This document shows positions 1 through 41,230 of a stretch of DNA of 41,230 nucleotides, one piece after another. Below the pieces are notes generated by a model, which was given only the letters and a program-made list of their open reading frames with translations, had not been told where the DNA came from and ran no database searches. The DNA is taken from NCBI GenBank assembly GCA_001874255.1, contig MPDC01000032.1:1-41230 (forward strand), written 5' to 3'. The position numbers and the translations under genes are program-made. The first letter of the stretch is position 1; each line of letters begins with the position of its first letter. This DNA is from Alphaproteobacteria bacterium MedPE-SWcel. Its GTDB lineage: Bacteria > Pseudomonadota > Alphaproteobacteria > Rhodobacterales > Rhodobacteraceae.

Positions 1-1
1 C

Positions 2-163
2 TTTGAGGAACAGCCAGAGAATGCCCAAACCGGACAGATGAGAAAAGACGGCAAACGCGAAATTGAACATGGCGTGAGCAGAGTGACTCAGGAGTGCAAC
101 ACGCCCGCAACAGCCACAGCCGACGACCTAGGGTCAGGACTCATTGAGTTTCAAAGCCAGTAG
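2..163 (+). pseudogene. 3' end of an unrecognised ORF interrupted by an IS end
   Basis: An open frame enters from the left edge of the window and runs 53 codons to a TAG at 161-163. The last dozen codons lie inside the IS5-type terminal sequence that starts near 131, so the original C-terminus has been replaced by IS sequence. The residues before that are hydrophilic, with no motif I recognise. It could equally be a fortuitous open frame next to the IS. Confidence 0.25.
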
Positions 164-404
164 ATAACGAGTGCTGCGAGTGCGATAGCTGACAAGAAGA
201 CCTTCGGGCATCTGTCGTATCGGGTCGCGACCCGCCGCCAATCCTTGAGCCTGCCGAACATGATCTCGATGCGATTGCGGCGTTTGTATCTGCGCTTGTC
301 GTAGTTGATAGGTTTCTTTCGCTGTTTCCGGCCAGGGATGCAGGCGCGTATCCCTTTGTCTTTCAACGCTTCTCGGAACCAGTCGGCGTCGTAGCCACGG
401 TCCA
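131..404 (-). mobile_element. Truncated IS5-family element (3' end with terminal repeat)
   Basis: The fragment carries the last part of an IS5-type transposase on the minus strand and a likely terminal inverted repeat, GGGTCAGGACTC, at 131-142. The other end is missing: IS coding sequence stops at about 404, exactly where an M15 peptidase frame begins, so the element was cut by recombination or deletion rather than inserted whole. The exact outer boundary is inferred from the repeat-like sequence. Confidence 0.7.
151..404 (-). pseudogene. IS5-family transposase, C-terminal fragment
   Basis: About 83 codons of a DDE transposase of the IS5 family remain. The conserved Y-(2)-R-(3)-E-(6)-K signature around the third catalytic acidic residue is visible in the stretch YKRRNRIEIMFGRLK, followed by the usual hydrophobic C-terminus ending VIYWL. 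The N-terminal two thirds, including the first two catalytic aspartates, are absent, so no active enzyme can be made. A different small IS5 transposase fragment, an N-terminus, lies at 40225-40318 in the same orientation. Confidence 0.85.
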
Positions 405-985
405 GTCGTCAATCCGCGCGTAGATCGTGACTGCTATGCCCCCGAGCGCGACCGCGATGAACACCCAGCGCAGCGTATCGAGATACGGCACCAGCGGCAT
501 GATAGCGGACTGGGTCTCGGCAAGGACGTTTTGCGCCACCTCGAGGCCCGCCGCGCCCAGCGTCGCTACTCCTGCTGCTCCACCGCCCTTCATGGTTCGG
601 CTGTCGGCCAGCACTTCGCGCGCTGGTGGAGTTTCTTCGGCGAATGCAGTCGCACGGACTGGGAAGCGCTCGCCCCATTGGCGCGTGGGGCCGAGATCGA
701 CATGCATGAACCCCGAGCGCGGATAAAATCCAAACCCGAGGAAACCAACCGCACGTGCCGGCGTCTCGAACGCCGCCGGATCGTGGTTGGTCATGGCGAT
801 GTCGAAGGCCGCACCCTCCATGTGCTTCGACCGGGTTGCGCCGCCGACGGAGCGGTTGTGTTCCGGACTGCGATAGGCAGAACGGACGATCAGCGGCTTG
901 CCCAGCCGGTCACGCAGCGCCTGCCCGCGACAGCGTCGTCGGCCGGATGTGCACCGCCACCCTCGTGAATGATGTGGATATTTAC
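405..985 (-). pseudogene. Phage-type M15 D-Ala-D-Ala carboxypeptidase/endolysin, broken
   Basis: The minus strand encodes the core of an M15A-type peptidase. A SxHxxGxAxD zinc motif appears as SKHMEGAAFD, a second zinc histidine appears in FMHVDLG, and a C-terminal hydrophobic segment ends in IYARIDDW. Such peptidases cleave peptidoglycan cross-links, and in Rhodobacteraceae prophages they lie near the tail genes. Here the gene is clearly damaged. The N-terminal stretch SKYPHHSR has no start codon (ATC stands where ATG is expected), roughly 25-30 residues expected before the peptidase core are missing, and the 3' end is replaced by IS5 sequence at about 404. It points away from the tail genes that follow, which suggests an inversion. 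Confidence 0.7.
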
Positions 986-987
986 TG

Positions 988-1425
988 ATGCTGACGCTCG
1001 ATCTGACGAATGCACCTCGCTGGCACGACCTCGCGCCGGGCGTCCGGGTGCAACTGCGCCCGCTGACCACCGCTCTGATGGTGGCGACGCGCAGCGCCCC
1101 CGTAGTGGACGCGGTGCCCGAGGAGGCTTCAGACGAGGAGCGCGCGGTCGCCTTCGCCAAGGCACTGGCGCGGCGGGCGGTCCTTTCTTGGGAGGGCATC
1201 GGTGACGCAGACGGCAGTCCCATTGAGCCAAGCCCGGACGCCGTTGACGCACTTCTCGACATCTGGCCGATCTTCGAGGCCTTTCAGCTGACCTATGTTT
1301 CCAAGGACCTGCTGCTGGAACAGGAAAAGAACGTCTCCGCGCCCTTGCCGAATGGTCCTTCGGCGGGGGCGAGCGCTACTGTGACGCCTGCGCGCAAGCC
1401 TGCCCGGACTGCCCGGCGCGGCTGA
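988..1425 (+). CDS. Probable phage tail assembly chaperone (G-like)
   Basis: This is a 145-residue protein without cysteine clusters or membrane segments. Its position just upstream of a tape-measure gene and its overall size fit the tail assembly chaperone slot of siphophage-like prophages. The central region predicts helices, and the C-terminus is Ala/Pro/Arg-rich and probably disordered. ATG at 988 is used. A second open frame in the -1 register overlaps its 3' end, as expected for the G/GT chaperone pair made by ribosomal frameshifting. The family assignment rests on position and resemblance to Rhodobacteraceae prophage genes rather than on a diagnostic motif. It now lies in a decayed prophage fragment. 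Confidence 0.6.
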   Translation: MLTLDLTNAPRWHDLAPGVRVQLRPLTTALMVATRSAPVVDAVPEEASDEERAVAFAKALARRAVLSWEGIGDADGSPIEPSPDAVDALLDIWPIFEAFQLTYVSKDLLLEQEKNVSAPLPNGPSAGASATVTPARKPARTARRG

Positions 1426-1652
1426 ACCGGCCCCTTACACATGAGGGTTGGCAGATCTGCGACCTCGTCGGTCGCCTAGGTGGCCAACTGCGCGTGCTGC
1501 CCGGCGCGGTGATCGGCTGGGACATGTCGGCGGCGCTGGCGCTGGGGGAGGCGCTGGGCATTCCACCTCTAGCCATGGCCGAACTGCTGCCCGTCGTTGA
1601 GGCAGTGATGGTCACCAAACTCAACGAACAGATGGATCATTCCCATGGCTGA
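1248..1652 (+). CDS. Cys-rich small phage tail protein, possibly the T part of a G/GT frameshift pair
   Basis: The frame is open from 1248 to a TGA at 1650-1652 and overlaps the tape-measure start (ATG 1645) by 8 bp. It encodes a four-cysteine cluster (CDACAQACPDC, near 1380-1412) and then a conserved-looking region starting HEGWQICDLVGRL. No ATG, GTG or TTG occurs in this frame before GTG at 1494, downstream of the cysteine cluster. The upstream part must therefore be reached from the preceding gene by a -1 shift, or be untranslated. In known phages the tape-measure gene is preceded by exactly such a frameshifted chaperone extension. I see no canonical X XXY YYZ heptamer; GGAAAAG near 1324 is the nearest candidate. 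The start coordinate is the beginning of the open frame, not a proven start. Confidence 0.5.
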   Translation, partial: RTSRHLADLRGLSADLCFQGPAAGTGKERLRALAEWSFGGGERYCDACAQACPDCPARLNRPLTHEGWQICDLVGRLGGQLRVLPGAVIGWDMSAALALGEALGIPPLAMAELLPVVEAVMVTKLNEQMDHSHG

Positions 1653-2267
1653 GAAACGCGTCTCCGTCCGCCTTGCTGCGGTGGGTGGGCGGCAGGTGCG
1701 CGCCGAGCTGGAAGGCGTGGGCGAGGCCGGTGCGCGCGGGTTCGGCCGTCTTAGCCGGGAAATGGAAGCGGCCAACACGCGGCTCGCGGCGTTCCCGCGA
1801 CGTGTCGCGGTGGCTGCCGCCGCCGCTGTTGCAGCCGCTGCGGCTGCTGGCGTGGCCATGGTCCGCTCGGGGCTTCAAACGGTGGATGCGCAGGCCAAGC
1901 TCGCCCAATCCATCGGCACGACGGTCGCTTCGATCCAGACTCTCGAGCGGGCGGGTGAACTCGCAGGCGTCTCTATCTCCGGGATAGAGCAGGCGACAAA
2001 GGATCTGACGCGCCGTCTTAGCCAGGCGGCTGCAGGGAGTGGCCCCGCTGCCGACGCGCTGGAGCGGCTGGGGCTGTCGGCCAACGAGCTGATCGCGCTG
2101 CCGCTGGACCAGCGCGTCGGCGCGATCAACGCCGCCATCGAGGATTTCGTGTCGGCCGCCGAGCGTGCCGCCGTAGCGGGCCAGCTCTTCGGCGAGGAGG
2201 GCTCCATCGCCATGTCGCGGATTGACACCGCGACGCTGCGCCAAGCGACAGAGGATGTTCTGGCCTT
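1645..2267 (+). pseudogene. Phage tail tape-measure protein, N-terminal fragment
   Basis: The first 207 or so codons match the start of a tail-length tape-measure protein: a basic, Ala-rich N-terminus, a hydrophobic alanine tract around residues 52-70, then a helical region ending ATEDVLAF. Full proteins of this kind run to several hundred residues or more. At about 2262-2267 the sequence changes to the end of an IS3-type element read antisense. The frame stays open by chance to a TGA at 2407-2409, adding about 47 foreign residues. The gene cannot make a functional ruler and marks the right edge of the prophage debris. Confidence 0.8.
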
Positions 2268-2377
2268 CTGCGCCTCCGTGAACTTCGATGCTTTCATGCG
2301 ATTCCGCTCCTCTCCCAGCCAGGGAAATATAACGGAAAACTCCAGCATCAAACGAGCCAGTTTTCAGGGGGCAGAGC
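2262..2377 (-). mobile_element. IS3-family left-end remnant (orfA start plus terminal repeat)
   Basis: On the minus strand an ATG at 2297 opens the typical IS3 orfA start MKASKFTEAQKA, which stops matching after 12 codons at about 2262, where tape-measure sequence takes over. Upstream of that ATG, towards 2377, lies an IS3-like terminal sequence containing TGCCCCCTGAAAA. Only the extreme left end of the element survives, so it is a scar from an insertion followed by deletion. Confidence 0.7.
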
Positions 2378-2425
2378 AAGCAATGACAAAACCACGGGGC
2401 AGGCGGTGACGGATCTTGCTCCGGC

Positions 2426-3523
2426 TTACGCTGATTTCACGTAGCCGCCATTGTAGTCCTCACTCTTTCTGCGGATCTGAGAATGCTCCACAACGCGATT
2501 GCGTGCGATACCGCGGAACTCCTCGATTGAGGAATAGCCTTTGCGCCGCAGGTAATCGCTCAGGTCGTCCTTCAACTCTTGAATGAGTTTGACACCAACG
2601 CCGCCGCTGCCTTTTTCTTCCATTGCAGCCGTGCATACCTGCAAATTGCCAGCGCCATGCACAATGAAATTAAACGCCTCGTGGAACCCTTTTATCCCGC
2701 CGATACCAGAAATCGACCTGTCCGGAAAAGCACGCGAAATGTCCGACACACGTTGCAACGCCTGGTTCAAAATCGCTAACCCACCTTGTCCGCCAGAGGT
2801 CACAAGGCCATCAACCTCAACCTCAAACTTCAAGGTTTCCGGATCCATCAAGGGGATGGATGGAAAGGTATTGCAGAGCGATATTGAGGCGGCACCCGAT
2901 GCATAGGCGACCGCAGCGGCTTCTACGAGAGTGGACGTGGATGGCGTGAGTTTCACCCAGATCGGAACGCTGACCACTTCGGTGACAGCCTTCAGAATCG
3001 ATTTGATGATGTCCTGATCATTGGCGACGTTGGCCCCCATATCCTTGCGGTCCATGTGAGGGCAGGACAGGTTCAACTCCAGCGCATCGCATCCCACACC
3101 GACACATGCGGTTGCAAGCTTGCGCCAATTGTCCATTTCTTCGTCGCTTCCTGCACCGGCCATGATCGAGGCGATGAGCATGCGGTCGGGATATGTCTTT
3201 TTGATTTCTTCCAGATCAGGAAGCCACTGGTCAAGCGGCTGATCCGAGATCAACTCCCAGTTCCAGGACGAATGGGAAACGGTATCTGCGCGCTTCGTGC
3301 GCGAAACATAGGGTTTCGCTTCGCTGGAGCGTTGGTAGATCGTCTTGGGGCCTGCGACGTTTTCCACGGGATGCAAGCCGATCGTTTTGGTCACGACACC
3401 GCCCCAACCAGACTCAAAGGCCCGTAAAATTTTGCGTTTGCTTTCCGTCGGCGGCGCGGAGGCCAGCACAAATGGATTTACAAACACAAGGCCTGTAAAA
3501 TTCGTAGAAAGTTCATTTGTCAT
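2426..3523 (-). CDS. preA: PreA-like dihydropyrimidine dehydrogenase subunit lacking the ferredoxin domain
   Basis: This 365-residue FMN-binding TIM-barrel protein belongs to the dihydroorotate/dihydropyrimidine dehydrogenase family, which acts on uracil/thymine and their 5,6-dihydro forms. Visible features are the N-terminal NPF(V/C)LAS loop, GWGGVVTKTIG (residues 39-49), the active-site-side LNLSCPH (151-156) and a phosphate-binding ISGIGGIKG loop. E. coli PreA is about 411 residues and ends in two 4Fe-4S clusters; this protein has no CxxCxxC motifs at its C-terminus. No partner preT or hydantoinase gene is adjacent. ATG at 3523 is preferred over an upstream in-frame start because GAGGA lies about 10 bases before it. 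The specific substrate is uncertain; another DHOD-like oxidation is possible. Confidence 0.75.
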   Translation of the reverse strand: MTNELSTNFTGLVFVNPFVLASAPPTESKRKILRAFESGWGGVVTKTIGLHPVENVAGPKTIYQRSSEAKPYVSRTKRADTVSHSSWNWELISDQPLDQWLPDLEEIKKTYPDRMLIASIMAGAGSDEEMDNWRKLATACVGVGCDALELNLSCPHMDRKDMGANVANDQDIIKSILKAVTEVVSVPIWVKLTPSTSTLVEAAAVAYASGAASISLCNTFPSIPLMDPETLKFEVEVDGLVTSGGQGGLAILNQALQRVSDISRAFPDRSISGIGGIKGFHEAFNFIVHGAGNLQVCTAAMEEKGSGGVGVKLIQELKDDLSDYLRRKGYSSIEEFRGIARNRVVEHSQIRRKSEDYNGGYVKSA

Positions 3524-4252
3524 AGCGAGTCCTCGACTGATCCATATCGTCGAGTGTCCATTTTTTGACCAAACAGTCAATAATTTTCACAGCACTCTGG
3601 TCGTGCATAGCCGAAACGCAGCCTCCGCGCCTTGGCGCTGCTTAAAAAACAGGACGTGTTTGAGCACTCTGAGCTGCGTCTGGCCCTGCGGCCACCGTTT
3701 AGACGCCAGGGTGTCCGTCGATCAGCTGCAGGTCGACGACGCCGGCACTCGGATCTAAGTCATTGCCGCCCGATACATTCTCGGCACGCGAGATGCCGAA
3801 TTTGCCAGCTTGCACTATGTTTGTCCCGGGCTGCGGGAGTTGTCTCAGATCCGCTGCCCAGAAAATGGGCGATTATCTCGACATCCAGGAGAGGGCCGCT
3901 GGGAGGCAGTTTCACGGGGCGGATCGGGGACCGCATCGTGGCTCGGACGCATATCGCAGGCGCAGCGGCCCCGATCATGCGCGCAGGTGCCCTGATGCCA
4001 ACGGTACCCTCGGCGCTTGCCGACGTATTGCCGCGCAGGACCAAGACGGCCGGAGACACCAGCCCGCCCAAAGAGAGCCCGCCCAGAGCCCACCCAGAGA
4101 CCGCCTGGCCCCCTGGCCCGCAATGAAACGCCCCAGACGAAAAAAGATATACCAAATAGCCCGGGAAAGGCGCAGGCCCGCCCTTTCTGTTTTCGTTTTT
4201 TTAAACGTTTTCGTGCCCTCTATGGGAAGGTAAAAAATTGGAGGGTAACTTG
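3524..4252. other. Non-coding or decayed region between preA-like and PBP genes
   Basis: This stretch separates two divergent genes and should hold both promoters. Several open frames cross it on both strands, but they overlap each other and carry no motif, ribosome site or family resemblance I can name. The region from 3700 to 4130 is GC-rich, and 4140-4252 becomes T/A-rich just before the binding-protein gene, which fits a promoter. I see no RNA gene or clear repeat. Confidence 0.4.
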
Positions 4253-5074
4253 GTGTCCAACATTGTATTCCGTTCTGCAACTCTTGCTCTGGGGGCGATG
4301 GCGACTGTTCTTTTCAGTGGAGCAGCAAGCGCCGAAACCCTGCGCATCGGCGGCACCGGCGTTGCACTGGGCAGTATATCGGTTCTCGCTGACGCCTTCG
4401 AGGCCCAGCATCCCGGCTCTGAAATTGAGGTGCTTCCAAGTTTGGGGAGCGGTGGCGGCATCAAAGCGGTCATCGCCCAGGCGATTGATCTCGGTCTCAG
4501 TTCTCGACCGCTGAAGGACAAGGAAGCCGCAGCTGGCGCAAAGGCCCGACCCTACGCTCAAACCGCCATGGTTTTTGCCACGTCGGTCGGAAATGACACA
4601 AGTACGATCACGACAGAAGACATTGCCGAGATCTACTCGGGTGAGGCCAGTCAATGGCCGAATGGCACTCCAATCCGCCTGGTGATGCGACCGCCCTCCG
4701 AGGGTGACATCAAAGTCATTCGGAGCCTCTCGCAAGAGATAGATCAGGCTGTCGATGCCGCCTTCGAGCGCGCCAGCGCCGTCGTTGCGCTGAACGATCA
4801 GGAGAATGCAGAGACACTCGAAAGCCTCGAGGGGTCATTTGGCCTCATGGCTGTCGGACAGATCAAGGCGGAGAATCGCCAATTGAAAGCGCTGAAACTG
4901 GTCAGATCGGAGGCTACGGATATGTCCGATGTCCCGGAAGATGAATTCCTGAAGACTCTTTACCTCGTGTCCAGCGATGCAGCGTCGCCGCTCGCCGCCG
5001 CCTTTCAGACGTTCATCTACTCCGAAGAAGCCCAAGCCATCCTGTCTTCATACGATTTCAAACCGGCAAACTGA
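4253..5074 (+). CDS. Secreted PstS-like periplasmic binding protein
   Basis: The product is 273 residues with a clear signal peptide: a short basic start, a hydrophobic core and a cleavage site after ASA near residue 27. The mature protein resembles phosphate-type (PBP-like) substrate-binding proteins, with LRIGGTG at its start, SGGGIKAVIAQAIDLGLSSRPL typical of the ligand loop, and SSDAASPLAAAFQTFI near the end. No transporter permease or ATPase follows. The next gene, 8 bp downstream, is a membrane GGDEF-EAL protein, so this protein probably presents a ligand state to that sensor rather than feeding a transporter. GTG at 4253 is chosen because GGAGG lies 8 bases upstream; a TTG at 4238 would overlap that ribosome site. 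The ligand is unproven. Confidence 0.8.
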   Translation: MSNIVFRSATLALGAMATVLFSGAASAETLRIGGTGVALGSISVLADAFEAQHPGSEIEVLPSLGSGGGIKAVIAQAIDLGLSSRPLKDKEAAAGAKARPYAQTAMVFATSVGNDTSTITTEDIAEIYSGEASQWPNGTPIRLVMRPPSEGDIKVIRSLSQEIDQAVDAAFERASAVVALNDQENAETLESLEGSFGLMAVGQIKAENRQLKALKLVRSEATDMSDVPEDEFLKTLYLVSSDAASPLAAAFQTFIYSEEAQAILSSYDFKPAN

Positions 5075-5082
5075 CTGGATCC

Positions 5083-6999
5083 ATGGTGAAATTTGGAAAG
5101 ACGTCAGACTTGGGAAACTTGGATCCGCGTGTGCTTCAAGTGACCACGGTAACTGCATTGATCGCTGCAGTTGCCGTAGCTGTCATCGTTCCAGTCGTAT
5201 ACTTCTATTTTGGATACCAGTTTATCAAGGGCGGATCGATCGCCGAAGTGGAAATAAATGCGCGCGCCGTGACCCAGATTGTGGGCCGCAACCCTACGAT
5301 GTGGCAATTTGAAACACTTCGAATCGACGATATTCTCAATGGGCCACATAATGACATTGAAAGCTGGAAACTCGTAAGTTCGAGTGGAGATCTCGTAACC
5401 AGCGTCGGCAGCGAAACCGCTCTCCGTCCTGTCATTCGCACCGCAGCCCCGATCTTTGATGCGGGGACAGAGGTTGCCCGCCTCGAGGTAGTGCGAAGCC
5501 TGAGGGATCTGCTCCTGCGCAGTCTCATGGTGTCGGTTTTTTCCGGAATTTTCGGAATATTGATATTTGCCGCAGTGCGTGTCCTGCCGATCGGCGTGTT
5601 GAAGCGGGCGATCGATCGTGCATCTTTTCTTGCAAGCCACGATCCGCTCACCAAACTGCCCAATCGGGCCCTGTTTAATAACAGGCTGGCGGATGCCATT
5701 GCCGAGGCCGAACGTCTGAAATCCCGTTTCGCGGTGCTGTGCCTGGATCTCGATCACTTCAAGGACGTGAACGATATATTCGGTCACGGGGCTGGCGATA
5801 TTCTGCTGGCCAAGGCCGCCGAAAGGATGAATTCCGTTATCGGCCGTGGGGATTTCTTGGCGCGCCTGGGTGGTGATGAGTTCGCTATAATCCAATCGGT
5901 ATCCGAACAACCGAGCGGTGCTGCCCGGCTGGCGACCAACATAATTTCCGTGCTCGAAAAGCCATTTGAATTGGACGGCAACGAGACAATGATCGGTGCA
6001 AGCGTCGGGATTACTATCTTCGACAAGAACACGAAATTTACGACTGTCGATGCACAGCGGCTCCTCCAGCAGGCAGATTTGGCGCTATATCGCGCCAAGA
6101 ACGACTGCCGCGGGTCGTTTCAATTCTTTGCCGAAGAAATGAACCAAAAGCTACTGGCACGCAAGAAGCTGGAGAATGACTTGCGTCGCGCCATCGCCGA
6201 AGATGAACTGGAGTTGAATTTTCAGCCCCAGGTGGACTTGAATACCAACGAAATTGCCGGCGTTGAAGCGCTCCTACGTTGGAACCACCCAACGGAAGGG
6301 CGCATACCTCCTGATCAGTTCATCACCTTGGCGGAAGAAACCGGTTTGATTCTTCCTATCGGGGAATACGTGATCCGGAAGGCGTGCTACCATTCCCGCG
6401 ATTGGCCGCATTTGAAATTTGCTGTCAATGTTTCCCCGATGCAATTCAAACAGGGCGATCTTGTTGAAACCATAAGATCCGCTCTTGAAGAAGAAAATGT
6501 GGCGCCAGGCAGGTTGGAAATCGAAATCACCGAGGGAATTCTTCTCCAAAACACCGAGGAGACGATATCCATATTGAACCAGATAAAATCCATGGGCGTG
6601 CGCATAGCTATGGATGATTTTGGTACTGGATATTCCAGTTTGAGCTATTTGCGCCGTTTTGATTTCGATAAGATCAAGATCGACAAGTCTTTTATTTCCG
6701 GGCTCGGGCAAAGTAGGGATGCCGATTGCATTATTCAAGCGGTGATCGATCTTGGAGCGTCTTTGGGCATGAAGTCAAATGCCGAAGGAGTGGAGACAGT
6801 AGAGCAGGCTCGTATATTGAAAGCGCAGGGGTGCGAAGAGGTTCAAGGGTTCTTCTTTGGAAAGCCGATGACTTCGAAAGGCGTAAAGGAGCTTGTCCTT
6901 GATCAGGAATGGATGTTGATGTCGGATAAGCCCAAGAGTCCGCCGTCCAATACGCATCAACAAGGGCCTATTCCCGGTAAAGTCAGAAATTCAAAATAA
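5083..6999 (+). CDS. Membrane GGDEF-EAL protein (c-di-GMP cyclase/phosphodiesterase)
   Basis: This 638-residue protein has a membrane segment at about residues 20-45, a periplasmic region of roughly 100 residues, a second membrane segment at about 145-170, then GGDEF and EAL domains. The cyclase signature is an intact GGDEF (in RLGGDEFAI). The phosphodiesterase domain has EAL (GVEALLRW), DDFGTGYSS and KIDKSF, so both activities look possible. At the product-inhibition I-site the expected RxxD before GGDEF reads GRGD, so feedback inhibition may be lost. The periplasmic region is well placed to contact the binding protein encoded just upstream, with which it forms an apparent two-gene operon. 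Which activity dominates cannot be read from sequence. Confidence 0.9.
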   Translation: MVKFGKTSDLGNLDPRVLQVTTVTALIAAVAVAVIVPVVYFYFGYQFIKGGSIAEVEINARAVTQIVGRNPTMWQFETLRIDDILNGPHNDIESWKLVSSSGDLVTSVGSETALRPVIRTAAPIFDAGTEVARLEVVRSLRDLLLRSLMVSVFSGIFGILIFAAVRVLPIGVLKRAIDRASFLASHDPLTKLPNRALFNNRLADAIAEAERLKSRFAVLCLDLDHFKDVNDIFGHGAGDILLAKAAERMNSVIGRGDFLARLGGDEFAIIQSVSEQPSGAARLATNIISVLEKPFELDGNETMIGASVGITIFDKNTKFTTVDAQRLLQQADLALYRAKNDCRGSFQFFAEEMNQKLLARKKLENDLRRAIAEDELELNFQPQVDLNTNEIAGVEALLRWNHPTEGRIPPDQFITLAEETGLILPIGEYVIRKACYHSRDWPHLKFAVNVSPMQFKQGDLVETIRSALEEENVAPGRLEIEITEGILLQNTEETISILNQIKSMGVRIAMDDFGTGYSSLSYLRRFDFDKIKIDKSFISGLGQSRDADCIIQAVIDLGASLGMKSNAEGVETVEQARILKAQGCEEVQGFFFGKPMTSKGVKELVLDQEWMLMSDKPKSPPSNTHQQGPIPGKVRNSK

Positions 7000-7062
7000 C
7001 CGCGTGGATTCCTGCCTGGCATTTCTCATCCTGAAACGTGCGAGGGCGAGGGGGAGAGGCGA

Positions 7063-7085
7063 CCCTGTTTTCGGGGGCAGTTTTT
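7063..7085 (+). terminator. Weak candidate terminator after the GGDEF-EAL gene
   Basis: A short CCCTG/CGGGG stem with a TTTT loop at 7063-7076 is followed, after four bases, by TTTTT at 7081-7085. The stem is short and includes a G-U pair, so this is only a candidate. Confidence 0.3.
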
Positions 7086-7547
7086 CACTGGGTTAAGGTA
7101 TGGTTTGGGTTTCATATCAGGCGGCGGTTCTCACAACCTACGGCGACGTGTCCACCGCCGCCCCCGTAGCGCCGTGGGCACGCTTCGAGGGTGACGTCGC
7201 CCAGGTTTGCGCCCGGCACGCTGCGTGTGGCGGGACATCTGCCGCGCGCCAAACCACGGCGTCTCCGGGAACACGCGGTTCTTGAAACCGCCGATAGGCG
7301 CTTCCGCTTCGCCGTATGTGGCCGTTCCTGCCTCAGGCGCTACAGCGTCGCAATTGGTCCGAAATCCCAAGCCGAACTCTGAGGTCGACGTTCCTCTGGT
7401 TACGCAAGGCGGACGCAGGGACCGTTTCAGCATGCTGAAGGAATTCGATATCTTTGTAGACGCTGAAGTTCATATCTGAGTTTCGGATATAAAGGGAGAG
7501 ACACACGTTCCGGCGAACTGCTATGCATGGCGAGAGGATTTTGAGCA
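7086..7547. other. Intergenic region before the UxaA/doe genes
   Basis: Overlapping open frames occur on both strands, but none has a convincing start, ribosome site or recognisable domain. The last 120 bases are more AT-rich and are the likely promoter region for the small ORF and dehydratase that follow. I cannot identify a specific operator. Confidence 0.35.
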
Positions 7548-7688
7548 GTGACATCCGCCATCCGAGCAGGGCTGGTTGCGAAGGAGACTATTGGGTCTGT
7601 AATGTCGCAACTGGAAGATCTGCCAGAGCCTGTGGCGCTTCCGGACGGGGAACGGGACGACCTTATCAAGGAGTTGATGATACTGTGA
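7548..7688 (+). CDS. Small ORF overlapping the UxaA start
   Basis: A 46-codon frame starts at GTG 7548, about 10 bases after a GAGAGGA ribosome-site-like sequence, and ends with TGA at 7686-7688. It overlaps the GTG at 7685 of the next gene in a GTGA arrangement typical of translational coupling. The C-terminus is acidic (DLPEPVALPDGERDDLIKEL). I recognise no family. It could be a real small protein, the remnant of a larger gene, or a coupling leader. Confidence 0.35.
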   Translation: MTSAIRAGLVAKETIGSVMSQLEDLPEPVALPDGERDDLIKELMIL

Positions 7689-9217
7689 CCGATACGCGGG
7701 AGAACTCCCAACCCTACGTGCTGCGCTTGCATGATGCGGACAATGTGCTTGTGGCGCTCCAGCAGATTCCGCCCGGGGCGTCGTTGCCCGGGGGGGGCAA
7801 CGTCCATGAAGGCGTACCGGCCGGGCACAAGATCGCGTTACGCGCTATCGCTGCTGGCGAGAATATCCTGAAATACGGACAGGTAATTGGTTCCGCGACG
7901 ACGGACATCGCGCAGGGGGCGCATGTCCACGTGCACAATCTTGGAATGGGCCAACACAAGCAGGACTATAGCTTTGGATCTGCGGCGCATCCGCTTGGGC
8001 GAGTGGAGGCGGACGCGACTTTTGCAGGTTTCCAGCGGCCGTCGGGACGGGTCGGGACGCGGAACTACATCGGCATCCTGACCTCGGTGAATTGCGCGGG
8101 GTCGGTGGCCCGGTTCATCGCCGAGGCGGCGATGCGCGACAACCTGTTGGACGGGTTTCCAAATGTTGACGGGATCGTGCCCATCGTCCATGGGACCGGC
8201 TGCGGCATGTCGGGCCAGGGCGAAGGCTATGATACGTTGTTCCGGACCCTTGCGGGCTATGGTCATAGCGCCAATTTTGGGGCGATCCTGATGATCGGCC
8301 TTGGGTGCGAGGTCATGCAAATTCCCGATCTGATGGATCGCAAGGCCCTGAAGGACAAGGCCCGGTTTCGCTACATGACGATCCAGCAGCAAGGCGGAAC
8401 CCGCGCCACGGTGGACAAGGGCGCCGCAATCCTGCGCGAGCTTGCCGCCGAGGCCAACAAGGCCGTGAGGGAGCGCTCGCCCGCCGCCAATCTGGTGTTG
8501 GGCATGCAATGCGGCGGCTCTGACGGATATTCGGGTATCACCGCCAATCCGGCGCTGGGTGTCGCGTCCGATATGCTCGTGCAACACGGCGGCACGTCTA
8601 TTCTGTCGGAAACCTCCGAGATCTACGGGGCCGAGCATCTCTTGACCCGGCGGGCGATGGACGAGGCCACCGGGCGCAAGCTGATCGATCTGATCGACTG
8701 GTGGGAGGAGTATACGGCGCGCAATTTTGGCGAGATGGACAACAATCCCTCGCCGGGAAACAAGCGGGGCGGTTTGACCACCATTCTGGAGAAATCCCTC
8801 GGTGCGGTGGCAAAGGGCGGCAGCGCGCCGCTCTCGGGGGTTTATAAATACGCGGAACCCATTGACAGAAAAGGCTTTGTTTTCATGGACAGCCCCGGCT
8901 ATGACCCCTGTTCTGTCACCGGGCAAACGGCGTCGGGTGCGAACCTCATCGCTTTCACGACCGGGCGCGGCAGCGTCTCTGGCTATCAGCCTGTTCCCTC
9001 GATCAAACTGGCGTCAAATCCCGACCTCTGGTCCCGAATGGAGCCGGATATGGACGTCAACTGTGGCGATATCCTCGACGGGGTGACCCTGGCGGAAAAA
9101 GGGCAGGAGATCTTTGATCTGATGCTGGCCGTCGCCTCCGGAGCGAAGACCAAGAGCGAGGCACAGGGGTTCGGCGCGGTGGAATTCGTGCCTTGGCAAA
9201 TCGGCGCAGTCATGTGA
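7685..9217 (+). CDS. UxaA-family (altronate/galactarate-type) dehydratase
   Basis: This 510-residue protein has both parts of altronate-type hydrolyases. The N-terminal SAF domain (residues about 8-85) includes VPAGHKIALRAI. The long C-terminal dehydratase region includes GRVGTRNYI, the HGTGCG cysteine motif, MQCGGSDGYSG and PGYDPCSVTGQ. Family members remove water from sugar acids such as altronate or galactarate, using iron and conserved cysteines. No sugar-acid genes are nearby; doeB, doeX and doeD follow 300 bp downstream on the same strand. GTG at 7685 is chosen because AAGGAG precedes it and because homology begins there, although the frame is open from 7523. Its substrate may be a hydroxylated acid linked to ectoine or hydroxyectoine use, which is inference. 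Confidence 0.8.
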   Translation: MTDTRENSQPYVLRLHDADNVLVALQQIPPGASLPGGGNVHEGVPAGHKIALRAIAAGENILKYGQVIGSATTDIAQGAHVHVHNLGMGQHKQDYSFGSAAHPLGRVEADATFAGFQRPSGRVGTRNYIGILTSVNCAGSVARFIAEAAMRDNLLDGFPNVDGIVPIVHGTGCGMSGQGEGYDTLFRTLAGYGHSANFGAILMIGLGCEVMQIPDLMDRKALKDKARFRYMTIQQQGGTRATVDKGAAILRELAAEANKAVRERSPAANLVLGMQCGGSDGYSGITANPALGVASDMLVQHGGTSILSETSEIYGAEHLLTRRAMDEATGRKLIDLIDWWEEYTARNFGEMDNNPSPGNKRGGLTTILEKSLGAVAKGGSAPLSGVYKYAEPIDRKGFVFMDSPGYDPCSVTGQTASGANLIAFTTGRGSVSGYQPVPSIKLASNPDLWSRMEPDMDVNCGDILDGVTLAEKGQEIFDLMLAVASGAKTKSEAQGFGAVEFVPWQIGAVM

Positions 9218-9513
9218 ACGCGAGCAGCGTCATCCTCTTGCCTGACGGCCTAGAACGTCTTGCCTGAGGGACTTGTGCCCCCCTCGTGTGAGCCCGGGTC
9301 TGATTGGCACCGCCTGACCGGCACCAGTTGGGCGGCGGAGGGCGGCTGCATGCTGCTCGGCCTTGCTCTTTTCCTGACGCCCGACCGGGTTGAATCGCGT
9401 CTGTGGTTGGTCGAGATGCCCGAAGGGGTTGAATTCACGCGGCGCCTTCGTATTGCTGGCGGTTGACCAAGCCACCTGAACCGGCTTGGTTCTTGTTCGC
9501 AAAGGACCACGAC
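9218..9513. other. Gap between UxaA-like gene and doeB
   Basis: A 68-codon frame (9260-9466) crosses this gap, but its product has no family resemblance I recognise and no good ribosome site, so I do not call it a gene. The last 20 bases contain AAAGGA, the ribosome site of doeB. A separate promoter for the doe genes may be here. Confidence 0.35.
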
Positions 9514-10506
9514 ATGAAGCCCAGCCCGATTTCTCCGACCATTCCGCTGGATCAGGATGGGGTCCACCATGGGTTCTTGAAACTACCCTACAGTCGTGAT
9601 GACAGCGCCTGGGGCTCGGTCATGATCCCGCTGACGGTGATCCGGAACGGCGCGGGCAAGACCGCGCTTTTGACGGGGGCCAATCATGGCGATGAGTATG
9701 AAGGGCCGGTCGCGCTGCAGGATCTGGCCTATCGCACCCGACCAGAGGATGTCACGGGGCGGCTGATCATCATTCCCTATTTCAACACGCCGGCCTTTCG
9801 GGCTGCCACCCGCACGTCGCCCATCGACCGGGGCAATCTCAATCGCGCCTTTCCGGGCCGTGCGGACGGGACGGTAACCGAGAAAATCGCCGACTATTTT
9901 CAACGCATTCTCCTGCCGATGGCGGATGTCGCGGTGGATTTCCATTCCGGCGGCAAGACCCTGGACTTTGTGCCCTTTGCGGCGGCCCATATTCTTGAGG
10001 ACAAAGCGCTGCAGGACGCATGCTATGCAGCGATGCGGGCCTTCAACGCGCCCTATTCGGTGCAGTTGCTGGAGATCGACAGCGAGGGGATGTACGATAC
10101 TGCGGTCGAAGAAATGGGCAAGGTTCTGGTCACCACGGAACTTGGCGGCGGTGGCAGTTCCTCCGCCCGCAGCAATGCCATCGCCAAGAAGGGGCTCCGT
10201 AATGTGCTGATCCATTTCGGCATCCTTCAGGGCGAGATGCAGATCGACCCGACCCTGTCCCTGACGATGCCCGACGGCGATTGCTTTTTGTTCAGTGAAG
10301 GCGACGGTCTGTTCGAGGCGATGCTGGATCTGGGCGATCCGGTTCAAGCCGGAGATGTGGTCGCGCGGGTCTGGCCCGGGGACCGCACAGGGCAGGCACC
10401 GGTGGAGTATCGCGCCTGCCGCAGTGGCATCCTGATCAGCCGCCATTTTCCGGGCTTGATCCAGACCGGTGACTGTGTCGCGGTAATCGGTGTGGTCGAG
10501 CGCTGA
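9514..10506 (+). CDS. doeB: N-alpha-acetyl-L-2,4-diaminobutyrate deacetylase DoeB
   Basis: DoeB removes the acetyl group from N-alpha-acetyl-2,4-diaminobutyrate, the product of ectoine ring opening by DoeA, giving 2,4-diaminobutyrate in the cytoplasm. The 330-residue protein is a succinylglutamate desuccinylase/aspartoacylase-type zinc hydrolase. The zinc ligands are visible as HGDE in GANHGDEYEGP and as the histidine of VDFHSGG; TSPIDRGNLNRAFPG and TTELGGGG are also typical of DoeB. ATG at 9514 is preceded by AAAGGA at 9 bases. It ends 1 bp before doeX, so the two are co-transcribed. Identification is strong from overall similarity to characterised DoeB and from the doeX/doeD context. Confidence 0.9.
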   Translation: MKPSPISPTIPLDQDGVHHGFLKLPYSRDDSAWGSVMIPLTVIRNGAGKTALLTGANHGDEYEGPVALQDLAYRTRPEDVTGRLIIIPYFNTPAFRAATRTSPIDRGNLNRAFPGRADGTVTEKIADYFQRILLPMADVAVDFHSGGKTLDFVPFAAAHILEDKALQDACYAAMRAFNAPYSVQLLEIDSEGMYDTAVEEMGKVLVTTELGGGGSSSARSNAIAKKGLRNVLIHFGILQGEMQIDPTLSLTMPDGDCFLFSEGDGLFEAMLDLGDPVQAGDVVARVWPGDRTGQAPVEYRACRSGILISRHFPGLIQTGDCVAVIGVVER

Positions 10507-10507
10507 T

Positions 10508-10987
10508 ATGCTACTGGATCAGCGTGACCTTCATATCCTGCGCATCCTGTCCCGCGATGGCCGCATCACAAAGGCCGCTCTTGCGGATCAGGTTGGCCTG
10601 TCACCGACCCCTTGCTGGGAGCGGCTCAAGAAGCTGGAAAAGGCGGGACTCATCGATGGCTACGCGGCTCAGTTCGACCTGAAGAAACTTGCACCTCATG
10701 TGACAGTATTTGTCGCGGCGGAACTGGCCGATCACACCGCGGCGAGTTTCCGCGCCTTCGAGGCGGGCATGCAGCGCTACGAAGAGGTGACCGCCTGCTG
10801 GGCGCTGGGCGGCGGCTTCGACTATCTTCTGCAAATCGTGACCTGCGATATCGATGCCTATCAGCGCCTGATCGACGAGATGCTGGAGGCGCGCATCGGA
10901 CTGAGCCGGTATTTCACCTATATCGTGACGAAGCCGGTCAAAGGGGCGGGGCCACCTCCGTTCGAAATCTTGTTGAACGGCAGATGA
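10508..10987 (+). CDS. doeX: Lrp/AsnC-family regulator DoeX
   Basis: This 159-residue regulator has an N-terminal helix-turn-helix (residues about 5-55, LDQRDLHILRILSRDGRITKAALADQVGLSPTP region) and a C-terminal RAM-type effector domain. In ectoine degraders the AsnC-type DoeX is encoded between doeB and doeD and responds to ectoine-derived metabolites such as acetyl-diaminobutyrate or diaminobutyrate. ATG at 10508 comes 1 bp after the doeB stop, so it is translationally coupled; an in-frame ATG at 10490 would overlap doeB. The order doeB-doeX-doeD matches known doe operons, which supports the name. Confidence 0.85.
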   Translation: MLLDQRDLHILRILSRDGRITKAALADQVGLSPTPCWERLKKLEKAGLIDGYAAQFDLKKLAPHVTVFVAAELADHTAASFRAFEAGMQRYEEVTACWALGGGFDYLLQIVTCDIDAYQRLIDEMLEARIGLSRYFTYIVTKPVKGAGPPPFEILLNGR

Positions 10988-11153
10988 TTCCTCTGCCAGT
11001 GCGCCGATCTTTGGTCAAATCTCCTGATCCGGTCATGGAAAATAGGTTCTGAAATTTCCGCACCGGGTCGGGTGCCTCACAGGGTGTCCTGACTGTGGAA
11101 ATGGCCGTCAGCCGCAGAAGGATGCGATCGGGATCTGGTCATGCTGACCTCAG

Positions 11154-11234
11154 ATCCCACATCCCACATCGCACATCCCGGACGCGTGCGCGGCAGGCGG
11201 CGCAAGGCAGGCGGTGCAAGGCAGGCGGCGCAAG
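11154..11234 (+). repeat. Two tandem repeats in the doeX-doeD gap
   Basis: Nearly four copies of a 7 bp unit (ATCCCAC, ATCCCAC, ATCGCAC, then ATCCCG) cover 11154-11180. They are followed by three copies of a 14 bp unit, GCAGGCGGCGCAAG, at 11193-11234, with one T for C change in the middle copy. The 14-mers end about 10 bases before the doeD ribosome site. They may be slippage repeats or regulator sites. Confidence 0.85.
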
Positions 11235-11258
11235 GCAGAGCAACAGGAAGAATACGAC

Positions 11259-12632
11259 ATGCTGAAGAACGACCAACTGGACCAATGGGACCGCGAGAGT
11301 TTTTTCCACCCCTCAACGCATCTGGCCCAACACGCCCGAGGTGAGAGCCCGACGCGCGTGGTCAAGACCGCCTCCGGCGTGTTTATCGAAGACCGGGACG
11401 GCACGCGGTTGCTTGATGCCTTTGCCGGGCTGTACTGCGTGAACGTGGGCTATGGTCGCCAGGAGATCGCCGAGGCCATCGCGGATCAGGCGCGGGAACT
11501 GGCCTATTATCATTCCTACGTCGGCCATGGCACGGAAGCGTCGATCACCCTGTCAAAGATGATCCTGGACCGCGCGCCAAAGAACATGTCCAAGGTCTAT
11601 TTCGGTCTCGGCGGATCGGATGCCAACGAGACGAATGTCAAGCTGATCTGGTACTACAACAACATCCTTGGCCGCCCCCGGAAAAAGAAAATCATCTCTC
11701 GCTGGCGGGGCTACCACGGATCAGGTCTGGTGACCGGATCGCTGACGGGGCTGGAGCTGTTTCACAAGAAGTTCGACTTGCCCGTCGATCAGGTCATCCA
11801 CACCGAGGCGCCGTATTATTATCGCCGGGCCAATCAGGATCAGAGCGAGGCCGAGTTCGTGGCCCATTGCGTCGCGGAACTCGAAGCTTTGATCGCACGG
11901 GAAGGCGCCGACACGATCGCGGCTTTCATTGGTGAACCGGTTCTCGGAACCGGCGGAATAGTCCCGCCTCCCGCAGGTTACTGGCCCGCAATTCAGGCGG
12001 TGCTGAAGGCCCATGATATCCTTCTTGTGGCCGACGAAGTGGTGACCGGATTTGGTCGCCTGGGGACGATGTTCGGGTCGGATCACTATGGCATGGAGCC
12101 GGACATCATCACCATCGCCAAAGGGCTGACCTCGGCCTATGCGCCGCTCTCGGGGTCGATAATCGGCGACCGGGTCTGGTCGGTGCTGGAAAAGGGAACG
12201 GATGAGAACGGGCCCATTGGCCACGGCTGGACCTATTCGGCTCATCCCATCGGTGCGGCGGCCGGGGTTGCGAACCTCAAACTGCTCGATGATCTGAATT
12301 TGGTGGCAAATGCGGGCGAGGTCGGAGCCTATCTCAACGCCAGCATGGCCGAAGCACTGGCGGCGCATCCCAATGTCGGCGACATCCGCGGCGAAGGCAT
12401 GTTGTGTGCGGTGGAATTTGTGAAAGACAAGGACAGCCGCATTTTCTTTGACGCCGCAGACAAGATCGGCCCGCAGATTTCGGCGAAGCTGCTTGAGCAG
12501 GACAAGATCATTGCGCGTGCGATGCCGCAGGGCGACATCCTGGGCTTTGCGCCGCCATTTTGCCTGAGCCGGGAAGAGGCCGACCGGGTTGTCGCAGGCA
12601 CGCTGCGCGCGGTGACATCGGTTCTTGGCTGA
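11259..12632 (+). CDS. doeD: Class III aminotransferase, probable DoeD (diaminobutyrate transaminase)
   Basis: This 457-residue PLP enzyme has the class III omega-aminotransferase features: FGLGGSDANETN for phosphate binding, SRWRGYHG, the Asp that contacts the pyridine nitrogen in LVADEVVTGFGR, and the Schiff-base lysine in IAKGLTSAY. In the ectoine pathway DoeD moves the gamma-amino group of 2,4-diaminobutyrate to an acceptor, giving aspartate semialdehyde, which DoeC oxidises to aspartate. The doeB-doeX context supports that role, but the fold also covers other omega-amino acids. ATG at 11259 is preceded by AGGAAG at 8 bases. No doeC follows. Confidence 0.75.
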   Translation: MLKNDQLDQWDRESFFHPSTHLAQHARGESPTRVVKTASGVFIEDRDGTRLLDAFAGLYCVNVGYGRQEIAEAIADQARELAYYHSYVGHGTEASITLSKMILDRAPKNMSKVYFGLGGSDANETNVKLIWYYNNILGRPRKKKIISRWRGYHGSGLVTGSLTGLELFHKKFDLPVDQVIHTEAPYYYRRANQDQSEAEFVAHCVAELEALIAREGADTIAAFIGEPVLGTGGIVPPPAGYWPAIQAVLKAHDILLVADEVVTGFGRLGTMFGSDHYGMEPDIITIAKGLTSAYAPLSGSIIGDRVWSVLEKGTDENGPIGHGWTYSAHPIGAAAGVANLKLLDDLNLVANAGEVGAYLNASMAEALAAHPNVGDIRGEGMLCAVEFVKDKDSRIFFDAADKIGPQISAKLLEQDKIIARAMPQGDILGFAPPFCLSREEADRVVAGTLRAVTSVLG

Positions 12633-13034
12633 CCGCTGTTCGGCTCAAGGGCAGGCGGTTTATCGGCCCGGCGGCCGTTGCGAGCGCTACCAGACGCGCC
12701 TTGTGTTCACTGCGTTCCAAGGGGCTCGTGGCGTCTGATGCGCGCGCCGCGGGCCGGGCCGCCTTCTGTGACAGGCGCGATGTTCATTGGAATGCGAATG
12801 CCGTTGATGCCTTCAACCTGCTGAAATTTTTATGAAAACGCGCAGTGGGATCCTCCGAGCGCACCGGCTGGTCGGATCGAAAGCCCCTCCGCGCAACGCA
12901 GTTTTCACCTCCGCTGCTGGCCAGCGACGTTGCGGAAACCGCGTCGGGAGAGTGTTATTTTTATGATGCATTGACAGGAGGTGGCCAGATTTCCAATACT
13001 CGAGGTGGGATTTCGGGTGGAATGGGGCGGACAA
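12633..13034. other. Intergenic region between doeD and the SARP-like gene
   Basis: A GC-rich stretch (12640-12780) is followed by a more mixed region. I find no gene with a start, ribosome site and recognisable product. A strong AGGAGG at 12976-12981 is not followed by a well-spaced in-frame start for the next gene. Two in-frame GTG codons at 13005 and 13017 make the regulator start uncertain by up to 18 residues. Confidence 0.4.
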
Positions 13035-14615
13035 ATGGCCGAAGAAACTGCCTTTCATGTCAATTTGTTTGGCCCGTTCGAGGTCACTGCTTTGGATGGA
13101 ACTGTTGTTCATGTTCCGAGTAAGCGCGGCAAGGCATTGATCGCCGCCCTCGCAACCGGTCGCAAGGGGCAGCGCACGCGTGACTGGCTGCAAAAGCTCC
13201 TGTGGCAGGGTCGGGGCAGGTCGCAATCTTCCGCAAGCCTGCGCCAGGAATTGCGGCTGATCCGAAAATCGTTTGATAATCCAGAGATTGTGTTGTCGGA
13301 ACATGGAATTCTGACCCTGAACCCTGATCTCGTGTCATCCAATGCCGATCGCCTGCAGAGCGGAACCGACGTTGCCGATTTTCTGGAAGGTCTGGATTTG
13401 CCCGCGCCCTTTGATGCATGGCTTGCGCAGCAACGGCAGCAAACCGGCGGCGTGCCGCAGGCGGGCGGAGAAGGCGGCACAGTGCTGTCCGAAGCAGCGG
13501 CCTCGACCGGCGAGCCGATCATCTATTTTAGGCGCGATTCGTCGGATGAGATGATGTTGGAGGTCGCCAATGAGGTCTTCCAGAGCCAGATCGAGAAAGG
13601 CCTCACTGATTTGGCTCCCTTGGATATCCGCAGCACGACGTCGGATCTCGTGGCTGCCAATCACACCCTTCTGAAAACGCAAATTCTCGAATCCGGGCAC
13701 GAGACGTTGCTGCGGGTGGTCATGCCGGGGGCCGGGGCGGGGCTGCAAAACTGGACGGCGCATTGGCGGGGGCAGACCCAGTTGCTTCTGGGCTGTGAAA
13801 ATGAGGATCTGCTGCAACTCGCCTATCGGGCTCAGGAGGCGGCCGTCGATGCATTGACCGTGAGCGAAGCCCGCAAGAACCGGATCAGTGCCAGCCTTCT
13901 GGGATTTCGGGCGCTGCGCAGCATTTTCAGCATGGAACGGTCGGATCTGGATCAGGCCGATATTGATTTGCAGCGTGCGTATGAGCTGATGCCAAAAGGT
14001 GTGTTTCTGGCCTGGCGTGCCTTCATACAGGCCAACCTGATCGTGGAGAGCACGGATCTGGACCCGGGATATCAGGCGGAACTGGCAGCAGATCTCGCGC
14101 GCCGTGCCCTGCTGGAAGAGCCGGAGAACGCCGCCCTCAAAGCTGCCGCGTCACATGTATTCCTTTTGACAGGACAGGATGCCACCGTGGCGGGCGAACT
14201 GGCCCGGGACGCGACGGCGTTGAACCCTGCGAACCCGTTGGGCTGGGCCTCCCGGGCGAATGCAGAGATCGCCGCCGGGCAGATCGAGGCCTCGGTCGAG
14301 TTTTCGCGCCGCGCTCTTCAGATCGGGCGTTTCTCCCGGTCGCGACATTGGTGGGAAATGCAGGCGGGCGTGTCTGCGGCGCTGGTTGGTAACTACGAGG
14401 CCGCCCGTGACCATAGCCTGATGGCGCATTCCCTCGTTCCGAGCTTTCGTCCCCCTTTGCGCTATTTGGCGGCGCTGGAAAACCAACGCGGTGACGAAGC
14501 GGCGAAGGATGCTGCATTGGAGAAAATCCGCGGCCTCGAACCTGATTTTGACCTCAAGGATCTGGCTGAACCCAATTACCCTGCCGGCAATCTCAGGCGG
14601 GCGGGCCTCGCCTGA
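13035..14615 (+). CDS. SARP-like regulator: winged-helix domain plus TPR-like repeats
   Basis: The product is about 526 residues. Residues about 5-100 look like the OmpR/SARP-type winged-helix DNA-binding domain that starts FHVNLFGPFEV and contains a region like KRGKALIAALATG. It is followed by a short linker, a middle domain and a helical C-terminal half with TPR-like repeats rich in A-x-x-L/A pairs (about residues 270-500). Proteins of this build, common in proteobacteria beside signalling ATPases and enzymes, activate neighbouring genes. It lies 130 bp upstream of the GHT-repeat gene on the same strand and is a natural regulator for that cassette. ATG at 13035 is used because domain similarity begins directly after it; GTG at 13017 or 13005 is possible. 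Confidence 0.75.
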   Translation: MAEETAFHVNLFGPFEVTALDGTVVHVPSKRGKALIAALATGRKGQRTRDWLQKLLWQGRGRSQSSASLRQELRLIRKSFDNPEIVLSEHGILTLNPDLVSSNADRLQSGTDVADFLEGLDLPAPFDAWLAQQRQQTGGVPQAGGEGGTVLSEAAASTGEPIIYFRRDSSDEMMLEVANEVFQSQIEKGLTDLAPLDIRSTTSDLVAANHTLLKTQILESGHETLLRVVMPGAGAGLQNWTAHWRGQTQLLLGCENEDLLQLAYRAQEAAVDALTVSEARKNRISASLLGFRALRSIFSMERSDLDQADIDLQRAYELMPKGVFLAWRAFIQANLIVESTDLDPGYQAELAADLARRALLEEPENAALKAAASHVFLLTGQDATVAGELARDATALNPANPLGWASRANAEIAAGQIEASVEFSRRALQIGRFSRSRHWWEMQAGVSAALVGNYEAARDHSLMAHSLVPSFRPPLRYLAALENQRGDEAAKDAALEKIRGLEPDFDLKDLAEPNYPAGNLRRAGLA

Positions 14616-14650
14616 GGCCCGGCCGCGGCCATGGTCGCGGTCAAGTTTTC

Positions 14651-14672
14651 TCACGTATTTTTCACGGTGAGC
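14651..14672 (+). promoter_or_regulatory. Candidate direct-repeat operator upstream of the GHT-repeat gene
   Basis: Two TCAC-starting units lie 11 bp apart, at 14651 and 14662, with a further TCAAG at 14641. The segment TCACGTATTTTTCACGGT is matched at 16 of 18 positions by a sequence at 18111-18128, after the subtilase gene. Eleven-base spacing puts both units on one helix face, as in known SARP operators. Assigning it to the neighbouring regulator is inference. Confidence 0.45.
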
Positions 14673-14745
14673 GTCGCGCACGGCCTGTTTTCCTGCGCGG
14701 TATTCGAAGGGATCATTCATTTTATAACCTAAGGGACTGGGGACG

Positions 14746-16029
14746 ATGGCGCGATTTGGACACACGGGACACACTGGCCACACTGGACATACAGGGCACA
14801 CCGGACATACAGGGCACACCGGACATACAGGCCACACGGGCCACACTGGGCATACAGGACACACTGGGCATACAGGCCACACGGGTCATACAGGGCACAC
14901 GGGTCATACCGGTCACACAGGTCACACAGGCGCATCCTTTGCCGGGTCTGGGCACAGTGCCGCGATGATGACCGCGCTCATGCTGACGCGCGAGGGGATC
15001 TCCGGAAGCTGGCAACCGCCCCAGGTGACGACAGGCAATATTTTTGACAGCCCGAACCTTGGTCATCTGTCCGGACCGCCTCAAACAGCGGTGATTGATT
15101 ACGAGCTCATGGCGCCCGTTTTTATCGATGTGGTGCCGTCGGATGGCGGGAACACCCATGGGGTGGCCTATGTCTGCCATTCCGACGCGCTCCATGACGG
15201 CCCTCTGGTCGAGCTGATGCGCCTTGCCGCGCCGGGACCAGATGTTTTTGCCCAGCAGTTGGATTACCTTGATTACTATGCGGATCTGCGGGCCGACCGG
15301 ATGGAGGAAATCGATGTCCAGTTGACGGATCTGACATCCTTTTTTGCGGCGCTTGCGCATATCCATCCGGCCCGCAACAAGGCAACTTTGGCATTTCTGC
15401 AGGCGGCGCTCCGGTTTTGCGCCACAGTCCAGTTCCGGATCAAACACGGCTTTGGATGCCCACGCCCCTCCAGCCTTGCGCCGCAGATCCAGCCGATGAT
15501 CCAGACCCCCGCGCATGGAACGCTGCCCAGTGGTCACGCAACCGAGGCCATGTTCCTCGCCACATTGTTCAAGGCGCTGGCGGTGGAGCTGTCACAGGCG
15601 CTGGAAGGAGACACCGCGGCCTGGCTGCAGCAGTTCAACACCCAATGCGACAGGCTGGCGGTGCGGATCGCCGCGAGCCGCACCGTCGCGGGCGTGCATT
15701 TTCCCGTCGACAGTGCCGCCGGTGCGGTTCTCGGCGACACGTTGGCCCGCTATGTCCTGGCGCGGGTCCAGACGGCGACCCCCGATGGCGACACTGCGGA
15801 GCCCCCCCTGGCCTGGCGCAAGCTCGATGCGGATATGGCGGCCTTCGGGGCCGCGGATTATACCTTCGATACGATGACAGCCCTGCGCGCGGGGGGGGCG
15901 ATCAATGGTGAGACGGTGACCACCGTGACGACCGAAGATCTGTCCTTGCGCTATAGCCCGCAACTGGACTGGCTGTGGCAATCCTGTGTTGCAGAGCTTC
16001 GGCGTGGTGCCCCAGAGCAGGAGGGCTGA
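14746..16029 (+). CDS. PAP2/vanadium-haloperoxidase-type protein with 19 N-terminal Gly-His-Thr repeats
   Basis: This is a 427-residue protein. After the four residues MARF come 19 uninterrupted GHT triplets (residues 5-61), then a soluble PAP2-type domain. The acid phosphatase/vanadium haloperoxidase motifs are all present: KHGFGCPRP (KxxxxxxRP), LPSGH and SRTVAGVHFPVD (SRxxxxxHxxxD). No signal peptide or membrane segment is seen, so the enzyme is probably cytoplasmic and could be either a phosphatase or a haloperoxidase. The histidine-rich arm may bind metal. The stop is 2 bp before the subtilase start, so the two are coupled. I know no described protein of this exact build. Confidence 0.85.
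   Translation: MARFGHTGHTGHTGHTGHTGHTGHTGHTGHTGHTGHTGHTGHTGHTGHTGHTGHTGHTGHTGASFAGSGHSAAMMTALMLTREGISGSWQPPQVTTGNIFDSPNLGHLSGPPQTAVIDYELMAPVFIDVVPSDGGNTHGVAYVCHSDALHDGPLVELMRLAAPGPDVFAQQLDYLDYYADLRADRMEEIDVQLTDLTSFFAALAHIHPARNKATLAFLQAALRFCATVQFRIKHGFGCPRPSSLAPQIQPMIQTPAHGTLPSGHATEAMFLATLFKALAVELSQALEGDTAAWLQQFNTQCDRLAVRIAASRTVAGVHFPVDSAAGAVLGDTLARYVLARVQTATPDGDTAEPPLAWRKLDADMAAFGAADYTFDTMTALRAGGAINGETVTTVTTEDLSLRYSPQLDWLWQSCVAELRRGAPEQEG
14758..14928 (+). repeat. 19 x 9 bp in-frame repeat encoding GHT
   Basis: Nineteen 9 bp units of the form GGN-CAY-ACN follow one another without interruption. The protein repeat is perfect, while the DNA units differ at the third codon positions. Neighbouring pairs such as GGACATACA-GGGCACACC recur, so part of the array seems to have grown by duplicating an 18 bp unit. 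Copy number could vary between strains. Confidence 0.95.
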
Positions 16030-16031
16030 GC

Positions 16032-18071
16032 ATGCCGTTGCACTGGCGCGTTGAAACAGCTCAGCCGGGGGCACCCTTGCCACGGCACCCCGTCGCTCAT
16101 TGGTGGTACACGCTCGAGGCCGAAGCCCGTGCCGCAGGACAGGAGACTGCGGCCAGTCTGTTGGCCCTGGATCTCGGCAACGGAGGCGAGGAGGCGATTT
16201 TGCCGCCGGTTCTGATGTCTCCGGATCAGGCGCGGGCCCTGCATCAAGGCCGGGATGTCCCGGATCCGGGCGCGCCCCTGTCGGACCTGTTGGAACGGGT
16301 GCGCGATGGCGTGCGGGACCGGACACTCTTTGCGCCCGTGATGCCACAAACGGCCCAATGCGATCCCACGCTCCGCGCGGCGGTGCCCTCGGAAGGGCTG
16401 CCCGATGTGCCCGAGGACAGCACCGTGATCGGGATCATCGACGACGGGATTGCCTTTGCTCATCCTGCGTTTCGCATGTCCGACGGGAAACACACGCGGT
16501 TTGCCTCCGTCTGGCAGCAGGATGGAGCCTGTCTGCGCGGGGCTGACGCGGATGTCCCGTTTGGACATGTCTATTACCGCGATGACATCGATCAGCGCCT
16601 GATACAGGCCGAATTTGACGAAGACCGGTTTTACCGCGATTTGCCGACCATCGGTGAGCAGGGGCACAGCCCGTTTCGGTATCGCGCCCTGCACGGGACC
16701 CATGTGGCCGATCTTGCCGCGGGCGGAGGGCAGGGCGATGCAATGGATGCCAATCCGGAGAAGTTTCCGATCCTTGCCGTCAATCTGCCGACGGCTCTGG
16801 TGAGTGATACCGGTGCGACCTTCATGGCGGGGGCCATGATCCTCGGGGTGCAGGACATCCTGCGCCGTACCGAGGAGATGATGCGCGCGGCCGGGCGTCC
16901 GTTGCCGCTGGTGCTGAACCTCAGTTTCGGTCTCGGCGGGATTGGCAAAAACGGGGGGCATCTGATTGCAGCCGCGTTGGAACAGGCTATGGAATACTGG
17001 CATGTGACGCACAAGGTTCCCATGCGGATTATCCTGCCTGCCGGCAATACCCTGCAATCGCGGCTTGCCGCGCGCGCCGAGATAAGTCCCGGCCGCCCCT
17101 TTCGCGGGACGGTACGCGTGGCGCCCGAAAATCGCGGCTCGACCTATCTGGAAATCGCCGTGGCGCAGCGCGGCCAGAAACCGGCCTTGTCCTCGCTGGC
17201 GGTCAAGGTCACTGCGCCGCAAGGGGCCGCGCTCTATCCTCCCGCCATGCCGGCGGCCCCGATGGCCATGGACACCGCATTGCAGCTGGTTCTGGACGCC
17301 CCGGATTTCGGCCCCAGAGGCTTGGCTCAATTCGGCATCTACCACGGTTTCCAACGCGACTTTGCGCCGGAAACTGCAGGTCACCCGGGGGAGGGCGTCG
17401 AGATTGTCACCGTCGCGCTTCCGCCCAATATGGCCCGAGATCCCTATAGGGCCTTGCCTCCCTGTGGCGATTGGACAGTCGAAGTCGGGCTGGCCCCCGG
17501 TCAAAGCCAACCCCAGGACATCGAGCTGCGCATTCTGCGAAATGACGTCCCCAGCCAGATCAATCCGGTGCGGCAACGCTCGTGGTTTCTGGACCCAAAG
17601 TACAGCGCGTTCGATGAAGGCGGCTATCCGCAGACAGAATTGGAAACACCGGGCTGTGCAATCACACGGGCCGGGACGCTGAATGCCCTTTCGGGAGGGC
17701 GCCAGATTGTGACGGTCGGCGCCGCGGTCGGACATCGGGATCAGCTTTCGGTCTACTCCTCTGCGGGGCCCGGGGGGCCCTTGGCCGAAGGGGCAGGCGT
17801 TACCCTGCATGCCTGTGCCGATGAGACCACCGCATTGCCAGGGCGGCGGGCGGCCGGATCGCGCGGCGCGGCCCATGTGCGGTTGTCCGGAACCAGTGTT
17901 GCGGCGCCTATTGTTGCCCGTCAAATGGCGCTGGCACTGGCGGGCTGGCACAGCGCGCCCGGCGGGGATCCTGCCGACTTCGCGCCACCGTCGGATTTTG
18001 TCGCTCGGGGGCCCGATGCGCCGCAAGAACGCGCGGGGCTTGGTGGGCTTTCTGCACCGGAACGTCGTTGA
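16032..18071 (+). CDS. Subtilisin-family (S8) serine peptidase, apparently cytoplasmic
   Basis: The product is 679 residues with the complete S8 catalytic set: Asp in VIGIIDDGIAFAHP (about residue 138), His in HGTHVADLAAG (about 222), the oxyanion Asn in ILPAGN (about 338) and Ser in LSGTSVAAPIVARQ (about 622). There is no signal peptide; the N-terminal ~130 residues form an unassigned domain. A large insert separates Asn from Ser and may be a substrate-binding or beta-rich module. ATG at 16032 follows AGGAGG by 7 bases and the haloperoxidase-like stop by 2 bp, so the two proteins are made together. A cytoplasmic subtilase beside a repeat-tailed enzyme suggests processing of a specific partner, which is inference. 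Confidence 0.9.
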   Translation: MPLHWRVETAQPGAPLPRHPVAHWWYTLEAEARAAGQETAASLLALDLGNGGEEAILPPVLMSPDQARALHQGRDVPDPGAPLSDLLERVRDGVRDRTLFAPVMPQTAQCDPTLRAAVPSEGLPDVPEDSTVIGIIDDGIAFAHPAFRMSDGKHTRFASVWQQDGACLRGADADVPFGHVYYRDDIDQRLIQAEFDEDRFYRDLPTIGEQGHSPFRYRALHGTHVADLAAGGGQGDAMDANPEKFPILAVNLPTALVSDTGATFMAGAMILGVQDILRRTEEMMRAAGRPLPLVLNLSFGLGGIGKNGGHLIAAALEQAMEYWHVTHKVPMRIILPAGNTLQSRLAARAEISPGRPFRGTVRVAPENRGSTYLEIAVAQRGQKPALSSLAVKVTAPQGAALYPPAMPAAPMAMDTALQLVLDAPDFGPRGLAQFGIYHGFQRDFAPETAGHPGEGVEIVTVALPPNMARDPYRALPPCGDWTVEVGLAPGQSQPQDIELRILRNDVPSQINPVRQRSWFLDPKYSAFDEGGYPQTELETPGCAITRAGTLNALSGGRQIVTVGAAVGHRDQLSVYSSAGPGGPLAEGAGVTLHACADETTALPGRRAAGSRGAAHVRLSGTSVAAPIVARQMALALAGWHSAPGGDPADFAPPSDFVARGPDAPQERAGLGGLSAPERR

Positions 18072-18110
18072 GGGACGGCCTCGGGAAGGGAATAAATTTT
18101 CCGGTGTTAT

Positions 18111-18132
18111 TCACGTATTCATCACAGTCTCG
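18111..18132 (+). promoter_or_regulatory. Second copy of the direct-repeat motif, after the subtilase gene
   Basis: TCACGTATTCA (18111-18121) and TCACAGTCTCG (18122-18132) repeat the TCAC unit at 11 bp spacing and match the motif at 14651 at 16 of the first 18 positions. It lies 40 bp after the subtilase stop and some 310 bp before the next small ORFs, so it could control a transcript running towards 18444-18885. Confidence 0.45.
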
Positions 18133-18323
18133 GTAGTGATTTCCCACTGATTTCAGGCGATACTCTGTCTTGTGAGTGCGGAAACTGTGTTGAGTGGAAA
18201 TTCCTTTTTAGAATGTAGTTGTTTCATATTGGTATTGAGTTGTTCCGCAAATAGAGCGTGGGCCTGAATGGCTGGTTTCGATGTGGTTGGTGTGCATTGG
18301 GCTGGCATGGGCAAGCGCAGGAT

Positions 18324-18358
18324 CGGCGACCCCCGAGATTGATTTCGTGGGGTCGCCG
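18324..18358 (+). other. Strong hairpin in the leader of the small ORFs
   Basis: The ten bases CGGCGACCCC at 18324-18333 are perfectly complementary to 18349-18358. A further CGA/TCG pairing extends the stem inward past a bulged T, and the loop is about eight bases. There is no T run after it, so it is more likely a regulatory or protective RNA structure than a classical terminator. Confidence 0.7.
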
Positions 18359-18362
18359 GCAC

Positions 18363-18390
18363 CTGAACGATCCACCCTGAACGATCCACC
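18363..18390 (+). repeat. 14 bp direct repeat, two copies
   Basis: CTGAACGATCCACC occurs twice head to tail directly after the hairpin, followed by two looser copies of a CCACC/AAGTCAT pattern up to about 18415. It may be a regulator site or a slippage product. Confidence 0.75.
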
Positions 18391-18443
18391 CAAGTCATAT
18401 CCACCGAAGTCATCAGTATGTTTTTCTCGAGGGCGCCTGAAAA

Positions 18444-18554
18444 GTGATTCCTGTTTTGGTCTCTCCGGCGACCGCTGCCCAGATGTTGTTGATGCCGCTG
18501 CAGCATTCCGAAACCCGGCTTCATCACCTGATGTGGGACGAGCGGGATGACTGA
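18444..18554 (+). CDS. Possible 36-residue peptide overlapping the next gene
   Basis: A GTG at 18444 opens a 36-codon frame ending in TGA at 18552-18554. It overlaps the ATG at 18547 of the next gene by 8 bp, a layout typical of translational coupling. The product is hydrophobic at its start (IPVLVSPATAAQMLLMPL) and His/Asp-rich at its end. The ribosome site is weak. It could be a coupled leader peptide or a small substrate, but evidence is limited to its position. Confidence 0.35.
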   Translation: MIPVLVSPATAAQMLLMPLQHSETRLHHLMWDERDD

Positions 18555-18885
18555 GCGAGAGACGGACAGCGGCGCAGATCCGTTTGCCTCCAATGCCAAA
18601 GCTCTGAAAACAGCGTTTGATACGATGGAGCGGCAGGCCATCGCCCTGAAGGCGGCCGAGGACTCCGGTGATCAGCTTGCGTTTGATGCGGCGGTTTCTG
18701 AGTTGCGTGCAGCCCAGATGTCATTCCTGCGAATCCACCGTCGGTTTCCGGCAGAGACCGCCTTGTACCTTGCGCAGCGACAGGCCGAGGTTGTGCAGGG
18801 GTTGGCGTTCGATCCGTTTTCATTGGTGGTGCGTCAGGATGATGACTTCGACGAGCCTGATGGCGCGCGGTCGGATCCCGAATAA
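18547..18885 (+). CDS. Small helical protein of unknown function in the GHT/subtilase cassette
   Basis: The protein has 112 residues, is acidic at both ends and has a central helical region of about residues 14-80 with heptad-like Leu/Ala spacing. There is no signal peptide, membrane segment or known motif. It is on the same strand as the regulator, haloperoxidase-like and subtilase genes and follows the second copy of the shared direct repeat, so it may belong to the same regulon. Its open frame, consistent codon use and coupled start make it a probable real gene. I do not recognise its family. Confidence 0.6.
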   Translation: MTERETDSGADPFASNAKALKTAFDTMERQAIALKAAEDSGDQLAFDAAVSELRAAQMSFLRIHRRFPAETALYLAQRQAEVVQGLAFDPFSLVVRQDDDFDEPDGARSDPE

Positions 18886-19243
18886 TCACGGTGACATCAT
18901 CGCGTGAGTTCTGCGTCGCGATCATCCATGCCACATCCGAGGCGCGCGTCTCTGAAGGCATGCTTTACCGGTTCGTGTACCGACCCGGTGAAAACCCGCG
19001 AATGCTACAAGCCCCGTGGACGCATGGCCAGATTGGGCGGATGGCCCGGATGATCAGCGGCGCAACCGTCATACGCTGCCACTGTCATTTCCACTGCCAC
19101 TGCCACTGCCATGACCTGCAGCGGAGCCCCCTCAGGGGTTTCATGGCCAGATGGGTCCATCCTAAATCCATTCCACCAAATACCGGGATTGAACTTCCAG
19201 ACTGGCTGCCTACCATTTGCGCATCAAGTCGCCGGTCATCAGG
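18886..19243. other. Region between the cassette and the split tRNA
   Basis: A 118-codon frame (18891-19247) covers most of this region, but it has no recognisable domain. Part of it is an artefact of a 6 bp tandem repeat, CCACTG three times at 19091-19108 with diverged copies before it, which encodes His/Cys alternation. I do not call it a gene. Most likely this is spacer DNA next to the island boundary. Confidence 0.4.
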
Positions 19244-19271
19244 TTGACACCAGTCCGAACTTGGATAGAAG
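19244..19271 (+). promoter_or_regulatory. Promoter of the split tRNA-Arg gene
   Basis: A perfect -35 hexamer TTGACA lies at 19244-19249, and TAGAAG (4 of 6 matches to TATAAT) lies 16 bases later at 19266-19271. Initiation near 19278 would place the transcript start about six bases before the tRNA 5' half at 19284. Confidence 0.55.
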
Positions 19272-19283
19272 ATGCTAGAGTTC

Positions 19284-19326
19284 GCCCACGTAATTCAACT
19301 GGATAGAATATCCGACTTCTAATCGG
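19284..19326 (+). pseudogene. 5' half of a tRNA-Arg(UCU) gene split by the island (attL)
   Basis: This is a complete tRNA 5' half: acceptor strand GCCCACG, a D-arm with stem ATTC/GAAT around AACTGGATA, anticodon stem TCCGA and loop CTTCTAA with anticodon TCT. After 19326 the sequence no longer fits a tRNA. The missing 3' half, with a perfectly matching acceptor strand CGTGGGC and encoded CCA, is at 38024-38069. The 12 bases ACTTCTAATCGG (19315-19326) are repeated there and are the likely recombination core. The gene is therefore interrupted and cannot give a mature tRNA from this site. Confidence 0.88.
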
Positions 19327-19411
19327 TTGGTCAAGTCCAAATTTTGCTTTGAATTAAAGGTGATTAGCAAGTAGTAGATTATCGCGGACTGTTTTGCAGA
19401 CTGCTTTCAGC

Positions 19412-19488
19412 GGCTCCGTAGCTCAACTGGATAGAGCAAGGACCTTCTAAGTCCGAGGTTGAGGGTTCAAGTCCTTCCGGGGCCGCCA
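19412..19488 (+). tRNA. tRNA-Arg (anticodon UCU), carried by the island
   Basis: A 77-base cloverleaf has acceptor GGCTCCG pairing with CGGGGCC (one G-U), D-loop AACTGGATA with stem GCTC/GAGC, anticodon loop CTTCTAA (anticodon TCT), T-arm GAGGG/CCTTC around TTCAAGT, and an encoded CCA at 19486-19488. It lies 86 bp inside the left end of the island. Its sequence differs clearly from the interrupted tRNA, so it is not a duplicate produced by integration. It reads AGA (and possibly AGG) and may replace the gene destroyed by the island. Confidence 0.95.
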
Positions 19489-19704
19489 AAATCTAAGCTT
19501 GTCGGGATATTAGCGTTTCATCGCGCAATGTCAAAACCCCATGTTCACGACCTCTCAATGAGAAGCGTTGTATGGAGCATCGACCTTATCTGATTTCAGC
19601 ACCCGTAGCGTGAACTGGAGAAGCTGGTAGAGTGGCGCTGCATATCCGCATCTGAACTTTTTTTCGGTTGGTGATGTGAAGAGCATCAACGTGCATGAGC
19701 AGAA

Positions 19705-19754
19705 TTTTTCCATCTCTCATGCCCCTCTATGTGAGGGCATTCAGGATGGAAAAA
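19705..19754 (+). other. 50-base imperfect palindrome
   Basis: TTTTTCCATC at 19705-19714 is perfectly complementary to GATGGAAAAA at 19745-19754. Inside, ATGCCC(C)TC pairs with GAGGGCAT around the loop TATGT with one bulged C. It could be a small RNA, an operator or a bidirectional terminator (the outer arms are T- and A-rich). Confidence 0.7.
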
Positions 19755-19761
19755 CTGCCCG

Positions 19762-19902
19762 GTGAAATTCTCTGGAAGTTTGGTCGGTTCCTGTGTCGCC
19801 TTCATTAAGGATGACTTGGAAGAAAGCCGCAGCCACAAAGTGACGATTTCACGAGTAGGTAATGTGACAGTAGAAGAAAAATCGAAACTGAAAGAAGGTT
19901 AG
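19762..19902 (+). CDS. Possible 46-residue protein of unknown function
   Basis: A GTG at 19762, just after the palindrome, opens a frame ending in TAG at 19900-19902. The C-terminal half (FIKDDLEESRSHKVTISRVG, then an acidic/basic tail) reads like real protein, possibly the end of a larger decayed gene. The ribosome site is poor. Apart from it, 19489-20308 holds no clear gene. Confidence 0.3.
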   Translation: MKFSGSLVGSCVAFIKDDLEESRSHKVTISRVGNVTVEEKSKLKEG

Positions 19903-20308
19903 GCTGCTTTGGACCATCCGAACTTCGGTTTCATGGGATCGTCTGAGCGACAACGCCTCCAACCGAAATCCGGGAGGGCTGGAGACCAAATAACACAGAT
20001 AACTTAAACCATATGGTCAAGGCTCACACAGGCAACACGTGTCTTTGAAAAGCTGGTAGCCGTGCGCCGAAGGGAGTTCCCACAAGTGAAATCCAATCAG
20101 CACTCTGCGTCACCTGATTTCCAGATCCTGCGCGGGCCCTCTTGTGAGGCCGCGCAGATCCGCAAACTCCGGTGAAGCAGAGCCAACAAACACCAACTTA
20201 AGCCAGACCGATAGACGATGCTGCTGCTACAGCGTGTCTGGCCAGACTGCCTTTGGAAAGGAGGAAAACAGGCTTCTTGAGCTGCCGCTTGGAGCAGCAT
20301 TTTTCGGG

Positions 20309-20734
20309 ATGAAACCGATGACTTTCTATAGAACTTTCTCAACCAACCAAACTTGTCTCAAACTCGCACACGTCCGGCAGTTTCTCAGCCAACATGGGAC
20401 TGATTTTGCTCGGGCGGCTCACAGGCTCGGAGGACCTGCCGCCAGTGCTCGCGTGTTCCTGCTCTGTGAAGCTGTACGTTACACGAGGCGCCTGACACGG
20501 GCACAAAGCAGCCAGCTTGTAGACTTCCACCGGTTGCTGACGCTGGAGCATGTCAGCGATCCGGGTCGTATTGAGTGCGGCCTCTTTGCTCATATCAATC
20601 CTGCTTCCGAATTCGTCGATGATTGCTGTGTGTTGTCCGAAAAACTCGGCTCGTTGCTTCGGAAAATCGCTGAGAACGATCCGGCGGAGGGCGGCGTTAC
20701 CCCAGCCTCCCAGAAAATTTCGCAAGCTGCGTGA
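20309..20734 (+). CDS. Island protein of unknown function
   Basis: A protein of about 141 residues from ATG 20309, with the frame open from 20144. It is predicted to be largely helical, with segments such as CLKLAHVRQFLSQHG and FVDDCCVLSEKLGSLLRKIAEN and several cysteines. No signal peptide or known motif is seen. A good AGGAGG at about 20259 lies too far upstream for this ATG, so the true start could be a rare codon nearer to it. The next gene starts 90 bp downstream on the same strand, and the two may be an operon. I do not recognise the family. Confidence 0.5.
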   Translation: MKPMTFYRTFSTNQTCLKLAHVRQFLSQHGTDFARAAHRLGGPAASARVFLLCEAVRYTRRLTRAQSSQLVDFHRLLTLEHVSDPGRIECGLFAHINPASEFVDDCCVLSEKLGSLLRKIAENDPAEGGVTPASQKISQAA

Positions 20735-20825
20735 TACCCCAGGGCCGGCCCGTGCAGGGTCGGCTGCCTTGAAGGGGCGGCCATCCCGGGCGCCCCAACG
20801 AACGACAATTAACTCAAGGGGTATC

Positions 20826-21272
20826 ATGACGATGCACGTGCTTTACAACAAACAGAACATGGATGATCTGGCAGCCGAGGCCGTAGGCTTGGGGAGGCAG
20901 GTCGCCGAGAGGGCCAAAGCGCTTCATCTCGGCGACACAGCAAAGGATGTGGCTTTCGTGTCGCGCTGCTTTGCGCGCCTGAAAGATCGCCAGCCTTTCG
21001 ATGAAGGGGACGAAGGTGGCTTTGATGCCGTCATGGATATTTTGGAGCGTAGTATTGCTTCAGAATTCCTGGGGAGCGAAGAGCGGTTTGAGGAGACCGG
21101 TTACGATGATTTTGGTCCCCGCGGCGTAACCCGCGAAACACCAGTGTATTCGGATCGCGGCAATGAACTGATCGAGCTACAATATCTTTTCCAAGATTTT
21201 CTCAACAGCCGTGACAGTGTACTCGATCACGTCGCTGCCCACCGCTGTTTGCTTGATATCATGAGCAGCTAA
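20826..21272 (+). CDS. Acidic island protein of unknown function
   Basis: The protein has 148 residues, is strongly acidic in its middle and is predicted helical, with segments such as MDDLAAEAVGLGRQVAERAKAL and ELIELQYLFQDFLNSRDSVLDHVAAHRC. The ATG at 20826 follows AAGGGG by a few bases, a usable ribosome site. It is on the same strand as the previous unknown gene and the excisionase-like gene after it, in the left half of the defence island. Small acidic proteins in such places are sometimes anti-restriction proteins or regulators, but I see no motif to support either. Confidence 0.6.
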   Translation: MTMHVLYNKQNMDDLAAEAVGLGRQVAERAKALHLGDTAKDVAFVSRCFARLKDRQPFDEGDEGGFDAVMDILERSIASEFLGSEERFEETGYDDFGPRGVTRETPVYSDRGNELIELQYLFQDFLNSRDSVLDHVAAHRCLLDIMSS

Positions 21273-21696
21273 GATTTTGCAGGAAACCATATCATGTATC
21301 TTGATCGGGTTTCCTGCCCTTGCAAGGCAGCTGAACGGTACAGCAGCACTCGCGCGCGTTGGCCAATTTCTGATTTCGCGAAGGAAATAAAGCAATAAAA
21401 AACAATGGCATAAATGTTGAAGATTGAAGCATACTGGCTATGTTTGGTGTCAAGATGTGCACGATGCATGACCTGAAAAGGAAGGAAACACTCAACGATC
21501 GGTCAACCGAGCTGCCATTAGCTTTCCCTGGATAACCGATAGTGAAAAGCATTGTATTGGTGAAGGAGCTCAATCTTTGGTCACTCCATCGGCCAAGCCC
21601 AAATTTCTTCGGCGTTTTTGACAGGCCGTCACGGCCGTCCGGATCAAGAGAGTCCGTAACAACCAACGCACTGCTACTAAATGAAGGAGTTTCAGA
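21273..21696. other. Intergenic region before the excisionase-like gene
   Basis: It is AT-richer than its surroundings and has only short overlapping frames, none with a recognisable product. It ends with AAGGAG at 21683-21688, the ribosome site of the following gene. It probably holds the promoter of that gene. Confidence 0.4.
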
Positions 21697-22005
21697 ATGG
21701 GTTATCAAGCACGTGGAACGTCTGGCATGACGCCAAATCTCAGCCTGCGCGATTTGCATGAAATTAGGGAAGTTGTCCAAGAATGCATCAGCCTTTTCAT
21801 CGAGCAAGTTAAGCCTGAGGAGCATGCTCCTGAGCCTGAATACCTCACAACAAGGGAGGTCGCGGAAATTACCAAATATTCCAAGGCTGCCCTTGAGGCT
21901 TATCGTGGGAAAAATGATGGGCCTCCGTTTTACAAACAAGGCGCGAATGTCCGTTACCGGTCGGATGAGGTGCGCAATTGGATGGAAGAAAAAAGGTACG
22001 AGTAA
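21697..22005 (+). CDS. Excisionase/AlpA-like helix-turn-helix protein
   Basis: The protein has 102 residues. The C-terminal half (about residues 48-100) is a MerR-type winged-helix of the excisionase/AlpA kind: YLTTREVAEITKYSKAALEAYR, then a wing with GPPFYKQGANVRYRSDEVRNWM. Such proteins bind DNA near attachment sites, direct excision or control integrase genes. AAGGAG 8 bases before ATG 21697 fixes the start. The N-terminal half is helical and acidic. Its place in an island with two integrases supports a role in excision or regulation, though it lies 14 kb from the integrase genes in the integrated form. Confidence 0.8.
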   Translation: MGYQARGTSGMTPNLSLRDLHEIREVVQECISLFIEQVKPEEHAPEPEYLTTREVAEITKYSKAALEAYRGKNDGPPFYKQGANVRYRSDEVRNWMEEKRYE

Positions 22006-22052
22006 AAATCTGGAGCGGCCTGCCGCGACGCCTGCTCGTTCAGGGAGCACCA

Positions 22053-22089
22053 AGCATTTTCTCGGCGGTAATCGCGCCGAGAAAATGCT
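22053..22089 (+). other. Perfect 15 bp hairpin after the excisionase-like gene
   Basis: AGCATTTTCTCGGCG at 22053-22067 is perfectly complementary to 22075-22089, with the 7-base loop GTAATCG. No T run follows on the plus strand, so a simple intrinsic terminator is not indicated. It may be a protein site, an mRNA-end structure or an origin-like element. Confidence 0.8.
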
Positions 22090-22624
22090 CGGCTGCCTAT
22101 TCAATACGCAATGTCGGTCCGTCTGGTAATCTGCCCACTCCGGTAATTGGCGTTCTCTGGGTATTGGCAGTGACCAGTCAAAACCTCCGCAAATTGGCCG
22201 TGATCTTTCCTCACCTCAGCAGATGCGCAACGCCTCACAAGATTGGGTCTTGGATCCGGTTCAGACCATAATGTTCTGCGCCAGCAACACGTCGTCTTGT
22301 AACGAAATGAATGGGATGCGGTCGTTCGCTGCAAGGGAACAGGCGAGCCACATTTCTTTCAAAACAGACCTTCTCATGGGACTGGAGCCCCTGCCCAACG
22401 AGCCCTACTGCTTGCTGTTTTCGCACAACCGATTGCATCACAGAAGCGCTTGATTATTAGATCAAATTACCTCAATTATAGGGCAGGCTCACTTGATCCA
22501 TTAAAGAGGGCTTTAGGATAATTTAGCCATTTTTCTATTGTCTGCCTGCTAACAAATTCTCAGCTTGAGGCTATGAAATTATCGATCTAAAGAGGCCTTC
22601 GCTTTCCGAAGGAAAACCGGGAAA
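22090..22624. other. Leader region of the Gabija operon
   Basis: A 76-codon frame (22223-22453) is present but has no recognisable product. From 22450 the sequence becomes very AT-rich, with several TA-rich blocks suited to promoters, ending in AAGGAA before the GajA start. I see no operator repeats. Confidence 0.4.
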
Positions 22625-24604
22625 ATGCAGCTCGACACTCTAACAATTAAAAACTTCCAGTGCTTCGGCCCGGACGGGATCACGCTGGACATGACCGATC
22701 CGGTGACAACGTTGATCGGTCCAAATGGCGCCGGGAAGACGGCGGTTTTCCAAGCACTCAATCGCATGTTCGGGTTGGGCGAGGCGGCGCGAAAGGTCGA
22801 GAAATCTGACTTCCACCTTCCATTGGATGCAGACGATGTGCCGAACGATTGTGAGCTTCACATTGAAGCAGTCTTCTCGTTTCCTGAACTGGAAGACGAT
22901 GAGGCGGGAGCCGCTGTCGCTGAATTCTGGACACAAATGTCTGCCAGTGATCCCGATGATCCGCTTGTGGTCCGTGTTGTCCTTAAGAGCGTTTGGAGCG
23001 ACGACGGGACGCCCGATGGGGTTATCGAATCAAGTCTTAGGTGGGTCACAAGGGCAGACGAGGACTATGAATGGGACGCGTGCAAGCCGCTGACCGCCGC
23101 TCAACGGTCGGCGATTCAAGTGGTCTACGTTCCAGCCAACCGCGGCTCAATTTCTCAAGTCAAAGCGCTGCTCCGAGGACGACTCTGGCGCGCCGCCCGT
23201 TGGTCCCGAGAACTCCAAGAGTCTTCTGAAGAACAGGCTGAAAACTTGCAGGATGCGTTCCAAAAGGAACGCCCAGTTACATTCATCAGCGATCGTTTGT
23301 CCCAACGATGGCAGCAAGTCAATGAAGCTGGGACCCACTCTCAGCCAGTCCTGAAGCTTACCGAAGATCGCTTCGAGGCGATCATTCGGCATGCCGACGT
23401 GAAATTTTCGCCTGATCCGTCCGGCGCGGATCGTCCGCTTGAACGTTTAAGCGATGGACAAAAATCCTTGTTCCAGATCGCCTTGACTGCCGCTTTGCTG
23501 GAGATCGAACAAGATGCCCTCGAATTGTCGGATGAGAAATCGCCGTTTGAGCCATCACTCCTTAAGCACGTTCCGCTCACCCTGCTTCTGGTCGAAGAAC
23601 CGGAAAACTCGCTGTCGCCGTTTTTCTTGTCGCGCATCATGGACCTTTGCGAGGACATTTCTGAGATGGAAACAGCTCAAGTCATGCTGTCCAGTCACAG
23701 TGCGTCGATCCTTTCCCGAGCGGAGCCGGAAACGCTTCGCTACTGCCGTCTGGATCCGAATACAGGGCACAGCGCGGTCAGAGCACTCACTCTACCGCCC
23801 GCGAAGGCTGAAGCAGGCAAGTATGTGAGACAAGCCGTGCGTGCCTATCCAGAGCTCTACTTCGCGAAGCTTGTTGTGCTTGGCGAAGGCGATTCCGAAC
23901 AGATCATTTTGCCGGAGATTGCTCGCGCGCAAGGCCTTCATCTGGACAAAGCTTTCTGTCCGATCGTTCCACTCGGAGGGCGCCATGTAGAGCACTTCTG
24001 GACTTTGCTCAGAGACCTATCGATCCCGCATGTCACTCTGCTCGATCTTGACTACGGCCGGCAGCATGGCGGAGCTGCCGCAATCCGCGGCATCGTCAAA
24101 AAACTGTTGGAATTCGGGATCGATTTCGATGATTGCAAGCATGTAAAACGCGGCGAAATCAGTCCTGACGATATCGATGAGTTAACTGATGACGACATCA
24201 ACATTGAATATGATGGCCAATCTGAAAAGGCTCTCGGCACATACTGGCTGCAAACGCTCAGGGAACGCGACGTGTTCTTCTCGGAACCGATCGACATCGA
24301 TTTTTCGATGCTCTGGGAATTTCATGATGCTTACGCGAAGCCCACCCCTGGGGGCCACGGGCCAGGAAAATCCAAAGAAGTTGCCTTGGCGCGCAAGAAA
24401 ACCACACTTAAAAAAACCGGCCATCCCGAATATTACGACGAATCTTGGAACTATCTGTTTAGATGGTACCCCTATCTCTTTCTTTCCAAGAGCAAACCGG
24501 CCGCGCATCTTACTGCAATGAACAGACTTAAGAAAAAGGATTTGAAGTCACCGCCAGAAGAGCTCGGCGCCTTGCTTGCCCGAGTCAAGCAATACCTCAG
24601 CTAA
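22625..24604 (+). CDS. gajA: GajA-type OLD-family ATPase/TOPRIM nuclease (Gabija)
   Basis: This 659-residue protein joins an ABC-type ATPase to a TOPRIM nuclease. ATPase motifs are Walker A GPNGAGKT (residues 32-39), the signature-like LSDGQKSLFQIAL, Walker B LLLVEEPENSLSP and the switch histidine region SSHSASIL. The TOPRIM part has LGEGDSEQIILPEIA, with its metal-binding Glu, and TLLDLDYG, the DxD. In Gabija, GajA is a nucleotide-regulated DNA-nicking endonuclease that works with GajB to block phages. It is somewhat longer than the Bacillus GajA. The helicase gene starts 4 bp downstream, so the pair is one operon. Other OLD-nuclease systems exist, but the UvrD partner favours Gabija. Confidence 0.85.
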   Translation: MQLDTLTIKNFQCFGPDGITLDMTDPVTTLIGPNGAGKTAVFQALNRMFGLGEAARKVEKSDFHLPLDADDVPNDCELHIEAVFSFPELEDDEAGAAVAEFWTQMSASDPDDPLVVRVVLKSVWSDDGTPDGVIESSLRWVTRADEDYEWDACKPLTAAQRSAIQVVYVPANRGSISQVKALLRGRLWRAARWSRELQESSEEQAENLQDAFQKERPVTFISDRLSQRWQQVNEAGTHSQPVLKLTEDRFEAIIRHADVKFSPDPSGADRPLERLSDGQKSLFQIALTAALLEIEQDALELSDEKSPFEPSLLKHVPLTLLLVEEPENSLSPFFLSRIMDLCEDISEMETAQVMLSSHSASILSRAEPETLRYCRLDPNTGHSAVRALTLPPAKAEAGKYVRQAVRAYPELYFAKLVVLGEGDSEQIILPEIARAQGLHLDKAFCPIVPLGGRHVEHFWTLLRDLSIPHVTLLDLDYGRQHGGAAAIRGIVKKLLEFGIDFDDCKHVKRGEISPDDIDELTDDDINIEYDGQSEKALGTYWLQTLRERDVFFSEPIDIDFSMLWEFHDAYAKPTPGGHGPGKSKEVALARKKTTLKKTGHPEYYDESWNYLFRWYPYLFLSKSKPAAHLTAMNRLKKKDLKSPPEELGALLARVKQYLS

Positions 24605-24607
24605 CGC

Positions 24608-26476
24608 ATGCCGATCATCAAGCCAAAACACTGGACACCAAAAGGCGTCGCCTCTCTCGAACCGGCAGCGCTCAACGCGATCCGCGAAAACGATAACAAC
24701 CTGTGTGTCGTTGCCAGCGCAGGTGCGGGGAAAACAGAGTTTCTCGCGCAGAAAGCCGACTACCTTCTCTCAACAGGCATTTGCCGTGCGCCCCACAGAA
24801 TTCTGGCCATCAGCTTCAAGAGCGACGCAGCAAAAAACCTGAAGGACCGCGTAAGACAGCGTTGTGGACCAGAGTTTTCGGGAAGGTTCGATTCCCTGAC
24901 GTTCGACGCCTTCTCAAAAGGCCTTGTTGATCGCTTCGGCGCGCTTATCCCTGCGCCTTACACCCCGTCTCCCGACTATGAGATTGCCTTTCCCGGTTTT
25001 CGCGATTGGGATGATTTCTTGAAGCGACATGGTTATCCCCACCTCTCCGGAAAAAAACTTGAACAAGCTGTTGCACGCTGCAGGCTTCCGATTGCAACTC
25101 TGAACCCCAAGAATCCAGAGTGGAAGGACGTCCTCACGCGTTTTTGGGCAGAGTACTATCGGGATGTGAACCTGACACAGTTGACCTTTCCGATGATCAA
25201 CCGCCTCGTGAACTATGTTCTGTCTTGCGATCCGCGCATCGTCACAGGTCTGCAAGCTACATACCCATTTGTCTTTCTTGATGAGTTTCAGGACACCACT
25301 TTCGGACAATATGACCTGCTCAAGCGCCTCTTTCTAAACAGTGATGCGCGCCTCACCGCAGTCGGGGATAACAAGCAGCGGATTATGGTTTGGGCGGGTG
25401 CTATGCCCAATGCGTTCAAGACCTTCACAACCGATTTTGATGCAATGCAAGAAACGCTGCTCTCCAACTGGCGCTCCCATCCTGAACTGGTCGAGATACA
25501 GCATGCGATTGCGGTTTCTCTCGAAGCCACCTCAGCAAAACCCGATGCCAAGCGCGTCAAGGACGTCGATGGGGACGTATGCGCGATCTGGGCATATGAT
25601 GATCCGGTATCTGAATGCGAGGGCCTTGCCAGCTGGATCTCTGCCGCAATTAACTCCGGAGAGATGACCCCTGAAGATTGCGCTGTTCTGGTCCGCTTCA
25701 AACCAGATGTCCTTGAAAGAGAACTCGGACCTGCACTCGCATCACATCGTGTACGTCTTCGAAACATCGCCCGTAGCCCCGACGGGGCTAACATCGCTAT
25801 TCAAGACGTTCTCACGGAGGATGTCACCCAATGTACCATGGCTCTGATGCGTCTCGGCGCGCTTCAAAAAGCGCCCGATGACTGGCACGCCGTCATAGAG
25901 AAGTTGTCCCTGATTTGGGGCTTGGCCCCTGACAACGAGGCCGAACAGGAAATATTGCAAAACCAAGTTAGCTCCAAAATCAAGGACTTGCGCGCTTTCA
26001 TGGCCGCCAATACCCCATCAAATAATTCATGCGCGGTGCTTGTCCAATCGATCTTAGAGTTCGTTGGTGAGGCTGAGTTGCGGGTTACTGTCCCGGCCTA
26101 CCGCCGCGATAAGGACTACCTTCGTGCTCGGACCGGACTGACATGCCTATTGAAGGAATCCGCCGAGGGCGGAACTGATTGGGCAACGGTTACCCGAAAC
26201 TTTGATGGCGTTGGTCAAGTGCCGCTCATGAGCATTCATAAGAGCAAGGGCTTGGAATTCCACACCGTCATCTTCTTCGGTCTCGACAGTGGAACCTGGT
26301 GGTCATTTAAGCCACAGGACAGCGAAGAGATGCGCGCATTCTTTGTCGCGTTCACGCGCGCTATGCAGCGTGTCTATTTCACGTCATGCCGCAGGCGCGG
26401 AAATCGCCTCTCCTATGTCGATGACCTGATGGCCGAAGTGGGCGTTGAACGCGTCCCGGGACCAACCCCAGACTAA
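24608..26476 (+). CDS. gajB: GajB-type UvrD/Rep-like helicase (Gabija)
   Basis: This 622-residue superfamily 1 helicase has motif I SAGAGKTEFL, motif II FLDEFQDT, a motif III/IV region GDNKQRIMVWAGA, motif V HKSKGLEF and motif VI AFTRAMQRVYF. GajB uses ATP and DNA and activates or supports the GajA complex during phage attack. It is longer than the Bacillus GajB (about 494 residues), with extra sequence in the 2B-like region. It starts 4 bp after the gajA stop. Together they form a complete two-gene Gabija-like system inside the island, facing the type I operon. Confidence 0.85.
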   Translation: MPIIKPKHWTPKGVASLEPAALNAIRENDNNLCVVASAGAGKTEFLAQKADYLLSTGICRAPHRILAISFKSDAAKNLKDRVRQRCGPEFSGRFDSLTFDAFSKGLVDRFGALIPAPYTPSPDYEIAFPGFRDWDDFLKRHGYPHLSGKKLEQAVARCRLPIATLNPKNPEWKDVLTRFWAEYYRDVNLTQLTFPMINRLVNYVLSCDPRIVTGLQATYPFVFLDEFQDTTFGQYDLLKRLFLNSDARLTAVGDNKQRIMVWAGAMPNAFKTFTTDFDAMQETLLSNWRSHPELVEIQHAIAVSLEATSAKPDAKRVKDVDGDVCAIWAYDDPVSECEGLASWISAAINSGEMTPEDCAVLVRFKPDVLERELGPALASHRVRLRNIARSPDGANIAIQDVLTEDVTQCTMALMRLGALQKAPDDWHAVIEKLSLIWGLAPDNEAEQEILQNQVSSKIKDLRAFMAANTPSNNSCAVLVQSILEFVGEAELRVTVPAYRRDKDYLRARTGLTCLLKESAEGGTDWATVTRNFDGVGQVPLMSIHKSKGLEFHTVIFFGLDSGTWWSFKPQDSEEMRAFFVAFTRAMQRVYFTSCRRRGNRLSYVDDLMAEVGVERVPGPTPD

Positions 26477-26795
26477 ATTTCCTTGCAGACCCACGTGCAA
26501 TGAGCCTAAAAATCATTGCAGCCTAAGTTCCTTCGCCAGCGCCGCGAATGGCGGCTATGCGGGCTGCAGCATCAGCGCCCAGGGGGCTGGTGATCTGCCC
26601 CCCGTTCATCCCTCAGTCAAAACGAGAGCCCTTGGGTTTGATAATCGTCGGTTTCGGGTGCGTCAAGCGTACAGGGCGCGATGCCATCAAGTAGCTTAAG
26701 CGCTCCCTATACATAAGACCTACAATCCTCAGAACTGTCTCAATAGTTGGCTTTGCTCAAAATACACTTTGTACTCCACGCGGTGCAGGCTTGCT
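26477..26795. other. Convergent gap between gajB and hsdR
   Basis: The two operons end here facing each other. The segment around 26580-26700 contains IS-end-like sequence (TGATCTGCCCCCC) and a minus-strand 34-codon frame that may be a remnant of a mobile element. I find no certain terminator or gene. Confidence 0.35.
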
Positions 26796-29700
26796 TCAAG
26801 CCTGATGATGATGCGAACTATGTGTTTGATATTTATGCTCAAAGAACTTGAACAGCTCATCGGTTCGGACTTCTAACTCAACATCATCGTATTTCGACTC
26901 GGGCAGCCCGGTGTGCTCGTCGTACAAAAGATCGTAGATTTCCTGCCGAATTCCGGCCCGTGTAGACTCCTTTTGGAATGCGTCGTGAACCTGTTCCATT
27001 CGGCGTTTGATAGAATCCAATATGGCTATCGTCGCAGACTTAATCTGCTTGATTTCCTCCTTGGAAAGGTCTTCCCGAAACAGAACGTCAAAGATCGGCT
27101 TCTGGTCAGCGGACAATCCCATAGCCACGTGAGCTTTCGCCTCTGCCTCCATCTCCGCAGCAAGGCGCATGAGAGCCTCGAAGGTCGCCTCAATTGTGTT
27201 TTTGTCTTTCTCTTTGTTGTATTCCTTGATGATCTTGTCGAAGCGTTCTTCAAAATTCGTCAAGGTTGGATTTGCGGCCAGCATTTTCGCCAATCTATTG
27301 CTAACGACCTCACGGAGGTCTTGCGTATCGCTGGCCTTTTTCTCGCGTTTCCCAAACTCCTTACGCAGAAGATCAAAGTTCACCTTCGAAATATCAAAGA
27401 TTCGATCGCCCTCGGTGTCTGGAGTTATTTGGATCGCGTCGGCAACAATTGCGTTGAGACGCTGGATGATCGCTGTCGTATCAGCTTCCGCCTTATCATC
27501 CTGGAGGGAGCTATAAATGTAGTTGATCGCTTGGTACGATCCTTTGAAATCCTCTGCCCATGCAAAGGTTAGGCATGCCTTGTATTTCCTGAAAACAGCC
27601 CGCGCGACAATTTCAAAGCCTTTCCGGGTTTCATCGTTCTGGTTGATTGTCTCTTTTGCATCTTTAAGAGCCTTGAGCTTGTCAAAGCCTTCGGCCTTGC
27701 GCAGCCGGTCCAAATCGAACCCACCATCTTTCAGGCGTTCTCCGACCAGCGCAATTGCTTCGACGAGTTCGTTTCGCAGCTTTTCCTCTGGATTTACAGG
27801 ATCGACGTCGGGCCCAGGCTCATCTGGGCCACCAAGAGTTCCACCTCCTGTATGGCCAGCAAAAGTCGCAAGGGCTTTTCGAAGGTTTTTCAGGATGCCG
27901 CAGTAGTCGACGATTAGTCCGTTGTTCTTGCCTTCCTTCACGCGGTTGGCTCGCGCAATGGCCTGCATTAGGGTGTGCGCCTGCAGAGGCTTGTCGAGGT
28001 ATAGAGTCGAAAGAGAAGGCACGTCGAAGCCAGTCAGCCACATGGCGCAGACGATCACAATGCGGAAGGGATGCTCTTCCCGTTTGAACGCTGTCTCGAC
28101 ATCCAGCCGCTTCTCGATTTCGCGACCACCGACCTTTTCCTTGACCGTGAAGCCATCCTTCATTCGTTTGCGATGCGGGATGATGTCGAGACCCCAGTCT
28201 TTGAATTTCTTGATCTCATTCTGCTCGTCGCTGACAACAACGGCCATCTCGGTCTCACGCATCCAGGCAATCTTGGCCTCGCGCTGAAGCCGTTCTTGGT
28301 CGTCGGCGATGGAACCGAGTTCAGCCTCCAGCGCTGCGATCAGGGCCTCCCACTCGGCCTGAATGTAGTTGAACATTCGAACGGCCGTGACCTTGTCGAT
28401 GGCGACATACATCGCCTTGCCACTTTCCCAATTGGTCGAGAAGTGCCAGGCGAAATCTTTCGCCACATGCTTCAGCCGTGGCTCTGCTGTGACGATGTGA
28501 TACTCGCGTTTCAGATCATCTGACAGTTTCGCGGCCACATCCGGATCATCCACCTCGGCTTCGGCCAATGCATCAGCAAGGCGGCCATTCAGGTCTGCTC
28601 CCGCGATCTTTAGCTTGTCGCCACGCGCGTCGTAGAACAGCGGCAAAGTCGCTCCGTCCTCGATGGCATCCTGGAAGTCGTAGGTGGACAGATACCCACC
28701 AAACACCTGCCTGGTAATCTCGTCATTGGCGAACAGCGGCGTGCCGGTGAAGCCGATGAAGCTGGCATTCGGCAGCCCCTTGCGCATGTTCAGCGCCAGC
28801 ATCCCGTATTGGGTCCTGTGCGCCTCGTCTGTCACGACGATCAGCTTGTCATTGGTCGAGTAGACCCCATTCCCAGCCTCATCATCGGTGAACTTCTGGA
28901 TCATCGTAAAGACGACCTTCTTCTGCTGCCCCAGCAGCTCGCGCAGGTTCTTCGCAGAGGACGCGCGGCAGGCGTCCTTGTCATTGTTGGCCAATCCGAC
29001 AGACGCAAAGGTCTTGTAGATCTGGTTGTCCAGATCGGTTCGGTCGGTCAGGATCAGGAAGGTGAAATCGCCGCCCAGCTTGCGGTGGACCTTCTGGGTG
29101 AACAGCGCCATCGAGAAGGACTTGCCTGACCCTTGGGTATGCCAGAAGACACCCAGCTTGCGCTCCAGATCCTCCCGGGTCTTCACGGCCTCCACGGCCC
29201 GGTTCACGCCCAGATACTGGTGGTTCTTTGCGATGATCTTTGCCAGCCCGTTGGCACCGTCTGCGAACAGGATAAAATTCTCGAACAGGTCCATGAACCG
29301 CCGCTTATCGCAGACGATCTTCAGCAGCGCTTCCATCGGCAGGCGTGCATCGCGCCGGTCGCGCTCATCCAGCTTCAGCCATTCGGCGAAATGCGCGTAT
29401 TCGGCGCTGATCGAGCCCATCCGCCCCTCTTCGCCATTCCCGAGGATGACGAAGGCGTTGAAGTGGAACAGGTGCGGGACCGTGTCTTTGTAGTCGCTCA
29501 GGTTCTCGGCATAGGCGCGGCGCAGGTCCTTGTCGGGGCGCTTGAGCTCGCAGAACATCAAGGGCAGTCCGTTGACGAAGCCCACAATGTCAGCCCGCCG
29601 ACGGTGGGCATAGCCGCGGATCCACATCTCGCGCACACAAAGGAAGTCGTTGTTCTCGGGCGTGTCGAAATCGAAGACGCGCAGGTGTTCGACGCGGGGC

Positions 29701-30032
29701 TCATTGTCTTGGCGGAACTTCACCTGCACGCCATCGCGGAGCAGCTCGTATTTCTCCTGATTGGTTTTCAGCAAGGATTGCGAGGCGAAGGTTTCGGTGA
29801 TCTGTCGCAGGGCCTGAGCGTAAGCCTCATCCGGCAGGCCGGGGTTCAGGGTGACCAGCGCGTCGGACAGGTAACGGGTCAGGATCACGTCCTTGTCGGA
29901 CTTGCGGCCCAGCGTGCCCTCGGGGCCGAAGGTCTCGCTGTTCCACGCCATGACGGATCGCCAGCCATGCTCATCGGCCAGATAATCGGCCATGGTTTTT
30001 TGGACTAAAAGGTCTTCGGTAAAATCGTTCAT
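26796..30032 (-). CDS. hsdR: Type I restriction endonuclease subunit R (HsdR)
   Basis: This 1078-residue motor/nuclease subunit cleaves DNA after ATP-driven translocation when sites are unmethylated. The N-terminal nuclease region has the PD-(D/E)xK elements, with Asp in RRADIVGFVNG and ExK in CELKRPD. The helicase part has HTQGSGKSFSM (Walker A), TDRTDLDNQI, VTDEAHRTQ (DEAH) and FIGFTGTPLF. The C-terminus is the helical HsdR/EcoEI-R tail. It is the last gene of the minus-strand operon, starting 9 bp after hsdS. Length and motifs look intact, so active restriction is expected. Confidence 0.95.
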   Translation of the reverse strand: MNDFTEDLLVQKTMADYLADEHGWRSVMAWNSETFGPEGTLGRKSDKDVILTRYLSDALVTLNPGLPDEAYAQALRQITETFASQSLLKTNQEKYELLRDGVQVKFRQDNEPRVEHLRVFDFDTPENNDFLCVREMWIRGYAHRRRADIVGFVNGLPLMFCELKRPDKDLRRAYAENLSDYKDTVPHLFHFNAFVILGNGEEGRMGSISAEYAHFAEWLKLDERDRRDARLPMEALLKIVCDKRRFMDLFENFILFADGANGLAKIIAKNHQYLGVNRAVEAVKTREDLERKLGVFWHTQGSGKSFSMALFTQKVHRKLGGDFTFLILTDRTDLDNQIYKTFASVGLANNDKDACRASSAKNLRELLGQQKKVVFTMIQKFTDDEAGNGVYSTNDKLIVVTDEAHRTQYGMLALNMRKGLPNASFIGFTGTPLFANDEITRQVFGGYLSTYDFQDAIEDGATLPLFYDARGDKLKIAGADLNGRLADALAEAEVDDPDVAAKLSDDLKREYHIVTAEPRLKHVAKDFAWHFSTNWESGKAMYVAIDKVTAVRMFNYIQAEWEALIAALEAELGSIADDQERLQREAKIAWMRETEMAVVVSDEQNEIKKFKDWGLDIIPHRKRMKDGFTVKEKVGGREIEKRLDVETAFKREEHPFRIVIVCAMWLTGFDVPSLSTLYLDKPLQAHTLMQAIARANRVKEGKNNGLIVDYCGILKNLRKALATFAGHTGGGTLGGPDEPGPDVDPVNPEEKLRNELVEAIALVGERLKDGGFDLDRLRKAEGFDKLKALKDAKETINQNDETRKGFEIVARAVFRKYKACLTFAWAEDFKGSYQAINYIYSSLQDDKAEADTTAIIQRLNAIVADAIQITPDTEGDRIFDISKVNFDLLRKEFGKREKKASDTQDLREVVSNRLAKMLAANPTLTNFEERFDKIIKEYNKEKDKNTIEATFEALMRLAAEMEAEAKAHVAMGLSADQKPIFDVLFREDLSKEEIKQIKSATIAILDSIKRRMEQVHDAFQKESTRAGIRQEIYDLLYDEHTGLPESKYDDVELEVRTDELFKFFEHKYQTHSSHHHQA

Positions 30033-30041
30033 GCTCAGATA

Positions 30042-31226
30042 CTACTCTGGGATGGGAATGCGTCCATCCATTAAACGCGGAAGGAGAAGGTCGCGGGCAT
30101 TGGCGAGCTTTTGGTTTTGACGCCGAAGATTGTCAGCTTCAGACCAAATTGGGTCTGCGATCTCGTTATAGGATTGCAGAGTATCGTCTTCCGGGACGAT
30201 GGAGTTGACATGTGATATCCCAGCTAAAGTTAACTGAGGTTGAGCTGCGCCCGTCCTCATGTCTTGCATTCTTAGGGTTTCACAAGCGTTCATCGCGAAG
30301 TGAAACCTGATCCCGTCCGCCTTGTGTTTCGGGCGGAAAACGAAGCAGTTATTGGTCACGAAGGTTGGTCCAAAAGTCCGCCGCACGTTTCCGCTGCCGT
30401 TTCCTCGACAAGTCACTAAACACATGCTCTCAGAAACGTTTTCTTTCTCGAAAAAGCCGATGATCCCGTCCGCGCCATGAACAGGATACGTGCCCGTTTC
30501 GGTGATTTTCGTTTTGGGAAGATTTTTGCCGTAAGAGATATCCCAGATTTCGGAGATTGGGCGTCGTTTCCACCCCTCCGGCAAGCCATCGACGAACTTG
30601 GTTGTCTCGGAGCCGGGGAAGCGGAAATGGACGAACCATTCGCGATACAAAAGCCGCGCCGCCTGCTCCAACAACGCAATCCGCCGCCGGTTGTTCTCGA
30701 TCAGGTCGTCATAGGCCGACAGAATCCCCGCGATCCGTTCCTGCGTCTGCAAGGGCGGGATTTCCACTTCAAACGCCTTGATGGCACCGATCCCGATACG
30801 GATTTGGTTGGCCGCACCCTTGCCTGCATTTTGAACATAGTCTTGAAACAGCCGGGATTGACCAATCCGACAAAGGAATGATTGATAAAGTTCAGGACTG
30901 CATGATCGCATTAGAACGGCATTCTGGTTCAGAAGCATTCCAGCAATGGCATCATTCGCAACTGCTGCTCGTCCCGCAGCTGAAGGCAATGACGGGTGCG
31001 AGCCAACCGTTGCAATAATCAAATCGCCGCTTCGAATTTGATGTCGCTTGTATTGGTTGAATTTCTCAGAGTTCAGGAATTTTTGGCCGGCTAAATCGAA
31101 GCCTTCCTTTTTGATGTTGCTGACTTGAACAACTGGATACCCCGCATCCGCATAATCGCTTTGATTCCACGCTCCACCATTCACAAAGTCGCATACGTCG
31201 CCGAGCCTCACCGTTGAGTGACTCAT
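30042..31226 (-). CDS. hsdS: Type I specificity subunit S (HsdS)
   Basis: This 394-residue subunit sets the DNA target through two target-recognition domains (about residues 1-150 and 205-350), separated by a conserved helical spacer (PPLQTQERIAGILSAYDDLIENNRRRI) and ended by a second one (QNQKLANARDLLLPRLMDG). The two recognition regions are unlike each other, as expected for a two-part target. The start overlaps the end of hsdM by 4 bp, and the stop is 9 bp from hsdR. The gene looks complete. The recognition sequence cannot be read from the protein alone. Confidence 0.95.
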   Translation of the reverse strand: MSHSTVRLGDVCDFVNGGAWNQSDYADAGYPVVQVSNIKKEGFDLAGQKFLNSEKFNQYKRHQIRSGDLIIATVGSHPSLPSAAGRAAVANDAIAGMLLNQNAVLMRSCSPELYQSFLCRIGQSRLFQDYVQNAGKGAANQIRIGIGAIKAFEVEIPPLQTQERIAGILSAYDDLIENNRRRIALLEQAARLLYREWFVHFRFPGSETTKFVDGLPEGWKRRPISEIWDISYGKNLPKTKITETGTYPVHGADGIIGFFEKENVSESMCLVTCRGNGSGNVRRTFGPTFVTNNCFVFRPKHKADGIRFHFAMNACETLRMQDMRTGAAQPQLTLAGISHVNSIVPEDDTLQSYNEIADPIWSEADNLRRQNQKLANARDLLLPRLMDGRIPIPE

Positions 31227-33319
31227 ACGATCAACTCCGCGAAATTCTTCGCGATGGTCTCTGCCAGCTCCGCCGCCTCGGCATTCAGGGTCTCCAGCTC
31301 GTCATGGATTTCCTTAATCGCTTCTTCGAAATCGAAATCCTCATCATCCTCTTCGGGTGCCACGCCCACATAGCGGCCCGGTGTCAGGCTATAGTCGTTC
31401 TCGGCCAGCTCGGCCTGATCCACCAGCTTCACCAGCCGCTCGACATCACGCAGCCGCCCTTCGGGGAAGCGCGACAGCAGCCAGTCTGCCTGCCCCTCGA
31501 AATAACGGAAGCGTTTCAGCGTCCCGCTGGGCGTCAGGTGGATTTCCGGATCGCCTGTCAGCGCCACACGCGCCTCGGTAATCGCCGCCAGATGTTTCTT
31601 GCCGTCTGAAATGACCTTGCGCATGGCAGCCAAGGCTTTCTTGGCTGCGTCTTCATCGCTGATCGCCTCGACCTTGGCTTTCAGGGTCTCAGACGCTTTC
31701 TCCTGCCCCTTCTGGGCAAGCTTTGACAAGTGGTCGATTTCCTTGATCAAGGTCTTTGCCTGATCTGCCAGCGGCTGCATCGCCGTCCACGCCGCCGTCA
31801 GCGCGCCAATCGTGGCATCAGGCTGTACCAGCGCGGTGGCAGCCTCCCCATAGGCCTGTGCATCGGTGGTCAGCTTCTCGATCCCCGTTTTCAATTCGGT
31901 GGTGTCGGTTTGCGCGGTGAAATGGGTGCAAGCCTTGCCCAGGACATCGAGCAGCTCGGCAAAGTCGGTCTGCTGCGCCTCGTCCCGCGCGGTGGACAGA
32001 TAGTTCTGCACCAGCCCCGCAAAGCGGTCTTCCTGCCCACGGTAGAGCCAGACGATGGAAGTCAGGTTCTTTTCCTGTTCAGGGGAAAAGTCGCAGATCT
32101 TGCGCGTCACCTTGCGGAAAACCTGCCGCGCGTCCAGCATCAGTACTTTGTCGCGCAGATGCTCGGGCTTGCCCTTGTCCATAAACCAGATTTCGCAGGG
32201 CACGGTGCGCGTGTAGAAAAAGTTGCCCCGGATCGCGAGCATGACATCCATGTCGCCGGTCTTGACCATCGCCTCGCGGACCTTGGCCTCTTGCCCACCC
32301 GCCGAGGACGCCTGGGACGACATCACGATGCCGGCGCGGCCGGTGTCGGACAGGTAGGAATGGAAAAAGGACATCCAGACGTAGTTGCCGTTCGAGACCT
32401 TGCCTTTGTTGTTCACGCCGGGGAGGCCGAAGGAGAGGCGCTTGTCGTCCTTCATCTTCTCTGCGTCGATTTCGTCGACGTTGAAGGGCGGGTTGGCCAT
32501 AACGTAGTCGAAGGGGGCTTTGTTCTTGTGCGGGTCTTCGTAGTAGCTGATGGCCTTCTGGATGTCGCCTTCGAGCCCGTGGACCGCAAGGTTCATCTTG
32601 GCCAGGCGTAGGGTCGTCGGGTTCTTTTCCATTCCATAAAAGGTCAGGCGTTCGTTCGGGTTGGCCTTCATAGCCTCCACGAAGTGGGCAGACTGCACGA
32701 ACATGCCGCCAGAGCCGCAGGCCGGGTCGATGACTGTGCCGCTCGTGGGCTCGATGACATTCACGATGGTTTCAACTATGCTGATCGGCGTGAAAAATTC
32801 GCCGTTGTCGTGAGCCTTCTGGTCGGCAAACTGGGTCAGGAAGTATTCGTAGATGCGGCCAAAAACGTCGCCGTCTGCTTTGTGAAGTGCCGGGTCGTTG
32901 AAAATCCGCAGCACCTGTCGCAAGGCGTCTTCATCAAGCTCGGCATATTCCTGTTTCGGCAGGAGACCTTCCAAGGTGGTGTAGTCTTCCTCGATCGATT
33001 TCATCGCTGCGATGACGGCCGTAGACGCGGTTTCGCTTTCAGGAAGGCTCACCAGGTAATCGAACTGGGCGTTATCGCGCAGGAAAATGGACGAACGCGC
33101 TGAGAAATCTTCCTTGGTCAAAGCGCGGGTCTTGCCCCCGCGAGATGGCAGGGTCGGGATGATCTCGTCACGCACCTTGAGAAAGCGCGAATAGGCGTGG
33201 CGTAGGAAGATCAGGCCCATGACGGGCATGAAGTATTCGTTGCTGGCGAAGTTCGAGTTGGCCCGAAGGGAGTCCGCAGCGCCCCAAAGACGCTGTTCCA
33301 GTTTGCCGATATGCTCCAA
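31223..33319 (-). CDS. hsdM: Type I DNA methyltransferase subunit M (HsdM)
   Basis: This 698-residue adenine-N6 methyltransferase has an N-terminal HsdM helical domain, the SAM-binding motif VIDPACGSGGMFVQ and the catalytic NPPF in YVMANPPFNVDE. The C-terminal 250 residues or so are an extra helical region (QAKTLIKEIDHLSKLAQKGQ and following), longer than in EcoKI (529 residues) but seen in other type I M subunits. It is the first gene of the minus-strand hsdMSR operon, so the promoter should lie in 33320-33746. All motifs are intact. Confidence 0.95.
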   Translation of the reverse strand: MEHIGKLEQRLWGAADSLRANSNFASNEYFMPVMGLIFLRHAYSRFLKVRDEIIPTLPSRGGKTRALTKEDFSARSSIFLRDNAQFDYLVSLPESETASTAVIAAMKSIEEDYTTLEGLLPKQEYAELDEDALRQVLRIFNDPALHKADGDVFGRIYEYFLTQFADQKAHDNGEFFTPISIVETIVNVIEPTSGTVIDPACGSGGMFVQSAHFVEAMKANPNERLTFYGMEKNPTTLRLAKMNLAVHGLEGDIQKAISYYEDPHKNKAPFDYVMANPPFNVDEIDAEKMKDDKRLSFGLPGVNNKGKVSNGNYVWMSFFHSYLSDTGRAGIVMSSQASSAGGQEAKVREAMVKTGDMDVMLAIRGNFFYTRTVPCEIWFMDKGKPEHLRDKVLMLDARQVFRKVTRKICDFSPEQEKNLTSIVWLYRGQEDRFAGLVQNYLSTARDEAQQTDFAELLDVLGKACTHFTAQTDTTELKTGIEKLTTDAQAYGEAATALVQPDATIGALTAAWTAMQPLADQAKTLIKEIDHLSKLAQKGQEKASETLKAKVEAISDEDAAKKALAAMRKVISDGKKHLAAITEARVALTGDPEIHLTPSGTLKRFRYFEGQADWLLSRFPEGRLRDVERLVKLVDQAELAENDYSLTPGRYVGVAPEEDDEDFDFEEAIKEIHDELETLNAEAAELAETIAKNFAELIV

Positions 33320-33746
33320 GGTCTGCCTCGTCTTAAATGTATGATTTTCCCGTATCCTATCGAAACAAGCTGATGGCTGCCAGCCTGACGTTGCCAGCGT
33401 GGTCGCCTTTCATTTGTCGAGATTACACCTCACATTGCGATGTCAGGAGGAGCTGGAACAAGACAATGCAGCAATGGAGTTAAGTCGTGAATGTCTCTTT
33501 CGGGCCGGCGACAGACGCCCAAGTCACCCAAGGGCGTCCCACCAAAATTTTAGTACCCCGTCTTCTTCAACGCTACAACTTGAGGCCAGGGCGGCTTATT
33601 CAACCGATACCGGCTTCAGATCAAGAACTTGACTGACAAGCGCGAGGGAAGCGCGTCGGCCACTTTGCAAGGCCTCGAAGCAGCCGGTGAGATCGACGAG
33701 GCCATTCAATGCTACGCCGTTGCTTGCAATGCGGCCCATCGTGATC
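33320..33746. other. Non-coding region between hsdM and the reverse transcriptase gene
   Basis: About 430 bp upstream of hsdM and downstream of the RT, both on the minus strand. Short plus-strand frames here have no recognisable product. It should contain the hsdM promoter. Because some defence RTs use an adjacent non-coding RNA, this region and the 117 bp before the RT start are the only places for one; I see no large palindrome. Confidence 0.4.
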
Positions 33747-35297
33747 CTAAGAGAACTCAGCATACTTTCGGAAAAGCGAAAGCTCAGCTGGGTCGGGAAT
33801 AGCCTCAAGGCTTTCAGGATTGCCAACGACAATCTTCGCAACATCAAGTGCAGCTACGAGAGCGGGGTTGCTTATCCAGTCGTTGTTCCAAAGTTGAGCG
33901 GCTTTACCGTCGACGATCTGACAGATCGGCTCGGAGCTATCGAAATTCAGGGCAAAGCCTTTGGCTCTGGTAACCCGTTGCAACCAGATTTCCTGATGTC
34001 CGTTGTTAGGTATCCTTTGCATCTTCATCTGAACCTGCTTCCACAAATCAGGCCGTTTAGCCTCCGGGGCCAAGGCAATAAGTTTAGCAAGAATCCCGGA
34101 TAGGGCTGGAAATGTGCGTGGCGAGACGACGGCGATATCACAAACAATAGCGATTTGCACTCGCAGGTCCGCTGGCGCTTGTTTTATTCCAACCATCTTT
34201 TGAAATGCGGCATCCGCAAGCCGGTTAAGGGCACCTGAATTTGGATAACGGCGCGCAAATGCGTGCAAGCGCAAAAGCTGTTTTTGAATAGTCTTGGCCT
34301 GTGTGATATCCATGTCTTCAAGTTGGATACCAGCTAATTTTTCAGGCTTGATCGTCGCCTCGACAATGTTGGTGCTCTCTGAAGTTTTTGCGGCACCGAG
34401 TTGCATCCCGACCTCTCGCAAGCAGTCACTGATTATACGAACGATCTCAGCGCCGCGACGGTCACTTAGCGTAAATACGCTGTAGTCGTCGCGATATCTC
34501 AGGATGTGGAAATCTTTCTTTCCCTCCAGTTTCTCCGATATTCGATGATCAACATACCCCAAGACCAACTCAGCGATTAGGTCCATTAATACGGAACCCT
34601 GCGTAATCCCGTTTGTTTGCCCGTAGCGACCGTCCCGAATGTGCCGATCAATCTTGTTTCCCATGAGATTGTCAGACTGGTCGGCCTTGGCCTCGTCAAA
34701 CCCATGCAGTGCCCAAGGGATGCTATGGGTGTACAAAGAGCCATAGCAGTTCGTCACATCGGTTTTGAGAACATGCGTATATTCTAAAGATAGTTCGAGT
34801 GAACGCTGTTCATATCGAAGCCACCAGTTCAATATCTGGGCTTCATCATGACCATCACCGTTATCCGGCGCAACCAGGTGGCTGGTGCATTCCACTGAGT
34901 CGCAATGGAGTACTTTGAAACGGTCCTGAAGAAGCTTCCAGTTTGCTGGGTCGCAGATTGTCTGGAGAAGCGTGATGTAGATCGCGGGGTGGATCAGTTC
35001 AAAGGTTCTCCATCCGAAACGGCCATCTTTTGTGCTAATGATCTGGTAGTTGACACCAGATAGTTCAAACGTTCGCATGGGCTTTGGCTTTTGGAATGCG
35101 GTGTAGGACTGCCCTCCCAAGACTTGGTCAACGTCCTTCAAAAGCTGACCAAAGCTGATGTACGAAGGGAAATCAGATCGAAAGTAGCATTCTGGGCGTA
35201 GCAAGTAAGCTCTGGCATCGGCTGCATCTAAATCAATAATCCGAGGCATGGGTGCTTTTTCCACTTCGAGCATCTCTATTGTGGCACATTGTAACAC
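33747..35297 (-). CDS. Orphan reverse transcriptase, defence-associated (UG/Abi/DRT-like)
   Basis: The protein has up to 516 residues. RT motifs are in order: LKTDVTNCYGSLYTHSIPWAL (motif A, with the first catalytic Asp), YGQTNGITQGSVLMDLIAE (motif B; NGITQG rather than NGIPQG) and LRYRDDYSVFT (motif C with YRDD). A fully helical C-terminal region of about 180 residues follows, as in the abortive-infection and unknown-group RTs. No maturase (group II intron) or retron msr/msd pattern is visible. It lies between a type I RM operon and integrases in a defence island. The start may be ATG 35249 rather than 35297. The exact DRT class is not assignable by eye. Confidence 0.85.
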   Translation of the reverse strand: MLQCATIEMLEVEKAPMPRIIDLDAADARAYLLRPECYFRSDFPSYISFGQLLKDVDQVLGGQSYTAFQKPKPMRTFELSGVNYQIISTKDGRFGWRTFELIHPAIYITLLQTICDPANWKLLQDRFKVLHCDSVECTSHLVAPDNGDGHDEAQILNWWLRYEQRSLELSLEYTHVLKTDVTNCYGSLYTHSIPWALHGFDEAKADQSDNLMGNKIDRHIRDGRYGQTNGITQGSVLMDLIAELVLGYVDHRISEKLEGKKDFHILRYRDDYSVFTLSDRRGAEIVRIISDCLREVGMQLGAAKTSESTNIVEATIKPEKLAGIQLEDMDITQAKTIQKQLLRLHAFARRYPNSGALNRLADAAFQKMVGIKQAPADLRVQIAIVCDIAVVSPRTFPALSGILAKLIALAPEAKRPDLWKQVQMKMQRIPNNGHQEIWLQRVTRAKGFALNFDSSEPICQIVDGKAAQLWNNDWISNPALVAALDVAKIVVGNPESLEAIPDPAELSLFRKYAEFS

Positions 35298-35414
35298 ACG
35301 CCGCTTTCGATCCGAACTTAAAGTGCGTCAGGTCGAGGCGTCCAGCGGTTTACGCCTGCGGAGGCTGACTAACCTTGCACATTCCAAATAGGGTCGGTGG
35401 TCCCGGCAGAGAGG

Positions 35415-36653
35415 TCATTCCAGTAATTTGTCCATCACTTTTCCACATAACAGTCGATCAATCTTCTGGGAGATTTTGTTTTGGTATGCCAGGCTGTCGC
35501 AACGCGATAATGGCACCTTGGACAACTTAAGACCGCATCTCATATCATGATTCTTCCTCAGGAAGTTGTCGGGAACCTTCAGGCCCTTTACGACTTCGAG
35601 ATACGTATTTCTTAATACATGCCCTGTACGGCCCATCATCGTTTTTTCGCGGCATATGGTCGGTCGATCTTTATTTTGCGAGTTCGGAAACAAATATTTA
35701 CAGTCCGGGTGGGGTAAAACTGAGAATTCGCATGCCTCTGCGGCAAACCTTCTCAGTTGGTTTGAAAGCGGAAATTCGACGTCCTTGTCATTGGCAAAGG
35801 TACCAATAGGAAATCGGATTATTGCTTCTTCAAAGTGCACCCAGTCGCGCTGTATTCTGACAAGTGCTGAAGGCTTGAGGCCCGAGTACAGGTGAAAAAA
35901 GTGCATATTTTGACGTTGGACGCTATGAAGATTTTCAATATCGAGGCTCCATTGGTGCAATTTTGAAAACGGTATCTTATTCTCTAAAGAGAAATCATGT
36001 CCCTCGGCGGTAATGAAGTTTGCGATTTGCGTTGTATCTATACTTGGAAAACCTCCATCGTTCATCTGGAAAAGTACTTCCATAAGGCGGGCGCAAATTT
36101 TGGCTGAAGATGCGCCTTCGCGATCTTTGATGCTGTAAAGGAGTTGAATTGCATCACAGGTTAGTATTTTCTCCGGTTGCTTATTCTCCCACGGTCGAAA
36201 GTAATGCTCCACCCGTCGGAGGGTCAGGTTTCTATGAGATAGGCTTGAATTTTTATGTTTTTCTCTGATGGCTTCACTCGCCCATTCGGGGAACGAGACG
36301 AATGAGCGTTCAGGTTTTTTGTCAGGCACTGGATACTTGTGATGTTGGATTGTACGGCGAGCTTCTTTACGAGCAACACCCACACTTATTTCCGCATGAG
36401 TGCCCAGTGTGCGTCGAATTGAATGCCTGCGTCCATCTTTGGTTACATCCACTTGAATTTTGAAAGATTTTCTTGATCTCGAAACGGATAAGAAGAAGCC
36501 TTTCAACTCAATGTCTCTGATGATGAAGTCGCTACCTTTCCACCTGGAAGAAGCGACGAGCTTATCGGTTAGCTTAGCTTTCATTGAATTATCAACCTGA
36601 ATGTGCAATGATTTTGGTGAAATGGCTGCGTCAGGTTTCATCGTGGCACCCAA
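35415..36653 (-). CDS. Tyrosine recombinase paralogue, probably degenerate
   Basis: Up to 412 residues, of the same family as the next integrase; their N-terminal arm-binding regions align (MKAKLTDKLVASSRWKG against MKTRLTETLIKNTQWKG). The catalytic domain is recognisable, with a SGLKPSALVRIQ box and HVLRNTY. However, the first catalytic arginine, normally in SGLRR, is Lys-Pro, and the usual LLGH(K) box is poorly conserved. A tyrosine near the end (SLAYQNK) may be the nucleophile. It is either inactive, a regulator of the neighbouring integrase, or a diverged recombinase. By homology the true start may be ATG 36584. It lies about 85 bp downstream of the other integrase gene, or 14 bp using the earlier start. 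Confidence 0.75.
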   Translation of the reverse strand: MGATMKPDAAISPKSLHIQVDNSMKAKLTDKLVASSRWKGSDFIIRDIELKGFFLSVSRSRKSFKIQVDVTKDGRRHSIRRTLGTHAEISVGVARKEARRTIQHHKYPVPDKKPERSFVSFPEWASEAIREKHKNSSLSHRNLTLRRVEHYFRPWENKQPEKILTCDAIQLLYSIKDREGASSAKICARLMEVLFQMNDGGFPSIDTTQIANFITAEGHDFSLENKIPFSKLHQWSLDIENLHSVQRQNMHFFHLYSGLKPSALVRIQRDWVHFEEAIIRFPIGTFANDKDVEFPLSNQLRRFAAEACEFSVLPHPDCKYLFPNSQNKDRPTICREKTMMGRTGHVLRNTYLEVVKGLKVPDNFLRKNHDMRCGLKLSKVPLSRCDSLAYQNKISQKIDRLLCGKVMDKLLE

Positions 36654-36667
36654 CGCAGCGTTGCATT

Positions 36668-37858
36668 TCAGCCCTTCAACATGTGCTCGTCGATGAAACG
36701 AGAAATCAACTTTTGATCATGCAGGAGCTGTCCAAAGAGTTGTGGTTCGTCGATGTAGCGCCCGCGAATCCCTGCAATCTTGTGGCCCAAAAGAAGGTCA
36801 CCATTGCGGTCCGACACACCAGCCAAAGCTGCAATTGTGCGGTAAGTCCTCCGCGAAGTATGCCCTGTGCGGTGGTTGAGTGCTTTCTCATTCGCGGCTA
36901 CAATCGGTTTTACTTGGCCATCTTTTCCGACTGTTGGAAACAGCCATGGAGAACGAGGATACATACGTTTGCTGCAAGTCGATGTGTTTTTGAAAATTTG
37001 GATCAACTGATCCGAAACTGGCACCGAAAGATCTTCGCCGTTCTTCATCGCTCTTCCGGGTATGTTCATGCAGCTTTTGCGCTCGTCGAGCCAGTCGTGC
37101 TCAATCTTAGATGCGGTTGCCCTGCGAAGTCCTGAGTAAAGCATTGTCAGGTGAAAACCCCGACGGATAGGGTTTTTGATGATCTGCAAAGCTTCATACC
37201 AACTCGGAAGCTCTTCTAAGATCATAGTTCTTCCGTTCTTCGGCTTTGGGTTGTTATACTCAAAACCCTCGAATGGATTGTGGTCGATCGTTCCTGCCGG
37301 CGTTCGAGGACGAATGTAGCGATATGAGGACGAGAGAAGTTTTATCGCCTTGTCGGCAGTCACGGCACCATGGCACTTGGTCAGTTTCTTGTGGAGCTCG
37401 TAAGCTTTGTGAAGTTCATAGTCAGCTGCAGACTCACTATGGATCGCTTTCAGATAGCGAACTGAAATTTGACTGTAGCCTTCACAGGTGGCTGGGCGGC
37501 GGCCTTTTTCTTGCCGTGAAAGGATGAACAGATCCACCATCTTTTTTATGTTGTATTCGTAAGTTTCAGTTTTTTTGAAGGGGTCGGTCCCGGCTTTGAT
37601 CTGCGATAAATAGGTCGCGGCCTGAGTTCTCGCATCGCGCAGGGATATTTGTTCGACGCTCGCAAAGGCTTGGTTGACGCTTCTGACTTTTTTCTTCTGA
37701 CCTGGTGTGCCAACCCAGAGATCTGCTTTCACTTTGAAGGTTTTGGTGTGCTTGTTGATGGCGACATAGAACCCTGGCAAAGAAGCATCGACGAGCCTTA
37801 CTTCCTTGCCCTTCCACTGGGTGTTTTTAATGAGGGTTTCTGTTAAGCGTGTTTTCAT
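36668..37858 (-). CDS. Tyrosine recombinase (island integrase)
   Basis: This 396-residue integrase has an N-terminal arm-type DNA-binding domain (residues 1-85), a core-binding SAM-like domain (about 95-190) and a catalytic domain. Catalytic residues are visible as Arg in LYSGLRRATASKI, HxxR in GHTSRRTYRT, the LLGHK box and a tyrosine in RGRYIDE. ATG 37858 follows AGGA by about 11 bases; upstream in-frame codons lack a ribosome site. The gene lies 165 bp from the right attachment site in the tRNA 3' half and points into the island, the usual place for the gene that mediates integration into tRNA genes. Confidence 0.93.
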   Translation of the reverse strand: MKTRLTETLIKNTQWKGKEVRLVDASLPGFYVAINKHTKTFKVKADLWVGTPGQKKKVRSVNQAFASVEQISLRDARTQAATYLSQIKAGTDPFKKTETYEYNIKKMVDLFILSRQEKGRRPATCEGYSQISVRYLKAIHSESAADYELHKAYELHKKLTKCHGAVTADKAIKLLSSSYRYIRPRTPAGTIDHNPFEGFEYNNPKPKNGRTMILEELPSWYEALQIIKNPIRRGFHLTMLYSGLRRATASKIEHDWLDERKSCMNIPGRAMKNGEDLSVPVSDQLIQIFKNTSTCSKRMYPRSPWLFPTVGKDGQVKPIVAANEKALNHRTGHTSRRTYRTIAALAGVSDRNGDLLLGHKIAGIRGRYIDEPQLFGQLLHDQKLISRFIDEHMLKG

Positions 37859-38023
37859 GTTTTCGACTTTCCTAATGTTACGCTGCCGAACGGGACGAAG
37901 ACCGTTTTCTGACTGCGTGGTGCAATAGTGATATTGGCCAAAATCGATCAAGCGAAATGAAAATACTAGTAATTTCAATGCGTTATAGGGTGATATCGGG
38001 CAATATCGAAGTCGAAGCTACTA

Positions 38024-38069
38024 ACTTCTAATCGGGCTGTTGGGGGTTCGAGTCCTCCCGTGGGCGCCA
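38024..38069 (+). pseudogene. 3' half of the split tRNA-Arg(UCU) (attR)
   Basis: The segment starts with the 12 bp core ACTTCTAATCGG shared with 19315-19326. It continues with a variable loop, T-arm GGGGG/CCTCC around TTCGAGT, acceptor strand CGTGGGC and an encoded CCA at 38067-38069. Its acceptor strand pairs perfectly with GCCCACG of the distant 5' half, and the joined anticodon stem TCCGA/TCGGG pairs with one G-U. It therefore belongs to the tRNA cut by the island. It has no promoter or 5' half of its own here. Confidence 0.88.
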
Positions 38070-38219
38070 TTTCACTTTCTTGTTGCCAATGACGCATAAG
38101 TTTGCACGTTTTGGCGGTTTCCATGCACACCCCCTGTCAAGAGGCTTGGGTGCCGTGTCGAAGGTTTCTTCTAGCACACTGGGATAGAACGGTATTTCAG
38201 CATGACCCGTGGCTAGCGG

Positions 38220-40089
38220 TCACTTTCCCTCCTGAGATTTCAAGAGCGCCACAACCGGCTCAACTTCGTTTCGAAGATAGACCGGTCCGACATCCAAGCC
38301 GTTCGCTCGGAACGGCTGGACCCCCTCGCTCTGCAGAACGGCCCGGATCGTCCTCCAATGCGCACCGGTTTCGGCCGACAGCATCGTTGGTGTCGTATAG
38401 CTGGCCTCAAACGCAGCGATGTCGTCGCGGCTCATGCGCCACTCCCGACGCCTGGTCGTGGGATTCAAAACCAACATCGCAGGTGTGTAACCACCTTCGA
38501 TCAGAGCCAGGAATTGAACTTTCCCCCGAATACCCGCCGACCGAGCGAAGACCGCTGCGGTCATCTCTCCCTGGTTAGTCGATGGCTTGAGCGTCGGCGC
38601 GGCCTTCGCCTTGAACGCAGCAACTTCAGTGATTTCCACCACAAGCCCATGGTAACCGAACACATCAGAACGCTTGCCGAGGCGCAGAAAACCAGCCCTG
38701 ATAGCCGCAATGATCCCGCCAACAGGAAGGTCCAGCCGCTTGTGAACGAGTTGGATCGTCTCCCACCCTGGCTCCTCTGGGGCAACCGGCTGCGCATAGG
38801 CCTCCAACTCCTCAAGAAGAGCTTGGCCATCCGCAATCCGCCAAGGCGATTTGATCGTTGCAACGTTGGTCCTCGGGACGAGGACACCGTCTGCCTTCAA
38901 CCCGTTCAATTCGGCCAGCGTTGCGCCGATTGCCCGCCGCAGCGCAATTGGACCGACCAATGTCGGGATTTCATCAAGAATGTGCTGCCAGGCTTTCGCA
39001 TCAAAGGTCTTGCGGGCATCGGCACGCGCGTCACTGGGTTCAAACGCGCCCGCTTCTGTCAGGAAATCATCAAGAACAGTCGACCCGATGCCGGTTTCCT
39101 TAGATGCTGTTGTGAGGGAGTGGAGGCGCCGCTCGGACACGGTATGTCCGAGAAGGTTATCCCCTGGTGCCAAGGGCCATATTTTCAGACAATAGTCACG
39201 ATGGATCTCGACATAGACCGCAAAGGCATCGTCATCAAGATAACTGCCGCTGAGGTGTCGGAGGAGCGGGCCCAATTCGCCTTGGTTCACAATGTAGCCG
39301 CCGTCCTGCGATCGCATAAGGAGCTCCAGCGCCGCTCGGATCCCGTCAGGTCCTTGCGAGACAAAGCTGAAGCCCGCGGCCTTGGCGCGTCGATCGTCCG
39401 GAGCCTCGCCTTGTTTACGGAGCAAAGCTGCACCAATGAACTCGGAGATTGTGATCGCTGGAAACACCGGCTGTGAGGCCAGCCATGTTTTTGTCCGCGG
39501 AGATACCTTGCGAGAGACGTTTATCAAGCCAAAGGTCATAGTCGGTAGGTTCAACGCGCACGCAGTCGAATGATCCGGCTTGCAGGTCTGGCAGGATTTC
39601 CGCCAACCTCGCGCCAATATTATCCCGTTCGATGGGGCGCGCGTTTGACCATAAGGGAACCAGCGGTTGGTGGTGCTGGTGGCAAATATCCACACCTCTG
39701 CAGAGCCAGTCCCCGCGCAAGACAATGTGCCGCAATGGGTGAGGCTGATCGGCTGCATGCTCACGTAGGCAGTGTGGACAGCCCCGAATGATCGGGTTTC
39801 GTAGTGCGCGAGAGACGAAGACTTCGTTCCGAAACCGCATTCGGACGTCTCCGATGCGTTCACCTGTCCAAGAGAGCAGCTCGGCGAGTTGCATGGCCGA
39901 CAGCCCTGCGCGTTCTGAGAAAATCGCGACGGCTTCTTCGTCCTGCTCCAGGATACGCCGAAAGGTGGTCCCGAGATCGAGGGCGAAGTTGGCAGAGTCG
40001 GTTCCATTTAGGATTGCCATGCGCGAAAACAGCGACGGGAGGGTCTCACGGTCAACGGGCTCCAATGTAAGGGCAAGTTTCTGCAGCAA
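38220..40089 (-). pseudogene. tniQ: TniQ-like protein gene with a frameshift
   Basis: Two minus-strand frames together encode one TniQ-like protein of about 620 residues. The first part has the typical N-terminal ETLPSLFSRMAILNG and Cys/His zinc-type pairs (CPHCLREH, CRGVDICHQHH), and the second part carries the C-terminal helical DNA-binding-like region. The frame changes at a run of five A (T at 39488-39492): removing one A joins SADK to TWLASQPVFP cleanly. TTG 40089 is a likely start, with AGGAGG 5 bases before it. TniQ proteins help target Tn7- and Tn5053-type transposition. No tniA or tniB is present, so it is a remnant or an orphan, unless the shift is a sequencing error. Confidence 0.75.
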
Positions 40090-40224
40090 ATACACCTCCT
40101 GTGTGCTAAAACACCCCACGTGTTGCGATACGCGGCTCCATAGCCGTTTCGGGATCGGAAGCGAAGCCACCATTCGCTGCAAGCGCAGATCGAGAAGAGC
40201 CTGTCCGGCCCCTGCGCAATGACA

Positions 40225-40318
40225 GCCTGTCATCCACGTGTGGCAGACCACGGCATTTCGGCAAGCATGGGCGCAGGCGCTCCATCTGCGCCTGCGTCTG
40301 CCAGAACAAATCGCTCAT
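40225..40318 (-). pseudogene. IS5-family transposase, N-terminal fragment
   Basis: An ATG at 40318 opens the typical IS5 start MSDLFWQTQAQMERLRPCLP and continues to about HVDDR, after which similarity ends and unrelated residues follow in the same frame. It covers only about 31 residues. It is separate from the C-terminal fragment at 151-404 and may come from another copy. Confidence 0.7.
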
Positions 40319-40428
40319 GATGCAGGTCTTCAAAGCTGCCCCACATCCAGCTTGTCCTTCATTCTTTATTTTCGGAAGCTGTGATCTGGGTTCCTGAACG
40401 CGTTCCGCAACATCGAAATCGTCTGAGT

Positions 40429-40680
40429 TCAGTCCAGCGCCTCTCTTAGTGCGCCCTGCAAGCGTGCCGTCAGTTCAGTGCCCTGATTGTGAATTCGCTC
40501 ATCATAATATACACGATGGATGTTGAACGAGGCGGCACTCGCCACCAATGGCGAAATAGCCGCAATGTCCAGGTAGTCACCTCCAACCTTGACATTAATC
40601 TGCTGGGCATCGCCCTTTTCAAATTTTGGTTTGTAGATGGGTCGAGTGTAGATGTCGTGATAGCATCCCTTCAAGTGTGA
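40429..40680 (-). pseudogene. C-terminal fragment of an unrecognised protein, cut by an IS21-type end
   Basis: The frame ends in TGA at 40429-40431 and enters IS sequence at about 40680-40692, so its N-terminus is missing. The 80 or so residues include KVGGDYLDIAAISPLVASAAS and an amphipathic C-terminal helix. I do not recognise the family. It was probably interrupted by the adjacent IS21-type element. Confidence 0.4.
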
Positions 40681-40790
40681 ACCGGCATGCAAGATTGACC
40701 CCTGTATTGGGGTAATCGGCGTCCAAAAGTGACCCCCCTGATATTTCTGTTCAGAACTTTCCTCGACGGATTTGAGGGAGCGAGTTGGGG

Positions 40791-41075
40791 ATGTTGGTTG
40801 TGGAGACGATTGCGAAGATCAGGCTGGCGTATTTCATTCAGAGGAAATCAATCAAGCAGATCTGCCGGGAACTGCGGGTATCACGGAACACGGTGCGGAA
40901 GGTGGTGCGGTCCGGGGCAACCGAGTTCAGCTATGATCGAACCAGCCAACCCCGCCCCAAGATCGACCCGTGGCGGTCCGATCTGGATGAAATGCTGGCC
41001 GAGAATGACCGGCAACCCAAACGCCAGCGGCTGACACTGGTTCGGATTTGCGAAGAGCTGCGCAACCGGGGTTAA
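40791..41075 (+). pseudogene. istA: IstA transposase, N-terminal fragment
   Basis: About 94 codons of an IS21 IstA: VVETIAKIRLAYFIQRKSIKQICRELRVSRNTVRKVVRS is the N-terminal helix-turn-helix that binds the IS ends. The integrase core is absent; a TAA at 41073-41075 ends the frame at the junction with istB-like sequence. ATG 40791 follows GAGGGAG by about 12 bases; TTG 40785 is an alternative start. Confidence 0.8.
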
Positions 41076-41217
41076 GCGCCAGCACGAACCCCAGCAGATC
41101 ATTGGCGATCTGCTCACCGCTGAGATACGCGAGAAGCAGGCGCGGTCGGTCAAATACCAGATGACCATCGCCATGCTTCATCGCTACCCATGCCAAGTTG
41201 TGCCAAGTGGCGGATGA
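41071..41217 (+). pseudogene. istB: IstB-like helper ATPase fragment
   Basis: In the frame after the istA stop, about 48 codons read PQQIIGDLLTAEIREKQARSVKYQ and then lose similarity before a TGA at 41215-41217. This resembles the N-terminal region of IstB-type ATP-binding helper proteins of IS21. The Walker A region is not present in the window. Confidence 0.5.
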
Positions 41218-41230
41218 CTTGGACAAGGCG

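Follow-up and report, generated by a model that had tools for sequence, protein, structure and literature searches.

The closest described systems to the locus studied here are actinobacteriophages (Fionnbharth and others) that undergo tRNA-dependent lysogeny (Guerrero-Bustamante and Hatfull, 2024, PMC10865867). These temperate phages use a tyrosine integrase with an arm domain and an attB within a host gene for tRNA-Lys, -Ile2 or -Leu; arm-type repeats flank the core, the target is not rebuilt, and a cognate tRNA is carried by the phage. Lj965, a prophage of Lactobacillus johnsonii cited in the same paper, also leaves its target tRNA unrebuilt and has a cognate tRNA on the element. Within the Alphaproteobacteria, two prophages of Sinorhizobium meliloti that resemble Mesorhizobium phage vB_MloP_Lo5R7ANS reside in tRNA-Leu(UAG), where they split the tRNA centrally and supply a foreign tRNA of the same isoacceptor (PMC11476347). 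The portion of that paper available to us describes these two tRNA-Leu cases, and mentions neither a recurring family of islands nor a set arrangement of att and tRNA. Islander-type islands have a tyrosine integrase, an anticodon-centred site and a displaced 3′ fragment, and they rebuild the target from a fragment borne on attP (PMC4383910). The available portion of the tycheposon paper (PMC10872708) contains nothing on tRNA replacement, and in the literature we could search, which excluded most subscription journals, no tRNA-replacing islands without phage kinship were found described.

The window is the whole analysed stretch of DNA, 41,230 nucleotides from Alphaproteobacteria bacterium MedPE-SWcel. 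The original prediction that an island splits a tRNA-Arg(UCU) gene was borne out: the island measures 18,709 bp and the two halves join into a normal tRNA (Table 1). As had also been predicted, the halves have a 12-bp core in common (ACTTCTAATCGG, at 19315-19326 and 38024-38035), the joined acceptor stem pairs at 7 of 7 positions by Watson-Crick rules, the anticodon stem pairs at 5 of 5 with one G-U, and CCA is encoded. ARAGORN identified the joined halves as tRNA-Arg(tct) and found no tRNA in attL alone or attR alone of the window; on joins this program is a weak test, since 23 of 30 joins passed too when halves of six elements were deliberately mismatched. By RNA folding the joined tRNA was not clearly better than shuffles (z −1.55), and its minimum fold was not the cloverleaf. 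The halves, the core and the ARAGORN result on the join support the proposed crossover in the anticodon loop. The claim that the island ends are fixed to the base was too strong, as the window alone leaves the crossover ambiguous over the 12 bp; comparison of the att sites of four elements narrowed it to the 7-nt loop CTTCTAA, the part of the core common to all four.

Other genomes gave stronger evidence than the ARAGORN result on the join, and those of the same genus provided the empty site that the original prediction had called for. The tRNA-Arg(UCU) locus of G016 has both window flanks adjoining the tRNA; of the 16 same-genus loci compared, three have the left flank immediately upstream of the tRNA and eight have the right flank immediately downstream. 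The intact gene of G005 matches the joined sequence of the window (97.5% over 80 nt) and its 5′ half (97.7% over 44 nt). For the related island of Roseovarius lutimaris, an exact copy of the joined host tRNA, tested over its first 76 nt, was found at two loci, L049 (G022) and L051 (G026).

Table 1. Features of the island and its target gene, in window coordinates.
Feature	Position	Strand	Remarks
5′ half of host tRNA-Arg(UCU), attL	19284..19326	+	cut in anticodon loop
Anticodon loop CTTCTAA, left crossover segment	19316..19322	+	inside 12-bp core 19315-19326
Left attP arm of island	19323..19411	+	arm-type repeats GACTG at 19387 and 19399
Intact cargo tRNA-Arg(UCU)	19412..19488	+	85 bp beyond core, inside island; differs from host tRNA
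HTH_17 (AlpA/excisionase-like) protein, 102 aa	21697..22005	+	Pfam HTH_17, 2.3e-8
GajA (Gabija defence)	22625..24604	+	PADLOC, 3.3e-226
GajB (Gabija defence helicase)	24608..26476	+	9.5e-204
Type I restriction HsdR	26796..30032	-	
Type I specificity HsdS	30042..31226	-	
Type I methylase HsdM	31223..33319	-	
AbiP2-like defence reverse transcriptase	33747..35297	-	2.9e-172
Full-length integrase paralogue lacking catalytic Arg and Tyr	35415..36653	-	also in R. lutimaris
Tyrosine integrase with arm-binding domain	36668..37978	-	Pfam Phage_integrase and Arm-DNA-bind_3
Right attP arm repeats	37888..37915	+	37888 GAACGG, 37900 GACCG, 37911 GACTG
Displaced 3′ half of host tRNA-Arg(UCU), attR	38024..38069	+	CCA at 38067-38069

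That the tRNA is not restored at the promoter-proximal end holds insofar as the target gene is not rebuilt. The implied picture of a tRNA left simply broken is not supported, because the island supplies an intact tRNA-Arg(UCU) there on the same strand, a gene that the original prediction had overlooked. In the anticodon stem of this cargo tRNA the outermost pair is an A-G mismatch, and the tRNA did not fold clearly better than shuffles (z −1.08). No sigma-70-like site was found on the + strand of 19150-19700; we can only guess that its transcription reads through from the promoter of the host tRNA. The draft genome (54 contigs) yielded 43 tRNA genes, of which the cargo tRNA is the sole one for UCU. 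This list is incomplete, with tRNA-Tyr, tRNA-Ile(GAU) and tRNA-Ala(UGC) absent, so that either the assembly or the search has missed tRNA genes and the genome may have a second UCU gene. An exact pattern search of this genome for UCU returned the cargo tRNA and the displaced half and nothing else. Two matches of the same kinds were obtained in each of G000, G434, G159, G319 and G343, and one match each in 16 of 16 other genomes of the genus, a count that leaves out G014 (67% complete). The island thus appears, from these pattern counts, to split the single tRNA-Arg(UCU) copy of its host. Ten chromosomal ORFs within the window use the codon AGA (13 of 4,978 codons).

The arrangement recurs. Seven elements for which both ends were found (the window, R. 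lutimaris on two contigs, G159, G319, G343, G422 and G1085), spanning at least six genera, all have the order 5′ half, spacer, intact UCU tRNA, integrase, 3′ half, and of the 10 left ends found among related elements, all 10 have an intact tRNA-Arg(UCU) behind att. The distance from TTCTAA to the cargo tRNA is 89 nt in three type A islands, 97-98 nt in six of type B and 88 nt in G1085. In the three type A islands (the window and two sister islands) the cargo tRNA is identical at 77 of 77 positions and the spacers agree at 78-87 of 89, while the 5′ host halves differ, with 30-32 positions in common of 39-40 aligned. In G1085 the two halves derive from different tRNAs; in the other elements, 6 of 6, the host halves can pair again, with one anticodon-stem mismatch, in G159. 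For G489 and G1108 the right end only was found, with no cargo tRNA before the contig end. Four of the 11 matches of the tandem-pattern search were due to chance.

The left-arm repeats sit +70 and +82 from TTCTAA in 10 of 10 left ends, in both subfamilies; the type A and type B integrases are 31-32% alike. The window integrase, whose start is suggested by the family alignment to be near 37858, retains R285, H373, R376, H399 and Y408. The HTH_17 protein, which matches its counterparts in four type B islands at 51-61% over 51 aa, is a candidate directionality factor. A tree of the integrases, with G343 absent and G978 partly filled, had little resolution (stars on 3 of 12 inner branches), and no conclusion rests on it.

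The most serious alternative is that the island integrated once and no longer moves, its cargo tRNA being a fixed xenologous replacement. Such an end state may be represented by G008, G154 and G230, where the left end and cargo tRNA remain, no related integrase was detected at thresholds of 1e-40 / 1e-50, and exact patterns gave no displaced 3′ half. For the window we consider it unlikely: the integrase catalytic residues are kept, the two att sites and the arm repeats are all in place, and the host halves have retained their pairing.

Far less probable is a conventional island that restores its target with a 3′ half brought in on attP. Restoration is the rule for tRNA-targeting islands according to Islander (PMC4383910), and in G001 the same locus holds a prophage-like insertion that has an intact tRNA at one of its ends and a 3′ fragment by the right flank. 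The rebuilt tRNA that this would require at attL was not found by ARAGORN in any of six elements, and the spacer, when aligned locally to tRNA 3′ halves, scored no higher than letter shuffles in 8 of 10 elements; in G000 and G434 the score was reached by 35 and 15 of 500 shuffles. A decayed 3′ half in the left attP arm, as expected if restoration came first and replacement later, was also considered; it was unsupported in eight of the ten elements and weak in two.

We give almost no credence to the intact tRNA being an old, unrelated chromosomal neighbour with the island starting after it: tandem tRNA genes do occur, but the same spacer and cargo tRNA lie behind different host tRNA halves in R. 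lutimaris and G230, arm repeats sit between crossover and cargo tRNA, the empty site of G016 has a single UCU match, and no empty-site relative with both tRNAs in tandem was seen. Equally hard to credit is that each of the distant halves has a transcript of its own and the two are then joined as RNA, like the split tRNAs of some archaea. The acceptor stem of the window re-pairs perfectly, but joining is unnecessary because the island carries a tRNA, shuffled sequences folded as well as the 77 nt around the 3′ half, and we know of no bacterial splicing system that joins such halves. In addition, G230 has a 5′ half that departs at 3 of 39 positions from its counterparts in G154 and G008, which may reflect a different host gene rather than decay.

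We therefore regard the locus as, very probably, a site-specific genomic island of a tRNA-replacing kind, in which the host tRNA is replaced and not rebuilt. Its integrase would act between the anticodon loop of the single host tRNA-Arg(UCU) and a short core on attP, the 7-nt CTTCTAA, and recombine the two. With no 3′ half on attP, the target would consequently stay split for as long as the island is present, and AGA would then be read by the cargo tRNA, encoded just behind the left arm on the same strand. If the island were excised precisely, the host gene would be whole again. Losing the cargo tRNA by any other route should be lethal, which would tie Gabija, the type I restriction-modification system and the AbiP2-like reverse transcriptase to the survival of the host.

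Judged by its anatomy, the island would work like the tRNA-dependent lysogeny of actinobacteriophages, yet as far as seen it is not phage lysogeny. In common with those phages it has a short core (12 bp, against 8-17 bp in the non-rebuilding phages of Table 2 in PMC10865867), an unrebuilt target, a carried cognate tRNA, arm-type repeats, a target with one match per relative searched and, from the position of attL and attR in tRNA-Arg(UCU), what appears to be a tyrosine integrase acting at a host tRNA gene. It differs in its Arg(UCU) target, its defence cargo, its alphaproteobacterial relatives and the near-fixed distance of the tRNA behind the attP arm. A scan of 13 island ORFs against Pfam gave no phage structural gene, so the element does not present itself as a temperate phage; nor were relaxase or conjugation genes found among these ORFs (some small ORFs lay outside the scan) or a match to VapE. 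The type B island of G343, which may be satellite-like, has an integrase, an HTH_17 regulator and a VapE-type primase. The requirement for the element tRNA was demonstrated by mutation in the actinobacteriophages (PMC10865867); for the island we infer it. Lj965 differs in being a prophage of a lactobacillus, and the S. meliloti elements are prophages too. Software that follows the Islander principle (PMC4383910) and matches intact tRNAs to fragments would probably misplace the left end of such an island.

More distant integrases also adjoin orphan 3′ halves, of Arg(ACG), Lys(CUU) and Lys(UUU) by anticodons read by eye. The A1 profile matched in 7 of 398 genomes of the phylum sample, its own genome counted. 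G922 looks conventional because an intact tRNA-Lys(UUU) is present 13.9 kb from attR. No intact tRNA was found in G866, G978 and the two G963 elements (60, 60, 60 and 19 kb examined, respectively), and none of these enters the family counts. One G963 element has a second copy of its 3′-half string 47.7 kb away, likewise without a 5′ half. Viral contigs gave a single relative, a 6.5-kb contig with an orphan 3′ half, the loop CCT (Arg-CCU-like) and no tRNA, and an exact search of them for the spacer/cargo junction gave 0 matches. The best relatives were at 28% in plasmids and 26% in phages.

How far tRNA-dependent lysogeny extends beyond actinobacteriophages was posed as a question in PMC10865867. 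Replacement of a tRNA is already known from some phages; here it would come with defence genes as cargo. The present analysis adds, from another phylum, a family of elements that recurs with its att-tRNA layout conserved and has a member, that of the window, in which no phage gene was found among the ORFs scanned. We put forward, tentatively and at somewhat less than even confidence, that a family of islands of Alphaproteobacteria, at least some of them non-phage, swaps a single essential tRNA-Arg(UCU) at each integration by means of an att-tRNA cassette, with resistance to loss, repeated xenologous tRNA turnover and antiviral lock-in as the outcome. On that reading the relics in G008, G154 and G230 would be hosts living on an imported tRNA alone. 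The family suggests a selfish reason for mobile elements to carry tRNA genes, a route by which foreign tRNA genes may replace essential ones, and a way for defence islands to resist loss.

Both halves of the split tRNA-Arg(UCU) gene were found where the original prediction had placed them, each containing the 12-bp core ACTTCTAATCGG. ARAGORN called no tRNA in attL or attR alone and, as predicted, a tRNA-Arg(tct) in the joined halves, in which 7/7 acceptor stem pairs and 5/5 anticodon stem pairs (one of the latter G-U) are formed. Since 23 of 30 control joins that crossed halves of different elements also passed ARAGORN, more weight was placed on relatives. The window's joined sequence is 97.5% identical over 80 nt to an intact gene of genome G005. 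For the sister island of Roseovarius lutimaris (G434), joining the host halves gives a tRNA with exact copies in loci of two other genomes (L049 and L051; first 76 nt tested). The split gene was thus correctly recognised, but an intact tRNA-Arg(UCU) carried inside the island had been overlooked (see table).

Selected features of the window island
Feature	Position	Remarks
5' half of host tRNA (attL)	19284-19326	
Cargo tRNA-Arg(UCU), intact	19412-19488	Within island; ARAGORN and Rfam
HTH_17 protein	21697-22005	Common to four type B islands
Second recombinase-like gene, integrase paralogue	35415-36653	Full length along integrase alignment; lacks catalytic Arg and Tyr
3' half of host tRNA (attR)	38024-38069	

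In the draft genome of the window (99.68% complete, 54 contigs), Rfam found 43 tRNA genes, all typed, and the cargo copy is the single UCU gene among them. tRNA-Tyr, tRNA-Ile(GAU) and tRNA-Ala(UGC) are absent from these 43, and the list is therefore incomplete, with some genes unassembled or missed. An exact pattern for the 3' part of the UCU tRNA matched once in each of 16 other genomes of the genus, a count that left out G014 (67% complete); the single match in G008 is a cargo copy. The pattern matched twice, in the cargo and the displaced half, in the window's genome (G000), R. lutimaris, G159, G319 and G343; it misses the cargo copies of G422 and G154, both of which were found by a separate search. 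Judged from these counts, the host tRNA-Arg(UCU) looks single copy, with an imported copy present wherever the host gene is split. AGA makes up 13 of the 4,978 codons in ten chromosomal ORFs of the window.

Relatives of the integrase were found in 1/18 genomes of the genus (own genome only; 1e-40), 5/394 of the family sample including its own (1e-50), 2/385 of the class sample (own and G489; 1e-70) and 7/398 of the phylum sample including its own (1e-60), where G1108 and G1085 are near relatives by score. The integrase of R. lutimaris, one of the Rhodobacterales, is 68% identical to that of the window, a match that points to kinship of the window with Roseovarius-like marine Alphaproteobacteria. 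A tandem pattern, TTCTAA followed 85-115 nt further on by a D-arm, was run on the 394 family genomes and matched in 11. Seven are real (G000, G154, G159, G230, G319, G343 and G422); the other four are chance tRNAs with anticodons other than UCU. The reversed pattern had no match in the same 394 genomes. A left end is also present in G008, of the same genus. Both ends were found in G000, G434 (on two contigs), G159, G319, G343, G422 and G1085, the left end only in G230, G154 and G008, and the right end only in G489 and G1108. An intact UCU tRNA lies just inside the left crossover in all seven elements with both ends. Where both crossovers are on one contig (n=5), the islands measure 18,709 (window), 14,279, 13,383, 12,755 and 11,931 bp. 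The G1085 island (L209, contig C30, 9360-18380) reads as a mosaic because its two tRNA halves, from different tRNA genes, do not match each other; two islands of this kind may have stacked or recombined there. More distant integrases adjoin orphan 3' halves of tRNA-Arg(ACG), Lys(CUU) and Lys(UUU) (loci L202, L203, L204, L205 and L206); among these more distant integrases, that of G922 looks conventional.

The shared core measures 12 bp in the window, 10 in R. lutimaris (ACTTCTAATC), 9 in G319 (GACTTCTAA) and 8 in G422 (CTTCTAAG), and the part common to all four is CTTCTAA, the anticodon loop. Arm-type repeats stand at +70 and +82 from TTCTAA in 10/10 left ends, and thus the cargo tRNA begins directly behind the left attP arm. 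The repeat is GAACCG in seven islands of the type B subfamily (including G1085) and GACTG in three of type A, to which the window and R. lutimaris belong. The right-hand repeats of G159, G319, G343 and G422 lie at -157, -134 and -123; G1085 has two, near -134 and -123, and both type A islands whose right end was found carry theirs at -144, -132 and -121. Between type A islands the cargo tRNA is identical at 77/77 positions, whereas 30-32 positions agree between their 5' host halves and 78-87 of 89 between the spacers from TTCTAA to the cargo, which argues that the tRNA is carried along by the island and conserved. A + strand promoter search gave no scoring site for the window's cargo tRNA. In 6/7 type B spacers TTGCGA-17 nt-TATYAR, read by eye, lies just upstream of the tRNA but overlaps the arm repeats.

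Flank synteny was compared over 16 tRNA-Arg(UCU) loci of the same genus. The tRNA is directly preceded by the window's left flank in G015, G016 and G001 and directly followed by the window's right flank in G010, G011, G013, G003, G012, G007, G006 and G016; in G001 the right flank lies beyond ~9.6 kb of prophage-like DNA. The remaining loci of the 16 had no flank match beside the tRNA. In G016 the two flanks are within ~300 bp of one another, which makes this locus an orthologous empty site, even though its tRNA differs in sequence from the window's. The right side is weaker in G016 and G001, because the right-flank match consists partly of sequence recurring elsewhere and is only some 150 bp long in these two genomes. 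The stretch TTGCACGTTTTGGCGG...CATGCACACCCCCTGTCAA at 38085-38145 of the window occurs again on contigs C29 and C7 of its own genome, and relatives have it behind tRNA-Arg genes. The prophage-like insertion of G001 (L162, contig C63, 8615-18270; portal, capsid, terminase) keeps an intact tRNA, and a 3' fragment lies close to the right flank; it seems to represent the conventional mode of insertion at the same tRNA-Arg(UCU) site. In G010 (L044/L176, contig C82, 165-270) the tRNA-Arg(UCU) gene upstream of the orthologous right flank does not encode CCA and has an inverted repeat around it. Across G001-G017 the single tRNA-Arg(UCU) sequence is strongly divergent among species of one genus, in at least some of them at one syntenic locus; this divergence hints at repeated replacement.

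The island of the window carries Gabija (GajA, GajB), type I RM (HsdR, HsdS, HsdM) and an AbiP2-like reverse transcriptase as defence cargo. The HTH_17 protein is a candidate directionality factor. The degenerate integrase paralogue, which has a counterpart in R. lutimaris (~50% over 266 aa), may serve as an accessory DNA-binding protein. The 13 scanned island ORFs of the window include no phage structural gene and no conjugation gene. Pfam scans of type B islands covered eight ORFs of G343 (VapE primase, resolvase, C5 methylase, BsaWI-like endonuclease) and two of G422 (Eco57I-type methylase), so the statement that the element is not a phage was checked in the window's island and, in part, in that of G343.

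In tRNA-dependent lysogeny, as outlined in PMC10865867, the core is short, the tRNA is not rebuilt and the element carries a cognate tRNA, a requirement proven there by mutation; PMC11476347 describes the same strategy at tRNA-Leu(UAG) in two S. meliloti prophages. The window island shows the testable defining features of the strategy outlined in PMC10865867 but differs in not being recognisable as a phage. Hence, as far as its sequence tells, it would be no member of phage lysogeny, yet would work like tRNA-dependent lysogeny.
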